Part shown: one piece after another, positions 1 to 64,000 of the stretch
Numbering within the stretch: position 1 is the stretch's first letter
How the letters are laid out: each line of letters starts with the position of its first letter
Origin: Chitinophaga vietnamensis
GTDB lineage: Bacteria; Bacteroidota; Bacteroidia; Chitinophagales; Chitinophagaceae
Assembly (NCBI RefSeq): GCF_902167635.1
Contig: NZ_CABHMS010000001.1
Span: 434,001 to 498,000, forward strand
Length of the DNA: 64,000 nucleotides
Direction: 5' to 3'
Position numbers and translations under genes: made by a program
The notes under the pieces: model-generated
The model's input: only the letters and a program-made list of their open reading frames with translations
Told to the model about the DNA's origin: nothing
Databases searched by the model: none

Positions 1-40
1 TCATTAAATCCTGAGCCAGATTAATGCGAGCGAAGCGAGC
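1..40. repeat. Partial copy (one arm) of palindromic repeat family A
   Basis: These bases match the outer right arm of the long palindromes at 27953-28179 and 43104-43375: the block TCATTAAATCCTGAGCC followed by the terminal motif GCGAGCGAAGCGAGC. The rest of the element lies left of the window. It ends three bases before the stop codon of the porT-like gene (complement of 44-46), so like the other copies it abuts a gene 3' end. Confidence 0.8.
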
Positions 41-43
41 CCT

Positions 44-769
44 CTAACCCTCCAAATGGATAGAGAACACGAACATGCGGGATTGCAGCTTATCGATCAC
101 GTTGGAGTAGCGGAGGTTGGGATCTTTCACATGCATGTTGCCAAAACCGTTGCTGATCTTGAATTCCGGCGAGAAGATGAAGCTTTCGAAATAAAATTCG
201 AAGCCGGCGCCCAGCTCATAGCCATAGTCGCTCTTTTGTATCTTCACGAGGTTTTCAGCCTTGCGTGCGCGGGCATTGGAAGCCAGGTCATAATCATATT
301 TAAGGCCGGCGATCGTATATACGCGCATGTTACCGATACGGTCGGATTTGAATTTGACCTGAATGGGAAAGCTCAGCAGGATGGATTCGATCTTTTTGTT
401 AGTATCCTGTGGCTTGGGATAAGTTTCGCGGTAGTACAGATTTTTGGAGGCGAAGATGAGCTGCGGGTTGAAGCGCAGGTCAAAGTGTTCGCTCAGCCTG
501 GCATTGGCCAGCAGACCGAGGTTGAAGCCCATTGTTTTCAGCGGCTCGGCCACCATAATGGAGTCGTCGGCCAGGAAGGCATGGGAGTGTGCCAGCTTGA
601 AGTACGACTGGTTAGCTGCCAGCGTAATACCGAAATAATAGGGTTTTGCATCATGTTCCTCCATGTTCAGGGTAGTTTGTGCGCCAGCGGGCAGCACTGC
701 TACCAGGAACAGCAAGATCAGCGCGTAGCGCAGTAGATGGAACATATGCCGAAAGTGAGCGTTTTGCAT
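44..769 (-). CDS. porT: PorT-family outer-membrane beta-barrel protein
   Basis: The 241-residue protein has a signal peptide (hydrophobic core at about 10-25, likely cleavage after PAGAQ near 31) followed by alternating hydrophobic strands with aromatic ends, typical of a small outer-membrane beta-barrel. Size and sequence style fit PorT, a component of the type IX secretion and gliding machinery, and in Bacteroidota porT commonly lies directly after ubiE as here. The start overlaps the ubiE end by 52 bases. A second ATG at complement 745 would shorten the overlap to 28 and still leave a full signal peptide. The family call rests on context plus features, so a related PorT-like barrel is possible. 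Confidence 0.75.
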   Translation of the reverse strand: MQNAHFRHMFHLLRYALILLFLVAVLPAGAQTTLNMEEHDAKPYYFGITLAANQSYFKLAHSHAFLADDSIMVAEPLKTMGFNLGLLANARLSEHFDLRFNPQLIFASKNLYYRETYPKPQDTNKKIESILLSFPIQVKFKSDRIGNMRVYTIAGLKYDYDLASNARARKAENLVKIQKSDYGYELGAGFEFYFESFIFSPEFKISNGFGNMHVKDPNLRYSNVIDKLQSRMFVFSIHLEG

Positions 770-1464
770 GTAACGGCCTGGAAACCTGTGTTAATTAAAA
801 TTTTTCGCATCTCTTCGCCTTGTGGGAACGCTTTCACAGATTCAGGCAGATAACTATAGGCAGCTTCGCTCTTGGCTATCCATTTCCCGAGAAGAGGAGT
901 TATATAACGAAAATACAAATTATAAAATTGCTTAATGGGGAAAACTGTAGGGTTGGAAAATTCCAGGATCACCAGTTTACCTCCCGGCTTCAATACCCGT
1001 AGCATTTCAGACAGTCCCTTCTCCAGATGCTCGAAATTACGCACGCCAAAAGCCACCGTTATGGCATCAAACGTCTTATCAGGAAAGCTTATTGTTTCAC
1101 TATCACCGGATTGCAGGGTGATCTTGTCAGAGAGGCCCAGTTTGTTGATCTTCTCCCGACCATGGGCCAGCATGCCCTCAGAAATATCAATACCGGTAAT
1201 ATGTTCAGGCCGGAGGCGCTTCTCCGCCATAATGGCGAAATCACCGGTGCCGGTAGCCACATCCAGCATCTGCTTCGGCTGCAAAGAAGCCAGCTGACGC
1301 AAGGCTTTCTTACGCCAGATCACATCGATCCCCATCGACATAAAATGGTTGAGGAAGTCGTAGCGGAACGCGATATCATCAAACATCGTGGCTATCTGCT
1401 CCTTCTTACTTAATTTTGACTCCGCAAAGGGAACGATCTTCTGAACATTTGCATTTTCTGACAT
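718..1464 (-). CDS. ubiE: Demethylmenaquinone methyltransferase (UbiE/MenG)
   Basis: A class I SAM-dependent methyltransferase of about 248 residues that carries out the C-methylation of demethylmenaquinone, the last step of menaquinone synthesis. The SAM-binding motif DVATGTGDF is near residue 66, preceded by the family signature YDFLNHFMSMGIDVIWRKK, with the C-terminal LTFGICSIY typical of UbiE. An upstream in-frame TTG at 1473 exists but lies within the TAACTTTG promoter box, so the ATG at 1464 is chosen. The gene overlaps porT and is divergent from engB. Menaquinone fits the NADH dehydrogenase operon at the other end of the window. Confidence 0.93.
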   Translation of the reverse strand: MSENANVQKIVPFAESKLSKKEQIATMFDDIAFRYDFLNHFMSMGIDVIWRKKALRQLASLQPKQMLDVATGTGDFAIMAEKRLRPEHITGIDISEGMLAHGREKINKLGLSDKITLQSGDSETISFPDKTFDAITVAFGVRNFEHLEKGLSEMLRVLKPGGKLVILEFSNPTVFPIKQFYNLYFRYITPLLGKWIAKSEAAYSYLPESVKAFPQGEEMRKILINTGFQAVTCKTLTFGICSIYCATR

Positions 1465-1470
1465 AGTCCG

Positions 1471-1499
1471 CAAAGTTAAAGAAAATGCAAATCAGCAAA
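1471..1499 (-). promoter_or_regulatory. Candidate promoter of ubiE (nearly leaderless)
   Basis: On the minus strand TTTG (1496-1499) is followed after 17 bases by TAACTTTG (1471-1478), a match to the Bacteroidota -33/-7 pattern with slightly short spacing. The -7 box ends seven bases before the ubiE ATG, so the predicted transcript would start at or within a few bases of the start codon. Confidence 0.5.
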
Positions 1500-1539
1500 T
1501 CAAGAGATGCGCGATTTTTAATGGAACAAAGCAATTATC

Positions 1540-2148
1540 ATGGTGATCAAATCAGCAGAATATCTTATCAGCAGCCCCAGTTGGGATAAATGTCCGAAAC
1601 CGGCCTGGCCTGAATATGCCTTCATCGGGCGCTCCAATGTGGGAAAGTCTTCCCTGATCAACATCCTGGCCAACAATGAAAAACTGGCCAAAACCTCCGG
1701 TACACCAGGGAAAACACAAATGATCAATCATTTTGTGATCAACGAAAGCTGGTACCTCGTGGATCTGCCAGGTTATGGCTTTGCCAAGAGAAGTATGTCG
1801 CAGCGCCGCCAATGGGAACAAATGATTGAGCAATACCTGCGCAACAGGCCTAACCTCGTAACGATATTCGTGCTGATCGACAGCCGCCACGAACCACAGA
1901 AAATAGATATCGATTTCATCAACCAGCTGGGTGAATGGAATGTGCCTTTCAGCCTGGTGTTCACCAAAGCAGATAAAAGCACCCAGGCCGAAGTGAGCCG
2001 GAATGTGAAAATGTTCCTCAATAAAATGCGCGAAACCTGGGAGTTCCTGCCGCCGCATTTCATTACCTCCACCGTCAAGAAAAGCGGCAGGGACGCCATT
2101 CTTGGCTATATCGAGGAACTGAATGCCCAGTTCAGGGCTATCGCCTGA
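1540..2148 (+). CDS. engB: Ribosome-biogenesis GTPase EngB (YsxC/YihA)
   Basis: A 202-residue TrmE-Era-EngA-EngB-Septin-like GTPase that acts in large ribosomal subunit assembly. The P-loop GRSNVGKSS is at residues 30-38, the switch II motif DLPGYG near 72, and the base-specificity motif TKAD near 147. Length and motif order match EngB. It is divergent from ubiE with about 75 bases between starts, and its stop lies 48 bases from the convergent lipoprotein gene. Confidence 0.95.
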   Translation: MVIKSAEYLISSPSWDKCPKPAWPEYAFIGRSNVGKSSLINILANNEKLAKTSGTPGKTQMINHFVINESWYLVDLPGYGFAKRSMSQRRQWEQMIEQYLRNRPNLVTIFVLIDSRHEPQKIDIDFINQLGEWNVPFSLVFTKADKSTQAEVSRNVKMFLNKMRETWEFLPPHFITSTVKKSGRDAILGYIEELNAQFRAIA

Positions 2149-2195
2149 CGACAATATGGCGCCTGGCGTGTATGCATTACCGTTAGGCGCCGCCC

Positions 2196-2618
2196 TTATA
2201 GCGGCGAGGCCCGCTTGAATATCCTGGTAAGCCCGTTACTGGCCGTATCTCTCAGGTACAATGAATCCCGTCCATATAATCTCGCTTCATATACCGGCCC
2301 GCTCCGCAGATCGAGGTACATCGATTTGTTGAGGTCCAGGCTCTCGTTGGTCACCAGCACATAAAGGCTGTTCCTGATAATGGACTCTGTGCTGTTAGAC
2401 ATCTCCACATAAACGCTGTCGTTGATCATCAACCGTACGATCCCCGGAAAAGTATCCTTTAGCAGGGCCAGCCTCGGACCTGTAGAGAGGATCGACCAAT
2501 TGCCTTTCAGCAACTGTTCCGGTGTGGGCGGTGTAAGGGCATCATCATGATTTTTTTTACAGGATGATAAGGCAAACAAACCTGCAAGCATGGCTGTCAT
2601 GATCCATAAAGGTTTCAT
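2196..2618 (-). CDS. Small putative lipoprotein, lipocalin-like
   Basis: A 140-residue protein with a lipoprotein signal peptide: charged start, hydrophobic stretch, then lipobox LSSC with the acceptor Cys at residue 20. The mature part begins with a short Pro/Thr linker, then GNWSIL and a series of short beta strands, resembling the small lipocalin-like exported proteins common in Bacteroidota. No catalytic motif is visible. The lipocalin comparison is inference from strand pattern and the opening GxW motif; the function is unknown. Confidence 0.7.
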   Translation of the reverse strand: MKPLWIMTAMLAGLFALSSCKKNHDDALTPPTPEQLLKGNWSILSTGPRLALLKDTFPGIVRLMINDSVYVEMSNSTESIIRNSLYVLVTNESLDLNKSMYLDLRSGPVYEARLYGRDSLYLRDTASNGLTRIFKRASPL

Positions 2619-2740
2619 TTCACAAGGGTTTTAGCAGGAAAATAGATATATGCTTATATCGGGTGGATCAGGGTAGATGTTACAGTGGTAGAAAAGAATT
2701 AACGTAGAAAGTGGGAAGGGGCAGGGGAGAAGAAGCCATG

Positions 2741-2758
2741 TGACGTGTAGCCACGTCA
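2741..2758. repeat. Short inverted repeat downstream of the YkuK-like gene
   Basis: TGACGTG and CACGTCA form a perfect 7-base stem around the loop TAGC, 36 bases beyond the stop of the minus-strand YkuK-like gene. No T-run follows on either strand, so it is not a classical terminator, although it could mark a transcript end. Confidence 0.4.
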
Positions 2759-2793
2759 TTAGTAATTGAGAGAGGTACAAACAGACAGCAGGA

Positions 2794-3267
2794 TCAGTTC
2801 ACGATCTTGTTAGCGCAGCTGCTGCTGGCGAACGCCTCTGGCTTGGCTTTGAAGGCAAAGCCCATCCCGAGGATGTAACCCATGGCTTCACGCAATGCCA
2901 GGTTACTCTTGAACTGAGGATTCGTATTGATATCGGCATGTACTTCCATGTCTACATCATATTCTGTAAACAGGTCGCAGAGCTCATACGCGATCTCGAT
3001 ACTTTTTGCTACTTCCACCAGCATACGCTCTTTGATGGAATAGCAATCCTTTGTCTTTTCATTGTGGATGAACATGAACCCGCCGTGGCCTTCCCGCAGG
3101 AATACGATCACGGTAGCAAATTCAGTATCCAGTCCTTTTACTTGTGAGTCAGTGCCAATGCACACTTTGAGGCGGAAGCCCCTGGCGGTTTCGCGGATAA
3201 TGGCCTGGCGCACTTCTTCTTTGATTGGGAGATGAATGGCTTCTCCATTAAATCTTCTCCATTGCAT
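2794..3267 (-). CDS. YkuK/DUF458-family RNase H-like protein
   Basis: The 157-residue protein matches the YkuK (DUF458) family: an N-terminal strand block with the CIGTDSQV segment, where the Asp is the likely first acidic residue of an RNase H-like fold, then a central helix containing KERMLVEV and a second acidic segment around HADIN. The family is widespread but without a firmly assigned substrate. The gene stands alone on the minus strand with about 180 bases to the next gene on the right. Confidence 0.8.
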   Translation of the reverse strand: MQWRRFNGEAIHLPIKEEVRQAIIRETARGFRLKVCIGTDSQVKGLDTEFATVIVFLREGHGGFMFIHNEKTKDCYSIKERMLVEVAKSIEIAYELCDLFTEYDVDMEVHADINTNPQFKSNLALREAMGYILGMGFAFKAKPEAFASSSCANKIVN

Positions 3268-3444
3268 AAAATATATATTAAAGAGTGAACAAGCGAAATC
3301 GTGTCACTATAATGCCAGCCTGTCGGGTAATGCCATGCGATGGGTTAACGTACCGAATATACGAAAAGCTTTTAGCTTATGGTGCGCAAAAGCCATGAAT
3401 CAGATGGGGAAATAACAAAATAATAAAATAAAAACATAACAACA

Positions 3445-3822
3445 TCAAAACTGGCCTGTGCTCAAAAGCACGAGGGTACAGGCTTCCATCGTTTGTATGC
3501 CTTTCGATGCCGCCAATGTTTCCAGCTCTTCATTTTCTGTTCCCGGATTGAAAATAATGCGTTTGGGATGCAGTTGCAGGATGTAGTCATAATATTCCCG
3601 CTGTAATACGGGGTTGAGATAAAGCGTAACGGTATCCACTTGTTGTAAGGCAGGATGGGCTTTGATCACGGGCGTATCACCGATCTTTGCTTCCCTGTTA
3701 CCGATGGCCACCACCGGATGTCCGTGCGCAGTGAGCCTGGATACGGCCAGGTAACTATATCTTTCCGGGTTGGGCGAGGCGCCCAGTACCACGGTGAGTT
3801 TTTTATCGTTTGCGGTTTCCAT
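3445..3822 (-). CDS. CoA-binding domain protein (YccU-like)
   Basis: A 125-residue single-domain Rossmann protein of the CoA_binding_2 type. The opening VVLGASPNPERYSY is the nucleotide-binding loop of this family, followed by the segment HPVVAIGNREAKIG and the strand-helix pairs ending in NPGTENEELETLA. Stand-alone members such as YccU have unknown function. It lies 18 bases downstream of nothing on its own strand but directly precedes, in reading order, only the intergenic gap; the next minus gene (epimerase) starts on its far side, so transcription from 4788 could run through it. Confidence 0.85.
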   Translation of the reverse strand: METANDKKLTVVLGASPNPERYSYLAVSRLTAHGHPVVAIGNREAKIGDTPVIKAHPALQQVDTVTLYLNPVLQREYYDYILQLHPKRIIFNPGTENEELETLAASKGIQTMEACTLVLLSTGQF

Positions 3823-3840
3823 CCAACTAAATTACGAAAT

Positions 3841-4788
3841 TCAAAACAAGTGGTAAGCGCGCCATGGCAAATGGGAAATGATATCCTTCAGGGCTTCCGG
3901 CAGCCGCGGGTAGCGGAATACAAAGCCTTCCTGCAAAGCCCTGGCGGGTACCACCCAGCGGCTTTTGAGCAACAATTCTGTTTCTGTGCCGATCACACTT
4001 GCGCCTAACTTCAGCAGCGATGTTGGCGCGGGCAGGCCAAAGCGTTTACCGGTGGCTTTCCGCAGCTCCTGCATGAAAACCGCATTGGGCACAGGATGTG
4101 GTGCGGTAGCGTTGAAAACGCCGCTCAGCGTTTTGTGTTCGTATACCCATTCCATCATGCGGCACAGATCTGTGATATGTATCCAGGTGAACTGTTGCTT
4201 GCCACTGCCCTGATGCCCGCCCAAACCGGCTTTTACGAGATTGAGAAAAGGCTGCATCACGCCGCCGGGCTGCCATCCCAGGGTAATACCGATGCGCAAC
4301 AGCGCTTTTCGTGTATGCGGCAGCGTGATATCGTTGAATGTTTTTTCCCACAGCTTGCATACCTGTACAGAAAAATCATGGTGCATTTCACCGGTAAATT
4401 CATCCATGGGACGGTCTTCTGCATGTCGGTAAATGGTAGCAGATGCCGCGTTGATCCATACTTCCGGCGCCTGCTGCAATTGCAGGATGGCTTCGCCCAG
4501 CACGCGGGTGGCATGAGTACGGCTATCGAATATCTCTTGTTTATTAGCTTCATTGTAACGGCAGTTCACACTTTTACCAGCGAGGTTGATGAGCAGGTCT
4601 GCCCCTTCCAGGGCGCTTACCCAGCTGCCGGTGGTACGGGCATCCCACTGCACGTAACGGACGCGCCCCGCGTTGGGCAAAGGCTGGCGGCTAAGGATGG
4701 TGATGTCATTGTCTGCACCGAAATATTCCACAAGGCTGCGGCCAATGAAGCCGGTACCTGCTGCTATAACGATCTTTTTATTTTTCAT
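3841..4788 (-). CDS. TIGR01777-type NAD-dependent epimerase (SDR39U1/YfcH family)
   Basis: A 315-residue extended short-chain dehydrogenase with the dinucleotide-binding motif AAGTGFIG near the N-terminus, the segment LINLAGKSVNCRY characteristic of the TIGR01777 family, a central SATIYRH in place of a classical YxxxK site, and the C-terminal domain of about 50 residues (here starting near GKRFGLPAP) found in this family. The physiological substrate is not known. A second, divergent member lies at 43385-44308. The gene ends 19 bases before the CoA-binding gene, which may be cotranscribed. Confidence 0.88.
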   Translation of the reverse strand: MKNKKIVIAAGTGFIGRSLVEYFGADNDITILSRQPLPNAGRVRYVQWDARTTGSWVSALEGADLLINLAGKSVNCRYNEANKQEIFDSRTHATRVLGEAILQLQQAPEVWINAASATIYRHAEDRPMDEFTGEMHHDFSVQVCKLWEKTFNDITLPHTRKALLRIGITLGWQPGGVMQPFLNLVKAGLGGHQGSGKQQFTWIHITDLCRMMEWVYEHKTLSGVFNATAPHPVPNAVFMQELRKATGKRFGLPAPTSLLKLGASVIGTETELLLKSRWVVPARALQEGFVFRYPRLPEALKDIISHLPWRAYHLF

Positions 4789-4834
4789 TTTTTCGGAATT
4801 TTCAGAAAATATTGAAATATTGCTGCAAAAAAAA

Positions 4835-5341
4835 TTATTTGATGAGTTTTAGCAAGCTGCTATAGAACCAGTTTTCTTCTGATTTGATGAAGGCACTGAT
4901 GGTTTTGTCGGTCTGCTGCGCAAACTTGTTAATGTTGGAGATGGATTCCTTGAAGGACTTGAGCTCTTTGTCTTTTGGGTCGCCTTCGGCTTGCTGTAGT
5001 TGTTGGAGCACTTTCATGATGGGGTCGAGCTCACGTTTTTTTCTTTCCCTGGCAATATAGGTAGCTACTTTCCAGATATCTTTCTCTGCCACAAAGAACT
5101 CTTTTCTTTCACCCGGGATCAGCACACGTTCCACGAGGCCCCAGTTAATGAGTTCGCGTACGTTCATGTTGGTATTGCCCCTGGAGATGTTCAGTTCTTC
5201 CATGATATCATCTGCGCTGAGCGGGTCAGGCATCACCAGCAATAACGCATGGATCTGGGCCATGGTGCGATTAATGCCCCATTGTGCTCCCAGTGATCCC
5301 CATGTTTGAATAAACTGCGCTTTTGCTTCTTCCAGATTCAT
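4835..5341 (-). CDS. GbsR/MarR-family transcriptional regulator
   Basis: The 168-residue protein has a winged helix-turn-helix: MAQIHALLLVMPDPLSADDI, then the recognition region EELNISRGNTNMNVREL and the wing region around LIPGERKEFFVAEKD. This layout is that of GbsR-type MarR relatives, followed by a helical C-terminal tail probably used for dimerisation. The epimerase and CoA-binding genes follow on the same strand (46 bases to the epimerase), so the three may form one unit. The ligand cannot be told from sequence. Confidence 0.85.
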   Translation of the reverse strand: MNLEEAKAQFIQTWGSLGAQWGINRTMAQIHALLLVMPDPLSADDIMEELNISRGNTNMNVRELINWGLVERVLIPGERKEFFVAEKDIWKVATYIARERKKRELDPIMKVLQQLQQAEGDPKDKELKSFKESISNINKFAQQTDKTISAFIKSEENWFYSSLLKLIK

Positions 5342-5446
5342 GTCAAGTCGGATTTAACGTTTAATGTGCCAAAAGTAGGCCAAGTTTTTGAACTTTCAAA
5401 ACTTTATGAAAGATATTTTTATCGGGGCTTCCTTCACCTGATTACA

Positions 5447-5477
5447 TAAAAAAAGCGGAGCATCCGCTCCGCTTTTT
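5447..5477 (-). terminator. Rho-independent terminator of pdhC
   Basis: A 12-base stem (5450-5461 with 5466-5477) around a four-base loop. On the minus strand it is GC-rich at the apex and followed by a run of T, 22 bases beyond the pdhC stop. The flanking T/A runs make it potentially active in both directions. Confidence 0.85.
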
Positions 5478-5498
5478 CGTATAGCTATTACAGTGATA

Positions 5499-7133
5499 TT
5501 ACACCAGCATGGTCACCGGGTTTTCCAGGTAACCTTTCAGGGTAGCCAGGAAACGTGCACCTACAGCGCCATCCACGCTTCTGTGGTCGCAGCTGAGGGT
5601 CAGCTTCATGATGTTGGCTATCTTCACCTGCCCGTTCTCCACTATGGCAGTTTCTTTGATACCGCCTACCGCGAGAATCGCTGAATCCGGCGGGTTGATG
5701 ATCGCAGTGAACTCGTCGATGCCCAGCATCCCCAGGTTAGACACAGTGAAGGTATTGCCGCTGAAATCCTGCGGTTGCAGTTTTTTGTTTTTGGCTTTAT
5801 CGTACAGGCCTTTCGCCTCAGTAGCGATCTGGCTCAGTGTTTTCTGATCTGCAAAACGGATCACCGGAACGATCAGTCCATCCTCGATGGCAACAGCAGA
5901 GCCGATATGTACGTGGTGGTTGTGACGGATAAAGTCGCCCATCCAGCTGGCATTCACATCAGGATGCTGGCGCAGCGCGATGGCGCAGGCTTTGATCACC
6001 ATATCGTTGAAAGATATCTTCGCGGGAGAAACTTCGTTGATCGCTTTACGTGCTTCCATGGCTTTGTCCATGTTCACGTCGATCTTCAGGTAGAAGTGAG
6101 GCGCGGTGAATTTGCTTTCGCTGAGGCGTTTGGCGATCACCTTGCGCATCTGCGACAGCGGCGTATCGCTGAAGCTTTCCTGGCCGGCAGGTACGAAGGC
6201 TGCAGCAGCAGGAGCGGCGCCGGTTGCGGCGGCAGCGGGTGCTTTGGCGGCAGGAACGTAATTGTCCACATCTTTTTTCACGATGCGGCCACCATCACCG
6301 GAACCAGTTACCTGGCTGATATCGATACCTTTTTCCTGTGCGAGCTTTTTCGCCAGCGGAGAGGCTTTTACACGGCCATCAGCGCTGGTGGCAGCGGCGG
6401 CGGGCGCTTCAGCGGCAGCAGGTGCGCTGGCGGCAGGAGCAGCAGCGCCATTCTGTGAAGCAGCAGCCGGAGCAGCGTTTTCAGCAGCAAGGATCGGCGA
6501 TACGTCAGTACCGGCCTTACCCACGATAGCGATGATGCCATTTACTTTGGCAGCATCTCCTTCTTTTACGCCTACATATAATAAAGTACCGTCGGCGTAG
6601 CCGATTACTTCCATGGTAGCCTTATCGGTTTCCACTTCAGCCAGTACATCATCACCTTTTACAGTATCGCCTACTTTTTTATGCCAGGCAACGATCTTGC
6701 CTTCTGTCATCGTATCGCTCAACAGCGGCATACGGATAACAGTCGCATTTTTCAGCGCATTCTTTAATGCAGCGTCATCAACGGCAGGTGCGGCGGGAGC
6801 AGCAGCCTGTGGTGCAGGCGCAGCGGCTTCCTTCGCAGGTGCAGCAGCCGGAGCATTATTGGAAGTGCCTTCCAGTAAGGGTTTGTAATCTTCTCCCGGT
6901 TTACCAACAATGGCAATGATCTGATTAACCTTTGCTGCCTTGCCTTTCTCTGTGCCTATATACAACAGGGTCCCTTCTACATAACCCATCACCTCCATTG
7001 TTGCTTTGTCGGTCTCCACTTCAGCAATAACATCGTCTGCTTTTACAGTATCGCCCACCTTTTTATGCCATTCCGCAATCACCCCTTCTGTCATAGTATC
7101 ACTCAAAAGGGGCATTCTGATAACTTCTGCCAT
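5499..7133 (-). CDS. pdhC: Dihydrolipoamide acetyltransferase E2 of pyruvate dehydrogenase
   Basis: The 544-residue E2 core transfers acetyl groups from lipoamide to CoA. It has two lipoyl domains, each with the ETDKATMEV lipoylation site (Lys 43 and about 173), joined by Ala/Pro-rich linkers, then a peripheral subunit-binding domain (about 256-292, opening KASPLAKKLAQ) and the catalytic acetyltransferase domain with the HRSVDG active-site motif near 517. Two lipoyl domains plus the binding domain argue for the pyruvate rather than the 2-oxoglutarate complex. E1 and E3 genes are not in the window. It has its own promoter and terminator, so it is likely monocistronic. Confidence 0.93.
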   Translation of the reverse strand: MAEVIRMPLLSDTMTEGVIAEWHKKVGDTVKADDVIAEVETDKATMEVMGYVEGTLLYIGTEKGKAAKVNQIIAIVGKPGEDYKPLLEGTSNNAPAAAPAKEAAAPAPQAAAPAAPAVDDAALKNALKNATVIRMPLLSDTMTEGKIVAWHKKVGDTVKGDDVLAEVETDKATMEVIGYADGTLLYVGVKEGDAAKVNGIIAIVGKAGTDVSPILAAENAAPAAASQNGAAAPAASAPAAAEAPAAAATSADGRVKASPLAKKLAQEKGIDISQVTGSGDGGRIVKKDVDNYVPAAKAPAAAATGAAPAAAAFVPAGQESFSDTPLSQMRKVIAKRLSESKFTAPHFYLKIDVNMDKAMEARKAINEVSPAKISFNDMVIKACAIALRQHPDVNASWMGDFIRHNHHVHIGSAVAIEDGLIVPVIRFADQKTLSQIATEAKGLYDKAKNKKLQPQDFSGNTFTVSNLGMLGIDEFTAIINPPDSAILAVGGIKETAIVENGQVKIANIMKLTLSCDHRSVDGAVGARFLATLKGYLENPVTMLV

Positions 7134-7154
7134 AGTGTTTATTCAAAATTTTGT

Positions 7155-7186
7155 CAAACCTACATGTTTTTGCGCAAAAACGCAAA
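7155..7186 (-). promoter_or_regulatory. Promoter of pdhC
   Basis: On the minus strand TTTG (7183-7186) is followed after 20 bases by TAGGTTTG (7155-7162), a good match to the Bacteroidota consensus. Initiation would fall about 16 bases before the pdhC ATG. It lies in the gap after dnaX, so pdhC need not depend on dnaX transcription. Confidence 0.65.
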
Positions 7187-7259
7187 GAACGAATTGTAAA
7201 CTGTTTAAAAAAGACGCTGAATAGCGAATCTACCGTTAGTCGCCCATTCATCATCCGGC

Positions 7260-9161
7260 TTAAAAATCAAGTTCCATGTTCAGGCGGTCTTTCAGTTCCT
7301 TCACCAGCGGGTATTTTTCCGCCATCTGCTGAAACTGCTCCCGGCTGGAAAGCGGCGCCGGGCCTATATCCTGTACCTGCTGACTTTCATCCAGCTGTAA
7401 AGTGAGGATGATAGCGGGATTGTTGAACTTTTGTTTGAAGAACTCCGAGATGATCAGTTTCTCTTCCTCCATAAACCGGAACTGCACGATGTTCCGGCTC
7501 ACGATGCCGATTTCCTCCTGGCCCAGCAGCTTCAATACGGCCAGCTGAAGGTTGCTTACCACGGTCATTTTATTGGCCTGGCGGTAACGGTCTATGAACT
7601 CTTCCCAATACACATGCAGGGCGCCTGCAGTGAGCAGGGTGACCTGTTGTGCGGGAGTAGTCTGCTGTTTGGCGGCCAGGGCTTCTCTCATGGCGGCCAG
7701 GCCGGTGAGTTTGCCTGCCGGCGCTACGGGTGCAGCGGGTTTGGCTGCCGGTGGCGGCGTTGCCGGCATTACGGGTGTGGCAGCTGGCGCCGGAGTAGGA
7801 GCGGGTGCGGGCGGTACAGGCGCCGCAGCCACAGGTGCAGGCTGCGCGGGCTTTTGTACAGTGGTATCCACGGTGAGCTTGGGACCATTTATGGGACTAT
7901 TTACAGGCTTCTGCGGGATAGTGGCCGTGGTGGCGGGCGTAGCGGTGATGCTCTTACCGGTTACCGGCTGCGCGGCGGGAGCCCGCAGCTTTTGCGGCAT
8001 AGAGCCATCAGGCACTAGTTTTTTTTTTGCCACCTCCCCATTGCTATCGTCGCTCACGAGCGTAACTGCCTGCTGTAAATAACACAGCTTGATCAAGGCC
8101 ATCTCCACATGCAGGCGCTTGTTGCGCGCCATCCGGTAATTGATCTCTGTTTCGTTCAACAGGTGCAACGCTGTGATCAGATAGGCCGGGCTGATCTTGC
8201 CCGACAGCTGCCGGTATCTTTCTTTCAGGTTACCGGAAACTTCCACCAGGTGCATGGCCTTCTCTTCTTTACACAACAACAGGTTGCGTAAAAATTCTGC
8301 CCACCCGTTCAGGAAATTATCTCCCTCAAATCCTTTCTGTAAGATCTCATCGAATAAAAGCAGCGCTGCTGCTACATCCTGTTGCAATACATGGTCCATC
8401 ACCCTGAAGAAATAATCGTAGTCGAGTATGTTCAGGTGTTCCAATGTATTCTGATAGGTGAGATGCCCGCCGGTAAAGCTCACGATTTTATCCAGGGTAC
8501 TGAGGGAGTCTCGCATACAGCCGTCCGTTTTCTGCGCTACCAGGTGCAGCGCATCGGGCTCGGCTTGTATGTGTTCTTTGTTACAGATCTCTTGCAGGTG
8601 ATCCACTGTATCCTGGATGGTGATGCGCTTGAAATCAAAGATCTGGCATCGGCTCAGGATAGTGGGTAATATCTTGTGTTTTTCGGTAGTGGCGAGGATG
8701 AAGATGGCGTAGGAGGGCGGCTCTTCCAGCGTTTTCAGGAATGCGTTGAACGCAGAAGAACTGAGCATGTGCACCTCGTCGATGATATAGATCTTGTATT
8801 TCCCGGCCTGTGGCGCAAAGCGTACCTGCTCCACCAGCGTGCGGATATCATCTACGGAGTTGTTGGAAGCAGCATCCAGCTCGTGGATGTTGAATGAACT
8901 GCCTTCGTTGAACGATTTACAGGAATGGCATTCATTACAGGCTTCTCCATCGGGCTGCAGGTTTTCGCAGTTAATGGTTTTGGCCAGGATACGGGCACAG
9001 GTGGTTTTGCCCACCCCGCGCGGGCCGCAGAACAGAAAGGCATGCGCCAGCTGATGGTTGCGGATGGCGTTCTTCAGGGTAGTGGTAATATGTGCTTGTC
9101 CTACAACGGTCGAAAAATTCTGAGGACGGTACTTACGGGCTGAAACGATAAAATTCTCCAT
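7260..9161 (-). CDS. dnaX: DNA polymerase III subunits tau/gamma (clamp loader)
   Basis: The 633-residue clamp-loader ATPase has Walker A GPRGVGKTT near 45, a zinc module with the CNECHSC cluster, DEVHMLS Walker B, and the SRC sensor region. Domain III ends near residue 365. A linker rich in Pro/Ala (about 385-490) and a C-terminal tau-type domain starting near LHVYWEEF follow. Codons 378-381 contain an uninterrupted A10 run on the coding strand, with stop codons immediately behind it in both other frames, so a short gamma-like product of about 381-384 residues is predicted by slippage. It is the only clamp-loader gene in the window. Confidence 0.95.
   Translation of the reverse strand: MENFIVSARKYRPQNFSTVVGQAHITTTLKNAIRNHQLAHAFLFCGPRGVGKTTCARILAKTINCENLQPDGEACNECHSCKSFNEGSSFNIHELDAASNNSVDDIRTLVEQVRFAPQAGKYKIYIIDEVHMLSSSAFNAFLKTLEEPPSYAIFILATTEKHKILPTILSRCQIFDFKRITIQDTVDHLQEICNKEHIQAEPDALHLVAQKTDGCMRDSLSTLDKIVSFTGGHLTYQNTLEHLNILDYDYFFRVMDHVLQQDVAAALLLFDEILQKGFEGDNFLNGWAEFLRNLLLCKEEKAMHLVEVSGNLKERYRQLSGKISPAYLITALHLLNETEINYRMARNKRLHVEMALIKLCYLQQAVTLVSDDSNGEVAKKKLVPDGSMPQKLRAPAAQPVTGKSITATPATTATIPQKPVNSPINGPKLTVDTTVQKPAQPAPVAAAPVPPAPAPTPAPAATPVMPATPPPAAKPAAPVAPAGKLTGLAAMREALAAKQQTTPAQQVTLLTAGALHVYWEEFIDRYRQANKMTVVSNLQLAVLKLLGQEEIGIVSRNIVQFRFMEEEKLIISEFFKQKFNNPAIILTLQLDESQQVQDIGPAPLSSREQFQQMAEKYPLVKELKDRLNMELDF
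8019..8028 (-). promoter_or_regulatory. Putative slippage/frameshift site in dnaX (A10 run)
   Basis: The coding strand reads GCA AAA AAA AAA CTA GTG CCT GAT. Adding one A (or a -1 ribosomal shift) gives ACT AGT GCC TGA, and losing one A gives AAC TAG, so both alternative frames stop within four codons. A purine-rich GGGGAGG lies four bases upstream and may act as an internal Shine-Dalgarno-like stimulator. dnaX is the classic gene for such recoding in other bacteria. Function here is inferred. Confidence 0.6.
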
Positions 9162-9272
9162 ATACTGCTACGCATTCGCGAGCGCCGAAAATACGAAGAA
9201 CATTCCGAGATTTGATGATTTGCTTATTCGCTTATTTAACTTATGGAGAATGAGAAAGTTAGAAATAAATAT

Positions 9273-11387
9273 TTATGAGATGACTGGGCTTTGCCGCAGG
9301 ATAGATTCGAGATGCTCTTTCTTCAGCAGGACGATGCTGTTGTTGTAATATTCCATCAGCGCGGAACTGGTATCATGTAACTCTTTGATGGCGCCATATT
9401 CAGGTATTCCATTCCGGATAAATACGCCGTCGTGCTGATGGAACTGCCGGATCCGTTCATTCATTTCGGGAGAGAGGGTATTTCGTATATGCGGCTCCGT
9501 GAGCACCTCCTGCAGCAGTTTCCTGAACTCCCTGTATTCGCCGGACAATTCCTCGATGCATGGCAAAACTGTTGCCAGGTTATGGCTGCTGGTATGGAAC
9601 AATACGCTGATGCAATGGATGATGCGTACCACCAGGTCGTTAAGGCGGTTGGCATTTTCCTGGTGCCGGATGATCTCTTCATGACGGGCTTTTAACTGTG
9701 CGGCGGTATCATCATCTTTGGCCAGGGCCTGGGTATAATGGAAGCGGAAGGCCAGCTGGTCTTGTGTTTCCAGCCATTCACGTTCTGCGCTCACCTGAGC
9801 GGCCAGCTGCTGCGCGAGCCGGCCTGCTTTGCCTGCGCGGTATTTTTGGCCGTCGAACTCGAATACGCGTGTCTGGAAATGCCCGGCAGCAATGGCTTGC
9901 AGGGTTTCTGTATCTTGCAGATCGCGGTAATACATGCGGATGCGCAACACCACATCAGGATGATATAATGTTTGAAAAGTAAGCGGATGCCCCGCGGGCA
10001 GCGGCTCCTGGTACCCATCATACAAGGGGGCAAAGGCGCGGTTATCGTAATAATCGTTGAAGGCTTTCGGAAATTCGTAGGTGCGGTGCCGTTGTTCCAG
10101 TTCGGCCATGAATGTGCTGATGTTATGCCAGGTGAAAGGCATGCCCACTGGTACGGTATAGCTGTACACCTGCTCTGTAACGCTCTCCTGGAGCGCTTCG
10201 GGCTCGTCAAACAATTGCCAGGCGCTGGCGCTCACTGGTTCTTGACGCACATCGGCCTGGCGGTAACGCGCTTCCCTTGCTTCGCGCGTGGGATGCGTAG
10301 TCCATTGGTCGCGCAGCTGCACACGGCTCTTCAGGAATGTTTTGAAATAGGCATCGGTGATCACCGGCAAGCCGGCACTGTCCAGCTCCAGCTGGTTTTG
10401 CGACGCATAGTAGCGGATCAGGGCACGCTGCACCTGGAACACATTGCGGAAGCGGCATTGTTGCTCTGCCAGTTCGGGCAGTTTGTGCAAACAATGATCA
10501 AGACAGTAACTGCCCATCTCCACCCGGCGCAAACTGCTTACCGCGGCGGCAGTACCGGTGAGCGACACGGCCAGTGCATCTGCTTTAAACTCCATCTCAC
10601 GGCTCATCTCCATATACTGCCTGTTGATCAGCTGATATATTTTCCTCAGTACATATTGTATCACATTTACAATCCAGGTGCTGAGCAATATGAAAAATCC
10701 GGGTAAGCTGCCAGCGCTGCTCCAACGTATCATCAGCTCATTCCAGCTGTCGTTTTCATAAAGCATGTTATACAGCATGCGGTTAAGGCCATATACATAG
10801 CTGCCGAGCTTCATGCTGCGTTGCGAAAAATGCCCGAACTCATGTGCCAGCACGGTTTTGAACTCGCTGATGTTCACGCTGTTCACCAGTCCTAAACCTA
10901 TTTCCAGGTTCTTGCGCACAGGCCAGAAGAGGCTGAGAAAGCTGGAATGATAGAACAGTGCTGCATTTACATCCGGTACAATAAATATTTTCTTCGGAAA
11001 ACTGATGCGCGTTTCCTTTACCAACTGCGTGATCAGGTCGAACAAACGGGGATGACTGTCGGCGCTGATCTGCGTCCGGTAAGGGTTTACAGGCTGTCGT
11101 CGGTAGATAAGGAACCTGAAGAGCAGAAAGCAGGTCATTACGCCCAGTACCACCAGGGCAATACCAGGGATCATAGATAATAAAACGGGATAAGACCGTA
11201 TCAAGGCTACACCGCCGGTAATACAGACTACAGCCAGGGCAACAGCAGCTAATAACAGGATCACATATGACAGAAAGAACAACACAATATAGCCGAACAC
11301 CTTGATTATCTGTTGCCGGAATGAAATCGCGCCTGCTGAAAACGGAAAGTTTGAACTTCCGGTGTTCTCAGAGAGTAAGTTGGTCAT
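9273..11387 (-). CDS. M48-family membrane zinc metallopeptidase
   Basis: The 704-residue protein opens with two hydrophobic membrane segments (about 28-60 and 75-105), followed by the HEFGH zinc-binding helix at residues 182-186. A further hydrophobic stretch near 225-245 and the downstream segment EMEFKADALAV, which supplies the third zinc ligand Glu, complete the M48 catalytic core. The C-terminal half of some 350 residues is long and mostly helical, without recognised motifs. M48 enzymes with this layout are HtpX/Ste24-like membrane proteases, but the substrate is unknown. It stands alone about 110 bases upstream of dnaX on the same strand. Confidence 0.88.
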   Translation of the reverse strand: MTNLLSENTGSSNFPFSAGAISFRQQIIKVFGYIVLFFLSYVILLLAAVALAVVCITGGVALIRSYPVLLSMIPGIALVVLGVMTCFLLFRFLIYRRQPVNPYRTQISADSHPRLFDLITQLVKETRISFPKKIFIVPDVNAALFYHSSFLSLFWPVRKNLEIGLGLVNSVNISEFKTVLAHEFGHFSQRSMKLGSYVYGLNRMLYNMLYENDSWNELMIRWSSAGSLPGFFILLSTWIVNVIQYVLRKIYQLINRQYMEMSREMEFKADALAVSLTGTAAAVSSLRRVEMGSYCLDHCLHKLPELAEQQCRFRNVFQVQRALIRYYASQNQLELDSAGLPVITDAYFKTFLKSRVQLRDQWTTHPTREAREARYRQADVRQEPVSASAWQLFDEPEALQESVTEQVYSYTVPVGMPFTWHNISTFMAELEQRHRTYEFPKAFNDYYDNRAFAPLYDGYQEPLPAGHPLTFQTLYHPDVVLRIRMYYRDLQDTETLQAIAAGHFQTRVFEFDGQKYRAGKAGRLAQQLAAQVSAEREWLETQDQLAFRFHYTQALAKDDDTAAQLKARHEEIIRHQENANRLNDLVVRIIHCISVLFHTSSHNLATVLPCIEELSGEYREFRKLLQEVLTEPHIRNTLSPEMNERIRQFHQHDGVFIRNGIPEYGAIKELHDTSSALMEYYNNSIVLLKKEHLESILRQSPVIS

Positions 11388-11504
11388 AACAAAACATCAG
11401 AATAGATACGTTGGTTACTGCAATAGGGATTTAAAAATAGACATTATTCGGAGAAATTTTTTCGGATAGATGATAGACGGCGACAGATTTAGCAAGTGTT
11501 TAGT

Positions 11505-11539
11505 AAAAAAGGACGCCCCCGCGTGATGGCGGAGGCGTC
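11505..11539 (-). terminator. Rho-independent terminator of the GNAT-fold gene
   Basis: An 11-pair stem (11512-11522 with 11529-11539, one wobble pair) with a six-base loop, followed on the minus strand by six T. It starts nine bases beyond the stop at 11548. Confidence 0.85.
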
Positions 11540-11547
11540 TGAAAATA

Positions 11548-12711
11548 TTATCCTACAAAGGGATGCCTGCTGTAAGGGGCACTCCTGTCGAAAAGATAGC
11601 GATAGGTGGTGAGCACGCGGGTAGGATGCGCTCCCAGGCTCTCGGCCACATTGATCATCTTCGGGTTGAAATCGCCGATCCACTGCATTTCGTAATCAAC
11701 ATAATTTAATTGATGCTGGATCACCCGAGCGCCTTCGATGATCAGATAGGCATCGGCGCCTTTGCCTTGAAATTCAGGCACTACGCCAAACAATATACCT
11801 ACAAACTTCTTGCAGCCACCGGTCATTTTTAGCCAGAGGAAATGCAGTTTCTGTAACAGGCCGAATTGCCCGTTCATGTGTTTCAGGTATTGGTTCAGAT
11901 CGGGCAGGTTAAGCCAGCAGGCGATAGGTTCATTGTTGTAATATGCAAACCACGCGATCTTCTCATCCAGCAAAGGTTTCATCTGTTTGAAGATCGCCAT
12001 GGCCTGTGCCTTGGTCATTTCTTTGCCGCCTGCATGCTGCGCCCAGGCTTTATTGTATACGGTCTGAAAGTCGCTGGCAAATTTTTCCAGTTCATTTTTT
12101 TTCATGTGCCGGGATGAAAACGCAGGATCCTTTGCCAGTGCGGCGTGGCGGGTGAAGAACTTGTCCTGCAATTGATCGGCCACCTTCAGGCCATAACATA
12201 TCTGGTTGAAGAACAGTTTGAAACCATAGTTCTCAAACAATTGCTTGTAATAGGGCGGATTGAAGTTCATGCAATACAAAGGCTCGTGAAAACCCTCTGT
12301 GAGCAAGCCCCACCAATTGTTGCGCTCTCCGAAGTTGATCGGCCCGTCCATGGCCTCCATCCCTCTTTCCTGCAACCATTTTTTAGCCGTATCAAAAAGG
12401 AAGTTAGCTGCTTCCTGGTCGTTGATACAGTCAAAAAATCCTGCGCCGCCAACAGGGACGGTATCACCCTTGGATTTATATTTCTTGTTTACAAACGCCG
12501 CTATCCTGCCAATCCATCTGCCCTGTTCATCTTTCAATATCCAACGGATACACTCTCCGTGGCGGAATGCTTTGTTCTTCTCTTTGTCAAATACTTCATT
12601 GATATCCTTATCCAGTGGCCTTATCCAGCCGGGAACATCTTTGTTCAGCTGAATGTGGATATCCAGAAACTGCCTCGCTGTTTTTTCGTTATCTACAATA
12701 ATCAATTCCAT
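11548..12711 (-). CDS. Conserved hypothetical protein, GNAT/FemAB-like fold
   Basis: The 387-residue protein is soluble. Its N-terminal half contains DGPINFGERNNWWGLL and the aromatic segment NPPYYKQLFENYGFKLFF, and its C-terminal half the strand-helix IEGARVIQHQLNYVDYEMQWIGDFNPKM, a pattern seen in Bacteroidota proteins with a double acyl-CoA N-acyltransferase fold. No substrate can be assigned. An in-frame TTG at 12729 lies inside a TATTTTTG promoter box (12727-12734), so the ATG at 12711 is taken. It is divergent from the coiled-coil membrane gene at 12796. Confidence 0.75.
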   Translation of the reverse strand: MELIIVDNEKTARQFLDIHIQLNKDVPGWIRPLDKDINEVFDKEKNKAFRHGECIRWILKDEQGRWIGRIAAFVNKKYKSKGDTVPVGGAGFFDCINDQEAANFLFDTAKKWLQERGMEAMDGPINFGERNNWWGLLTEGFHEPLYCMNFNPPYYKQLFENYGFKLFFNQICYGLKVADQLQDKFFTRHAALAKDPAFSSRHMKKNELEKFASDFQTVYNKAWAQHAGGKEMTKAQAMAIFKQMKPLLDEKIAWFAYYNNEPIACWLNLPDLNQYLKHMNGQFGLLQKLHFLWLKMTGGCKKFVGILFGVVPEFQGKGADAYLIIEGARVIQHQLNYVDYEMQWIGDFNPKMINVAESLGAHPTRVLTTYRYLFDRSAPYSRHPFVG

Positions 12712-12795
12712 TAGGGACCATTTGTGCAAAAATAATAAAAAAGCATCCTGAACAACAAGTGGCCGACTGGCATCATTTTTTCTCTCAGGGAAGAT

Positions 12796-13410
12796 ATGAA
12801 ACCGGCTACCCTCATTCCCATTGCATTGCTCGTTTTAGTGATCATCGTATCGCTGGGCTATTGCCAGCAACAGCGCCGCATACGTAGCATATTGTCCGAA
12901 AACCAGCGACTGCTCAACGAAAACCGCGACCTGCGTAAAAGCCTTGAACAATCCGCCAACGTGTCGCAACAGATCAGCGGGCGGCAGGAAATGCAGCAAC
13001 ATGCTGCCGGGCAGTTCATCGAAAGGCGCGCCTACTACCGCCGCAATTGGTCGCAGTTCATCACCGCCACGCTTAGTGATTACAAAACCGGTTTCCTCGG
13101 AGGTATCAAAAACCTTAGTATCATAGTACGTAACCAAACGGAATATCCGCTGGATAATGTAGTGGTATCCGTGCAATACATGCGCAATAACAACGACGTT
13201 TTCAAAACGGAACAATACACGATCAATAATATCCCGGCCAAAGGCCAGCAAACACTGGCTGCCTCCAACAGCCGCAAAGGCACGAAGGCCGTGCTCAAGC
13301 TGGTGAGCATCACCAGCCAGCCAATGAACTTCTGCTGGTCGATTAGCAAGCCGGCGCCTGCCGGTAACCCCGATCCCTTTGAGTGCGTGCCCTCCGCACA
13401 AAATCACTAA
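12796..13410 (+). CDS. Hypothetical membrane-anchored coiled-coil protein
   Basis: A 204-residue protein with an N-terminal membrane anchor (about residues 5-23), then a coiled coil (about 25-60, with LSENQRLLNENRDLRKSLE) and a C-terminal beta-rich domain with the segment NLSIIVRNQTEYPLDNVVV, resembling the extracytoplasmic FxLYD-type beta-sandwich. It has no enzymatic motif. The GNAT gene follows after nine bases, suggesting one transcript. FxLYD is a comparison by eye, not a confirmed assignment. Confidence 0.7.
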   Translation: MKPATLIPIALLVLVIIVSLGYCQQQRRIRSILSENQRLLNENRDLRKSLEQSANVSQQISGRQEMQQHAAGQFIERRAYYRRNWSQFITATLSDYKTGFLGGIKNLSIIVRNQTEYPLDNVVVSVQYMRNNNDVFKTEQYTINNIPAKGQQTLAASNSRKGTKAVLKLVSITSQPMNFCWSISKPAPAGNPDPFECVPSAQNH

Positions 13411-13419
13411 CTTCATCAC

Positions 13420-13941
13420 ATGATCACATTACATGCTGTTACCCGCCCCCATAAAGCGGTGAAGCCCCTTTATGAATCGGCCTTCCCCTATAATGAACGC
13501 CGCGACTGGCCACTGCAACTGGAATTGTTTGCCGCTGAAAGACTGCACCTGTACGAGCTTTATAAAGACGATGTATTTGCCGGTTTCGCCACCTGGTGGC
13601 ATACGCCTGCTTTCTGTTTCATCGAGCACCTGGCCATCGCGGATACGATGCGTGGCGGCGGCATTGGCACACAGTTCATGCAGGCACTGGAAAAGGAATT
13701 AGGCGCTCTGGTATTGGAAGTAGAACTGCCACTAACGGAGCAGGCTAAACGCCGTATCGTTTTCTATGAGCGGCTGGGCTTTTCTATGTTCATGAAACAC
13801 TACTACCAACCGCCTTATCATAAAGGCTATAGCCCGCTGGAATTGCGGCTGATGTACAAGGGGCTGAAAGAAGGGGATGCAGCTTTTGAAGGAGTAAAAC
13901 AAACACTCGATCACATTTATAAATATTTACGGATTTTTTGA
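13420..13941 (+). CDS. GNAT-family N-acetyltransferase
   Basis: The 173-residue protein carries the GNAT core: the strand FIEHLAIADTMRGGGIGTQF with the acetyl-CoA pyrophosphate loop RGGGIGT, and the later FYERLGF motif. The acceptor is not predictable. It follows the coiled-coil gene by nine bases. Its last codons and TGA stop lie within the left arm of palindrome B1 (13925-13962), so the C-terminal KYLRIF is encoded by repeat DNA. Confidence 0.88.
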   Translation: MITLHAVTRPHKAVKPLYESAFPYNERRDWPLQLELFAAERLHLYELYKDDVFAGFATWWHTPAFCFIEHLAIADTMRGGGIGTQFMQALEKELGALVLEVELPLTEQAKRRIVFYERLGFSMFMKHYYQPPYHKGYSPLELRLMYKGLKEGDAAFEGVKQTLDHIYKYLRIF

Positions 13942-14019
13942 TTTACGGATTTATGAATTTATAGCAAATCTCAGCTTCGTCATAAATTCATAAATCCGTA
14001 AATCAAAAAATCCGTAAAT
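13925..14019. repeat. Palindromic repeat family B, copy 1
   Basis: Two perfect 38-base arms (13925-13962 and 13982-14019) flank a 19-base loop. The arms are built from variants of GATTTACGGATTTATG. The left arm contains the stop codon of the GNAT gene. The right arm ends 18 bases from the stop of the convergent Gln-rich lipoprotein gene, so the element fills the space between two 3' ends and could terminate both transcripts. Confidence 0.9.
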
Positions 14020-14037
14020 CAAAAAATCCTCAAATAT

Positions 14038-15474
14038 CTAATCTCTTCTAATCCGGCCACCATCGCCGCCGTTGCTGCGGTTGTCGTTGCTGCGGGAATC
14101 ATTTCTGGGAGGCGCCTGCATTTCACGCTGTATGCGCTGCTGTTGTTGCTGCATTTGCTGTTGCTGGCGTTGCTGTTGCATTTGTTGTTCGCGCATCGCC
14201 CTTTGCTGTTGCTGCTGTTGTTGTTGCTGCTGCATGATCTGTTGCTGGCGTTGCTGCTGCATTTGCTGATCGCGCATAATCCTTTGCTGTTGTTGCTGTT
14301 GATCCATCTGCTGCTGACGCTGTTGCTGTATCTGTTGATCACGCATAATCCTTTGCTGTTGCTGTTGTTGCTGTTGTTGTTGCTGCATGATCTGCTGCTG
14401 GCGTTGCTGTTGTTGCTGTACTTGTTGGTCGCGTATAATCCTTTGCTGTTGTTGTTGCTGTTGGTCAATTGCCTGCTGTTGTTGTACGGGCGGGTAACCG
14501 TTGTTGATCCTTGAAGGACGGCCGTTATTGCTATTGTTAACCGGCTGGTTGTTGCCACCATTGTTGCCGGGGATGATCCTGCCGCCGCTGTTATTGTTGA
14601 CCGGCTGGCCGTTGTTGTTATTACCACCAGGAACGATCCTGTTGCCATTGTTACTTACGTTATTGAAACGGTTGTTATCGTTCCTTTGTACTACTGCTGC
14701 ATCCGGGCGGAAGATACGCAACTGGTTGTTGGATACCTGTCCGGTACCGGGCCTGTCGCTATTCACAATCCTCATCGGCCTAAGGTCCTGACGGGTTACA
14801 GCACTTACCTCGCTGGCGCTCGGGCCGCGGCTGATGCGGTAGTTACTGTTATTGATACGGCTGCTGCCGTAGTTATTGATGATGGTAGTATTGTTGATAA
14901 TAGTAGTGTTACGGCTGTTATCAATATAGTAGTTATTGATATGCGGGCTGTTGATGTACTGCCTGTTCACGAATACCCATTGTGATGCACCATAGTAGCC
15001 GCCTCGCGGGCTCATTGGCGCCCATCCGTAACAATCGCCACCTGATCTCCAGTCAACCCATGCCGGACCCCAGTCGTAACCAGGTACCCACATCCAGCCA
15101 TTGTAGTCGTCAAAGAGCCAGCGGCCATAGTGGAAGGCTGCCCAACCCCATGAGTAGTCGGAGTTCCAGGTCCAACCGTAGTCGGTATATACCCAGTGAC
15201 CACCACTGTAATAAGGGCGGAAACCCGGACCTACGTTGGGTATCCACACCTGGCTATAACCAGGGTAGCTTGTCCAGCGGCCGTAGGGGCTCAAGGCATC
15301 GTAAAAGGAAATATTGGCGCTTACCTGTACCTGCGGATTAGGGTTGTAATAACCGCCTCCGTTGTTACCATAGTATCCGTCATCTGCCGGATAGTAGGTG
15401 GTAGCACAGCTTGTGAGGAACACAGATAAGAAGAGTATAAGTGATACACCAGAATATTTAGCTATTGTTTTCAT
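14038..15474 (-). CDS. Gln-rich putative lipoprotein with YXWGXW-like aromatic domain
   Basis: The 478-residue protein has a lipoprotein signal with LTSC near residue 23, then an aromatic domain (about 50-190) with repeated Trp/Tyr/Gly motifs such as YGWTWNSDYSWGWAAF, as in exported DUF6600/YXWGXW-type proteins of Bacteroidota. An Asn-rich region (about 190-330) follows, then a Gln-rich C-terminal tail (about 335-460) made of imperfect repeats around RIMRDQQ. It is presumably anchored on the outer membrane. Its function is unknown. Confidence 0.75.
   Translation of the reverse strand: MKTIAKYSGVSLILFLSVFLTSCATTYYPADDGYYGNNGGGYYNPNPQVQVSANISFYDALSPYGRWTSYPGYSQVWIPNVGPGFRPYYSGGHWVYTDYGWTWNSDYSWGWAAFHYGRWLFDDYNGWMWVPGYDWGPAWVDWRSGGDCYGWAPMSPRGGYYGASQWVFVNRQYINSPHINNYYIDNSRNTTIINNTTIINNYGSSRINNSNYRISRGPSASEVSAVTRQDLRPMRIVNSDRPGTGQVSNNQLRIFRPDAAVVQRNDNNRFNNVSNNGNRIVPGGNNNNGQPVNNNSGGRIIPGNNGGNNQPVNNSNNGRPSRINNGYPPVQQQQAIDQQQQQQQRIIRDQQVQQQQQRQQQIMQQQQQQQQQQQRIMRDQQIQQQRQQQMDQQQQQQRIMRDQQMQQQRQQQIMQQQQQQQQQQRAMREQQMQQQRQQQQMQQQQQRIQREMQAPPRNDSRSNDNRSNGGDGGRIRRD
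14129..14490 (-). repeat. CAG/CAA trinucleotide-rich tract in the lipoprotein gene
   Basis: The coding strand is almost entirely CAG and CAA codons, broken at regular intervals by codons for RIMRDQQ-like segments, giving four to five imperfect protein repeats of roughly 22-30 residues. Mixed CAG/CAA use and the interruptions suggest the tract is old rather than a fresh expansion, but its length could vary between strains. Confidence 0.85.
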
Positions 15475-15845
15475 ACTCCTGTTTTTTTTCTTTGATTGGT
15501 TTGCCTGTTATTTAGACTTTCCGGTGCTGTGATGGTATATTTTGCTGTCCTTTTTTAACTTTCTGTAATGCTGCAAACGGTATATCGGGCATAATCGGTG
15601 AAGGTCTAAAATGCAGTTTTTCTTTTTTAAAATGACGTAAAAAATGTTAAAGATCTGCTAACGCTTTGCTGCAGTTTCAGCGTCTTGTTTATACCTTATC
15701 AAAAAGAGTTCCAATTAATTTTTGTCATGGTAACCTATTGTTTATCAATATGTAAAATGAATAGTGTATTATTTATATTTGTTTAATTATTTATGGTAGA
15801 TTTTTGAACTATCGCTGAAATAAAACATTCGCGTATCATTGTGAA
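15475..15845. other. Intergenic region between divergent lipoprotein and pnuC genes
   Basis: 371 AT-rich bases that separate divergent starts. No reading frame, tRNA-like fold or clear terminator is seen. It must hold promoters for both genes, but no full TTTG/TAnnTTTG pair was found. No thiamine or NAD riboswitch motif was recognised upstream of pnuC. Confidence 0.5.
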
Positions 15846-16496
15846 ATGATAGATTTTTTCAGTATCAACCATCACTTTTTTACAGCGCTCGGATATACGG
15901 TAAGTTACGTAGAATTTATCGGCACGCTCACCGGATTGTTATGTGTATGGTTGGCTGCCCGCGATCACATCCTCACCTGGCCTGTAGGCCTGATCAATGT
16001 AAGTTGTTTCTTCATTCTCTTCTGGCAGCTACAGCTGTACGCTGATATGTTCCTGCAAGTATATTTCTTTGCCACCGGCGTTTACGGGTGGATCTTCTGG
16101 TATCGCAAAAAGCCGGAGCACGAACCGGTATATGCGCTTAGCCGCCGCCAGCGCCAATGGCTGGGCATGATGGCGCTAGTGCTGTCCGCACTCACCGGCT
16201 GGATCATCAGCCAGTTGCACATTTGGTGGCCGCGTACTTTTGAACGGCCGGCAGCTTACCCTTATACAGACTCGCTGGTGGCAGTTTTGAGCGTGATCGC
16301 CAACATCCTGCTGGCAAAAAGGATATGGGAAAACTGGCTTTTATGGGTAACTGTGGATGCCGTGGCTACCGTCATCTATTTTCAGAAAGGCGTGAAGTTC
16401 CTGGGAATGGAATATTTCATTTTATTCATCATAGCAATGATGGGATTGATCCATTGGATCAAAACCTGGCAGTCTCAAAAAATCTCAAACCCGTAA
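15846..16496 (+). CDS. pnuC: PnuC-family vitamin transporter (nicotinamide riboside type)
   Basis: A 216-residue polytopic membrane protein with about seven hydrophobic segments. The segments WPVGLINVSCFFILFWQLQ and FFATGVYGWIFW match the Trp-rich substrate-binding helices of PnuC proteins, which pass nicotinamide riboside (PnuC) or thiamine (PnuT) through the inner membrane by facilitated diffusion. Neighbours give no hint of NAD or thiamine metabolism, and no riboswitch is seen, so the substrate is uncertain. Confidence 0.85.
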   Translation: MIDFFSINHHFFTALGYTVSYVEFIGTLTGLLCVWLAARDHILTWPVGLINVSCFFILFWQLQLYADMFLQVYFFATGVYGWIFWYRKKPEHEPVYALSRRQRQWLGMMALVLSALTGWIISQLHIWWPRTFERPAAYPYTDSLVAVLSVIANILLAKRIWENWLLWVTVDAVATVIYFQKGVKFLGMEYFILFIIAMMGLIHWIKTWQSQKISNP

Positions 16497-16634
16497 ATCT
16501 GTTCAACCTGTGAAGATGCTTTGATAAAACAAAATACAGATTAATAAAATGAATAATTTGGCAGGCTGTGCTTCATGTTGCAGGGATGGGTGCTTCGAAT
16601 AACGTGTTTGGGGCTTTTTTTTCGTCCATCTGGT

Positions 16635-16665
16635 TTTGATTTTCACCCATTAACTATTACCTTTG
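16635..16665 (+). promoter_or_regulatory. Promoter of atpD-atpC
   Basis: TTTG (16635-16638), 19 bases, then TACCTTTG (16658-16665): an exact match to the Bacteroidota sigma-factor consensus. The start of transcription would be near 16670, giving a leader of about 75 bases before atpD. Confidence 0.8.
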
Positions 16666-16723
16666 CGGCAAATTTGGAAACTGTCTGTCTATAAACCAAC
16701 AGTTTTGAGGAAATAACTTTTAG

Positions 16724-18250
<1,527 letters not shown>

Positions 18251-18279
18251 TATTCACAACACCATTTACGATCACTAAC

Positions 18280-18537
18280 ATGCTATTAGAAGTATTAACA
18301 CCGGAAAGAAAGTTATACACTGGCGAAGTGTACGGCGTGCAGCTGCCAGGTATTGACGGTTCTTTTGAAATACTGGATAAACATGCGCCCTTGATTGCAG
18401 CGCTCGGAAATGGTAAAATGAAAGTGCTGAAAGATAAGAACCATGCAGAGTTCTTTACGATCAGCGGCGGATTTGTGGAAGTTCTGCGCAATAAGGCTAC
18501 TGTGCTGGTGGAAGGTGCTGTTGCACTTGAGAAATAA
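18280..18537 (+). CDS. atpC: F1F0 ATP synthase epsilon subunit (short form)
   Basis: The 85-residue protein is only the N-terminal beta-sandwich of epsilon (PGIDGSFEILDKHAPLIAAL and the ISGGFVEVLRNKATVLVE strand pair). The C-terminal two-helix domain that acts as an ATP-hydrolysis brake in enzymes with about 130-140-residue epsilon is absent. The reading frame is intact and a terminator follows, so it is a natural short form rather than a truncation. Confidence 0.93.
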   Translation: MLLEVLTPERKLYTGEVYGVQLPGIDGSFEILDKHAPLIAALGNGKMKVLKDKNHAEFFTISGGFVEVLRNKATVLVEGAVALEK

Positions 18538-18565
18538 GCCAACATACCAGTTAAAATAAATAACC

Positions 18566-18597
18566 AGGCCGGGTAAGATTACCCGGCCTTCGTTTTG
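18566..18597 (+). terminator. Rho-independent terminator of atpDC
   Basis: A 10-base GC-rich stem (18566-18575 with 18580-18589) around a four-base loop, followed by TCGTTTTG, 28 bases after the atpC stop. Confidence 0.8.
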
Positions 18598-19048
18598 TCC
18601 TAACTATTCCAATCTTAGAAGACCCGGCGTAAAAAGCAGGATTGCTTCCCGGGATTTCACATGATTCATCTCATCGCATAGTAACGCTTACGGCTATATG
18701 AAATAACCATCACGTACATGCAAATCAATGAATAAAGCCTTTTTGAAGGCTATATATTACCTAATGAATTTTCTTTGTTGATGACTGTTTTGGACCAGGT
18801 AAAAAGCAGGGCATTACGCTACTATAGAAGGAGTCGATACTGTTTTCATAGGTCTCGCCTTCATAGGTGTATTCTATCGGTTGTGTTTACCTGATACGGG
18901 TTATTATATCACTTGCGTCGTATCATTACTTTAGCAAGATATTTAATTTGTTTTAAAAAAAAAGTATTCAGTTTATTCATTTTTCCGGGGAAGGAGGATG
19001 GGCCTGATAACCATTTCAATAGCAGGCTGATCGGGGAAAAATTATTTT
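18598..19048. other. Unexplained intergenic region between atpC and yqgE
   Basis: About 450 bases between two gene 3' ends without a reading frame of useful length. It holds two copies of the 12-mer GTAAAAAGCAGG (18629-18640 and 18799-18810), two copies of TTCATAGGT (18845-18853 and 18860-18868), and a small hairpin AGCCTTTTTGAAGGCT near 18737. It may be a decayed gene or carry an RNA. Nothing firmer can be said. Confidence 0.4.
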
Positions 19049-19609
19049 TTAATTGAGAGAGGGATCGATCGGGAAGTTTGCCATCATGGCAAAGTTACTG
19101 CCAAGATTCCGGAGCGATTGCTGCCAGATTTGCTGTTCATCGTGACCGAATACCAAAGGAGCTGTGCTTTCAGACAATATCCAGGAGCCTTCCTGCAATT
19201 CACCTTCCAGCTGCCCGCCCGTCCAGCCGGAGTAACCGAGGAAAAATTTGATCTTCTGCATATCCAGCTGGCCTTTGTTCAACAGCTCCACCACGGTATC
19301 GAAACGGCCGCCCCAATACAGGCCGGGCACGATCTCCACACCGCCATCGATCAGATCGGGCTGCTGGTGCACAAAATGGATGGTATCCATCTGCACAGGC
19401 CCGCCATAGAACACGGGAATATTATTTAACAATACTTCCGGTACCAGTTCATCCAGGCGTTGGTCGAACTGCCGGTTGATCACAAACCCAAAACTGCCTT
19501 TGTCTTCCTCATACTCACAAACCAGTACCACCGTACGTGCAAAATTGGGATCTTTCAGAAAAGGATCTGCTATCAGCAATATGCCGGGCGACAAGGTAAC
19601 CATATGCAT
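19049..19609 (-). CDS. yqgE: YqgE/AlgH-family protein
   Basis: The 186-residue protein shows all family landmarks: the N-terminal GILLIADPFLKDPNFARTVVL, then GFVINR, FYGGPV, and the C-terminal FFLGYSGWTGGQLEGEL. The family is broadly conserved with a compact alpha/beta fold, and no agreed molecular function exists despite links to alginate regulation in some Proteobacteria. A second ATG two codons later (complement 19603) is an equally possible start. Confidence 0.93.
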   Translation of the reverse strand: MHMVTLSPGILLIADPFLKDPNFARTVVLVCEYEEDKGSFGFVINRQFDQRLDELVPEVLLNNIPVFYGGPVQMDTIHFVHQQPDLIDGGVEIVPGLYWGGRFDTVVELLNKGQLDMQKIKFFLGYSGWTGGQLEGELQEGSWILSESTAPLVFGHDEQQIWQQSLRNLGSNFAMMANFPIDPSLN

Positions 19610-20064
19610 ACAATTTTATCGCTTGATCAAATTTAACTAAATGATTGATATAATGTTCAATGAGAAAGAAATGTGGATAAAGGAGATGGATAAAACGAAT
19701 AGTAGGGGCATGAAAAAAGGAGGCTAGACAACCTCCTTACCATTTTATCAACCAAAATCTAAATCGCTTATGGAACGAATCCACGTCGATGTATGTAGAA
19801 AGTTTATTTACTTCGTTACGAATGATACTAAGCAAATTTAGTACCAGTTTGTAAAGCAAAGGTAAGGAAAGAAGCATTAAAACAATCAGCTTTCCGCCGT
19901 TAAAATTACGTTAAAGTAATATTTATTTGCGAGAATCCCGATGGTAGCGGGTTTTCACCTTTAATATTGTACCAAGGTTGCTATAGCAAATATCTAATTT
20001 AACAAAACAGTATGCCAGCAAAGAACGCGACTTTAAGTATATTTAGGGCTTACTAATCAATGAC
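19610..20064. other. Intergenic region holding a candidate small RNA
   Basis: 455 bases between the yqgE start (minus) and the histidine kinase start (plus). No reading frame is seen. The middle part contains a minus-strand promoter-like pair and a minus-strand terminator-like hairpin described separately. The kinase promoter must lie to the right of 19865, where no full consensus was found. Confidence 0.5.
19712..19850 (-). ncRNA. Candidate small RNA
   Basis: On the minus strand TTG (19883-19885), 18 bases, then TACCTTTG (19857-19864) form a promoter-like pair. About 135 bases further is a 7-pair hairpin (19717-19723 with 19732-19738) followed by six T, a good minus-strand terminator. No minus gene lies upstream to need this terminator. 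The predicted transcript has a 6-pair hairpin near its 5' end (19826-19843). No coding frame is visible. This is an inference from promoter plus terminator. Confidence 0.45.
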
Positions 20065-21429
20065 ATGATACCTCTGAAGAAAATATTTCCGGTTATTGTT
20101 GTGTTAATCACCCTTTCATTGCTCGGCATTATTTACATCCAGGTAAGCTGGATTAAAAGTGCCTTGCTGGTGAAAAAAGAGCAGATAGAGCAAAGAGCAG
20201 TAGATGTGACCGCCTCCGTGCAACAATATATGCTGAACCGCCGCCAAACGGCTGTTCAGTTCAGGATCAATACCTTCAGGGATGCCTCCGGCAAAAGAAT
20301 GTCGTTCGATATTACCAAGGCGCCTTACAAGCCACAGATCAGCGATCTGTTTACCGTTACAGAAGTACACCATCTTATCAGTGAAAACCTGAAACGCAAT
20401 CACCTCGACGACAAGCATTTCGAATTTGGTATTGTAGGGCCTTCTGCCATCGGCTATGATGCGGTATGGAATATGCAAACCGGCGGCTTCGGAAAATTAT
20501 TTGAAGCCATCACCCGCGATACCGCGCACCAGATACCTTACCAGATGAAGATCATCCCGTTGTCGGAAAGTGGTTATATGGGAGATAATACCTCCGAACA
20601 GCTCTTCATCATCATGCCATTGAACGACAATGCCATCATGCGCCAGATGGGTTACATGATCACCGGTGGCGTACTTTTTACGTTGATCATGATCACGGCG
20701 TTTGCACTTACCATCCGCACAATGCTTAACCAGAAAAAACTCTCCGAGATAAAATCTGACTTTATCAACAACATGACACATGAGCTGAAAACGCCGCTGG
20801 CCACCATTTCGCTGGCCATCGATGCCATCGGCAATGAAAAGGTGATGGATAATAAAGACAAGATCCGGTATTTCTCCGGCATCATCAAGGAAGAAAACAA
20901 GCGCATGAACAAGCAGGTAGAAAGTATTTTGCAATCGGCCCTGCTGGAGAAAGATGAGATCGGGATGAAGTTACAGGCCACCGATGTACATGCCGTGATC
21001 CAGCATACCACCGAAAACCTGCAATTGCAGCTGGCCGGTAAAAATGGCGTGGTGGATCTGCAGCTGGATGCCGTCAACCCCGTGATCATGGCGGATGACG
21101 TACATTTCTCCAACGTGATCTTCAACCTGCTGGACAATGCCATCAAATATTCGAAAGATAACCTCGAAGTGGTGATCCATACTTATAATACCCGCAAAAG
21201 CCTGTTCATCGTGATTTCCGACAACGGCATCGGTATGAGCCGCGATACTATTTCACGTATCTTTGAAAAATTCTACCGTGCACATACCGGCAACGTTCAT
21301 AACGTAAAAGGTTTCGGCCTCGGACTTACCTACGTGAAAGCGATCGTGGATGCGCACAAAGGAAAAATTAAAGTGGAAAGTACCTTGGGCAAAGGCAGTA
21401 AATTCACCATGGAATTTCCACAGGAATAG
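20065..21429 (+). CDS. Membrane sensor histidine kinase
   Basis: The 454-residue kinase has a first membrane helix at about 7-27, a periplasmic sensor region of some 170 residues, a second helix at about 205-228, then the HisKA domain with HELKTPL (phospho-acceptor His 239) and a HATPase domain with NLLDNAIKYS, DNGIGMS and GFGLGLTYV boxes. The layout resembles RprX-type kinases of Bacteroidota. No response regulator is adjacent. A ThiF-like gene follows after 16 bases and is probably cotranscribed. Confidence 0.93.
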   Translation: MIPLKKIFPVIVVLITLSLLGIIYIQVSWIKSALLVKKEQIEQRAVDVTASVQQYMLNRRQTAVQFRINTFRDASGKRMSFDITKAPYKPQISDLFTVTEVHHLISENLKRNHLDDKHFEFGIVGPSAIGYDAVWNMQTGGFGKLFEAITRDTAHQIPYQMKIIPLSESGYMGDNTSEQLFIIMPLNDNAIMRQMGYMITGGVLFTLIMITAFALTIRTMLNQKKLSEIKSDFINNMTHELKTPLATISLAIDAIGNEKVMDNKDKIRYFSGIIKEENKRMNKQVESILQSALLEKDEIGMKLQATDVHAVIQHTTENLQLQLAGKNGVVDLQLDAVNPVIMADDVHFSNVIFNLLDNAIKYSKDNLEVVIHTYNTRKSLFIVISDNGIGMSRDTISRIFEKFYRAHTGNVHNVKGFGLGLTYVKAIVDAHKGKIKVESTLGKGSKFTMEFPQE

Positions 21430-21445
21430 ATAAAGGTTATAGCGT

Positions 21446-22258
21446 ATGATTTTAAGTGAAAAGGAAACGCAGCATTTCAAGAACCCCATTGCCGTTCCGG
21501 GTATGGGCGTGGCTGTACAGGAAAAATTGAAACTGTCGAGAGTGCTGGTGGTAGGCGCCGGCGGGCTGGGAAGCCCGGTGGTACAGTATCTCAGCGCCAG
21601 CGGCGTAGGCATCATCGGTATTGCGGACTATGGCGTGATACAGGATGAGGATATGCACCGCCAGCCTATTTACCTGATGCAGGACATCCGTAAGCACAAG
21701 GCCAAGATGGCCGCGAGCAGGCTCTGGGCGGTGAATCCGTTCACCAAACATTACCCGATCCTCTTACAGGCGAAGCCTGATAATATAGCCATGCTACTCG
21801 AAGGTTTCGACCTGGTGGTAGATTGTTCACAACACCTGCCTACGCACCTGGTGATCAACGATGCCTGTGTGGTGCATAACAAACCTTTTGTAATTGGAGA
21901 AGTGCATAACTGGCTGGCCTGGTTTGGCGGTTTCAATATGCCGCAGGCTGATGGCACTAATTCTGCATCTTACCGTTGTGCGATGCCGATCACAGAAGAG
22001 TACCGCAATTTTGATGCAGGCGCGATCGGCGTAACCCACGGCGCCACTGGTATGCACATGGCTTGTGAAGTGCTCAAGTACCTGATGGATGTGCCGGGCG
22101 GTTTGGCCGGAAAGCTCTATGGTATGGACTTCCTGCACAATAACACACAGGTGCATGAGTTGCAGCCGGATGCCGCAGTGCTTGAAAACACCCGTGCACA
22201 GGGCATTCTCACTGCAGAAGCATACGGGCTGGAAATAGTGCCGGATGTAGAGGATTGA
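21446..22258 (+). CDS. ThiF/MoeB/HesA-family protein lacking key E1 residues
   Basis: The 270-residue protein has the E1-type nucleotide-binding motif GAGGLGSPVVQYLSASGVG and the SYRCAMP and INDACV segments. Position-by-position comparison with E. coli MoeB shows Arg14 replaced by Asn, Asn70 by Asp and the Mg-binding Asp130 by Gln (VVDCSQH instead of LDCTDN), while Arg73 remains. The C-terminal CxxC zinc ligands are missing. It may bind a nucleotide or partner without normal adenylation. It follows the kinase by 16 bases, and its stop abuts the convergent S66 gene with no gap. Confidence 0.8.
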   Translation: MILSEKETQHFKNPIAVPGMGVAVQEKLKLSRVLVVGAGGLGSPVVQYLSASGVGIIGIADYGVIQDEDMHRQPIYLMQDIRKHKAKMAASRLWAVNPFTKHYPILLQAKPDNIAMLLEGFDLVVDCSQHLPTHLVINDACVVHNKPFVIGEVHNWLAWFGGFNMPQADGTNSASYRCAMPITEEYRNFDAGAIGVTHGATGMHMACEVLKYLMDVPGGLAGKLYGMDFLHNNTQVHELQPDAAVLENTRAQGILTAEAYGLEIVPDVED

Positions 22259-23170
22259 TCACGCGTTGACCTTCAACACACTTTTAGCTTCTCCTACTTT
22301 CAGTTCGTGGCGCATGCCTAGCTTGAGCGCGTAGTTCTCGGGCTGGTGGCCGCTGGGGAAATTAAAACACACCGGGTATTTATAATCTTTCACCATATTG
22401 TGAATGATCTCATATTCAGACTGGCCGAAGGGGGTAGTGGTTTCTTTGCCATCGGTGAAAGCGCCTACTACCAGTCCGGCCAGTTTGTCGAGCCAGCCGG
22501 CCCTTTTCAGATTGTACATCATGCGGTCTACATTGTAACGGTATTCCCCGATATCTTCCAATAACAGTATTTTGTCTTTGGTATCGATCTGCGAGCGGGT
22601 ACCAGAGAGGTTCGCCAGCAGGGAGAGGTTGCCGCCAACGAGTTCGCCGCTGGCTTTGCCTTCGCGGTTTAGTATATGCGTGGGCGTTGTATAGCTATAC
22701 TTTTTGCCTTTGAGCACTTCTTCCAGGCTGTATACGTATTCGTCGTCGATGGTTTCAGGTGTGATACCGCTGCACATCATAGAGTGGATGGTAGGGATAC
22801 CGTAACGCTGCTGTATGTGTGCATGCAGGGTGGTGACATCGCTATAGCCACAGAGCCATTTGGGATGTTTGCGGAAGCGGGTGAAATCGAGCTTGTCGAG
22901 AATGCAAACCATGCCATAGCCGCCGCGTCCGAATATGATGGCTTTGATCTCCGGATCATCGAGCATATCCTGTAATTCTTCCAGCCGCAGTTCATCGGGA
23001 GCGGAGAAGTTGTGAAAGCTGGTGCCTACGGTAATGCCTAAGTGCACGCGGTAGCCCCAGGAGCTGATCACGCCAGCGGCATATTCGGCGGCCGCCAGCT
23101 CCATCTTGCTGCTGGAACAGGTGACTCCTATCAGATCGCCTTTTTTCAGATATGGCGGAATTTTTACCAT
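22259..23170 (-). CDS. LD-carboxypeptidase, S66 family
   Basis: The 303-residue serine peptidase of the LdcA/MccF family trims the terminal D-Ala from murein tetrapeptides in recycling or cleaves related amide bonds. The nucleophile Ser lies in GYSDVTTLH (near residue 120), the Glu in LLLEDIGEYRYNVDRM, and the catalytic His in FPSGHQPENYALKLG, so the triad is complete. No signal peptide is seen, fitting a cytoplasmic LdcA role. It is divergent from metG. Confidence 0.92.
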   Translation of the reverse strand: MVKIPPYLKKGDLIGVTCSSSKMELAAAEYAAGVISSWGYRVHLGITVGTSFHNFSAPDELRLEELQDMLDDPEIKAIIFGRGGYGMVCILDKLDFTRFRKHPKWLCGYSDVTTLHAHIQQRYGIPTIHSMMCSGITPETIDDEYVYSLEEVLKGKKYSYTTPTHILNREGKASGELVGGNLSLLANLSGTRSQIDTKDKILLLEDIGEYRYNVDRMMYNLKRAGWLDKLAGLVVGAFTDGKETTTPFGQSEYEIIHNMVKDYKYPVCFNFPSGHQPENYALKLGMRHELKVGEAKSVLKVNA

Positions 23171-23182
23171 TGTAGTTTTGTT

Positions 23183-23190
23183 TACCTTTG
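23183..23190 (+). promoter_or_regulatory. Possible -7 box upstream of metG
   Basis: TACCTTTG is an exact -7 match about 97 bases before the metG ATG, but no TTTG lies at the expected distance upstream, so this is only a weak promoter candidate. Confidence 0.35.
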
Positions 23191-23286
23191 CTGTCTGTTT
23201 ATTGACAAACTAAATTGATAAATTGTATCCGCTATTCCAAAAACCGGATAAGATTTAAAATTTATTTAAGCATTCTTTAAAATAGT

Positions 23287-25404
23287 ATGGGAAATTTTAA
23301 GAGATATTTAATAACTGCGGCGTTGCCGTATGCGAATGGCCCGGTACATATCGGTCACCTGGCTGGTTGCTACCTGCCCGCAGATATTTATGTCCGTTAT
23401 TTACGCGCTAAAAAGGCGGATGTGAAATTTGTATGCGGAACAGATGAACACGGCGTACCTATTACCATCAAAGCGATGAAGGAAAACATCACGCCGCAGG
23501 ATGTGGTGGATAAATACCACCAGATCATCGGCGACAGCTTTGCGGCAATGGGTATTTCCTTCGATATATTTTCCCGTACCAGCAATGCCGTACATCATCA
23601 GACAGCGGCCGACTTCTTCCTGAAGATGTATAATGATGGCCTGTTTGAAGAGAAAGAATCCGAACAATATTTTGATCCTGAGAAAAATGTATTCCTGGCA
23701 GACCGTTACATCATAGGCACCTGCCCGAAATGCGGCAACGACAAGGCTTACGGCGATCAGTGCGAACGCTGCGGCAGCGCCCTCAGTCCGGACGAACTGA
23801 TCAACCCGCACTCCGCGCTCAGTGACGCAGTGCCTGTGAAAAAGAAAACTAAACACTGGTACATGCCACTTCAGCATTATGAACCATGGCTGAAAGAATA
23901 CATCATCGAAGGTCATAAAGAGTGGAAGAATAACGTATATGGCCAGTGCAAAAGCTGGCTGGATAACGGTTTGCAAAGCCGCGCCATGACGCGCGACAGC
24001 AACTGGGGCATCAAAGTACCACTGCCGGACGCTGAAGGGAAAGTGCTCTATGTATGGTTCGATGCGCCTATCGGTTACATCTCCGCCACCAAAGAACTGA
24101 CGGATAACTGGGCCGATTACTGGTGCCAGGACGATACCAAACTGGTACACTTTATCGGTAAGGACAATATCGTGTTTCACTGCATCATCTTCCCGGCCAT
24201 GCTGAAAGCACACGGTGGATATGTAGTGCCAGACAATGTTCCGGCCAATGAGTTCCTGAACATCGAAGGAGAGAAGGTATCTACCTCCCGCAACTGGGCC
24301 GTATGGGTGCATGACTATATCCAGGACTTCCCGGATCAACAGGACGTACTGCGTTATGTGCTCTGCGCCACTGCACCGGAAACAAAAGACAATGACTTCA
24401 CCTGGAAAGATTTTCAGGACAGGAATAACAATGAACTGGTAGCTGTTTTCGGCAACTTCGTGAACCGCACCATGGTGCTGATGCACAAGCTATGCGGCGG
24501 TAAAGTACCCGCACTGCATAGCCATCTGCTCGATGACGAAGACCGCGACATGCTGAAGGAATTTGCTGCCACCAAAGAAAGGGTAGAAAGCAGCCTGGAA
24601 GCATACCGCTTCCGCGAAGCATTGGCCGAAGTGATCGACCTGGCCAGAAAAGGCAACCAGTACATGCAGAAGAAAGAGCCGTGGAAACTGGCATCTGCCA
24701 TGGAAAAGATCAACAAAGGCGAGGTACATGAAAAGTACACTGCCGATGATCTTGAGCAGCTGCAATTCAGTATCGACAACTGTTTGCACATCTGCCTGCA
24801 ACTCACCGCTAACCTCGCCATCTTCATCCATCCATTCCTGCCGTTCACAGCAAAGAAGATCTGTCACATGCTGAAAGTGGTGGACCGCATGCTGGATTGG
24901 GAAAATGCCGGTACCGACAAACTGGTGAGCGTAGGTTATTCCCTGCGTGCGCCTGAACTGCTCTTCAAAAAAGTAGAGGATGAACAGGTGAAAGCCCAGA
25001 TCGAAAAACTGCATGCCGGCCTGAAACAAGCTACTACAGCGGCTCCTGCGGCAGCGCCGCAGCCGGCGGCTCCTCCGAAAGCAGAAATACAGTACGACGA
25101 TTTCGCCAAACTCGATCTGCGGGTAGGTACTATCATCAAAGCAGAGAAAGTAGAAAAAGCTGATAAGTTGCTGAAGTTGCTGGTAGATATCGGTACCGAA
25201 CAACGTACAGTGGTATCCGGCATCGCGGCGCATTTCCAGCCGGAAGCGATCGTAGGCAAACAGGTAACGCTGGTTGCCAACCTCGCACCCCGCAAAATGC
25301 GTGGTATTGAAAGCCAGGGTATGATACTCATGGCAGAAGATAACGGCAAACTCGTTTTCGTAAATCCTGCCGAAGCCGTAAAGCCAGGCAGTGGCGTCAG
25401 CTGA
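23287..25404 (+). CDS. metG: Methionyl-tRNA synthetase with C-terminal tRNA-binding domain
   Basis: The 705-residue class I enzyme charges tRNA-Met. The HIGH-type motif is at about 21-27 (VHIGHLAG), a CPKCG/CERCG zinc knuckle at about 143-160, and the KMSKS-type loop appears as KVSTSR near 330. After the anticodon-binding helices comes an Ala/Pro-rich linker (about 580-600) and a C-terminal EMAP-II/Trbp111-like domain ([20 protein letters not shown]) used for dimerisation and tRNA binding. The gene ends before a strong terminator. Confidence 0.97.
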
Positions 25405-25426
25405 TCTTCCATCATCTTCATAAAGT

Positions 25427-25470
25427 AAAAACGGCCATCAGGTATTCCCCGGATGGCCGTTTTTATTTTA
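25427..25470 (+). terminator. Rho-independent terminator of metG
   Basis: A perfect 13-base stem (25427-25439 with 25452-25464) with a 12-base loop and a T-rich tail, 23 bases after the metG stop. Confidence 0.88.
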
Positions 25471-25544
25471 AACAAAGGTGCTCGTCTTTGATCGCGGATA
25501 TACAAAAAATGCTAAATTCAAGGATCAGTAAAACGACAATCGCT

Positions 25545-27944
25545 ATGCAGAGACACATCAATAAAGTAGCCGTACTGGGCTCCGGCGTTATGGGATCAAG
25601 GATCGCCTGCCATTTTGCAGGTATCGGAGCGCAGGTGCTGCTGCTGGATATCGCACCAAAAGAACTGAATGATGCAGAAAAGAAAAAGAACCTGACACTG
25701 GATAGTCCGGCTGTGAAGAACAGGATCGTGAATGATGCCTTGCAGGCGGCGTTGAAATCAAATCCTTCTCCCGTTTTTACCAAAGATGTAGTTAAACGCA
25801 TTCAAACCGGCAACTTCACCGATGATATGAAACGTATCGCGGAATGCGACTGGATCATTGAAGTGGTAGTGGAAAACCTGGAGGTGAAAAAGTCGGTGTT
25901 CACACAGGTGGAACAATTCAGGAAACCCGGCACCCTTATTACTTCCAACACTTCCGGCATCCCTATCCACCTCATGACCGAAGGCCGTAGCGAGGACTTC
26001 AAAAAACATTTCTGTGGAACGCACTTTTTTAACCCGCCGCGTTATCTCCGCTTGCTCGAAATTATTCCTACTCCACATACTGATCCTGCTGTCATCGATT
26101 TTCTGATGCACTATGGTGATCTCTATCTTGGTAAAACGACGGTGCTGTGTAAAGATACGCCGGCATTCATCGCCAACAGGGTAGGCGTTTATTCTATCAT
26201 GGCCATCTTCCACATTATGCAGGAGATGGGATTGGGGATAGATGAGATCGATGCGCTCACCGGCCCGGTGATCGGCCGCCCGAAATCGGCCACCTTCCGC
26301 ACGGCGGATGTAGTGGGTATCGATACGCTCGTAAGAGTAGCCAACGGCGTAAAAGACAATTGCCCCAATGATGAAGCCATCAGCATCTTCCAGATACCGG
26401 CATTTCTGCAGAAAGTAGTTGACAACAACTGGCTGGGAGACAAGACAGGTCAGGGTTTCTACAAGAAGACGAAAGGAGAAGGCGGCAAAGAGATACTGAC
26501 GCTGAACCTTCAGACGATGGAATACGGTCCTAAACAAAGACCGAAATTCGCCAGCATCGATGCGGCCAAGCAAGTGGAAGACCTCAAGCAGCGCCTGCGT
26601 ATGCTGGCTGCCGCCACAGATAAGGCCGGACAGTTCTATCAACAGTTCCATGCCTATCTTTTTGCTTATGTTTCTCATCGCATCCCTGAAATTGCGGACG
26701 ATATCTATCGGGTAGACGACGCCATGAAAGCCGGTTTCGGCTGGGAGATAGGTCCTTTTGAAAGTTGGGATCTGCTGGGAGTAGAAGCCTCCATTAAACT
26801 CATAGAAGAGAAAGGCCTCACCGTAGCCGCCTGGGTGAAAGATATGCTGGCAAAGGGTTTCAAGTCGTTCTATAAAATCGACAACGGTAAAAAACTATAC
26901 TACGATATCGCTTCACAAGGCTACAAAGCATTGCCGGGCGAAGGCGCCTTCATCATCCTCGAAAATCTCTCGAACAATATCATCTGGAAAAACAGCGCTG
27001 CCAGTTTGATCGACCTTGGCGACGGCGTTGCCTGCTTTGACTGGAAAACGAAGATGAACACCATCGGCGGCGAAGTGCTGGAGGGGCTCAACAAGGCGGT
27101 TGACCGCGCGGAGAAAGACTTCCGCGGCCTGGTAGTGGGTAATGAAGGCACTAACTTTTCTGCCGGCGCCAATGTGGGCATGATCTTCATGCTGGCGGCC
27201 GAACAGGAGTATGATGAACTGGATATGGCCGTACGCCTCTTCCAGCGTTCTACCATGCGCCTCCGCTATTCGGCAGTGCCGGTGGTGGTAGCGCCGCATG
27301 CCCTCACGCTGGGCGGCGGTTGTGAAATGTGTTTGCATGCCGACAAAGTACAAGCTGCCGCAGAAACTTATATCGGTCTCGTAGAACTGGGCGTGGGCCT
27401 CATTCCCGGCGGTGGCGGCACCAAAGAGATGACACTGCGCGCCAGCAATGAATTTAAAGAAGGTCGTATTGAAGAAGAACCGCTGAAAGACTACTTCATG
27501 GCCGTAGCCACCGCCAAAGTGGCCACTTCCGGCTTTGAAGGTTTTGATATGGGCGTGTTGCGTAAAGGGCATGATGAGATCACGATGAATAACAGCCGTT
27601 TGATCGCCGACGCCAAACGCAGCGTGATCGCTATGGCCGATGAAGGCTATACCCGTCCTGTAGAACGTACCGACATCAAAGTGTTGGGTCGCAGCGCACT
27701 CGGCGCCCTGCTGGCGGGCATCTACGCTATGAAGTTCGGTAACTACATCTCTGAACATGATCAGAAAGTAGCTAACAAACTCGCCTATGTGATGTGCGGT
27801 GGCGATCTCACCGAACCCTCGCTCGTTAGTGAACAATACCTCCTCGACCTGGAACGTGAGGCATTCCTCAGCCTTTGTGGCGAACGCAAAACGCTGGAAA
27901 GGCTGCAAAGCGTGATCAAAACCGGGAAACCGGTGAGGAACTAG
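25545..27944 (+). CDS. 3-hydroxyacyl-CoA dehydrogenase / enoyl-CoA hydratase fusion
   Basis: The protein of about 799 residues covers two steps of fatty-acid beta-oxidation. The N-terminal Rossmann domain (VAVLGSGVMGSRIACHFAG) and helical domain (NRVGVY) form the dehydrogenase. The C-terminal part from about residue 490 is a crotonase domain with SAGANVGMI and LGVGLIPGGGGTKEM oxyanion segments. The order is the reverse of E. coli FadB and matches the Bacteroidota-type fusion. The ATG at 25545 is preferred over in-frame TTG 25488 and ATG 25509, which lie close to the metG terminator. No other beta-oxidation gene is adjacent, and palindrome A2 begins nine bases after the stop. Confidence 0.9.
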   Translation: MQRHINKVAVLGSGVMGSRIACHFAGIGAQVLLLDIAPKELNDAEKKKNLTLDSPAVKNRIVNDALQAALKSNPSPVFTKDVVKRIQTGNFTDDMKRIAECDWIIEVVVENLEVKKSVFTQVEQFRKPGTLITSNTSGIPIHLMTEGRSEDFKKHFCGTHFFNPPRYLRLLEIIPTPHTDPAVIDFLMHYGDLYLGKTTVLCKDTPAFIANRVGVYSIMAIFHIMQEMGLGIDEIDALTGPVIGRPKSATFRTADVVGIDTLVRVANGVKDNCPNDEAISIFQIPAFLQKVVDNNWLGDKTGQGFYKKTKGEGGKEILTLNLQTMEYGPKQRPKFASIDAAKQVEDLKQRLRMLAAATDKAGQFYQQFHAYLFAYVSHRIPEIADDIYRVDDAMKAGFGWEIGPFESWDLLGVEASIKLIEEKGLTVAAWVKDMLAKGFKSFYKIDNGKKLYYDIASQGYKALPGEGAFIILENLSNNIIWKNSAASLIDLGDGVACFDWKTKMNTIGGEVLEGLNKAVDRAEKDFRGLVVGNEGTNFSAGANVGMIFMLAAEQEYDELDMAVRLFQRSTMRLRYSAVPVVVAPHALTLGGGCEMCLHADKVQAAAETYIGLVELGVGLIPGGGGTKEMTLRASNEFKEGRIEEEPLKDYFMAVATAKVATSGFEGFDMGVLRKGHDEITMNNSRLIADAKRSVIAMADEGYTRPVERTDIKVLGRSALGALLAGIYAMKFGNYISEHDQKVANKLAYVMCGGDLTEPSLVSEQYLLDLEREAFLSLCGERKTLERLQSVIKTGKPVRN

Positions 27945-27952
27945 GACTCATG

Positions 27953-28179
27953 GCTCGCTTCGCTCGCGTTAATTTTGGCTCAGGATTTAATGATTGAAAG
28001 GATTAGCAGGATTTTTTATCAGGATTAATAAGGATTTGCGAAGATATCCGCGTAAGAAGCCCTTGAAGCGTTAGGAGCGCTTCAAGGGCTGAACCGAGAT
28101 AATCTTCGTAATCTTTTTTTAATCTTTATTAATTCTGATGAAAAATCCTGCTAATCCTTTCAATCATTAAATCCTGAGC
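27953..28179. repeat. Palindromic repeat family A, copy 2
   Basis: The left end carries the motif GCTCGCTTCGCTCGC, absent from the right end. The main arms (27978-28016 and 28141-28179) are perfect over 39 bases and continue with a few mismatches for about another 30. In the centre a 13-base hairpin (28058-28070 with 28078-28090, AGCCCTTGAAGCG) has a seven-base loop. The element begins nine bases after the fatty-acid enzyme stop codon. Both arms read GGATTAGCAGG at the position where copy 3 reads GGATTACCAGG. Confidence 0.92.
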
Positions 28180-28212
28180 AAGACAACCTTCGCATCATAC
28201 TAAATTTTTCCT

Positions 28213-29100
28213 ATGTCTATTCTCTCCCTGCACAACATTTCCAAAAGCTATGGCGCCGTGCAAGCCTTGTCGGACGTGAGTTTCGAGGTGCCGCGCGGCA
28301 GTGTGTTCGGCGTGCTTGGGCCTAACGGTAGCGGCAAAACGACGTTGTTGGGTATCGTTACTGATGTGCTCAAAGCCGACAGTGGCCATTTCCGGCTATT
28401 TGATCAGCCAGCTGGCGGAGCACAGCGCCGCCAGATAGGGACGCTGCTGGAAACGCCTAATTTTTATCATTATCTCAGCGGCCACAAAAACCTGGAAATA
28501 TCTGCCAGCGTGAAACAGCATGGCCACGGCGATATCGGCCGTGTGCTGGACCTGGTGGGCCTCAGCGCCCGGCAGCACTCCGCTTTCAAAACCTATTCAT
28601 TGGGGATGAAGCAACGCCTCGCCATCGGGGCAGCGCTGCTAGGTGATCCGGATGTGCTCATCCTCGATGAGCCTACCAACGGGCTGGATGCCGCTGGCAT
28701 CGCGGAAGTGCGGCAACTGGTGCGTGAGCTGGCGCAAGGAGGTAAAACCATTATACTGGCCAGCCACCTGCTCGATGAAGTAGAAAAAGTATGTACGCAC
28801 GTGGCGATATTGAGAGCCGGAAAGCTGCTACTGTCGGGCGCTGTAGACGAAGTGATCCCGCGAAGTGATTTTTTGGAACTTGCTGCGAATAATAATGAAG
28901 CGCTGGCAGACCTGCTGCGGCAATATCCTGGCTGTACCAGCGCCAATCTGCGGGATGGCCATGTAGTAGCGCTGTTCAGCCAACAGCCCGATGCTGCTGC
29001 CATCAACAGTTATTGCGCCGGAAAAGGCATCTGGCTCAAACGACTGCAGCTGCGCAAGAAAAGCCTGGAAACCGCATTCCTGGAAATCACTAATCCCTGA
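28213..29100 (+). CDS. ABC transporter ATP-binding protein
   Basis: The 295-residue ATPase of the NatA/CcmA type has Walker A GPNGSGKTT at about 36-44, the signature segment YSLGMKQRLAIGAALL, Walker B VLILDEPTNGLDAAG, and the switch His in ASHLLDEV. A C-terminal extension of some 80 residues follows, usual in drug- or lipid-export ATPases of this class. The permease gene follows after five bases, so the two form an exporter of unknown substrate. Confidence 0.93.
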   Translation: MSILSLHNISKSYGAVQALSDVSFEVPRGSVFGVLGPNGSGKTTLLGIVTDVLKADSGHFRLFDQPAGGAQRRQIGTLLETPNFYHYLSGHKNLEISASVKQHGHGDIGRVLDLVGLSARQHSAFKTYSLGMKQRLAIGAALLGDPDVLILDEPTNGLDAAGIAEVRQLVRELAQGGKTIILASHLLDEVEKVCTHVAILRAGKLLLSGAVDEVIPRSDFLELAANNNEALADLLRQYPGCTSANLRDGHVVALFSQQPDAAAINSYCAGKGIWLKRLQLRKKSLETAFLEITNP

Positions 29101-29105
29101 GTATC

Positions 29106-29882
29106 ATGAAACAAATTATTTATACCGAGTGGCTGAAAGTGAAGAGCTACCGTACCTTTTGGGCAATGCTGGCATTGGCCGTGATCATACCTGTGGCCGG
29201 CAATTATGTGATCGCCTATAATTTGAATAATAACCTGAAGGCCGCCGCCAGGTTCATCGGCGAGCCTTTCAGTTTTCCGGAAGTTTGGCTTACTACGGCC
29301 AGCATCAGTAGTTATATTTCGTCGTTGTATGGCCTGTTGCTGATCATCCTGGTGACCAACGAATTTACTTTCCGCACGCACCGCCAGAATATTATTGATG
29401 GCTGGGAGCGGCGGCAGTTTGTGTTTTCCAAATTGTTCTGGCTGGTGGTTCTGGCGCTCCTTTCTTTGCTGGTGGCCACTTTGACGGGGTTGATCATAGG
29501 GAGCGTTTATGGAACGAAATCATTCAGCCTGGAGGGTTACGACAAGGTGCTGATATATTTTATGCAAATGGTGATGATGCTGTGTATTGCACTGGTGGTA
29601 GCTATCTTTGCCAGGCGCGCGGGTATTGGCATCGTGATCTTCCTGGCATATACGATGATGCTGGAACAGTTGCTGGTGGTGATCCTGCAAAAGAATTTCG
29701 GAAAGATAGGCGGCCTGTTACCCATGCAAACCGGCGATGAGCTGCTGCCTTTTCCGGTGTTCGGCAAACTGGCGCATATGGGTGAGCAATATGTGGATGG
29801 CGTTTATATCACCGTGATGCTGGCCTGGATCGCATTGGCCATCTTCATCGTGTTCAGGAAGGTATTGCGCTCAGATCTATAA
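29106..29882 (+). CDS. ABC transporter permease
   Basis: The 258-residue protein has six hydrophobic segments (first at about 18-38, last at about 235-252) in the ABC-2 permease arrangement, with a cytoplasmic segment around FRTHRQNIIDGWERRQF after the second one, where coupling helices occur. It pairs with the ATPase immediately upstream. Nothing in the sequence indicates the transported compound. Confidence 0.88.
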   Translation: MKQIIYTEWLKVKSYRTFWAMLALAVIIPVAGNYVIAYNLNNNLKAAARFIGEPFSFPEVWLTTASISSYISSLYGLLLIILVTNEFTFRTHRQNIIDGWERRQFVFSKLFWLVVLALLSLLVATLTGLIIGSVYGTKSFSLEGYDKVLIYFMQMVMMLCIALVVAIFARRAGIGIVIFLAYTMMLEQLLVVILQKNFGKIGGLLPMQTGDELLPFPVFGKLAHMGEQYVDGVYITVMLAWIALAIFIVFRKVLRSDL

Positions 29883-29966
29883 GAAATACTATATATTTTA
29901 CATTCTTTTAAAGCAGAATGTTTGGCAGACAACTTATTTTTGTTGTATCAAGTTAAACCGGGAAAC

Positions 29967-30743
29967 ATGGCAAAACAGGAGCGATTAATATTAGTAACGA
30001 ATGATGACGGCATAACAGCACCAGGCATCAAGGCATTGATAGAGGCTGTGAGGCCATTGGGAAAAGTAGTGGTGGTGGCGCCAGACAGTCCGCAGTCCGG
30101 CAAAGGGCACGCCATTACGATCGGTATACCGCTCCGTTTGAACCAGGTGGAACTGTTCGAAGATGTGGAAGCCTGGCAGTGCTCCGGCACGCCGGTGGAT
30201 TGCGTGAAGCTCGCGCGCGACAAAATACTGCACCGCAAGCCGGATATCTGTGTAAGCGGTATCAACCATGGCGCCAACCATTCCATCAACGTGATTTATT
30301 CCGGCACAATGTCTGCGGCAATGGAAGCAGCCATTGAAGGCATTCCTTCCGTTGGTTTTTCATTTTTAGAATATAGCTTTGATGCAGATTTTTCACTGCC
30401 GGTAAAAGTGGCGCGGGAAGTAACGCAGCGCATGCTGGAAAGCGACCTGCCCGCAGGTACCTTGTTCAATGTGAATATCCCGATAGTAGCAGAAAAGGAT
30501 TTCAGAGGCGTGAAGATTTGTCGCCAGGCCGACGCCAAATGGGTAGAAGAATTTGATGAACGCCGCGACCCGCACGGGAAAAAATACTACTGGCTTACCG
30601 GTGAATTTAAAAACCGCGACACCGGTGAAGATACCGATGTATGGGCGCTTGAAAACAACTATGCATCACTGGTGCCTGTGCAATTCGATCTCACCAACTA
30701 TGGGCTGAAGAAGCAGCTGGAAGAAGAATGGAAGGAATTGTGA
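29967..30743 (+). CDS. surE: 5'/3'-nucleotidase SurE
   Basis: A 258-residue metal-dependent nucleotidase/survival protein. ILVTNDDG at the N-terminus supplies the metal-binding Asp pair, followed by VAPDSPQSGKGHAITIG and SGINHGANHSINVIYSGTM with the conserved Asn. The ATG at 29967 is chosen since the earlier TTG (29922) precedes a TATTTTTG -7 box (29935-29942). In many Bacteroidota surE is followed by a small membrane protein and lpxB, as here. Confidence 0.95.
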   Translation: MAKQERLILVTNDDGITAPGIKALIEAVRPLGKVVVVAPDSPQSGKGHAITIGIPLRLNQVELFEDVEAWQCSGTPVDCVKLARDKILHRKPDICVSGINHGANHSINVIYSGTMSAAMEAAIEGIPSVGFSFLEYSFDADFSLPVKVAREVTQRMLESDLPAGTLFNVNIPIVAEKDFRGVKICRQADAKWVEEFDERRDPHGKKYYWLTGEFKNRDTGEDTDVWALENNYASLVPVQFDLTNYGLKKQLEEEWKEL

Positions 30744-30785
30744 GATACAAACCGGTAATCGTTATATCGCCATTATAAATTTCGT

Positions 30786-31085
30786 ATGCTCAAAAAAGAC
30801 AATCTTTCATTAGGGATTTTGCTCGGGCTTTTTACGCCCATATTTGCATTTTTCCTGTATTACCTGCTGGTGATGGCGCCTAATCATGTAGCATTCTGGA
30901 AATTCATGGATGAATTGAAAGAGAACCGCCACCTGATCCCTAAACTCACCAGTATTTGCCTGCTGCTGAATGGCCTGGTGTTCTATCTTTACACCCGTAA
31001 CCGAAGGGATATTACCGCCAAAGGAATATTTCTCGTAACCATGCTGTATGCTATTGCCATACTGCTAATGAAACTGATCAGATAA
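30786..31085 (+). CDS. Small membrane protein between surE and lpxB
   Basis: The 99-residue protein has three predicted membrane helices (about 9-30, 52-70 and 79-96) and a short charged loop, FMDELKENRHLIPKL, between the first two. It has no known domain. Its fixed place between surE and lpxB suggests a role in the envelope, perhaps linked to lipid A synthesis, but this is only inferred from context. lpxB starts 10 bases after its stop. Confidence 0.75.
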   Translation: MLKKDNLSLGILLGLFTPIFAFFLYYLLVMAPNHVAFWKFMDELKENRHLIPKLTSICLLLNGLVFYLYTRNRRDITAKGIFLVTMLYAIAILLMKLIR

Positions 31086-31095
31086 TACAGATACT

Positions 31096-32205
31096 TTGAA
31101 ATATTACATTATTGCAGGAGAAGCCTCGGGAGATCTGCATGGAAGCAACCTTGTGAAACAATTGAAACAGCTGGATCCCGCTGCTGATATACGCAGCTGG
31201 GGCGGCGACCTGATGCAACAGGCAGGAGCCACCGTAGTAAAGCATTACAAGGAACTCGCCTTTATGGGATTTGTGGAAGTGCTGGCCAACCTGCGCACCA
31301 TCCTGCGCAACCTCGATTTTTGCAAACAGGATATCAAATCCTTCCAGCCCGATGTGCTCGTGCTCGTAGACTACCCCGGCTTTAACCTCCGCATTGCCGA
31401 ATGGGGAAAACAGCAAGGATTCAAGATCGTTTACTATATCTCTCCCCAGGTATGGGCCTGGAAAGAGAACCGCGTGAAAAAAATTCGCCAGTGTGTAGAT
31501 AAAATGCTCTGCATCCTGCCCTTCGAGAAAGCGTTCTACCACAAATGGAACTATGAAGTGGAATATGTTGGCCATCCGCTGGTAGGAGTGATAAAGGCGG
31601 CGAAAGAAAAACCTGCCGACCCGCCACTGGCCGATAAGCCCATCATCGCCGTTTTGCCCGGCAGCCGCAAACAGGAAGTAAGCGTGAAATTGCCCATCAT
31701 GCTCACCATGGCCAGGCACTTTCCAGACTACCAGTTTGTAGTGGCACAGGCCCCCAGCCTGGACGATCATTTCCTGCAAAGCCTCATCGGACAGCATTCC
31801 AATGTATCGATGGTGAAAAATAATACCTATGCATTGCTGCGCCAGGCAAAGGCAGCACTGGTTACTTCCGGCACCGCCACACTGGAAACAGCGCTCTTCG
31901 GCGTCCCCGAAGTAGTGTGCTACAAAGGCAATCCGCTATCTTATTTTCTCGCTAAAAAACTCATCAAAGTGAAATATATCTCACTGGTCAATCTCGTTAT
32001 GGATAAACCAGTGGTGACAGAACTCATCCAACACGACCTCACGGAAGACAAGCTGCTGAAAGAACTCAGCGCCCTGTTGCAGGAAAATGGGAAACGCCAA
32101 CAGGTGATGGCTGACTATGCCGACCTATGGCATAAACTGGGAGAGAAAGATGCATCCCGCCGCGCAGCGGAAGTGATCTATGATTACGCTGTTAATGGTG
32201 CCTGA
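31096..32205 (+). CDS. lpxB: Lipid-A-disaccharide synthase
   Basis: The 369-residue GT19 glycosyltransferase joins UDP-2,3-diacylglucosamine and lipid X into the lipid A disaccharide. The N-terminal KYYIIAGEASGDLHGS, the central YYISPQVWAWKENR and the segment VLPGSRKQEV are family hallmarks. The start is TTG: an in-frame stop lies at 31075-31077 and no ATG or GTG lies between it and the conserved N-terminus. The last 14 bases overlap the convergent DUF6728 gene. Confidence 0.93.
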   Translation: MKYYIIAGEASGDLHGSNLVKQLKQLDPAADIRSWGGDLMQQAGATVVKHYKELAFMGFVEVLANLRTILRNLDFCKQDIKSFQPDVLVLVDYPGFNLRIAEWGKQQGFKIVYYISPQVWAWKENRVKKIRQCVDKMLCILPFEKAFYHKWNYEVEYVGHPLVGVIKAAKEKPADPPLADKPIIAVLPGSRKQEVSVKLPIMLTMARHFPDYQFVVAQAPSLDDHFLQSLIGQHSNVSMVKNNTYALLRQAKAALVTSGTATLETALFGVPEVVCYKGNPLSYFLAKKLIKVKYISLVNLVMDKPVVTELIQHDLTEDKLLKELSALLQENGKRQQVMADYADLWHKLGEKDASRRAAEVIYDYAVNGA

Positions 32206-32362
32206 TCAATTTCACGATCAAAATAACCAACGCAATCAGGAACAACAGGATGGAAATACGGTTCATCCCGTGCATCATCGCTACAAACGTGGTTTTCGGC
32301 GCATTCGGATCTTTCTTTCCGATATACAGGTAGCGTAATATTTGTTGCCAGATACTTTTCAT
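32192..32362 (-). CDS. DUF6728-like small membrane protein
   Basis: A 56-residue protein opening MKSIWQQILRYLYIGKKDPN, with one C-terminal membrane helix (ISILLFLIALVILIVKLI). The opening matches the small Bacteroidota family DUF6728 as I remember it. The reading frame extends upstream to 32500, but the conserved part starts at 32362, which is taken as the start. It is convergent with lpxB (14-base overlap) and divergent from the beta-mannosidase gene. Function is unknown. Confidence 0.75.
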   Translation of the reverse strand: MKSIWQQILRYLYIGKKDPNAPKTTFVAMMHGMNRISILLFLIALVILIVKLIRHH

Positions 32363-32383
32363 CTTACAAAGATCGTAAAATCT

Positions 32384-32409
32384 ATTGCTCCCCAAAATCG
32401 GGGAGCAAT
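32384..32409. promoter_or_regulatory. Inverted repeat next to the glycosidase promoter (possible operator)
   Basis: ATTGCTCCCC and GGGGAGCAAT (10-base arms, six-base spacer) form a perfect inverted repeat in the gap between the divergent DUF6728 and beta-mannosidase genes, ending three bases before a TATTTTTG box. The location suits an operator that covers the promoter, although a hairpin role in RNA is possible. Confidence 0.5.
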
Positions 32410-32412
32410 GCT

Positions 32413-32420
32413 TATTTTTG
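32413..32420 (+). promoter_or_regulatory. Candidate -7 box of the beta-mannosidase operon
   Basis: TATTTTTG matches TAnnTTTG and lies 22 bases before the chosen ATG. No TTTG occurs at the expected -33 distance, where the inverted repeat sits instead, so activation by a protein bound there is conceivable. Confidence 0.45.
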
Positions 32421-32441
32421 GACCCACCGAAAAGGAAAGTC

Positions 32442-35039
32442 ATGAAATATTTACTACCAGGTCGCGCGCTCGTTGTGATCTTTTTTTTAACGTGTATCAC
32501 TAAATCGATTTATGCGCAGACCGATACCCTCAATAAGGGCTGGGAGTTTTCCCGTACCGATGAAAATAACTGGCGCAGCGCCACCGTACCCGGCACAGTA
32601 CACACCGACCTGATGGCGCATCAGCTTATTCCAGATCCTTTCATCGGCACCAACGAAAAAGCCGTGCAATGGGTAGATAAAAAAGACTGGCAATACCGCC
32701 GCACGTTGCATATCAACGCCGCACAACTGCAACAGGATGTAGTGGAGCTCGACTTTCTCGGCCTGGATACTTACGCTAAAATTTATGTGAACAACCGCCT
32801 CGCTGCACAAGCAGCGAACATGTTCACCGAACATATCATCAATATCAAATCCTTGCTGAAAGCGGGCGACAACGAACTGCGCATCGTGTTCGAAAGCCCT
32901 GTCAAACATGATATGCCGCTGTTCCTCCGCGACAGCCTGATCTATCCCGCAGGTAATGATGCCAGCGATATTCCACTGAGCATCTATGCCCGCAAGGCGC
33001 CTTATCACTATGGCTGGGATTGGGGCCCGCGGCTCGTTACGTCCGGTATCTGGCGCCCGGTGATCCTGCGTGCCTGGAGCAAAGCCATGATGCGCAACAT
33101 CTGGATCCAACAGCAGCAACTGGATGACAGCATTGCAAAAATGAATGCCGCCCTTACCATAGAAGCCACCACAGCAGGCACTTACAACGTGAATATCGAC
33201 GTGATCGATCCCTGGGGCCTCCATAACAAGATAACGACAACGGCTACACTGAAACCCGGTAACAATCATATCGATGTGCCTTTCAAAATTGAGCATCCTG
33301 TACGTTGGTGGCCCCGCGGAATGGGCCAGCAGAACGGCTATCGCGTGAATGTGGAACTTGCGCAAAACAATGAAGCGCTTGCTGTGGGCGGCTATAAAGT
33401 AGGACTGCGTACCATAGAAGTGGTGAACAAACCAGATAGTGCAGGAGAAAGTTTTTATGTGAAAGTGAATGGCCAACCGGTGTTCATGAAAGGCGCCAAC
33501 TACATTCCGCAGGATAATTTCCTGCCACGCGTAACCCGCCACACTTACCAGCAGCTGTTTGATGATATGGAGGAATCCAATTTCAACATGGTGCGCGTAT
33601 GGGGCGGTGGCATCTACGAAGACAATGATTTCTATTCCCTTGCCGATCAGAAAGGTATCCTTGTTTGGCAGGATTTTATGTTTGCCTGCACGCTCTATCC
33701 CTGGGATAGCAGCTTCCTGCAAAATGTAAAGGCAGAAGCGGAGTACAATATCCGCCGCCTGCGCAATCACCCTTCGCTGGCGCTGTGGTGCGGCAATAAC
33801 GAGATTGCCGTGGCCATCAAAAACTGGGGCTGGCAAAACGGTTACGCCTATACGGAAACACAATGGCAAAGCATGTTGCAGGGCTATGATAAACTGTTCA
33901 AAGAGCTATTGCCACAAGCCGTTACCAGCAATGATCCCGGACGTTTTTACTTTCATTCATCACCCATCAGCAACTGGGGAAAGAAAGAGGATTTCACTAA
34001 AGGCGATAACCATTACTGGGGCGTGTGGCATGGTATGGAATGGTTTGAAGCATTTAATACACATATTCCGCGGTTCATGAGCGAGTATGGCTTCCAGTCG
34101 TTTCCCGATATGGAAACCATCCGCCGTTTTGCCACGCCGGCGGATGAGGATATCTTTTCCAATGTGATGCAGGCCCACCAGAAAAGCCCTGCCAAAGGCA
34201 ATACGGCTATCAAAACATACCTGCTGCATTACTATAAGGAACCAAAAGATTTTTCATCTTTTGTATATATGAGCCAGGTGTTACAGGCAGAGGGCATGAA
34301 AATGGCCATAGAAGCGCATCGCAGGGCCATGCCTTATTGCATGGGCACCTTGTACTGGCAGCTGAACGATTGCTGGCCGGGACCGTCCTGGTCGGGCCGC
34401 GATTATTTTGGTCATTGGAAAGCCCTGCAATACTATGTGAAGAAGGCTTTCCAGCCGGTGATCCTCTCCAACATCATCGAAGCTGATCATCTCAAAACAT
34501 ACATTATCTCGGATACTATCTTGCCCATACCCACTTTCAAAAAGCCGGTCAATACCCTGGTGTTGAAGGCCATGGACCTCAGCGGAAAAGTATTCTGGAA
34601 GAAAGAACTGAAAGATATCGACGTAAAAAGCAACCGTAGCGAGGTGTTTAGCAGCATCCCCGTAAAAGAGATTTTACAGGGAAGAAACCCCGCAACGGTA
34701 ATATTCTACACACAATTGTCAAACGACAATAAGGAAACTGACCGGAAACTCTTTTACTTTGCCCATGCGAAAGAGATGCAGCTGGCGCAACCCAGGCTGG
34801 TACTGAATGTGAATGCGGTGGATGCATCAACGGTGGAAGTGACCATCAGTACAGACAAGTTTGCACGCAATGTTTGTTTGTCTTTAGACAAAACTTTATC
34901 CGGAGAACATTTTGAAGACAATTATTTCGATCTGTTGCCAGGGGAGAAGAGAACGGTGAGATTATCCACCGGCCGCTCCGCAGCAGCCGTCAAAAAGGGG
35001 TTGAAAGTAACCTCTTTGGTAGATGCTTATAAACGTTAA
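32442..35039 (+). CDS. Beta-mannosidase, glycoside hydrolase family 2
   Basis: The exported GH2 enzyme of about 865 residues releases terminal beta-linked mannose. It has a signal peptide with cleavage after IYAQ, an N-terminal jelly-roll, immunoglobulin-like domain and a TIM barrel. The acid/base Glu lies in WCGNNE (residue 454) and the nucleophile Glu in FMSEYGFQS (residue 548), with the HYGWDWGPR segment typical of beta-mannosidases. The ATG at 32442 follows AAAGGAAAG and gives a proper signal peptide. The alpha-L-fucosidase gene follows after two bases. Confidence 0.92.
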   Translation: MKYLLPGRALVVIFFLTCITKSIYAQTDTLNKGWEFSRTDENNWRSATVPGTVHTDLMAHQLIPDPFIGTNEKAVQWVDKKDWQYRRTLHINAAQLQQDVVELDFLGLDTYAKIYVNNRLAAQAANMFTEHIINIKSLLKAGDNELRIVFESPVKHDMPLFLRDSLIYPAGNDASDIPLSIYARKAPYHYGWDWGPRLVTSGIWRPVILRAWSKAMMRNIWIQQQQLDDSIAKMNAALTIEATTAGTYNVNIDVIDPWGLHNKITTTATLKPGNNHIDVPFKIEHPVRWWPRGMGQQNGYRVNVELAQNNEALAVGGYKVGLRTIEVVNKPDSAGESFYVKVNGQPVFMKGANYIPQDNFLPRVTRHTYQQLFDDMEESNFNMVRVWGGGIYEDNDFYSLADQKGILVWQDFMFACTLYPWDSSFLQNVKAEAEYNIRRLRNHPSLALWCGNNEIAVAIKNWGWQNGYAYTETQWQSMLQGYDKLFKELLPQAVTSNDPGRFYFHSSPISNWGKKEDFTKGDNHYWGVWHGMEWFEAFNTHIPRFMSEYGFQSFPDMETIRRFATPADEDIFSNVMQAHQKSPAKGNTAIKTYLLHYYKEPKDFSSFVYMSQVLQAEGMKMAIEAHRRAMPYCMGTLYWQLNDCWPGPSWSGRDYFGHWKALQYYVKKAFQPVILSNIIEADHLKTYIISDTILPIPTFKKPVNTLVLKAMDLSGKVFWKKELKDIDVKSNRSEVFSSIPVKEILQGRNPATVIFYTQLSNDNKETDRKLFYFAHAKEMQLAQPRLVLNVNAVDASTVEVTISTDKFARNVCLSLDKTLSGEHFEDNYFDLLPGEKRTVRLSTGRSAAAVKKGLKVTSLVDAYKR

Positions 35040-35041
35040 CT

Positions 35042-36481
35042 ATGAGAAAATTATTAATGGCTGCCGCCGTAGTGTTGATGGGCATCAACGCTGCACACGC
35101 GCAAAATGAAGAACCGCCCTACGTACCTGAAACCGACAAGGCGGTAGTGCAGAAGCTCGATGAATGGCAAGACTGGAAGTTTGGTCTGCTTATGCACTGG
35201 GGCCCTTACTCACAATGGGGAGTGGTGGAATCCTGGAGTATTTGCCCGGAAGATGAAGGCTGGACGCAGCGCAAGCCTACCGGCATTCCTTACTACGACT
35301 ATCTGAAAAAATATGAAGCGCTGGGGAAATCATTCAACCCGGTGAAGTTCAATCCTGAGCATTGGGCCAAAGCCGCCAGGGATGCAGGTATGAAGTACCT
35401 CGTATTTACTACCAAGCACCACGATGGTTACTGCATGTTCGATACCAAACAAACCGATTACCGCGTAACCGCGCCGGACGTAGCTTTCAGCAAGAACCCG
35501 CGCGCCAACATCGCCAAAGAAGTATTTGAAGCCTTCCGCAAAGAAGGTATCCATGCAGGCGCATATTTCTCCAAGCCCGACTGGCACACGGAATACTACT
35601 GGTGGAGCTATTTTCCGCCGAAAGACAGGAATGTGAACTACGACCTGAAAAAATATCCGGAGAGATGGGAGCAATTCAAACAGTACACTTATAACCAGAT
35701 TGAAGAGCTGATGACCGGTTACGGCAAGCTCGATATCCTTTGGCTGGATGGCGGCTGGGTGCGCCCGCTGAAGCAGCAGACCAAGGAATCGCTTTCCTGG
35801 AACCAGACCATGCCGCAGGATCAGGATATAGATATGGGCAAGATCGCGAAGATGGCGCGAAGCCATCAGCCTGGCCTGATCGTGGTAGACCGTAGTGTGC
35901 ATGGCCCTTATGAAAACTACCGTACCCCTGAGCAGCAGATCCCCGACAAGCCGCTGAGCTATCCCTGGGAAACCTGCATGACCATGGCTAATTCCTGGTC
36001 TTATGTGCCGGACGATAAATACAAATCCGTTACGGTGATCATTCACAACCTGGTGGATATTGTGGCCAAGGGCGGTAACTACCTGCTGAACGTAGGTCCT
36101 GGTCCTGATGGAGAGCTGCACGAGGCTGCCTATACCACGATGAAGGGCATCGGAGAGTGGATGCATGTAAACGGCGATGCGATCTATGGCACCCGTGCGG
36201 TGGCGCCTTATAAAGATGGCAAGGTTTGTTTTACACAGAAGAAAGATGGCAGCGTGTATGCGATCTACCTGCTGGATGAAAATGAGCAGCTGCCTGCCAG
36301 TATCTCTTTCAAGGGTATGAAGCCTGCCAAAGGTGCAAAACTGCAACTGTTAGAAACTGCTTCGAAGCTGGTGTGGAAAACCACGGGCGACCTTACCGAA
36401 GTAAAGGTGCCTGAAATCCTGCGCCAGAAAGGATTTAAGCACGCCGTGGCTATACGTATTTCTGCTGTGGAAAAGCTGTGA
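35042..36481 (+). CDS. Alpha-L-fucosidase, glycoside hydrolase family 29
   Basis: The 479-residue enzyme has a signal peptide ending AHAQ, the family segments KFGLLMHWGPYSQWG and TTKHHDGYCMFDT, and the nucleophile Asp in LWLDGGWVR (residue 236), followed by a C-terminal beta-sandwich. It releases alpha-L-fucose with retention. Start and upstream stop are two bases apart, so it is cotranscribed with the beta-mannosidase, which suggests joint attack on a glycan bearing both sugars, such as N-glycans. A terminator follows. Confidence 0.94.
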   Translation: MRKLLMAAAVVLMGINAAHAQNEEPPYVPETDKAVVQKLDEWQDWKFGLLMHWGPYSQWGVVESWSICPEDEGWTQRKPTGIPYYDYLKKYEALGKSFNPVKFNPEHWAKAARDAGMKYLVFTTKHHDGYCMFDTKQTDYRVTAPDVAFSKNPRANIAKEVFEAFRKEGIHAGAYFSKPDWHTEYYWWSYFPPKDRNVNYDLKKYPERWEQFKQYTYNQIEELMTGYGKLDILWLDGGWVRPLKQQTKESLSWNQTMPQDQDIDMGKIAKMARSHQPGLIVVDRSVHGPYENYRTPEQQIPDKPLSYPWETCMTMANSWSYVPDDKYKSVTVIIHNLVDIVAKGGNYLLNVGPGPDGELHEAAYTTMKGIGEWMHVNGDAIYGTRAVAPYKDGKVCFTQKKDGSVYAIYLLDENEQLPASISFKGMKPAKGAKLQLLETASKLVWKTTGDLTEVKVPEILRQKGFKHAVAIRISAVEKL

Positions 36482-36510
36482 ATTGATGTGATTTAACTGT
36501 GTATAAAACA

Positions 36511-36550
36511 AAAAAGAGGCTTCACTACCCCGTGAAGCCTCTTTTTTTTG
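36511..36550 (+). terminator. Rho-independent terminator of the glycosidase operon
   Basis: A perfect 15-base stem (36511-36525 with 36532-36546) with a six-base loop, followed by a T-run, 30 bases after the fucosidase stop. Confidence 0.92.
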
Positions 36551-36732
36551 TTTTTAAAGCAGCGTTAGAAATAACAACACGACCATGTTTAGCTGAATAA
36601 CAATTGAATAACCATTGATTAACTGATCCCGACTGGAATTTTACCAATCTTGCGAAATCTTAAACGAGAAAACGGAATTAATCATTAAGCACGAATAACT
36701 TATATCAGTAATCTGTATTCACTGACTGACAG

Positions 36733-37488
36733 ATGAATAAGAATCCTAGAATTTTATTGGTAGAGGACGACAAGATCTTCGGGAGCGTCGTCAGGAAGCA
36801 TCTGGAAGAAACCGGGTACCGGGTGGAGCACTGCATAAACGGAAAAGATGCCTGGGAGCAATTTCAGAAAACACGCTTTGATGTTTGTCTGCTCGATATT
36901 GTAGTGCCGGGAATGAACGGTTTTCAGCTGGCTAAGCACATCCGGGAGAAGAACACGCTGGTGCCGATCATCTTCTTTTCTTCCGAAAAAACGGAAGAGA
37001 AAGACCGTATTGAATGTTTCGATATTGGTGCGGATGCCTATCTTACCAAGCCTTTCAGCATCATGGAGCTGTTGCGGCGCATCCGTGTGTTCCTGAAATA
37101 CTCGCGGCCCCTCCGCTCGGAGCTGCTGATCGCCCATAATATCGGTAACCTGACCTTCCATTACCGGAAGCTCAAAATAATTGATAATGCGGAAAAGATC
37201 ACGGTGGGTAAGCTATCGCCGCTGGAAGCCCGCGTGATGCGCTATTTCTTCTCAAGGCCCAATACCGTTATCCGGCGGGAAGAGCTGCTGGTGAAGGTTT
37301 GGGGCAAGGTCGATTTTTCCAACGGCCGCAGCATGGACGTATTTGTGACCAAGCTACGCAAGCAGGTGAGGACCCACGTGCCTCAGATAGAGCTGGAAAC
37401 CTTGCACAACATGGGTTTGCGCCTGAAAGTACCAGATGGCGTGGTGATCGAGAAGGTTACCGTGCCCTTGCAGAACGTCATTAAATAA
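36733..37488 (+). CDS. OmpR-family response regulator
   Basis: The 251-residue regulator has a receiver domain with the acidic pair ED at 11-12, phosphorylation site Asp 55 in LLDIV and Lys 106 in LTKPFS, then an OmpR-type winged helix from about residue 150 (REELLVKVWGKVDFSNGRSMD). It resembles RprY-type regulators. No kinase is adjacent, and rsh starts 78 bases downstream on the same strand. The kinase at 20065 is a possible partner by type only. Confidence 0.92.
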   Translation: MNKNPRILLVEDDKIFGSVVRKHLEETGYRVEHCINGKDAWEQFQKTRFDVCLLDIVVPGMNGFQLAKHIREKNTLVPIIFFSSEKTEEKDRIECFDIGADAYLTKPFSIMELLRRIRVFLKYSRPLRSELLIAHNIGNLTFHYRKLKIIDNAEKITVGKLSPLEARVMRYFFSRPNTVIRREELLVKVWGKVDFSNGRSMDVFVTKLRKQVRTHVPQIELETLHNMGLRLKVPDGVVIEKVTVPLQNVIK

Positions 37489-37566
37489 TTCCCCGGAAGG
37501 CAGGGCTTTGCCGCTTTCCTGCTTCTGCTCTTCTTTCAGATTATATTTAATCGTAACTTTAAGCCA

Positions 37567-39810
37567 ATGGAAACAGTGGCAGTTCAAAAATATAATTTAG
37601 ACGAAGAGCAGGAAAAGAAAGAGATCGTACGTCATTACCGTGCTTTGCTAAGGGCGCTGAAACCGCGTTTGAAAAAGGGCGACAGGGAATTGGTACGCAC
37701 TGCTTTTGAAATGGCAGCAGATGCACATAAGGAGATGAGGCGCAAATCTGGCGAACCCTATATCCTGCACCCGCTGGCAGTGGCACAGATATGCGTGGAA
37801 GAGATCGGCCTCGGCGTACGCTCCGCCATCTGCGCACTGCTGCACGATACCGTGGAAGATACAGAGGTGACCCTGGAAGATGTGGAACGTGAATTTGGCA
37901 CCGAGATCGCCCACATCGTTGACGGTCTCACCAAAATCAGCACCGTCATCGATTCCAGCACCAGCACCGCACAAGCCGAAAATTTCAAAAAGATCCTGCT
38001 TACCCTCGCAGACGATCCCCGGGTGATCCTCATCAAGCTGGCCGACAGGCTGCATAACATGCGTACGCTCGACAGCATGAGCCGGGAAAAGCAATTGAAG
38101 ATATCTTCGGAAACCGTATTCATCTACGCCCCGCTGGCCCACCGTCTTGGCTTGTATAACATCAAGTCCGAGATGGAAGACCTGGCCATGAAATACACCG
38201 AACAACAGACCTACCGCGATATCGCACGCCGCCTCAAAGAAACGAAGCGCGAACGTACCCGCTATATCAACGAGTTCATCAAGCCTATCAAGGAAGTATT
38301 ACAGGAAGAAGGCTTCCACTTTGAAATATTCGGCAGGCCCAAATCCATCCACTCGATCCACAACAAGATCAAAACCAAAGGCGTAGCCTTCGAAGAAGTG
38401 TATGATCTCTTCGCGATCCGTATCATCCTGGACTCCCCGCTGGAAAAGGAAAAGGCCGATTGCTGGAAAGTATATTCCATCATCACCGATTTCTATCATC
38501 CCAGCCCCGAGCGTACGCGCGACTGGCTCAGCAACCCCAAATCCAATGGCTATGAGGCTTTGCACGTAACCGTGATGGGCCCGCAAGGTAAATGGGTGGA
38601 AGTGCAGATACGCTCCAAACGCATGAACGACTACGCCGAAAAAGGCGTGGCCGCTCACTGGCGTTACAAGGAAGGCGCCCAGAACCCGCAACAGGAGTCG
38701 AAATTCGATCAGTGGTTCACGCAGATCCGGGAGATATTGAGCAATCCGGATTCCAATACACTCGACTTCCTCGCCGATTTCAAAAGTAACCTCTTCACCG
38801 AAGAGATATACGTATACACGCCAAAAGGCGACCTGAAAATATTGCCGGTCAACTCCACCGCACTGGATTTCGCTTACTCCATCCACAGCGCCGTGGGCAA
38901 CAAATGTATCGGCGCAAAGGTGAACTACAAACTGGTGCCGCTCAGTCACAAGCTGCGCAGCGGCGACCAGGTGGAGATCATCACATCCAACAAGCAGAAG
39001 CCATCGGAAGACTGGCTCAATTTCGTGCTCACCGCCAAGGCCAAATCCAAGATCAAGGATGCGCTGAAAGAAGAGAAACGCAAAGTGGCCATGGACGGCA
39101 AAGCTGCGCTGGAACGCAAGCTCGATCATATGAAAGTGCCTGCCAGTCAGCATAACATCGCCGAACTGGTGCAGTTTTACAAGCAGCCATCCCCGCTCGA
39201 TCTGTACTACCAGATCGCGGTGAAGAATATCGACCTGAAAGAGCTGAAGGAGTTTTCACTGTTGGGCGATAAACTGGAGCCACCCAAGCCGGTGAAAGCG
39301 CCGGAACATGTGCCGGAGGAAGCAGTGAAGCATCATGTCACCTCCAAGAAAGATGCAGAGCTCATCATCTTCGGCGAAAGCTCCGACCGTATTGCCTATA
39401 AACTTGCCAACTGCTGCCGGCCCATCCCTGGCGATGACGTATTTGGTTTCATCACAGCCAGTGAAGGGCTGAAGATACATCGCACCAACTGTCCCAACGC
39501 AGCCCAGCTGCTGGCCAATTACGGCCATCGCGTGGTGAAAACCAAGTGGGTGAAGAACCGCGAGATATCCTTCCTCACCGGCTTGCGTATCATAGGTATG
39601 GACGATGTTGGCGTGATCCACAAAATCACCAATATTATCTCCGGCGAGCTGAAAGTGAATATCTCCGCCCTCAGCATCGAATCCAAAGAGGGCCTGTTCG
39701 AAGGCCTGATCAAGGTGTACGTGCACGACAAAGAAGAGCTGGACGAGCTGGTAGACCGGCTCAAAAAGCTGGATGGTATTCAATCTGTACAACGACTCGA
39801 AGAATCCTGA
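37567..39810 (+). CDS. rsh: Bifunctional (p)ppGpp synthetase/hydrolase (RSH)
   Basis: The 747-residue stringent-response enzyme has an HD hydrolase domain with LLHDTVEDT (His 93, Asp 94), a synthetase domain with EVQIRSKRMNDYAEKG and AAHWRYK, a TGS domain (YVYTPKGDLKILP) and a C-terminal ACT domain (TGLRIIGMDDVGVIHKIT). All hydrolase motifs look intact, so both activities are expected. The ATG at 37567 lies six bases after TAACTTTA, a near-consensus -7 box, implying a short leader. Palindrome B2 begins 13 bases after the stop. Confidence 0.95.
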   Translation: METVAVQKYNLDEEQEKKEIVRHYRALLRALKPRLKKGDRELVRTAFEMAADAHKEMRRKSGEPYILHPLAVAQICVEEIGLGVRSAICALLHDTVEDTEVTLEDVEREFGTEIAHIVDGLTKISTVIDSSTSTAQAENFKKILLTLADDPRVILIKLADRLHNMRTLDSMSREKQLKISSETVFIYAPLAHRLGLYNIKSEMEDLAMKYTEQQTYRDIARRLKETKRERTRYINEFIKPIKEVLQEEGFHFEIFGRPKSIHSIHNKIKTKGVAFEEVYDLFAIRIILDSPLEKEKADCWKVYSIITDFYHPSPERTRDWLSNPKSNGYEALHVTVMGPQGKWVEVQIRSKRMNDYAEKGVAAHWRYKEGAQNPQQESKFDQWFTQIREILSNPDSNTLDFLADFKSNLFTEEIYVYTPKGDLKILPVNSTALDFAYSIHSAVGNKCIGAKVNYKLVPLSHKLRSGDQVEIITSNKQKPSEDWLNFVLTAKAKSKIKDALKEEKRKVAMDGKAALERKLDHMKVPASQHNIAELVQFYKQPSPLDLYYQIAVKNIDLKELKEFSLLGDKLEPPKPVKAPEHVPEEAVKHHVTSKKDAELIIFGESSDRIAYKLANCCRPIPGDDVFGFITASEGLKIHRTNCPNAAQLLANYGHRVVKTKWVKNREISFLTGLRIIGMDDVGVIHKITNIISGELKVNISALSIESKEGLFEGLIKVYVHDKEELDELVDRLKKLDGIQSVQRLEES

Positions 39811-39823
39811 TAAAAATTTTTTG

Positions 39824-39910
39824 ATTTATGGATTTACGGATTTATGGATTGTATTGTGTTTTATGATCAACAAAACACAATACAATCCATAAATCCGTAA
39901 ATCCATAAAT
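39824..39910. repeat. Palindromic repeat family B, copy 2
   Basis: Two perfect 39-base arms (39824-39862 and 39872-39910) with a nine-base loop. Each arm combines GATTTACGGATTTATGG with a copy-specific segment, GATTGTATTGTGTTTT. It begins 13 bases after the rsh stop and ends 24 bases before the purA -7 box, so it separates two plus-strand genes. Confidence 0.92.
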
Positions 39911-39933
39911 TCAAAAATTTCAATTATTCGCCT

Positions 39934-39941
39934 TAATTTTG
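39934..39941 (+). promoter_or_regulatory. Candidate -7 box of purA
   Basis: TAATTTTG matches the -7 consensus 45 bases before the purA ATG. The expected -33 position falls just at the outer end of palindrome B2 and shows no TTTG. Confidence 0.4.
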
Positions 39942-39986
39942 CGTCTTCTTTTAAAGCAACAACCTCCGATAATTAATTAAATCATT

Positions 39987-41258
39987 ATGGTAGACGTTTT
40001 GTTAGGCCTGCAATGGGGCGACGAAGGTAAAGGTAAAATTGTGGACTATTTTGCCGGCAAGTACGACGTGATCGCCCGTTTCCAGGGCGGCCCGAACGCT
40101 GGTCACACATTGTATGTGAACGGACAGAAAGTAGTATTGCGTACTATTCCTTCCGGTGTATTCCATGAAAATACCGTTAACCTGATCGGTAACGGCGTGG
40201 TGCTCGACCCCGTAGCTTTCAAAAAAGAAAGTGAAGACATCGCGGCACTGGGCATTGACCTGACAAAAAATCTTTTTATAGCAGAAAAAACGCATATCAT
40301 TGTTCCTACGCATCGTGCGCTGGACAAGGCTTCCGAGCTGTCGAAAGGCACCGAGAAGATCGGTTCTACGCTGAAAGGCATCGGGCCTGCCTATATGGAC
40401 AAAACCGGCAGAAATGGTTTGCGCGTAGGTGATGTGCTGTCTGCCAATTTCGAAGAACTTTACAGTAAGCTGAAACAGAAGCACCTGCAGCTGCTTTCGC
40501 ACTACGATGTTACTGAGCTGAATGAAGATATTGCCAACTGGGAAGTTGAATTTTTCGACGCTGTGAAATTCCTCCGCACCATGAACGTGGTGAGCGGTGA
40601 ATACTTCATCAACGAGAAACTGAAAGCCGGCAAGAAGATCCTGGCAGAAGGCGCTCAGGGCAGCATGCTGGACGTGGATTTCGGTACTTATCCTTTCGTT
40701 ACTTCTTCCAACACTATATCTGCAGGGGTATGCACCGGTTTGGGTATCTCTCCTAAATGGATCAATGAAGTGATCGGTGTTACCAAAGCGTATTGCACCC
40801 GCGTGGGCAGCGGTCCTTTTCCTACCGAACTGCACGATGCTACAGGTGAAAAACTGCGCGCTGCAGGTCACGAATTTGGCGCTGTTACCGGCCGCCCGCG
40901 CCGTTGTGGCTGGATCGACCTGGTAGCCCTTAATTATACCTGCATGCTCAGCGGCGTTACCCAGCTGGTAATGACCAAGAGCGATGTGCTCGATGAGTTT
41001 GATGAAGTGCTGGCATGTACCGCCTACGAAATCGATGGAAAACAAACCAAAGAAATGCCATTCAATATTTGCAGCGCGAACATTACACCGGTATGGGAAA
41101 CCTTCAAAGGATGGAGCGATAAAACTTCTACCTGCAAGCAGTTCAATGAGTTACCGTCTGAGATGAAAGCATTCGTTTCAGCTGTAGATAATTATCTGGG
41201 CGTTCCCGTGAAATTCGTTTCCAACGGCCCGGGACGTGATCAGATACTCGAAAAGTAA
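39987..41258 (+). CDS. purA: Adenylosuccinate synthetase
   Basis: The 423-residue GTP-dependent enzyme joins IMP and aspartate in AMP synthesis. The N-terminal QWGDEGKGKIVD, then GGPNAGHT, the GIGPAYMDK segment and TGRPRRCGW near 300 are all conserved, as is the C-terminal VSNGPGRDQ. Length is normal. It stands between palindrome B2 and the acidic AT-hook protein gene. Confidence 0.98.
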   Translation: MVDVLLGLQWGDEGKGKIVDYFAGKYDVIARFQGGPNAGHTLYVNGQKVVLRTIPSGVFHENTVNLIGNGVVLDPVAFKKESEDIAALGIDLTKNLFIAEKTHIIVPTHRALDKASELSKGTEKIGSTLKGIGPAYMDKTGRNGLRVGDVLSANFEELYSKLKQKHLQLLSHYDVTELNEDIANWEVEFFDAVKFLRTMNVVSGEYFINEKLKAGKKILAEGAQGSMLDVDFGTYPFVTSSNTISAGVCTGLGISPKWINEVIGVTKAYCTRVGSGPFPTELHDATGEKLRAAGHEFGAVTGRPRRCGWIDLVALNYTCMLSGVTQLVMTKSDVLDEFDEVLACTAYEIDGKQTKEMPFNICSANITPVWETFKGWSDKTSTCKQFNELPSEMKAFVSAVDNYLGVPVKFVSNGPGRDQILEK

Positions 41259-41351
41259 ATCCAAAAAATTACGGAAAAAAAACGGCAAAAAAAATTTGGC
41301 GAATAAAAAAAACTATTAAAACTTTACGGCAAAGAAATAAGTGAACCTATT

Positions 41352-41801
41352 ATGAAATCAAAATCTGATAAAGAGAAAGAGACCAAAAAAACTACTTCTC
41401 CTAAGACTGAAAAAGACGCTCCCAAAGCTGCAGGCAAGCCTAAGAAAGAGGTGGATGAGGATGATGAAGATGGGGATGATGAGGAAGAAACAACTTCCAA
41501 ATCTACCGCTAAAAAATCAGATAAATCTTCTTCCAAATCCAAGCGTAAGGATGACGATGAAGATGATGACGATGAGGATGATTTCGAAGATGAAGAAGAT
41601 GCATGGGAGAAAGGAGATGAAGAGGATTACGATCCAGACTTTGAAGAATTTGATATGCCCAAGTCTAAAGGTAAACGTGGCCGCCCTGCTGGCAGCGGCG
41701 GTAAAAAAACCGATGACGACGACGATCTGGGCTTTGACGATGAATTCAAAGATATGGATCTCTTTAACGATCGTTTCGACGACGACGATGATGATTTTTA
41801 A
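41352..41801 (+). CDS. Acidic low-complexity protein with an AT-hook
   Basis: The 149-residue protein has a Lys-rich N-terminal third (about 1-33), then long Asp/Glu runs (about 34-100 and 121-149). Between the acidic blocks lies KGKRGRPAGSGGKK, with the AT-hook core RGRP at 109-112. No folded domain is evident. The combination of basic tail, acidic tract and AT-hook resembles HMGA-like proteins and the HMGA-like part of myxobacterial CarD. A DNA- or chromatin-associated role is inferred, not shown. Confidence 0.75.
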   Translation: MKSKSDKEKETKKTTSPKTEKDAPKAAGKPKKEVDEDDEDGDDEEETTSKSTAKKSDKSSSKSKRKDDDEDDDDEDDFEDEEDAWEKGDEEDYDPDFEEFDMPKSKGKRGRPAGSGGKKTDDDDDLGFDDEFKDMDLFNDRFDDDDDDF

Positions 41802-41863
41802 GCATTAAAACGATTATTATCAGGATATTTCACACATTCCCGGTTGATGATCAAAAAATATTT

Positions 41864-41910
41864 AAACAGCAAATGTTGAATTGGTGTTCCCAGTTCAACA
41901 TTTGTTGTTT
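41864..41910 (+). promoter_or_regulatory. Long hairpin directly upstream of the pabB start codon
   Basis: Bases 41864-41884 and 41890-41910 pair along 21 positions (19 Watson-Crick, two G-U) with a five-base loop, and the ATG at 41912 begins two bases later. In mRNA this would cover the ribosome-binding region. It could also end transcripts of the acidic protein gene, although only TTT follows. Confidence 0.65.
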
Positions 41911-41911
41911 A

Positions 41912-43123
41912 ATGGACAATAATAACTATCCCTCCCCTTATCATCAATACGAAGCTATTCTCGCAGCAGATGCAGTAGCCAACCTCGAAATGCCGGCCGG
42001 TAAAGCATTTCCTGCCTTGCAGCAGTTTTACGATCTACACCGCGACTGGTTGTTCGGACACCTGTCCTATGATCTCAAGAACGAGACGGCGCCAGGACTG
42101 TACTCCCGTCATCGCGATGGCATCGGCTTCCCTGACCTGTATTTCTTCCAGCCACGTTATGTGCTGCTGCTGGAAGCGGGGCGGGTAAGTATCGGCGGAC
42201 TGGCGCTCACACGGGCTGCCGCCAGCGAAATTTACCAGACCTGTTTACGTATGCCCGTTACCGTTAGTGAGGCGGTAATTGCGCCGCAGCCTTTGCAGTC
42301 GCGCCTCGGTCACAGCGACTATATCGCAGCCGTAAAAGCCTTGCAGGCGCATATCCTGCGGGGCGATTGCTATGAAGTGAACTTCTGCCGCGAGAGCTAT
42401 CTCGAAGGGGTGAGCGTAGACCCTGCAGCACTGTTCAAACGGCTCAATGCCTTGTCGCCCGCGCCTTTCGCGGCCTACTACCGCCTGCATCACCGGCATA
42501 TGGCCTGCTCCAGCCCGGAACGATTCCTGCACAAGAACGGTCAGCAGCTGATATCACAGCCGATCAAAGGCACCAGCCGGAAAGATACTGACCCCGCTAC
42601 CGACCGGCAGTTACAGGAATTGCTGCGCAACAATCCCAAGGAGCGTGCAGAGAATATCATGGTGGTAGATCTCGTACGTAACGACCTTTCACACACCGCC
42701 GTACGCGGCAGCGTGCAGGTGGCGGAGCTCTGCGGCATCTATTCATTTGCGCATGTACATCATATGATCTCCACGGTAACAGCCGAATTGTCGCCACAGC
42801 AACCGCTGTCGGCCGCCATCAGCCAGGCTTTCCCGATGGGCTCCATGACAGGCGCCCCCAAAATACGCGTCATGGAACTGATTGAAACATACGAGCAAAC
42901 CCGCCGTGGGCTTTACTCCGGCGCCGTTGGCTACATCACGCCCGAAGGCAATTTCGATTTCAATGTAGTGATCCGCAGTATCCTGTACAACGCTGCCAGC
43001 CAATACCTCTCCTTCCAAACCGGCTCGGCCATCACCTTCTACAGCGATCCCGAAAAAGAATGGGAAGAATGCCTGCTCAAAGCAGACGCGCTGAAACGCG
43101 CGTTGCTCGCTTCGCTCGCGTAA
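41912..43123 (+). CDS. pabB: Aminodeoxychorismate synthase component I (PabB-like)
   Basis: A chorismate-binding enzyme of about 403 residues. The segments GDCYEVNFCRE, SSPERFLH, QPIKGTSRKDTD, ENIMVVDLVRNDL and GSMTGAPKIRVMELIE are those of the PabB/TrpE family, with the KGT motif Lys that favours PabB. It makes 4-amino-4-deoxychorismate for folate. An in-frame ATG at 41873 lies within the upstream hairpin, so 41912 is preferred. The C-terminal LLASLA and the stop codon come from palindrome A3. Anthranilate synthase is a less likely alternative. Confidence 0.85.
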   Translation: MDNNNYPSPYHQYEAILAADAVANLEMPAGKAFPALQQFYDLHRDWLFGHLSYDLKNETAPGLYSRHRDGIGFPDLYFFQPRYVLLLEAGRVSIGGLALTRAAASEIYQTCLRMPVTVSEAVIAPQPLQSRLGHSDYIAAVKALQAHILRGDCYEVNFCRESYLEGVSVDPAALFKRLNALSPAPFAAYYRLHHRHMACSSPERFLHKNGQQLISQPIKGTSRKDTDPATDRQLQELLRNNPKERAENIMVVDLVRNDLSHTAVRGSVQVAELCGIYSFAHVHHMISTVTAELSPQQPLSAAISQAFPMGSMTGAPKIRVMELIETYEQTRRGLYSGAVGYITPEGNFDFNVVIRSILYNAASQYLSFQTGSAITFYSDPEKEWEECLLKADALKRALLASLA

Positions 43124-43375
43124 TTTGGGCTCAGGATTATAATGATTGAAAGGATTACCAGGATTTTTTTTACAGGATTAATAAAGATTAAAGGAGATTG
43201 GCGGGAAGATATTTGCGACGATAGCCCTTGAAGCGCTCAAAGCGCTTCAAGGGCTGAAACCTCGTTAATCTCCTCCATCAATCTCCTTTAATCTTTATTA
43301 ATCCTGTAAAAAAAATCCTGGTAATCCTTTCAATCATTATAATCCTGAGCCCAAATTACGCGAGCGAAGCGAGCA
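43104..43375. repeat. Palindromic repeat family A, copy 3 (complete)
   Basis: Two perfect 97-base inverted arms (43104-43200 and 43279-43375) enclose 78 bases with a central 15-base hairpin (43223-43237 with 43241-43255, loop CAA). Each arm runs from the terminal motif GCTCGCTTCGCTCGC through GGCTCAGGATTATAATG to GGAGATTG. The left end encodes the last residues and stop of pabB. The right end stops ten bases from the stop of the convergent epimerase gene. Confidence 0.95.
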
Positions 43376-43384
43376 TCACGAGCA

Positions 43385-44308
43385 TCACGAGCTTTGGCGG
43401 GGAAATAATTGTTCCATCGCCTCGTCAATAGTGGGGTAAGAGAAGAGGAAGCCGGTGTCTTGTATTTTTTGGGAAGATACTTTCACGCTTTTGAGCACTT
43501 CCACGCTCATCTCGCCCATGGCGGCTTTCAGGAGGAAGGCCGGTACATAGGTGGTGATGAAACTGCCTCCTTTGGCGGCGCGGGCCATGCTCAGGATGAG
43601 TTCACGGTTGGTAACGGGGTAGGGCGCTACGGCATTGTAGATGCCTTCCAGTCGGTCGTTGACGATGGCATTGAAGTAAAGGCGCACCAGGTCCTGCAGG
43701 TGTATCCAGCTGATGTATTGATCGCCGGAACCGAGGATGGTGGCCAGTCCGAAGCGGAGCGGCTTATAAAATTCTTTCAGGGCGCCGCCATCCCTGCTCA
43801 GGGCAAGGCCTGTACGAAATATGACCAGCTTCTTATCCAGCGTGGTTACCTGGCTGATACTGTCTTCCCAGTTACGGGTGATAGTGCCGAGATAATCAGT
43901 AGCGGCGGGATCTGTTTCAGTAAAGGTATGACCTGTAAAAGCGCCATAGTAGCCAGTTGCAGAGGCGCTGATCACTTTTTTTACCTTGTTGGGGGTGGTA
44001 GCCAGCGTTTTCACCAGCAGCTCGCTGCTACGGGTACGGCTCTTTTCCAGTTCTTCTTTGCGGGCGGCAGTCCAGCGTTTGTCGGCCACATTGGCGCCTG
44101 CCAGGTGTACAATATAATCGGCCTGCTGCAAGGCAGCAGTGTCAATGGTCTGGTTATTAATGTCCCATCGGGCGTAAGTTACCTGCTCGTTGTTGCCTTT
44201 CTCCGGCCTCCTGGTGAGGATGATCACCTTGTAACCCCGCTCCAGCAGGAGCCGGGTCAAAGCCGTGCCTACCAGCCCGGTTCCACCGGTAATGATAACG
44301 GTCTCCAT
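43385..44308 (-). CDS. TIGR01777-type NAD-dependent epimerase, second paralogue
   Basis: The 307-residue extended SDR has the nucleotide motif TGGTGLVG at the N-terminus, YIVHLAGANVADKRWT, SATGYYG in the active-site region and the family C-terminal domain (about 250-300). It is a distinct paralogue of the gene at 3841-4788 and is closer to the classical SDR39U1/YfcH pattern. Substrate unknown. The gene ends ten bases from palindrome A3. Confidence 0.9.
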   Translation of the reverse strand: METVIITGGTGLVGTALTRLLLERGYKVIILTRRPEKGNNEQVTYARWDINNQTIDTAALQQADYIVHLAGANVADKRWTAARKEELEKSRTRSSELLVKTLATTPNKVKKVISASATGYYGAFTGHTFTETDPAATDYLGTITRNWEDSISQVTTLDKKLVIFRTGLALSRDGGALKEFYKPLRFGLATILGSGDQYISWIHLQDLVRLYFNAIVNDRLEGIYNAVAPYPVTNRELILSMARAAKGGSFITTYVPAFLLKAAMGEMSVEVLKSVKVSSQKIQDTGFLFSYPTIDEAMEQLFPRQSS

Positions 44309-44483
44309 TCAGTATTGTCTGCTTTTAAAATATTTTAATAAAATTACACAATAAATCATCCCTTTTGGTATTAATGTAGTCAGGAACACTTGTGTATCAG
44401 ATATGTAAATTGCCATCTTATTTTCTAAATTTTAATGTAAGTTTGAAACTCACACCGTCAAACATTTGAAATATCCAAGAAGC

Positions 44484-46010
44484 ATGCATACGCTATCCCG
44501 CATTCAACTTTTACTACTGCTGCTGCTTTTCGCCGGCACCACAGCAATGGCGCAGAAAATATCCTATTCGGAACCTGAAAAGGACGACTATAAAAGCACC
44601 GAGTTTGAAATCATTGGTAAAGTGGCTGGCAATATTCTCGTATACAAAACAGATCGTGGCGACTATGCCGTTTCCGTATACGATAATACCATGCAGCTGA
44701 AAGAAAGGGTGAAACTGGATTTCCTGCCCAGGAAAGTGATCAGCATGGACTTTGTAGCCTATCCCAACAAAGTACTGATGATATACCAGTTCCAGCGGAA
44801 AGACGCCGTGTACAGCTTCTGCGCCACCATGACCCCGGATGCGAAATTCCTCGATGCCCCCGTCATGATCGACTCCACCCGCATCGGCATGTATTCCAAG
44901 GAAAATAAAGTGTATTCGATGGAAGTGTCGGAAGATAAAAATCGTATCATGATCTACAAGATCAACCAGGACAAGGAAGATAACAACGTGTTCTATACTT
45001 TCCTGTACGACAGCACCATGGCGCTGGTGAACAACAGCCGCCTCTCGCTGCCCATGCATAACAAGAAATTCTTCCTCAGTAATTTCAACCTCACCAACGA
45101 CGGCGATTTTATCTTCAATAAGCTGGAACGTACCAACAACCGCGATTACGTAGTGAGCGGCAACATGATCGTGAAACGCGCGCAGATAGACAGTTTCGAT
45201 GTAACGCCCATGCAGTTCAGCAACCAGCTGCTTGATGAGGTGAAGATGAAACTCGATAACAACCACAATACTGCGCTGGTCACAGCTTTCTATTACAAAC
45301 AGAAAAGAGGGAACGTAGAAGGAGTATACCTCTACAAATATGATTTCAAGAAGAACGAGAAATTATATGAGAAGACGATGGTCTTCTCCAACGACCTTAA
45401 ACTGAACGCCCGCGGGGAATCCAGTACCAATGCGGCTTTCAACGATTACTTTATCCGCAAGATCATCAATACGGCGAATGGCGGTTTTCTGCTCACAGCA
45501 GAATCTTTTTCCACCTCTTCCCGCTACCAGCCCTGGAACCGCTGGAACTACATGTACGGCAGCCCGTACAGCGGCATCTATTCTCCCTATTATTTCTCTC
45601 CCTATTCTCCATGGTATTATAATCCCTGGTATTGGAACAATTCACAGGGCCTCCGTTATCATTATGATGATATCGTGATCCTCGCCTTCGATGAGGAAGG
45701 CAACCCGCAATGGAATAACCTGGTGCGCAAAAGCCAGTATGATGATAACGCCGATCTGTACCTCTCTTACCTGATGGTGAATGTGGGCAGTGAACTGCGC
45801 TTCCTCTATAATGAGCTGGACAGAAGGAACTATATCCTCACCGACAACAGCCTGGCGCCCGGCGGCAAGGTAAACCGCCTGCCCACGCTGCGCAATCTGG
45901 ATAAGGGTTTTACCTTTATGCCCCGTTACGGTAAGCAGATCAGTGCACGCACTGTAGTAATACCATGCATATACAGGAATTATATTTGCTTTGCTAAAAT
46001 TGACTTTTAA
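44484..46010 (+). CDS. Exported hypothetical protein
   Basis: The protein of about 508 residues has a clear signal peptide (poly-Leu core, cleavage after TAMAQ). The mature part is rich in beta strands, with a repeating strand-turn rhythm that could be a beta-propeller, and a Pro/Tyr/Trp-rich loop (about 355-390, containing SPYYFSPYSPWYYNPW). No enzyme motif is recognised. The upstream TTG at 44466 would precede the signal peptide, so the ATG at 44484 is chosen. The membrane protein gene starts 16 bases after the stop. Confidence 0.75.
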   Translation: MHTLSRIQLLLLLLLFAGTTAMAQKISYSEPEKDDYKSTEFEIIGKVAGNILVYKTDRGDYAVSVYDNTMQLKERVKLDFLPRKVISMDFVAYPNKVLMIYQFQRKDAVYSFCATMTPDAKFLDAPVMIDSTRIGMYSKENKVYSMEVSEDKNRIMIYKINQDKEDNNVFYTFLYDSTMALVNNSRLSLPMHNKKFFLSNFNLTNDGDFIFNKLERTNNRDYVVSGNMIVKRAQIDSFDVTPMQFSNQLLDEVKMKLDNNHNTALVTAFYYKQKRGNVEGVYLYKYDFKKNEKLYEKTMVFSNDLKLNARGESSTNAAFNDYFIRKIINTANGGFLLTAESFSTSSRYQPWNRWNYMYGSPYSGIYSPYYFSPYSPWYYNPWYWNNSQGLRYHYDDIVILAFDEEGNPQWNNLVRKSQYDDNADLYLSYLMVNVGSELRFLYNELDRRNYILTDNSLAPGGKVNRLPTLRNLDKGFTFMPRYGKQISARTVVIPCIYRNYICFAKIDF

Positions 46011-46013
46011 TCA

Positions 46014-46021
46014 CACCTTTG
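46014..46021 (+). promoter_or_regulatory. Near-consensus -7 box at the gene 46026 start
   Basis: TTTG (45990-45993), 20 bases, then CACCTTTG differs from consensus only in its first base. It ends five bases before the GTG start codon, so a transcript from it would be leaderless or begin within the gene. Confidence 0.35.
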
Positions 46022-46025
46022 CACT

Positions 46026-47006
46026 GTGATAAGATTTTTCCGTTCAGGCAATCCGCTTACGGTATTGCTGTTGTTGATATACACGCTGATCATCAAGTTT
46101 TTTTACCTGATCCATCCGAAAACGTTTGTGGCAGATGGATCGGAAGGACTATTGTACGGACTGCTGACCCGCTGGCTGCATAGCCTGGTGGGCGATAGTC
46201 CTCTCTTTTTCACATCTGTTACGGTGCTGGTTTTATTGCTGCAATCGCTGCTGTTCACCCGCATCATCAATCACCATCGCCTGTTTGCCAAGCCTACCTA
46301 TCTGCCGGCGATGTGTTTCCTGTTGTTTACTTCCATGTTGGAGTCGTGGAACGTGTTTTCGCCGGCCTTGCTGGTGAATATGATCATGCTCTGGGTATTT
46401 TCCAGTATAACGGAGCTGTATACACGTACTTCCGCCCGTGATGTGGTGTTCAATATTGGTTTTGCATTGGGTATCTGCGGCTTGTTCTATTTTCCGGCCA
46501 TTATCTTTTGTGTGTTGCTGCTGGTGAGTATGCTGATCATGCGGGCTTTCCGGCTGGCGGAGTGGATCATTGCGCTGCTGGGGTTGATCTGTCCTTTGTA
46601 CTTGCTGGGCACTTATCTGTTTTTGACGGGGCAGATGACGTTGCTGCGCAAGATCCCGAACATCGGCTTTTCCCTGCCGATGATCACTGATTATAAGGTA
46701 TGGGGCGCCATGGTGGCTTGTTTGCTGTTCTTTGTGATTGGCTGGCTGCTGTTGCAGCGTCCTTTGAAGAAGATGCTGATACAGGTGCGCAAGATATGGG
46801 CGGCATTGATCATTTATGTGCTGGTGGCGGTGCTGGTGCCGTTTTTCAATGTGCATTTCTCTCCGGCCTACTGGGTGCTGGCAGTATTGCCGATATCCAT
46901 GTTTGCCGGCAACGTGTTCTGGTCTGTTACCAATGAAACCTTCGCGAATATCATCCATTTTATTACGCTGGCCTATGTGATCGTGATGCAATACTTTAGC
47001 CGGTAG
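46026..47006 (+). CDS. Hypothetical polytopic membrane protein
   Basis: The 326-residue protein has about nine hydrophobic segments and starts with GTG (MIRFFRSGNP). The layout is similar to the Bacteroidota DUF6427-type membrane proteins, though this is only a tentative comparison. It has no transporter or enzyme motif. The 16-base gap to the exported protein gene suggests cotranscription, although a near-consensus promoter box also lies just before the start. Confidence 0.7.
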   Translation: MIRFFRSGNPLTVLLLLIYTLIIKFFYLIHPKTFVADGSEGLLYGLLTRWLHSLVGDSPLFFTSVTVLVLLLQSLLFTRIINHHRLFAKPTYLPAMCFLLFTSMLESWNVFSPALLVNMIMLWVFSSITELYTRTSARDVVFNIGFALGICGLFYFPAIIFCVLLLVSMLIMRAFRLAEWIIALLGLICPLYLLGTYLFLTGQMTLLRKIPNIGFSLPMITDYKVWGAMVACLLFFVIGWLLLQRPLKKMLIQVRKIWAALIIYVLVAVLVPFFNVHFSPAYWVLAVLPISMFAGNVFWSVTNETFANIIHFITLAYVIVMQYFSR

Positions 47007-47194
47007 CATCATTTTAAAATACTGATTTACAGTAATTTGTTAAAACGGGACGAGCGGCACTGGAAAATTGCGAATGGCGAAGTAATTTTGTGCTTTCCAG
47101 GTATTTTTGTCATGATAGATAATTGTGATATGAAACGCCGGGAAGCGAATCATTTTTAAGCATTTTTTACTACATAAACACAAAACATTTTCAG

Positions 47195-47887
47195 ATGAAA
47201 TTTGGTGTTGTCACCTTTCCGGGTTCTAACTGTGATCATGATATGATTGATTCCCTGCGCTACGATCTGGGTCAGGAAGTTATAGAGCTGTGGCACAAGG
47301 ATAAAGACCTGAGCGCATTTAGCACAAAAGATTGTATCGTATTGCCAGGCGGTTTCTCTTATGGGGATTACCTGCGTTGCGGCGCTATTGCGAGGTTCAG
47401 CCCGATGATGCAGAGCGTGATCGAGTTTGCCAATAAAGGTGGCCGTGTGATCGGCGTATGTAATGGTTTCCAGGTGCTGTGCGAAGCGGGCCTGCTGCCA
47501 GGCGTACTGCTGCAGAACCGTAACCAGCAGTTCATCTGCAAAAATATCTATCTGAAAAGCGAAAATACCACCGCTTCCCTCACTAAAGATGTAACCGGCC
47601 GCCCGCTGATGATACCCATCGCCCATGGCGAAGGACGTTTCTATGCTGATGAAGCAACGATCGACAGCCTTTTCAAAAATAACCAGGTACTCTTCCGCTA
47701 TTGCGATGAGTTTGGCAATATCATTGATGAAGCCAACTACAATGGCGCGATCCATAATATCGCAGGCATCTGCAACAAAGAGAGAAATGTATTTGGAATG
47801 ATGCCTCACCCGGAAAGAGCCACCAGCGCGATCTTAGGTAATACCGACGGTCAGCTGATCTTCCAGAGCTTAATCAACAACAACTGA
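47195..47887 (+). CDS. purQ: Phosphoribosylformylglycinamidine synthase, glutaminase subunit
   Basis: The 230-residue class I glutamine amidotransferase supplies ammonia for the fourth step of purine synthesis. The nucleophile Cys lies in [11 protein letters not shown] (near residue 89) and the catalytic His/Glu in MMPHPERAT (near 208), with the N-terminal FPGSNCDHD family motif. The partner purL is not in the window. A separate purQ implies the small-PurL multi-subunit enzyme or a diverged use. The following DsbD-type gene begins 36 bases on. Confidence 0.95.
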
Positions 47888-47922
47888 TAAAATCAACCAA
47901 CCAACCAATTAAAAAGAAAAGC

Positions 47923-48378
47923 ATGAAAAAATTATTAACAGTACTGGCTTTGTTTGCGCTGCCCATTCTGGCGAGCGCACAGATCGAGAACCCGGTGAAA
48001 TGGAACTTCTCTTCCAAGAAAGTAAACGCCACTACCTACGAAGTGCACATGACCGCCAACATCGACGCTGGCTGGCACCTGTACGCACAGGAAGCAGGTG
48101 AAGGCCCGGTTCCTACCTCTTTCAAATTCACTAAAAACCCGCTGGCAGCTACCACCGGTAAAGTGAAAGAAAGCGGTAAACTGCACAAGGCTTTTGACAA
48201 AAACTTCAACTCCGAACTGAAATACTACGAAAACTCCGTGGATTTCGTTCAAACAGTAACCGTGAAAGGTAAAGCTGCCACCAAAGTAAAAGGTTCCGTG
48301 GAATTTATGGTATGCGATGACCACCAGTGCCTGCCTCCAAAAGAACTGGAATTTACGGTGAGTGTGGGAGGAAAATAA
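47923..48378 (+). CDS. Exported DsbD N-terminal-domain protein
   Basis: The 151-residue protein has a signal peptide (cleavage near ASAQ) and one domain of the DsbD alpha / DsbC-like disulfide-corrector type: PVKWNFSSKKVNATTYEVHM, then GWHLYAQ and EFMVCDDHQCLPPKELEF, with the Cys pair CDDHQC. It matches the N-terminal domain of the next gene in order of motifs, so it is probably a stand-alone partner that passes electrons to or from periplasmic substrates. Confidence 0.85.
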   Translation: MKKLLTVLALFALPILASAQIENPVKWNFSSKKVNATTYEVHMTANIDAGWHLYAQEAGEGPVPTSFKFTKNPLAATTGKVKESGKLHKAFDKNFNSELKYYENSVDFVQTVTVKGKAATKVKGSVEFMVCDDHQCLPPKELEFTVSVGGK

Positions 48379-48486
48379 ATTGCACCCGGTCATTACAGAT
48401 AAAAATGATTATTCAAACGAGTTCCTCCATCAGGGAACTCGTTTGTAGTTTTCTTTCACCTATATTATTTAAAGCCTATTGACTTT

Positions 48487-50505
48487 ATGAAGCACCTGCT
48501 TTCATTACTGATAATACCTGTTCTCGCTGTTTTTGCCTTGTCCGCAAAAGCGCAGGAACAGGGGCCTAAGCCTGTGAAATGGCAATACTCCGCAGAAAAA
48601 AAGAGCGACCAGGAATATGTGCTGCACCTGAAAGGCGCCATAGAAAAGGGTTGGCAGCTCTTTTCCACTACCATGGGTAACGATGATCCTAATACAAGGG
48701 TAGTGCTGGACAGCGCCACAGGCGCCATTACCGGCATCACGGAAAAGGGTATGCTTGAAAATAAGAAAGAACCACTCTTCGATAACCTCGAAGTAAAATA
48801 CTTTGAAAACGAAGTGGAACTGCTGGCCGACGTGAAGCTGAAAGGCGCGACCGACAAGCTCTCCGGCACAATCAACTACATGGCGCTCAAAGGCCAGGAT
48901 GCCATACCTGAAGAAGAAAAATTCAGCGTGGAGATACCCAAAGGCGCTACTGATGCTACTACTGCCGCTACTGCGCCAAAAAATGATATAGCGGAAGATG
49001 ATGCTTCCAACAAATCGCTGTGGTGGATCTTCCTCGCCAGTTTTGGTGGTGGCTTCATTGCGCTGATCACGCCTTGCGTGTTCTCCATGATCCCGATCAC
49101 GGTGAGCTTCTTCACCAAACGTAGCAAAACAAGGGCAGAAGGTATCAAAAATGCATTTACCTATTCCCTGTCTATCATTTTGATTTATACGTTCCTGGGT
49201 TTCCTGATCACCAGAATATTCGGCGCCAGCGCCCTGAACAGCCTTGCCAGCAACGGGGTCGCGAACATGATCTTCTTCGTGATCTTCCTCTTGTTCGGCT
49301 TTTCTTTCCTGGGTGCATTCGAGATTTCACTGCCGAGTTCCTGGGCAAGCGTATCGGATTCCAAAGCAGGCATGGGCAGCATGGTGGGCATCTTCTTTAT
49401 GGCGCTTACACTGGCGATTGTATCTTTCTCCTGTACTGGTCCTATTCTCGGCAACCTGTTGGTGCTGGCGGCGAAAGGCGGTAACACCGGCCCGCTGGTA
49501 GGGATGTTTGGCTTCTCGCTGGCCCTGGCCATTCCGTTCTCGTTGTTTGCATTGTTCCCCAGTTTGTTGAACAAGATCGGCAAATCAGGTGGATGGCTCA
49601 ACGCAGTGAAAGTGGTGCTGGGCTTCCTGGAACTGGCCCTGGCATTGAAGTTCCTGTCGAACGTAGATATGGCTTATCACTGGAACATGCTGGACCGCGA
49701 GATTTTCCTCGCATTGTGGATCGCCATCTTCAGCCTCCTGGGATTGTACCTGATTGGTAAGATAAAACTGAGCCACGACAGCGACGTGCCTTTCCTGACG
49801 GTTACCCGCCTGTGTTTCGCGATCATTACTTTCACCTTTGTGGTGTACATGCTCCCGGGCATGTGGGGCGCGCCTTTGAAAGGTATCAGCGGATTTTTGC
49901 CACATGAAGGTTCACAGGATTTTAATCTGAACAGATCATTGGTAGATATACAGGCAGCACTGGAAAGTGGTGCTGGTGGCGGATCTGGTAATAATAACGC
50001 CAATACCATCAAACCTAAAAAACTGGTGGGTATCCTGCATTCCGAAATTCCGGGTGTGGAAAATGTTTTCTTTGACTACGATGAAGCGCTGGCAGCAGCA
50101 AAGGCCGCTAACAAGCCACTGATGCTGGATTTCACGGGTCATACCTGTGTGAATTGCCGCAAATTCGAGAAGTCGGTGCTTTCCAATCCTAAAGTGATGA
50201 AAGTGCTCCGCAACGAATTTATCGTGGCATCACTGTATACAGATGAAAAAACATCATTGCCTGAAAACGAGCAATTTGTTTCAAAATTTGATGGAACAAA
50301 AGTGCAGAATGTAGGTCAGCGCAATCTCGACCTGGAAGCGATGCACTTCAACCGTAATTCGCAGCCATACTACATTCCCGTGGATCTGGAAGGTAAGGCC
50401 CTGGTGAACAAAGGTTATGGCTATGATCCGAAGGAAGATGTGGAAGAGTTTTTAAAATACCTCGACGCTGCCAAAGCAGAATTTGCTAAACGCACTGGTA
50501 AATAA
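48487..50505 (+). CDS. dsbD: Thiol:disulfide interchange protein DsbD
   Basis: The 672-residue membrane protein carries reducing power across the inner membrane. A signal peptide and DsbD-alpha-like domain (about 22-160) come first. The CcdA-like eight-helix core (about 178-480) has Cys in LITPCVF and SFSCTGP, and a C-terminal thioredoxin domain has CVNC at 554-557. The N-terminal domain lacks the Cys pair of the smaller upstream protein, so the latter may supply that function. A terminator follows. Confidence 0.93.
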   Translation: MKHLLSLLIIPVLAVFALSAKAQEQGPKPVKWQYSAEKKSDQEYVLHLKGAIEKGWQLFSTTMGNDDPNTRVVLDSATGAITGITEKGMLENKKEPLFDNLEVKYFENEVELLADVKLKGATDKLSGTINYMALKGQDAIPEEEKFSVEIPKGATDATTAATAPKNDIAEDDASNKSLWWIFLASFGGGFIALITPCVFSMIPITVSFFTKRSKTRAEGIKNAFTYSLSIILIYTFLGFLITRIFGASALNSLASNGVANMIFFVIFLLFGFSFLGAFEISLPSSWASVSDSKAGMGSMVGIFFMALTLAIVSFSCTGPILGNLLVLAAKGGNTGPLVGMFGFSLALAIPFSLFALFPSLLNKIGKSGGWLNAVKVVLGFLELALALKFLSNVDMAYHWNMLDREIFLALWIAIFSLLGLYLIGKIKLSHDSDVPFLTVTRLCFAIITFTFVVYMLPGMWGAPLKGISGFLPHEGSQDFNLNRSLVDIQAALESGAGGGSGNNNANTIKPKKLVGILHSEIPGVENVFFDYDEALAAAKAANKPLMLDFTGHTCVNCRKFEKSVLSNPKVMKVLRNEFIVASLYTDEKTSLPENEQFVSKFDGTKVQNVGQRNLDLEAMHFNRNSQPYYIPVDLEGKALVNKGYGYDPKEDVEEFLKYLDAAKAEFAKRTGK

Positions 50506-50510
50506 TCAAT

Positions 50511-50542
50511 AAAAAACCCCGCGAAGAGCGGGGTTTTTTATT
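50511..50542. terminator. Bidirectional terminator between dsbD and hisS
   Basis: A 12-base stem (50511-50522 with 50528-50539) with GC core and flanking A/T runs on both sides, between two convergent genes, six bases after the dsbD stop and six before the hisS stop. Confidence 0.92.
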
Positions 50543-50547
50543 TTATG

Positions 50548-51897
50548 TTAGAATTGATAAGACGATAGACTATCTGCCGAAACCTTCTCCTGCTGGCCTG
50601 TTTGCAGGTTCTTCACACTGAGCATATTTTCCTGCAGCTCAGATTCTCCGATGATCACTACATAAGGGATGCCTCGTTTGTCGGCATACTTCATTTGTTT
50701 ATCCATCTTGGCATTTTCGTGGAACAGTTCCGCTGCGATGCCTTTGGCGCGCAATGTGCCGAGGTGCCTGAAAGCCGCTCGGGTACTGGCTTCGCCAAGA
50801 TTGAGAAATAATACTCGGGTAGATTGCTGTGCAGTTTCAGGGAAGAGTTGCAGTTCTTCCAGCACATCATAAATACGGTCTACACCGAAGGAGATGCCTA
50901 CGCCGGAGATACCTTTGAGACCGAATAATCCGGTGAGGTCATCATAACGGCCACCGCCTCCGATGCTGCCCATTTTCACGGTGGGCGGTGCTTTCACTTC
51001 TACGATCATGCCGGTGTAGTAGTTGAGGCCGCGTGCAAGGGTGACATCGATGATGGGTGTAGTATTGAAATCCGTATAGCCTGCGTTGATCACGAAAGAA
51101 AGCTCTTCAATGCCTTTGAGGCCGGTGGGAGAGGCTTGCAGCAGGGTGCTGAGCTGTGCGAGTTTTTCATCGCTGCTGCCGGAGATGGCGAGGAACTTTT
51201 CGATGGTAGCGATGTCGCTGTCGCTAAGGCCTCGTTCCTGTAATTCTTTTCTCACGCCATCAGCCCCGATCTTATCCAATTTATCGATGGCGATGGTGAT
51301 ATCGGTGAGCAGGTCTTGTTTGCCGATCACTTCAGCGAGGCCGCTCAATATTTTACGGTTGTTGATGCGCAGTTCATAGCCTTGCAGGCCGAGTTTGGTG
51401 AATACGGTATCGTAAATCAGCAGTAATTCAATTTCATTGATGAGGGAATTGCTGCCTACCACATCGGCGTCGCATTGATAGAACTCGCGGTAGCGGCCTC
51501 TTTGCGGGTTATCTGCACGCCATACGGGCTGCATCTGGTAGCGTTTGAAAGGGAGCGCCAGTTCATTTTGGTTCATCACTACATAGCGTGCGAAGGGAAT
51601 GGTGAGATCATAGCGCAAAGCTTTTTCACTGATGGCAGCTACCAGTTCGCGGGTATTGGTTGCCTTTTGTGCTTTGGGAAATATTTCGCCATTATTCAGC
51701 ACTTTGAACATGAGTTTATCGCCTTCTTCGCCGTATTTACCGGTGAGGGTGGACATGTTCTCCATGGCGGGCGTTTCCAGCGGCTGGAAGCCGAATACCT
51801 CAAAGGTTTCGCGGATGGTCTGGAAAATATAGTTACGCTTTCTCACGATCACCGGGCCAAAATCACGGGTGCCTTTAGGAATGCCGGGTTTTATCAT
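50548..51897 (-). CDS. hisS: Histidyl-tRNA synthetase
   Basis: The 449-residue class II enzyme has motif 2 (QPVWRADNPQRGRYREFYQCD), the histidine-binding HisA-type motifs LARGLNYYTG and GGGGRYDDL, and a C-terminal anticodon-binding domain. It begins at an ATG 18 bases downstream of the phosphatase stop on the same strand, so both may be transcribed together. Confidence 0.97.
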   Translation of the reverse strand: MIKPGIPKGTRDFGPVIVRKRNYIFQTIRETFEVFGFQPLETPAMENMSTLTGKYGEEGDKLMFKVLNNGEIFPKAQKATNTRELVAAISEKALRYDLTIPFARYVVMNQNELALPFKRYQMQPVWRADNPQRGRYREFYQCDADVVGSNSLINEIELLLIYDTVFTKLGLQGYELRINNRKILSGLAEVIGKQDLLTDITIAIDKLDKIGADGVRKELQERGLSDSDIATIEKFLAISGSSDEKLAQLSTLLQASPTGLKGIEELSFVINAGYTDFNTTPIIDVTLARGLNYYTGMIVEVKAPPTVKMGSIGGGGRYDDLTGLFGLKGISGVGISFGVDRIYDVLEELQLFPETAQQSTRVLFLNLGEASTRAAFRHLGTLRAKGIAAELFHENAKMDKQMKYADKRGIPYVVIIGESELQENMLSVKNLQTGQQEKVSADSLSSYQF

Positions 51898-51915
51898 CTC
51901 AAAAAAATTAAAGTT

Positions 51916-52353
51916 TTATTGTTCATTGTTTACAATCCTTTCGCAGGCTTTGTAGATCATGTTATACACAGGTGCGAAGAGCGCATCATCGTACCAGGGG
52001 TCTGGCACTTCCTGTTGCGCTTCCAGCAGGAAATGGACTTTGGCTTTGTCGGCCTCATTGCGTGCTTTGCGCAGTACGTCTGTATAATTGCTGCGGTCCA
52101 TCACATAGATGCGGTCGAAGTGATCGAAGTCGGCCTGCTGGAATTGCCGTCCTCTCAGGCCGGAGATATCGATGCCATGTCTGCGGGCTTCTTTCACGGA
52201 GCGGTGATCGGGCGGATCGCCTACGTGCCAGCCGCCGGTGCCGGCCGAATCAATTTCCCAGGAGGGATGCTGCTTTGCTGCCAGATGCCTCATGATCCCT
52301 TCTGCCAGTGGCGACCGGCAGATGTTTCCGAGGCATACCATCAAGATCTTCAT
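51916..52353 (-). CDS. Low-molecular-weight protein-tyrosine phosphatase
   Basis: The 145-residue phosphatase has the N-terminal P-loop CLGNICRSP (nucleophile Cys 7) and the general acid Asp in DPWYDD near 120, so it should be active. The ATG at 52353 places the P-loop at the usual distance, and an upstream start at 52383 would add ten residues not found in the family. Possible targets include tyrosine-phosphorylated capsule kinases, but none is encoded nearby. Confidence 0.94.
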   Translation of the reverse strand: MKILMVCLGNICRSPLAEGIMRHLAAKQHPSWEIDSAGTGGWHVGDPPDHRSVKEARRHGIDISGLRGRQFQQADFDHFDRIYVMDRSNYTDVLRKARNEADKAKVHFLLEAQQEVPDPWYDDALFAPVYNMIYKACERIVNNEQ

Positions 52354-52695
52354 GCGAAAAAATATGTTAATATCAGCCCGCAAACCTACAAGATATTATG
52401 GAAATGTTTACTCATTTGCATCTTGGTTTAAAGATTATCATAAAAAGTTATGATAAAATATAATGGGAAGATGGAGCAGATAAAAGGCTCGCCAGCAAGG
52501 GTTTAACAGTGATTTGTCTTTAATTTGCATATATATCCTGATTTTTATCTGTAAAAAAACTGCGAGATGAAAAAAGCTTCAAACAGCGGCTGGGGTTGCA
52601 AATGAGCGGGTCTTGAAAGGTTTTTTTTAACAATCTTCTAAACTTTTGAATGCCTGATTAAAAAATATTTTTTTGTATACTTGTAAATCGCAATC
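52354..52695. other. AT-rich intergenic region
   Basis: 342 bases between divergent genes with homopolymer runs (T8 near 52620, T7 near 52670). A 12-codon frame at 52567-52605 exists, but its coding status is doubtful. Near 52675-52682 TATACTTG is one base off the -7 consensus and could serve the next gene. Confidence 0.4.
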
Positions 52696-52938
52696 ATGGA
52701 AATGCAGGACGAACAAACAAACAGACGCATCGAAAATAAATATCGGCCTTTGGGCGAATTGATCAGGGGTTTATTCTTTATTCTCTTTGGTCTGTTCGCA
52801 ATATTTGCAGAGAAGCTGGGCTTGGGAGAGTTTCGATTATCTCCAACCTGGATGACTATTATCGGAGTAGTATTATTACTGTATGGTCTTTTCAGGATGT
52901 ATAATGGAGCAAGAAAACTTTTTTTTAACAGGAACTAA
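52696..52938 (+). CDS. Small membrane protein upstream of the PstS-like gene
   Basis: The 80-residue protein has a charged N-terminal 25 residues and two membrane helices (about 26-42 and 52-70). It has no recognised domain. It ends 19 bases before the substrate-binding protein gene, with a shared GGAGGA ribosome-binding site in between, so they are likely cotranscribed. Confidence 0.7.
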   Translation: MEMQDEQTNRRIENKYRPLGELIRGLFFILFGLFAIFAEKLGLGEFRLSPTWMTIIGVVLLLYGLFRMYNGARKLFFNRN

Positions 52939-52957
52939 GCGACTGGAGGAGCGTAAT

Positions 52958-53875
52958 ATGTTTTTCAGCTTTACAAAAACGAAAGCCGTATATTTAGCGT
53001 CAGTGGCGATGTTAATGGCGGCCTGCAGTAACCCGAATGCGAAGAAACTGGATACTGCGACGGAAGGGACGATCAAGATCAGTGTGGATGAGACTTACAA
53101 GCCTTTGCTTGATTCGGAAATCAAAGTATTTGAGTCCTTATATCCGAAGGCGCACGTTATTCCGACGTATAAGCCGGAGGCAGAATGTTTCAAAGATCTT
53201 TTAGACGATAGTGCCCGCCTGGTGATCGTTACCCGCGATTTCAACAGCCAGGAGAAAGATTACTTCAAGCAGATCAACATTACGCCAAGGAGCCTGTTGG
53301 TAGCCTGGGATGCGTTGGCGCTGGTAGTGAATCATGCAAATCCTGATTCCATCCTTACGATGGACCAGGTACGGGCGATCATGGCAGGGAATCCTGCTGC
53401 TGAAGACAGAAAATGGCAACTGGTGTTTGACAATGCCAACTCAAGCACCGTACGTTATATAAAGGATTCCATCAACCAGGGAAAACCTTTGCCAGCCAAC
53501 ACCATGGCGGCGAAAACAAATCCTGAAGTGATAGATTACGTAGCCAAGAACAAAGATGCTTTGGGTGTGATAGGTGTAAGCTGGATCTCCGACCCCGCTG
53601 ATTCCCTGTCTTTATCTTTTACGAACAAGGTCACCGTAGTAAAGCTGCGTGCAGATGGTGGCTCGGAATTTGTTAGGCCGTATCAGGCTTATATCGGTAT
53701 CGGTTCCTATCCATTGAAACGTGGGTTCTATTATTGTCTGAAAGAACCCTATCAGGGATTAGGTTCCGGCTTCGCCTCTTTCCTGGGCAGTTATGAAGGA
53801 CAGCTTGTGATCAAGCAGTTCGGGCTATATCCGGCGAGATTGAATGTGGTTTTCAGGGAAGCCAATATCAAGTAA
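52958..53875 (+). CDS. PstS-like substrate-binding lipoprotein
   Basis: The protein of about 305 residues has a lipoprotein signal with Cys in LMAACSN (residue 23) and a periplasmic-binding fold of the PstS type, visible in GTIKISVDETYKPLL, the loop RLVIVTRDFNSQE and the later VIGVSWISD. The start at 52958 follows GGAGGA; upstream in-frame ATG 52883 would lie in the neighbouring gene. In Bacteroidota such proteins often sit beside TPR and TonB/ExbBD genes. Binding of phosphate itself is not certain. Confidence 0.85.
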   Translation: MFFSFTKTKAVYLASVAMLMAACSNPNAKKLDTATEGTIKISVDETYKPLLDSEIKVFESLYPKAHVIPTYKPEAECFKDLLDDSARLVIVTRDFNSQEKDYFKQINITPRSLLVAWDALALVVNHANPDSILTMDQVRAIMAGNPAAEDRKWQLVFDNANSSTVRYIKDSINQGKPLPANTMAAKTNPEVIDYVAKNKDALGVIGVSWISDPADSLSLSFTNKVTVVKLRADGGSEFVRPYQAYIGIGSYPLKRGFYYCLKEPYQGLGSGFASFLGSYEGQLVIKQFGLYPARLNVVFREANIK

Positions 53876-53911
53876 AAAAACAACACAACTAAAACTAAAA
53901 TCAGATTGCAA

Positions 53912-55648
53912 ATGAACAGAAGGACAAGCTTAATCGTAGCTCTGCTGTGCGCTTCCTCAGGTAGTGTGATGGCCCAATCTGTAGAGGATGGTTTGAAAGA
54001 CCTGTATTATGGTAAAAACCTTTCTGCAAAACAGACCTTTGAGAAAGTAGTAGCTGCGAAACCTACTGACGACAAAGCCTATTACTACATGGGTATAGCG
54101 CAACTTGCCCTGGAAGACCAGGCTGCTGCTGCGGCCACTTTCCAGAAAGGGTTGCAGGCCGTTCCTACTTCTGCTTTACTGCAGGCAGGTATGGGCCGTA
54201 TCGATCTGCTCAATGGTAATGCTGCTGCTGCCAAACAAAAATTTGAAGCTGCCAGCGCCGCTACACAGGGCCGTGATGGCGATGTTGCCCGCGCGATCGC
54301 TGATGCCAACACAGAAGTGAAAGGCGGTGACCGCGGTTACGCGCTCTCTGTGATGGAAAAACTCCTCAACAACGAAGGCCGCAAGAAAAAAGAACAATAC
54401 ACACCTACTGCTGCTGACTATATCGAGCTGGGTGATGCTTATCGTTACCTTGGCGGTGAAAACGGTGGTAAGGCGATCTCCACTTATGAGAAAGCGCTCG
54501 AGCTGGATCCCAAGAACGCCGAAGCCGTGATGAAAGAAGGGCTCGTAAACTACAACGCCCGCCTGAAAGCTGAAGCGGTGGCTGATTTCACCAAAGCTAC
54601 CGAAATGGATCCCAACTATGCCCCCGCTTTCCACGAACTGTTCCTCTTCTACACCACACAGAAGAGAGACCAGCTGGACTGGAACAGGGCTGCTGACTAT
54701 CTCCAGAAATACATGGCGGTAGCTGATCCTGCAGATAAACTGAAAAATGACTACTACGCTGCTTCTATCTCTTTCTTCAAGAAAGATTATGACGCTGCGA
54801 TCGCTAAAGGCAAAGCCGCCCTTGCCGGTGCTGATGCTGCCTACAAAGGTAAATTCAGCCGCCTGATCGGCGACTCTTACCTCCAGAAAGGCGACTCCCT
54901 CAACGCTAAAAAAGTAATGGACGATTACGCAAAAAGCGTTGGCGACAGCAAACTGGGACCACTGGATTACAAACTGCTCAGCGAGATCTATGGCCGCGTG
55001 CGCGTATCTGACTCCGCTCAGGCTGCCGCTAACGATGCACTGGCTTCTACCTATCTCGAAAAATACGCCGCTTCCGATACCACTAAAGATGCTGATCTTT
55101 ACCGTAACGTAGCGGAATCTTTCAAAAAGCTGCACGACTTCAAACGTTCTGCTGAATGGTATGGCAAACTGGTGAACGATTTCGATGAGAAAGCCAACAC
55201 CAACAAGATCCAGGACTATTTCTGGAAAGGTACCATGGAAATGTATGCGCACGATTACAGCGCTGCTGATTCTACCTTCGGTTCCTTCATCTCCAAATAT
55301 CCTGAACAGGAAGCATTTGGATTGTACTGGAGAGGCCGCGCCAACATGGCCCGCGACGCTGATGCAAAACAAGGACTGGCAGTGCCTTACTTCCAGAAAT
55401 TCTTTGAAATAGATGGCCCTGAGAAAGCTAAGCTGAACAAGCCTTCCCAGCTCATGTACCCTTACCAGTACATGATGATCTACTACTATAACAAAGAAGA
55501 CAAGGCTAACCTCCAGACTTACATGGACAAAGTACTGGCGATCGATCCTAACAACCCAACGGTTAAACAGATCAAAGATGTACAGCAGTCCAGCAACGCT
55601 AAACCAGCGGTGAAACCTGCTAAATCCAACAACCAGAACAAGAAATAA
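53912..55648 (+). CDS. Exported TPR-repeat protein
   Basis: The protein of about 578 residues has a signal peptide (cleavage near VMAQS) and many tetratricopeptide repeats, clearest in KAYYYMGIAQLALEDQAAAA, ADYIELGDAYRYLGGE and AEAVMKEGLVNYNARLKA. A lysine-rich tail ends the protein. TPR proteins of this kind act as periplasmic scaffolds. The gene follows the PstS-like gene by 36 bases, and a terminator closes the unit. The ATG at 53912 is preferred over an in-frame TTG at 53906. Confidence 0.88.
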   Translation: MNRRTSLIVALLCASSGSVMAQSVEDGLKDLYYGKNLSAKQTFEKVVAAKPTDDKAYYYMGIAQLALEDQAAAAATFQKGLQAVPTSALLQAGMGRIDLLNGNAAAAKQKFEAASAATQGRDGDVARAIADANTEVKGGDRGYALSVMEKLLNNEGRKKKEQYTPTAADYIELGDAYRYLGGENGGKAISTYEKALELDPKNAEAVMKEGLVNYNARLKAEAVADFTKATEMDPNYAPAFHELFLFYTTQKRDQLDWNRAADYLQKYMAVADPADKLKNDYYAASISFFKKDYDAAIAKGKAALAGADAAYKGKFSRLIGDSYLQKGDSLNAKKVMDDYAKSVGDSKLGPLDYKLLSEIYGRVRVSDSAQAAANDALASTYLEKYAASDTTKDADLYRNVAESFKKLHDFKRSAEWYGKLVNDFDEKANTNKIQDYFWKGTMEMYAHDYSAADSTFGSFISKYPEQEAFGLYWRGRANMARDADAKQGLAVPYFQKFFEIDGPEKAKLNKPSQLMYPYQYMMIYYYNKEDKANLQTYMDKVLAIDPNNPTVKQIKDVQQSSNAKPAVKPAKSNNQNKK

Positions 55649-55667
55649 ATTGCTTGTCTACATATTG

Positions 55668-55703
55668 AAAAGCGCTACTGTTAGTTCAGTAGCGCTTTTT
55701 TTG
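55668..55703 (+). terminator. Rho-independent terminator of the TPR gene
   Basis: A 13-base perfect stem (55668-55680 with 55687-55699) with a six-base loop and a T-run, 20 bases after the stop codon. Confidence 0.9.
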
Positions 55704-55796
55704 TAATATATAATTTGCAAAGAAAACCGCCGGGACACGGACAGGCTTCGGGGTTTCCGGTTGGTGAAAAAATATAATATTTTACTGCTTTATAGA

Positions 55797-55827
55797 TTTG
55801 AATTTTGGTTTACTTGCAGTATTTTTG
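55797..55827 (+). promoter_or_regulatory. Promoter of the nuo operon
   Basis: TTTG (55797-55800), 19 bases, TATTTTTG (55820-55827): an exact consensus match. The start of transcription would be near 55832, about 28 bases before the chosen nuoA ATG, and after the in-frame upstream ATG-like positions, which are thereby excluded as starts. Confidence 0.8.
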
Positions 55828-55859
55828 CGCATTCGGACATTTTTTTTATCGGGAAGCTT

Positions 55860-56255
55860 ATGTACACAGACACTGTATTAATGTCAGCGACGACTACGCC
55901 CTTCAGCTATTTCCCTATCGTACTGCAATTAATTGCTGCTGTAGGTTTCGTTGGAATAACCATGCTTGCTACTCACTTTTTGGGGCCAAAGCGCAAAACA
56001 AGCGATAAGCTTATTAACTTTGAGAGTGGAATTGAACAGAAGGGAAATGCCCGCCAGCCAGTAGCCATCAAATACTTTCTTACCGCTATTCTCTTTGTGT
56101 TATTTGATGTGGAGGTGATCTTTTTCTACCCGTATGCTGTTAATTTCAAAGACCTTGGCTGGGAAGGCTTTACAGCTGTGCTGATGTTTGTTGGTTTCTT
56201 CCTGTGTGGTTTCATTTACATTGTGAAGAAAGGTGCATTGAAATGGGAAGACTAA
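55860..56255 (+). CDS. nuoA: NADH-quinone oxidoreductase subunit A
   Basis: A 131-residue membrane subunit of respiratory complex I with three helices and the conserved loop NFESGIEQKGNARQPVAIKYF and the FDVEVIFFYP segment. The frame stays open upstream to 55761, but the promoter at 55797-55827 lies in that part, so the ATG at 55860 (or 55881) is the start. It is the first gene of the nuo operon. Confidence 0.94.
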   Translation: MYTDTVLMSATTTPFSYFPIVLQLIAAVGFVGITMLATHFLGPKRKTSDKLINFESGIEQKGNARQPVAIKYFLTAILFVLFDVEVIFFYPYAVNFKDLGWEGFTAVLMFVGFFLCGFIYIVKKGALKWED

Positions 56256-56278
56256 TTTTAAATTTAAAATCTTAAATA

Positions 56279-56842
56279 ATGGCTCGTCCGGTTCAATATA
56301 ATACAAAGGTGAAAGTGGTGGAGATCCCGGAGGGATATTCAGGAGAGGGGTTTTATGCTACTTCTTTTGATAAGGCGATTGGTTTGGCGCGCAAGAACTC
56401 TATCTGGCCGCTGCCTTTTGCTACTTCCTGCTGTGGTATTGAGTTTATGGCTACCATGGCTGCCACTTATGATTTGGCGCGCTTCGGCGCAGAGCGTATG
56501 GCTTTCACACCGCGCCAATGCGATCTGCTGATGGTAATGGGTACGATCTCCAAAAAAATGGGACCCATCGTACGCCAGGTATACCTGCAGATGGCAGAGC
56601 CCCGCTGGGTAATGGCCGTAGGCGCCTGCGCCAGCAGTGGTGGTATATTTGATACTTATTCCGTATTACAAGGCATCGACCAGGTAATACCGGTGGATGT
56701 ATATGTACCTGGATGTCCTCCCAGGCCGGAAGGTATTATCGACGGCTTCATGAGGATACAGGACCTGGTAGGCAACGAAAGTTTGCGCCGCCGCAATTCA
56801 GACCGTTACAAGGAACTGATGGAATCCTACGGTATCAAGTAA
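56279..56842 (+). CDS. nuoB: NADH-quinone oxidoreductase subunit B
   Basis: The 187-residue subunit binds the terminal 4Fe-4S cluster N2, with ligands in TSCCGIEFM, GACASSGG and GCPPRPE. It transfers electrons to the quinone. It lies 23 bases after nuoA. Length and motifs are standard. Confidence 0.97.
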   Translation: MARPVQYNTKVKVVEIPEGYSGEGFYATSFDKAIGLARKNSIWPLPFATSCCGIEFMATMAATYDLARFGAERMAFTPRQCDLLMVMGTISKKMGPIVRQVYLQMAEPRWVMAVGACASSGGIFDTYSVLQGIDQVIPVDVYVPGCPPRPEGIIDGFMRIQDLVGNESLRRRNSDRYKELMESYGIK

Positions 56843-56954
56843 TCCGGTGAACAGTGATCGGAAAGTGTGAATGGTCCATCCATTATTTAATGTGTATCGT
56901 CGTCCTGCATTCTGATCCTATATCCGACAATTCGTAAATCCGAAATTTTTGTTA

Positions 56955-57470
56955 ATGTCTTTAACAAACGAACGCATACAGCAACGCCTCACGGAGAAGT
57001 TTGGAGATGTGCTTACCGGCTTCGAAGAGCCGTTTGGCCTGCTCACCTTTACCGCTCAGAAGGACTATAACCTGAAAGTAATGCAATTCCTGTTTGATGA
57101 CGAGGAGTTGCGTTTTCGTTTTCTGACGGATATCACCGCCGTACACTATCCTGAAAGAAAAGGAGAAGAACTGGCAGTGGTATATCACCTGCATAATTTC
57201 ATTGATAATATAAGGCTTCGCCTGAAAGTGTTTGCACCCGTGGCTTCCCCGCAGGTGTTCACCGCCACCAGCCTTTACGAATCCGCAAACTGGATGGAGC
57301 GCGAAACCTATGATTTCTTCGGAATCAACTTTGTTGGGCATCCTAACCTTAAACGTATCCTGAACGTGGACGAAATGACCTATTTCCCCATGCGTAAGGA
57401 ATTTCCGCTGGAAGACTCCATGCGTATTGATAAAGACGACGAGATGTTTGGTCGGGGTGGACACATTTAA
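56955..57470 (+). CDS. nuoC: NADH-quinone oxidoreductase subunit C
   Basis: The 171-residue subunit contains the family segments DITAVHYPERKGEELAVVYHL and ESANWMERETYDFFGINFVGHPNLKRIL. An in-frame TTG at 56949 precedes the ATG. The 112-base gap after nuoB contains a short motif, TTCGTAAATCCG, that resembles repeat family B. NuoC is separate from NuoD here, not fused. Confidence 0.95.
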   Translation: MSLTNERIQQRLTEKFGDVLTGFEEPFGLLTFTAQKDYNLKVMQFLFDDEELRFRFLTDITAVHYPERKGEELAVVYHLHNFIDNIRLRLKVFAPVASPQVFTATSLYESANWMERETYDFFGINFVGHPNLKRILNVDEMTYFPMRKEFPLEDSMRIDKDDEMFGRGGHI

Positions 57471-57482
57471 TACTACAAGGAT

Positions 57483-58703
57483 ATGTTAGAGCAGAAACAA
57501 CATATAAAGCTGCCGGAAGGCTCCATAGAAAAAACAACCACCACGCTGAACCTGGGTCCTACGCATCCTGCCACCCACGGCGTGTTTCAGAATATTCTGG
57601 AAATCGATGGCGAACGCATTGTGAGCGCCGAATCCACGGTAGGTTATATCCACCGTGCATTTGAGAAGATCGCAGAACGCCGTCCTTACTACCAGATCAC
57701 TCCTCTTACTGATCGTCTGAACTATTGCTCTTCTCCCATCAACAACATGGGATGGCATCTCACCGTAGAAAAACTGCTGGGCATCGAAACGCCCAAGCGT
57801 GTGGACTACCTGCGTGTGATCATCATGGAGCTGGCGCGCGTAGCAGATCACCTGATCTGTAACGCAGTAATTGGCGTGGACACCGGCGCGTTAACAGGTT
57901 TCGTATACCTGATGACCTACCGTGAACTCATATACGAAATTTACGAAGAGATATGCGGTTCCCGCCTGACGACCAACATCGGCCGTATTGGCGGATTTGA
58001 AAGGAATTTCAGCGATGCCGCCTTCCAGAAAATAGAACGTTTCCTGGAAGAATATCCGAAAGCGCTGAAAGAGTTTGAAACACTGCTGACCCGCAACCGC
58101 ATCTTCATCGACCGTACGCAAGGAGTAGGAGGCATCAGCGCCGAAAGAGCCATGAGCTATGGTTTCACCGGACCTAACCTCCGTGCGGCCGGCATCGATT
58201 ACGATGTGCGCGTAGCTAATCCTTACAGCTCTTACCAGGATTTCGATTTCACTATCCCGGTAGGTACTACCGGCGATTGCTACGACCGTTACCTGGTGCG
58301 CAATGCCGAAATGTGGGAAAGTATCAGCATCATCCGTCAGGCGATGGATAAACTGAAAGATCTGCCGAAAGATATCTATCACGCAGATGTACCAGCTTAT
58401 TATCTCCCCGATAAAAAGGACGTATATACGAAAATGGAAGCGCTCATCTATCACTTCAAGATCGTGATGGGTGAAACAGAAATTTTACCGGGCGAAGTTT
58501 ACAATGCCGTAGAAGGCGCTAACGGCGAGCTGGGCTTCTACCTCATCAGTGATGGCGGCCGTAGCCCGTACAGGCTGCATTTCCGTCGTCCTTGCTTCAT
58601 CTATTACCAGGCCTATGCAGAAATGGTGAAAGGGGCAATGCTGAGCGATGCGATCATCTGTATGAGTAGTCTCAACCTGATTGCAGGTGAACTGGATGCC
58701 TAA
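57483..58703 (+). CDS. nuoD: NADH-quinone oxidoreductase subunit D
   Basis: The 406-residue quinone-binding subunit shows LGPTHPATHGVFQ, VGYIHRAFEKIAE, ITPLTDRLNYCSS and the C-terminal IDPVFGEVDR-equivalent end ISSLNLIAGELDA-like segment (CMSSLNLIAGELDA). It starts 12 bases after nuoC. The DRLNY segment and HPATHG His are present. Confidence 0.96.
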   Translation: MLEQKQHIKLPEGSIEKTTTTLNLGPTHPATHGVFQNILEIDGERIVSAESTVGYIHRAFEKIAERRPYYQITPLTDRLNYCSSPINNMGWHLTVEKLLGIETPKRVDYLRVIIMELARVADHLICNAVIGVDTGALTGFVYLMTYRELIYEIYEEICGSRLTTNIGRIGGFERNFSDAAFQKIERFLEEYPKALKEFETLLTRNRIFIDRTQGVGGISAERAMSYGFTGPNLRAAGIDYDVRVANPYSSYQDFDFTIPVGTTGDCYDRYLVRNAEMWESISIIRQAMDKLKDLPKDIYHADVPAYYLPDKKDVYTKMEALIYHFKIVMGETEILPGEVYNAVEGANGELGFYLISDGGRSPYRLHFRRPCFIYYQAYAEMVKGAMLSDAIICMSSLNLIAGELDA

Positions 58704-58746
58704 AGGTATCCGGCAATTTTATTGAAGATAAAAGCTGATTAAAATA

Positions 58747-59244
58747 ATGGCTGTGGTTCAATTTTCTGAAGAGAAACTGAATAAAGTAAAAGAGATCATC
58801 GCACGCTATCCGGAAGGAAAGCAGAAAAGTGCGTTGATACCTGTGCTGCACCTGGCACAGGAAACATTTGGCGGATGGCTGAGTGCAGAAACGATGGACT
58901 ATGTAGCTAGCTTGCTGCAACTGGAGCCTATCGAAGTATATGAAGTAGCCACTTTCTACAGCATGTTCAATCTGAAACCGGTAGGTACTTATCTCTTCGA
59001 GGTATGCCAAACCGGGCCCTGCATGGTGAGCGGGTCAGACCAGATCATTGAATATATCAAAAACAAACTGGGCATCGGCGTGGGTGAAACCACCGCTGAT
59101 GGTATGTTTACCCTGAAAACCGTGGAATGCCTCGGCGCCTGCGGTTATGCACCGATGATGCAGCTGGGCAAACATTACCGTGAACACCTGACACCGGCAA
59201 AAGTAGATGAGATCATCGCTGAATGCCGCGCAAAAGCAAATTGA
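58747..59244 (+). CDS. nuoE: NADH-quinone oxidoreductase subunit E
   Basis: The 165-residue thioredoxin-like subunit holds the 2Fe-2S cluster N1a with ligands in CQTGPC and CLGACG. It belongs to the NADH-input module with NuoF and NuoG. Its stop overlaps the ATG of the next small gene by one base, which suggests translational coupling. Confidence 0.96.
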   Translation: MAVVQFSEEKLNKVKEIIARYPEGKQKSALIPVLHLAQETFGGWLSAETMDYVASLLQLEPIEVYEVATFYSMFNLKPVGTYLFEVCQTGPCMVSGSDQIIEYIKNKLGIGVGETTADGMFTLKTVECLGACGYAPMMQLGKHYREHLTPAKVDEIIAECRAKAN

Positions 59245-59456
59245 TGCATCGCATAAATTATATACCCATGCGTATACTCGAAATCTGTCAGAGAAATAAA
59301 TTGATGATACTGGAAGCCATTCTGCTCGTGGGCACGCTCACCGTATTATGGCGCATTGACAATGTGCTGGTTTCTTTTGTTTGCGGCATCAGCTCCGGTT
59401 GGTTATTTTACCGCCTGGGCGAGCGCATTGCAAAGCACGGGATCCGCAATGCATGA
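59244..59456 (+). CDS. Small membrane protein inserted between nuoE and nuoF
   Basis: A protein of about 70 residues (start at ATG 59244, overlapping the nuoE stop in TGATG) with one or two membrane helices (about 22-55) and a basic C-terminus. A later ATG at 59268 is possible. It is not a canonical complex I subunit and has no known domain. Its position in the NADH-input module genes and the overlap with nuoE suggest that it is made together with complex I. Confidence 0.65.
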   Translation: MHRINYIPMRILEICQRNKLMILEAILLVGTLTVLWRIDNVLVSFVCGISSGWLFYRLGERIAKHGIRNA

Positions 59457-59549
59457 GCTGGTGGCCCATTGCGGCCATCGGAATATATACATCACAAATC
59501 TGTTGATGGCCATCGACATCCGATAAGCCATTAAACCATAAGGAAGAAA

Positions 59550-60914
59550 ATGGGACGCAAATTATTGTTAGACAAAGCACATATTGAAGGTATCCGGTAC
59601 TACGACACTTACCGGGCCAATGGCGGTTATGCGGCGGCAGAGAAGGCGCTGAAGACCATGTCTCCGGAAGCTGTAGTGGAAGAGGTGAAGAAGAGCGGCC
59701 TGAGAGGCCGTGGTGGCGCAGGTTTCCCTACCGGCATGAAATGGAGCTTCATCGCCAAACCAGAAGGCGTGCCCCGCTACCTCGTGTGCAATGCCGATGA
59801 ATCTGAGCCTGGTACCTTCAAAGACCGCTACCTCATGGAGTTCATCCCGCACCTGCTCATTGAAGGGTTGATCATCTCCAGCTTTGCGCTGGGCGCCAAT
59901 AGTGCTTACATCTACATCCGTGGCGAATATGCCTGGATCCCCGATATCCTCGAACAGGCCATTGCTGAAGCTAAAAATAAAGGCTGGCTCGGCAAAAATA
60001 TCCTCGGCACCGGTTACAATCTTGAAATATATGTTCAACGTGGCGCCGGCGCTTATATCTGCGGAGAAGAAACGGCCCTGATAGAATCGCTGGAAGGTAA
60101 ACGCGGTAACCCGCGCATCAAGCCGCCATTCCCTGCTGTAAAGGGTTTGTGGCAATGCCCCACCGTGGTGAACAACGTAGAAACGCTTGCCGCTGTGGTG
60201 CCTATCATCAACATCGGCGGTGATGAATATATCAAATATGGCACCGGTAAATCTACCGGTACCAAACTGATCTCTGCCTGCGGCAATATCAACAAGCCTG
60301 GCGTATATGAGATCGAAATGAATATCTCTGTAGAAGAATTTATTTTTTCTGATGAATACTGCGGTGGCATCAAAAATGGCAAACGCCTGAAAGCCTGCAT
60401 CCCCGGCGGTTCTTCCGTACCGGTGCTGCCAGCTAACCTGCTGCTGAAAACAGCGAAAGGCGAAACCCGTATGATGACCTACGAAAGTCTTGCTGATGGC
60501 GGTTTCGCTACAGGCTCTATGCTGGGCTCCGGCGGTTTCATCGTGATGGACGAAGACCAGTGCATTGTGCGTAACACGCTCACCTTTGCGCGCTTCTACC
60601 ACCACGAAAGCTGCGGCCAGTGCAGCCCTTGCCGTGAAGGTACCGGCTGGATGAAAAAAGTATTGCACAATATCGAATATGGTAAAGGCAAGATGAGCGA
60701 CATCGATCTGCTCTGGGATATACAGCGCAAGATCGAAGGTAATACCATCTGCCCGCTGGGCGATGCCGCCGCATGGCCGGTAGCCGCAGCGATCCGTCAC
60801 TTCCGTGATGAATTTGAATGGCATGTGAAAAATCCTGATGAGGCCACCAAGCGCAACTTCGGGCTGGCGCACTATGCCGACCCGCTGCCCTTACCGGAAG
60901 TAGCGGCCGTGTGA
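59550..60914 (+). CDS. nuoF: NADH-quinone oxidoreductase subunit F
   Basis: The 454-residue NADH- and FMN-binding subunit has GLRGRGGAGFPTGMKW, ADESEPGTFKDR, the GAGAYICGEETAL segment and the 4Fe-4S N3 site ESCGQCSPCREG with the distal Cys in NTICPLGD. It oxidises NADH and passes electrons to NuoE/NuoG clusters. The start follows AAGGAAG. Confidence 0.97.
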   Translation: MGRKLLLDKAHIEGIRYYDTYRANGGYAAAEKALKTMSPEAVVEEVKKSGLRGRGGAGFPTGMKWSFIAKPEGVPRYLVCNADESEPGTFKDRYLMEFIPHLLIEGLIISSFALGANSAYIYIRGEYAWIPDILEQAIAEAKNKGWLGKNILGTGYNLEIYVQRGAGAYICGEETALIESLEGKRGNPRIKPPFPAVKGLWQCPTVVNNVETLAAVVPIINIGGDEYIKYGTGKSTGTKLISACGNINKPGVYEIEMNISVEEFIFSDEYCGGIKNGKRLKACIPGGSSVPVLPANLLLKTAKGETRMMTYESLADGGFATGSMLGSGGFIVMDEDQCIVRNTLTFARFYHHESCGQCSPCREGTGWMKKVLHNIEYGKGKMSDIDLLWDIQRKIEGNTICPLGDAAAWPVAAAIRHFRDEFEWHVKNPDEATKRNFGLAHYADPLPLPEVAAV

Positions 60915-60993
60915 TCAAGGAACAATCTTTATAAATTATAAACTTTGCTTCTTTGCTTCCTCCGGAAGCGCTGCGAGCAAAAAACAGAATACA

Positions 60994-62097
60994 ATGGCGG
61001 AGGAAAAAAAATTATTCAAGGTTAAGATCGACAATATCTCCGTAGAGGTCGAACCTGGAACAACGATACTCAATGCGGCCCGGTTGATCGGTGGAGATGT
61101 GGTGCCGCCGGCTATGTGCTACTATTCAAAGCTGCAGGGCAGCGGGGGTAAATGCCGTACCTGCCTCGTGAAAGTGACGAAAGGCTCTGAAGCAGATCCG
61201 CGCCCTATGCCCAAACTCGTGGCCAGCTGCCGTACTACCGTGATGGATGGTATGGAAGTAGCCAATATCACTTCTCCTGAAGTGATCGAAGCCCGCAAAG
61301 GCGTAGTAGAATTCCTGCTGCTCAATCACCCCCTCGATTGCCCCGTGTGCGACCAGGCCGGTGAATGCCACCTGCAGGACCTGAGCTATGAACATGGCGC
61401 CGACAGCACTCGCTACGAATTTAAACGCAGAACTTTTGACAAGGTAGACCTGGGCGATAAGATCAAACTGCACATGACGCGCTGCATCCTTTGCTACCGC
61501 TGCGTGTTCACCGCCGACCAGCTCACCGAGAAACGCGAACACGGCATCCTTGGCCGTGGCGACGCTTCCGAGATCAGCACCTATATCAAACAATCGCTCG
61601 ATAACGATTTTATCGGTAACGTGATCGATGTTTGCCCGGTAGGCGCCCTCACAGACCAGACCTTCCGTTTCAAAAACCGTGTATGGTTCCTCAAACCGGT
61701 AGATGCACACCGTAATTGCGATAACCCGAAATGCTGCGGTAAAACTGTGCTCTGGATGCGTGGTGATGAGATCTTCCGTGTAACTGCCCGTAAAGATAAA
61801 TACGGCGAAGTAGAAGCATTCATCTGCGATTCCTGTCGCTTTGATAAAAAAGATATTAAAGACTGGACCATCGAAGGACCCCGCAAGATCGACCGCCACA
61901 GCGTGATCTCACAGGGACACTACGTGAATACCGTGAAACCGAAAGATCCACTGGTAGAAGTACTCGACGGCAGAAAACCAAAACTGCTGTTTGATATACA
62001 TACTACCAGCGAAGTGAACAGACCGGGCATAGACCTATCCAAGATAGACGGACCGGCACATTCCGATGACTTTGACCGCGTGAATCGTAATTCTTAA
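60994..62097 (+). CDS. nuoG: NADH-quinone oxidoreductase subunit G, short form
   Basis: The 367-residue protein has the N-terminal 2Fe-2S domain (CYYSKLQGSGGKCRTC), the His/Cys N5-type site HPLDCPVCDQAGECHLQ and the 4Fe-4S sites CILCYRC and CPVGALTD, then the CDNPKCCGK and CDSCRFD cysteines. The large molybdopterin-like C-terminal domain of classical NuoG (total 700-900 residues) is absent, without any sign of a frameshift. Such short forms are known in Bacteroidota. Confidence 0.92.
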   Translation: MAEEKKLFKVKIDNISVEVEPGTTILNAARLIGGDVVPPAMCYYSKLQGSGGKCRTCLVKVTKGSEADPRPMPKLVASCRTTVMDGMEVANITSPEVIEARKGVVEFLLLNHPLDCPVCDQAGECHLQDLSYEHGADSTRYEFKRRTFDKVDLGDKIKLHMTRCILCYRCVFTADQLTEKREHGILGRGDASEISTYIKQSLDNDFIGNVIDVCPVGALTDQTFRFKNRVWFLKPVDAHRNCDNPKCCGKTVLWMRGDEIFRVTARKDKYGEVEAFICDSCRFDKKDIKDWTIEGPRKIDRHSVISQGHYVNTVKPKDPLVEVLDGRKPKLLFDIHTTSEVNRPGIDLSKIDGPAHSDDFDRVNRNS

Positions 62098-62113
62098 TTC
62101 GTAATTAGATAAA

Positions 62114-63157
62114 ATGACTTTATTAAGCATAGATTGGTTTTTTCTGATCGAAAAGATACTGCTGATATCAGGCGTATTGGTGCTTTCACTGGTAGTGGCC
62201 ATGTACTCTACCTGGGGTGAGAGAAAGGTGGCAGCGTGGATACAGGACCGCCTGGGCCCTAACCGCGCGGGCCCGATGGGTTTATTGCAGCCGCTGGCCG
62301 ATGGTGGTAAGCTCTTCTTCAAAGAAGAAATTATCCCGACCAATTCTAACAGATTCCTCTTTATTCTCGGCCCTTCCATCGCAATGATGGTGGCCTGTAT
62401 GACAAGCGCCGTTATCCCCTGGGGCGATACCCTCACGATTGGCGGTCGCACTATTTCCTTGCAGGTGGCCGATGTGAACATCGGTATCCTCTTCATCTTC
62501 GGTGTAGTGAGCATGGGCGTTTATGGTATCATGATCGGCGGTTGGGCATCCAACAACAAATACTCGCTGCTGGCCTCTGTTCGTGCGGCTTCGCAGATCA
62601 TCTCCTACGAGCTGCCGATGGGCCTTGCGCTGATCGCGCTGCTGATGCTCACCGGTACCTTGTCGCTGAAAGAGATCGTGGAGCAGCAACGTCATGGCTA
62701 TTGGAACTTCGTATACCAGCCGCTTGGTTTCTTCATCTTCCTGGTATGTGCTTTCGCAGAGTGTAACCGTGCGCCTTTCGATCTTCCCGAAGCAGAAAAC
62801 GAATTGAATGGCGGTTATCACCTGGAATATTCTTCCATGAAACTGGGTTTCTTCCTGTTTGCGGAATATATCAACATGTTCATCAGCTCTGCGCTGATGG
62901 CCACCATGTATTTTGGCGGTTATGCGTTCCCGTATATGGATCAACTGGGCCTTAGCCCGAATACCCTGACCCTGCTGGGTTTCCTGGCATTGTTCATCAA
63001 AACGCTGCTGTTCATATTCTTCTTTATGTGGGTGCGCTGGACCGTTCCGAGATTCCGTTACGACCAGCTGATGCGCCTGGGCTGGAGGATCATGATCCCG
63101 CTGGCATTGGCCAATATGCTGATCACCGGTGCGATCGTATTGTGGCGTCATCACTAA
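62114..63157 (+). CDS. nuoH: NADH-quinone oxidoreductase subunit H
   Basis: The 347-residue membrane subunit has eight helices and the conserved WGERKVAAWIQDRLGPNRAGP and AECNRAPFDLPEAENELNGG segments, part of the quinone-binding chamber. It follows nuoG after 16 bases. The last bases of nuoG and this gap contain a repeated TAATTCGTAATT-like motif. Confidence 0.97.
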   Translation: MTLLSIDWFFLIEKILLISGVLVLSLVVAMYSTWGERKVAAWIQDRLGPNRAGPMGLLQPLADGGKLFFKEEIIPTNSNRFLFILGPSIAMMVACMTSAVIPWGDTLTIGGRTISLQVADVNIGILFIFGVVSMGVYGIMIGGWASNNKYSLLASVRAASQIISYELPMGLALIALLMLTGTLSLKEIVEQQRHGYWNFVYQPLGFFIFLVCAFAECNRAPFDLPEAENELNGGYHLEYSSMKLGFFLFAEYINMFISSALMATMYFGGYAFPYMDQLGLSPNTLTLLGFLALFIKTLLFIFFFMWVRWTVPRFRYDQLMRLGWRIMIPLALANMLITGAIVLWRHH

Positions 63158-63217
63158 TATCTGATTAAAAAATTCACCTGCTGTGTAACAACAGCATGGA
63201 TCAAATAAGCATTCATT

Positions 63218-63721
63218 ATGCAAGCATTAACTAACAGGTCGAAAGCGGTAGACCGCAGGCCGATGACTTTGATAGAGAAGATGTATATCCCAGCGATTGC
63301 CAGAGGGATGGGCATCACCTTCAAGCACATCTTCCAGCGCAAGGCTACGGTGAGCTTCCCCGACAAAAAACGTGCATTCAGCCCGGTATTCCGTGGCCTG
63401 CATGTACTGAACCGTGATGAAGAAGGGCGCGAAAGATGCACTGCGTGTGGATTATGCGCGGTAGCTTGTCCGGCGGAAGCGATCACCATGGAAGCAGCGG
63501 AAAGAAAACCGGGTGAAGAACATCTGTACCGTGAAGAGAAATATGCAGCACGTTACGAGATCAATATGTTGCGTTGTATCTTCTGCGGATTCTGTGAAGA
63601 AGCCTGCCCGAAAGATGCGGTGTATATGTCTGAAACCTTTGCTCCGGCTGCCTATGAGCGTAAAGGTTTTATCTATGGAAAAGATGATCTGCTGATCCCT
63701 CATCCAAAAGATAAACAATAA
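63218..63721 (+). CDS. nuoI: NADH-quinone oxidoreductase subunit I
   Basis: The 167-residue ferredoxin-like subunit has two 4Fe-4S motifs, CTACGLCAVACPAEAI and CIFCGFCEEACPKDAV, which hold clusters N6a and N6b between NuoG and NuoB. The spacing is standard. Confidence 0.97.
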   Translation: MQALTNRSKAVDRRPMTLIEKMYIPAIARGMGITFKHIFQRKATVSFPDKKRAFSPVFRGLHVLNRDEEGRERCTACGLCAVACPAEAITMEAAERKPGEEHLYREEKYAARYEINMLRCIFCGFCEEACPKDAVYMSETFAPAAYERKGFIYGKDDLLIPHPKDKQ

Positions 63722-63767
63722 TCCAATCATCAACACAGCTAAAAATACATAGTCAAACATAGCAGAG

Positions 63768-64000
63768 ATGGGAATGAGTATACAACAAATAATTTTCATG
63801 GTGCTTTCGTTCGTTGCGCTGGTATCAGCGCTGGGCGTGGTATTGAGCAAAAATCCTGTGACGAGCGTATTGTGTCTGATCATCACTTTCTTTACGATCG
63901 CCGGTCACTACATCATGCTGAATGCCCAGTTCCTGGCGGTGGTACATATCATCGTATATGCGGGAGCTATCATGGTATTGTTCCTTTACGTGATGATGCT
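63768..64000 (+). CDS. nuoJ: NADH-quinone oxidoreductase subunit J (partial)
   Basis: The frame opens at ATG 63768 (or 63774) and is still open at the window end, giving about 77 residues: three hydrophobic segments with SKNPVTSVLCLI, GHYIMLNAQFLAVVHIIVYAGAIMVLF. The HIIVYAGAIMVLFLYV segment is the NuoJ hallmark. Its place after nuoI fits the order A-J. Confidence 0.93.
   Translation, partial: MGMSIQQIIFMVLSFVALVSALGVVLSKNPVTSVLCLIITFFTIAGHYIMLNAQFLAVVHIIVYAGAIMVLFLYVMM

Follow-up and report, generated by a model that had tools for sequence, protein, structure and literature searches.

The window analyzed here, a stretch of 64,000 nucleotides from Chitinophaga vietnamensis, contains long palindromes, and the question raised by this locus is how the two arms of one palindrome come to carry the same variants while the copies differ from each other. 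Copy 2 spans positions 27953–28193, with a left end of the GCTCGCTTCGCTCGC type and a right end of the ...AGACAACCTTCGC type. Its left arm (27978–28036, + strand) and right arm (28121–28179, − strand) form an inverted repeat of 59 nt at 95%, which encloses a central hairpin, AGCCCTTGAAGCG..CGCTTCAAGGGCT, at 28058–28090. The gene for a 3-hydroxyacyl-CoA dehydrogenase/enoyl-CoA hydratase (25488–27944, + strand) ends 8 nt upstream of this copy, and the downstream gene (28213–29100, + strand) encodes an ABC transporter ATPase, which we take to be gldA-like. Copy 3 spans 43105–43374 and is of the GCTCGCTTCGCTCGC type at both ends. Its inverted repeat extends over 43092–43200 (+ strand) and 43279–43387 (− strand), 109 nt at 95%, and its central 15-bp hairpin (43223–43255) has the loop CAA at 43238–43240. 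The final residues (..LASLA and the stop) of the chorismate-binding enzyme gene (41873–43123, + strand) come from copy 3, and the stop of a convergent epimerase-family gene (43385–44308, − strand) adjoins it on the other side. Only the right end of copy 1 lies in the window, at 1–40; its full span is C1:433788–434040, and its two ends differ in type. The strings and coordinates on which the earlier note relied are exact: GGATTACCAGG at 43152–43162 of copy 3 recurs as the reverse complement at 43317–43327, GGATTAGCAGG at 28000–28010 of copy 2 recurs likewise at 28147–28157, and CAGGATTATAATG and CAGGATTTAATG were each found in both arms of their own copy.

The same gene junctions in related species show copies 2 and 3 to be insertions: copy 2 is absent from its junction in all 28 congeners having the gene pair, and copy 3 in all 27 congeners keeping the convergent pair. 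The genome carries about 100 such mobile, mostly gene-less palindrome insertions with a median length of 210 bp, set against gene 3′ ends, the insertion itself being seen for these two copies. Half-arm matches numbered 106 and 102 genome-wide. From 89 stretches of the genome, 83 arm pairs were obtained; in L065 a search allowing 4 substitutions gave no arm motif, and 16 unpaired arm matches (contig ends, half copies and L105) were excluded. Removal of three pairs (a duplicate match in L058; L106, an odd pair; and L116, an inverted duplicate of L115) left 80, and exclusion of L127, which has a short flank, left 79 two-armed copies. One of the 79 had no anchor and six had no box, and the tests on the ends kept 39 of 78 copies.

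The 79 copies lie between convergent (42), tandem (31) or divergent (6) genes, and a gene 3′ end is at most 15 nt away in 64 of them. Within 15 nt of a copy were 89 of the 115 adjacent 3′ ends, as against 11 of the 43 adjacent 5′ ends. A target-site duplication of at least 3 nt was found in 0 of 39 copies, where 1.2 are expected by chance. The symmetry ran at least 5 nt past the element ends in 3 of 39 copies (0.2 expected). Because the flanks have a weak GATT..C-like consensus in common, the symmetry beyond the ends was not built upon.

In the 79 copies, the distance between the two 76-nt arms of a copy is 4.15 edits and that between arms of different copies 14.8 edits, so that the pattern noted for two copies in the window, with arms alike inside a copy and unlike across copies, holds genome-wide. 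The lowest value among 20,000 re-pairings of the arms was 13.15 edits, which is far from the observed 4.15, and the agreement of the arms is therefore not due to chance. The 76-nt arms are identical in 26 of the 79 copies, the variable box is equal in both arms of 65 of 73 copies (8.7 in shuffles), the T-run has the same length in both arms of 62 of 79 (23 in shuffles), and an unusual inner-arm segment occurs in both arms of seven copies (3 + 4). At the outer ends and in the loop-proximal stretches the arms frequently disagree: the mismatch reaches 18% at the outermost positions, terminal 7-mers disagree in 10 of 39 copies, the inner arms belong to two different classes in 13 of 79, and the end sequences of copy 2 itself differ between its two sides. 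In the arm body the mismatch is 1.4%, which under a simple balance would correspond to arm-to-arm copying at a per-site rate about 140 times that of mutation.

The earlier note expected homogenization of the arms to appear as an excess of changes shared by both arms, and such an excess was found. The 22 independent sister pairs showed 50 paired changes in the arm body, with 1.3 expected by chance, and 13 changes confined to a single arm; the 6 closest sister pairs gave 7 paired changes versus 1 single-arm change. In an alignment of 25 oriented copies, picked from the 31 with recognized central-hairpin flanks, the covariation was 0.192, compared with 0.062 after shuffling and at most 0.044 when the arms were slid. 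In these copies, 124 cells were changed on both sides and 11 were changed on only one side with a standard pair.

Paired changes could also arise by selection for pairing in a transcribed RNA, such as a 3′-end or terminator hairpin, whose complementarity would be kept by compensatory mutation. The position of the copies at gene ends fits this reading, as does the very stable predicted fold of copy 3 (−218.3 kcal/mol, z −30.7). However, wobble pairs were not favored on the mRNA strand of tandem copies (15 G·U versus 16 A·C), the one-sided changes with a standard pair given above are rare, and transversions make up 36 of the 50 paired changes in the arm body, leaving 14 transitions and thus no transition excess. 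The loop region likewise showed no clear preference relative to the gene strand (8 sense and 5 antisense among 13 tandem copies). Around copy 2, nothing resembling a terminator was detected, and the intrinsic terminator reading was rejected there. Selection on RNA pairing is thus quite improbable. A search of the whole window against Rfam 15 gave 0 matches to known structured RNA at the gathering score. Over the whole element, transitions are enriched in single-arm changes (43 of 69) and not in paired changes (25 of 74), which weighs against copying between the arms. The corresponding contrast in the arm body hinges on the cut, with p values of 1.0, 1.0, 0.10, 0.018 and 0.049 at cuts of 0.92, 0.88, 0.86, 0.82 and 0.78, respectively, and could result from saturation of variable sites.

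Both flanks were recognized in 31 of 35 central hairpins, and when read against these asymmetric flanks, the three-base loop is TTG in 17 of the 31 copies and its inverse, CAA, in 12. A loop present in both orientations is a signature of template switching. Because wobble pairs are not favored and the loop occurs in both orientations, and because transitions are not in excess and the unusual inner segment stands in both arms of seven copies, copying from the opposite arm, the first of two explanations offered in the earlier note, is better supported than the second, selection for pairing. In most long copies, the sequence that separates the outer stem from the central hairpin is asymmetric and has remained different on its two sides; this counts against the copying model, since free copying should erase such differences, and so do the inner arms of two classes and the disagreeing terminal 7-mers given above.

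The loop also bears on whether an assembler or polishing step equalized the arms, as the several contigs that end within palindromes might suggest. An inversion of three bases beside unequal flanks about 15 nt away would be hard to obtain from the collapse of reads, the variant states vary from copy to copy, and co-evolving arms are also present in other genomes, so that an assembly artefact is hardly credible.

We consider it fairly likely that arm-to-arm copying by template switching in hairpins of the mobile palindromes keeps the arms alike, as the pattern of changes suggests. Single strands of a palindrome copy would fold into long hairpins, and one arm would mutate or recombine with another copy. 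The polymerase would at times switch its template within the hairpin and copy the opposite arm, placing the change in both arms, and a switch between strands would invert the loop. The arms of one copy would then evolve jointly while the copies drift apart. In the available text of PMC8604942 and PMC8794818, quasipalindrome correction by template switching in E. coli, yeast and rRNA stems makes inverted-repeat arms alike, inverts spacers and changes several mismatches together. Transversions are favored in bacteria according to the available part of PMC8604942, citing Dutra and Lovett 2006, and loop inversion is rare in rRNA according to that of PMC8794818. The palindromes here resemble these cases in that paired changes make the arms of one locus more similar to each other than to arms of other loci, and in the inversion of the spacer between matching arms. 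Unlike them, they form a mobile family, with about 100 long palindromes and thus many parallel cases in one genome. This abundance would make the switching rate, the tract ends and the base preferences measurable from sequence alone. Hairpin template switching is usually studied at single hotspots.

It is also conceivable that each new copy is perfect at insertion, when fold-back synthesis copies one arm during mobility, and only decays later, the differences between copies being those of their parents. This explanation agrees with the copies whose arms are identical, with the paired changes that set apart sister copies located at different sites, and with the hybrid ends, which fit recombination between copies. 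However, one site that is fixed and inherited in seven species shows arms that still agree more closely with their own partners than after re-pairing, for which 52 of 5040 permutations did equally well. This result also speaks for arm-to-arm copying; it carries modest weight and comes from a palindrome of another type, with right-flank lengths set by hand to 215, 150 or 95 nt. On balance, perfection at insertion followed by decay seems unlikely. At the same site, comparison with all same-side arms from the other species leaves the own opposite arm as the best match in only 3 of 7 copies on the left and 2 of 7 on the right, and these low counts weigh against arm-to-arm copying.

Among known repeat families, ERIC repeats are small, palindromic, multi-copy and intergenic. 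In the accessible portions of PMC2229807, PMC2759123 and PMC10969869, MITEs and ERIC/RU intergenic repeats are characterized in the same terms, and the palindromes here are likewise small, multi-copy and intergenic; unlike MITEs, they have no target-site duplication in the 39 copies. In MITEs, a parent element with the same inverted termini supplies the mobility enzyme; here, the gene-bearing copy L136 shares the family arms and encodes a nuclease-family protein with a putative role in mobility. According to PMC3733652, REP/BIME sequences are palindromes that lie between genes, for the most part convergent genes or genes on one strand, and have their ends near stop codons. That account also mentions REP dimers embedded in long palindromes and takes G-T stem pairs as support for an RNA role. 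The palindromes here are also intergenic and near gene 3′ ends. They differ in that their arms have a median length of 100 nt, compared with 20–40 bp for REP/BIME in all, and in that wobble is not favored, as against that account of REP. As for a RAYT/REP origin, the only PF01797 (Y1 transposase) gene found, L137, was rejected as the driver because its flanking short repeats, CGCCCC..GGGGCG, are different and its own.

The sole GxxExxY gene of the genome sits between the arms of one copy, L136. Its ORF scored 131 bits against TIGR04256 (cut-off 35) and 128 bits against PF13366 (cut-off 22), and an alignment of proteins from 20 of 42 loci shows no variation in E and Y of the name motif or in D, E and K of the nuclease motif. 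Because the profile scores exceed the cut-offs and the PD-(D/E)XK residues are present, the predicted protein is assigned to the GxxExxY / PDDEXK_3 family of PD-(D/E)XK nucleases. No transposase was seen in L136, where one ORF was scanned against family libraries. Of 148 genomes sampled from the phylum, 75 have the family. Among its 42 loci, for which the 30 phylum loci were taken as best matches and not at random, flanking inverted arms were found in 34, compared with 0 of 58 control loci, which come from two genes of the genus; the degenerate PF13366 matches L209 and L210 (scores 20 and 26) were excluded. The comparison used dinucleotide shuffles and control genes in place of a null of mismatched partners, under which 0 of 42 loci lay above the 99% point, because loci of one palindrome type, we think, share arms. 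In these flanks, the mean direct-repeat score (53.5) exceeds the mean inverted score (42.5). The arms have a common period of 9 bp, and the type of the 9-bp unit tracks the nuclease tree, in which clades tend toward their own unit: GATTNNNNN, CGCAAAGNN, CACAGAGNN and CGCGGATNN. For this tree, 5 of the 42 loci gave no protein by the filter, L214 was without motif, and L234 was re-labelled by hand from GATT to GGAT.

The partnership of GxxExxY nuclease genes with palindrome arms, in which the nuclease has a putative role, is the new part of these results. The gene in L136 may belong to the machinery by which the palindrome family spreads. We tentatively propose, as a possibility somewhat short of an even chance, that the palindromes represent a new class of selfish element, of which they are the copies without a gene. 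The complete element would be a palindrome made up of 9-bp units, with a GxxExxY gene of the PD-(D/E)XK nuclease family enclosed by the two arms. Its nuclease would have the hairpin or cruciform of its own unit as substrate, would bring about copying into the ends of genes and, through hairpin opening, would favor the copying that equalizes the arms. Among papers searchable for GxxExxY, PF13366 and PDDEXK_3, as far as their text was accessible, none was found to place these proteins inside palindromes or to report a role for the family. If the partnership is true, this nuclease family would gain a testable substrate in the hairpin of the 9-bp unit that goes with it, and a candidate mobility enzyme would be at hand for a common kind of bacterial palindrome. 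Motifs similar to those of the palindromes were also seen at 4 loci of other organisms in a scan of contigs, three of which were read by eye.

Copies 2 and 3, at positions 27953–28193 and 43105–43374 of the window, were recovered as strong inverted repeats by an inverted-repeat search, and the arm strings and coordinates that the earlier note gave for them were correct on re-reading of the sequence. A 25-nt arm pattern, allowing up to three mismatches, has 106 matches on one strand and 102 on the other strand of the 6.3-Mb genome of Chitinophaga vietnamensis, which indicates about 100 palindrome copies; the same pattern read backwards has no match in this genome at the same tolerance. For the comparisons, 89 stretches of the genome were fetched from the matches listed for this pattern and for two narrower ones. 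The central hairpin, which in copy 3 has 15 bp and a three-base loop, occurs 113 times in the genome and is absent from all 33 congeners searched. Draft contigs stop in or at these palindromes (the ends of C2, C3, C5, C7, C9 and C13 and the starts of C4 and C9), and the end of C2 falls at the central hairpin. Two loci on contig C7, L115 near 27975 and L116 near 96669, carry one palindrome and its adjacent flanks in opposite orientations, the result of either an inverted duplication or the assembly.

The earlier note held that the arms of each copy evolve together, and this was borne out across the 79 two-armed copies, where the edits between 76-nt arms average 4.15 within a copy and 14.8 between copies; the minimum mean in 20,000 re-pairings of the arms was 13.15 edits, and the two arms are identical in 26 copies. 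The variable box between CAGGATT and GATT, which has 19 states among the left arms, is equal in the two arms in 65 of 73 copies compared to 8.7 after shuffling, and the T-run length is equal in 62 of 79 compared to 23. In an independent count over 25 aligned copies, the covariation score was 0.192, relative to 0.062 when shuffled and at most 0.044 with the partners slid.

The count of paired against unpaired changes that the note had asked for was made by matching the most similar copies into pairs, each copy being used once. In the arm body of the 22 sister pairs, there were 50 both-arm changes and 13 one-arm changes, where 1.3 paired changes are expected by chance; therefore, unpaired intermediates exist, and they are a minority in the body. 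The six closest pairs gave 7 paired changes and 1 single-arm change in the same region. Over the whole element, 74 paired and 69 single-arm changes were counted (2.2 paired expected), and the two arms mismatch at 18% of the positions of the outermost bin but at 1.4% (63 of 4379) of those of the body.

Such a pattern can result from copying between the arms or from selection for pairing. If RNA pairing were kept up by compensation, G·U pairs should be left over on the strand that is transcribed; on the mRNA strand of the tandem copies, 15 G·U and 16 A·C were found. The aligned count gave 124 cells with two-sided change and 11 with a one-sided change that keeps a standard pair, and the paired changes of the arm body comprise 36 transversions and 14 transitions. 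In seven copies, an unusual inner-arm segment is present in both arms (three AATTTATTGATTT, four TTGATTTAAN), and stepwise compensation is a hard route to such a symmetrically replaced segment. The inner arms belong to two different classes in 13 of the 79 copies. The most telling evidence on this question is the three-base loop of the central 14–15-bp hairpin, which, when oriented by the unequal flanks, occurs in both orientations. PMC8604942 and PMC8794818 name loop inversion as a mark left by template switching, and PMC8794818 reports it to be rare in rRNA. Here, of 31 copies, 17 have the loop TTG and 12 have CAA. However, the unequal flanks of the central hairpin remain unequal, which counts against free copying. 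We infer that template switching probably made the arms alike, and the copying may be ongoing in C. vietnamensis.

The palindromes lie near gene ends. By a simple ORF rule, 42 of the 79 copies are in a convergent setting, 31 in a same-strand setting and 6 in a divergent one, as raw counts without a genome background; a gene 3′ end lies within 15 nt in 64 of 79 copies, and among the neighbouring gene ends, 89 of 115 3′ ends are this close compared to 11 of 43 5′ ends. A target-site duplication of 3 nt or more was seen at none of the 39 copies tested. For copy 2, the orthologous gene pair is present in 28 of the 29 relatives fetched, with the palindrome in none of the printed spacers; the spacers of ten relatives are 7–16 bp long, and at this place, upstream of a gldA-like gene, eight congeners (L139–L145 and L147) have an unrelated hairpin, roughly 47 nt long, which reads GGGAAATG..GCATTTCCC or a variant. 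For copy 3, which encodes the final residues of its left gene in C. vietnamensis, the convergent neighbour is retained in 27 of 29 relatives fetched, and the stops overlap or are at most 10 bp apart in 22 of the 27 (one value, −423, is a plain scoring error). No spacer exceeds 79 bp; therefore, none of these relatives can hold the palindrome there. The orthologous sequences thus show both palindromes to be insertions.

GxxExxY genes may sit in palindromic repeats. The sole PF13366 match of the C. vietnamensis genome (contig C8, 160830–161171) lies between two arms of the family at L136:1405–2029, and these arms are 491 nt apart and 95% complementary. By its profile matches, the protein is a member of the GxxExxY (PDDEXK_3) family of PD-(D/E)XK nucleases; across 20 sequences, the E and Y that give GxxExxY its name never vary, nor do the PD-(D/E)XK residues D, E and K, and a sequence comparison with solved structures gave no relative up to E = 1. 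The nuclease could take part in mobility or help to keep the arms alike. At L105:4038–7804 (C4:634737–638503), two half palindromes stand 3.7 kb apart around an 877-aa protein with a carboxypeptidase-regulatory-like domain and a 123-aa ORF, which are either cargo or have split a palindrome by inserting into it.

PF13366 is present in 12 of 34 genus genomes and 75 of 148 genomes of the phylum, taken here to be Bacteroidota. In a flank test of 42 such loci (12 genus, 30 phylum) against 58 control loci surrounding two other genus genes, the inverted flank match exceeded every one of 100 dinucleotide shuffles at 34 GxxExxY loci and at 0 control loci, and at least 95 shuffles at 38 and 5, respectively. 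The arms have a 9-bp period: the lag-9 identity is 0.529 in the C. vietnamensis family (about 0.29 expected), and for the remaining GxxExxY loci whose flanks score above 28, the left arms give 0.402 relative to 0.288 (z 8.8). The unit type clusters on the protein tree, with 8 changes compared to 17.3 shuffled and none of 200 shuffles as low, a clustering aided by seven inherited CGCAAAG-type loci. The five GATT-type loci form one clade, and the AAAG and AGAG types are intermixed; within the genus, one deep clade has GATT-type arms and another CGCAAAG-type arms. Among 13 loci compared, the best score of the gene-bearing arm was to a gene-less copy of its own genome in four genomes (98, 83, 64 and 47, the last barely above 44).

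One inherited site accounts for seven of the 12 genus loci; its upstream neighbour matches in 7 of 7, and its downstream neighbour was matched by blastp at six loci and by visual comparison at L204. At this CGCAAAG-type site in seven species, own-partner similarity exceeded that of re-paired arms, with 52 of 5040 permutations as good (untrimmed flanks) and two loci, L198 and L200, clearly opposing the trend, and this modestly supports copying after insertion. Co-evolving arms also extend beyond C. vietnamensis, as palindromes of the same style in four congeners have arms that match within a copy and differ between copies in most of those printed.

The genome has other repeats as well. Two other palindromes at gene ends (window 13920–14040 and 39814–39920) repeat GATTTACG-like units every 8 bp, and a long CTG/TTG-like run at 14123–14485 of the window is a glutamine-rich coding repeat within a minus-strand ORF. 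The single-copy IS200-like (Y1) transposase gene (L137:1399–1881 and flanks) is surrounded by arrays of short CGCCCC..GGGGCG repeats of its own.
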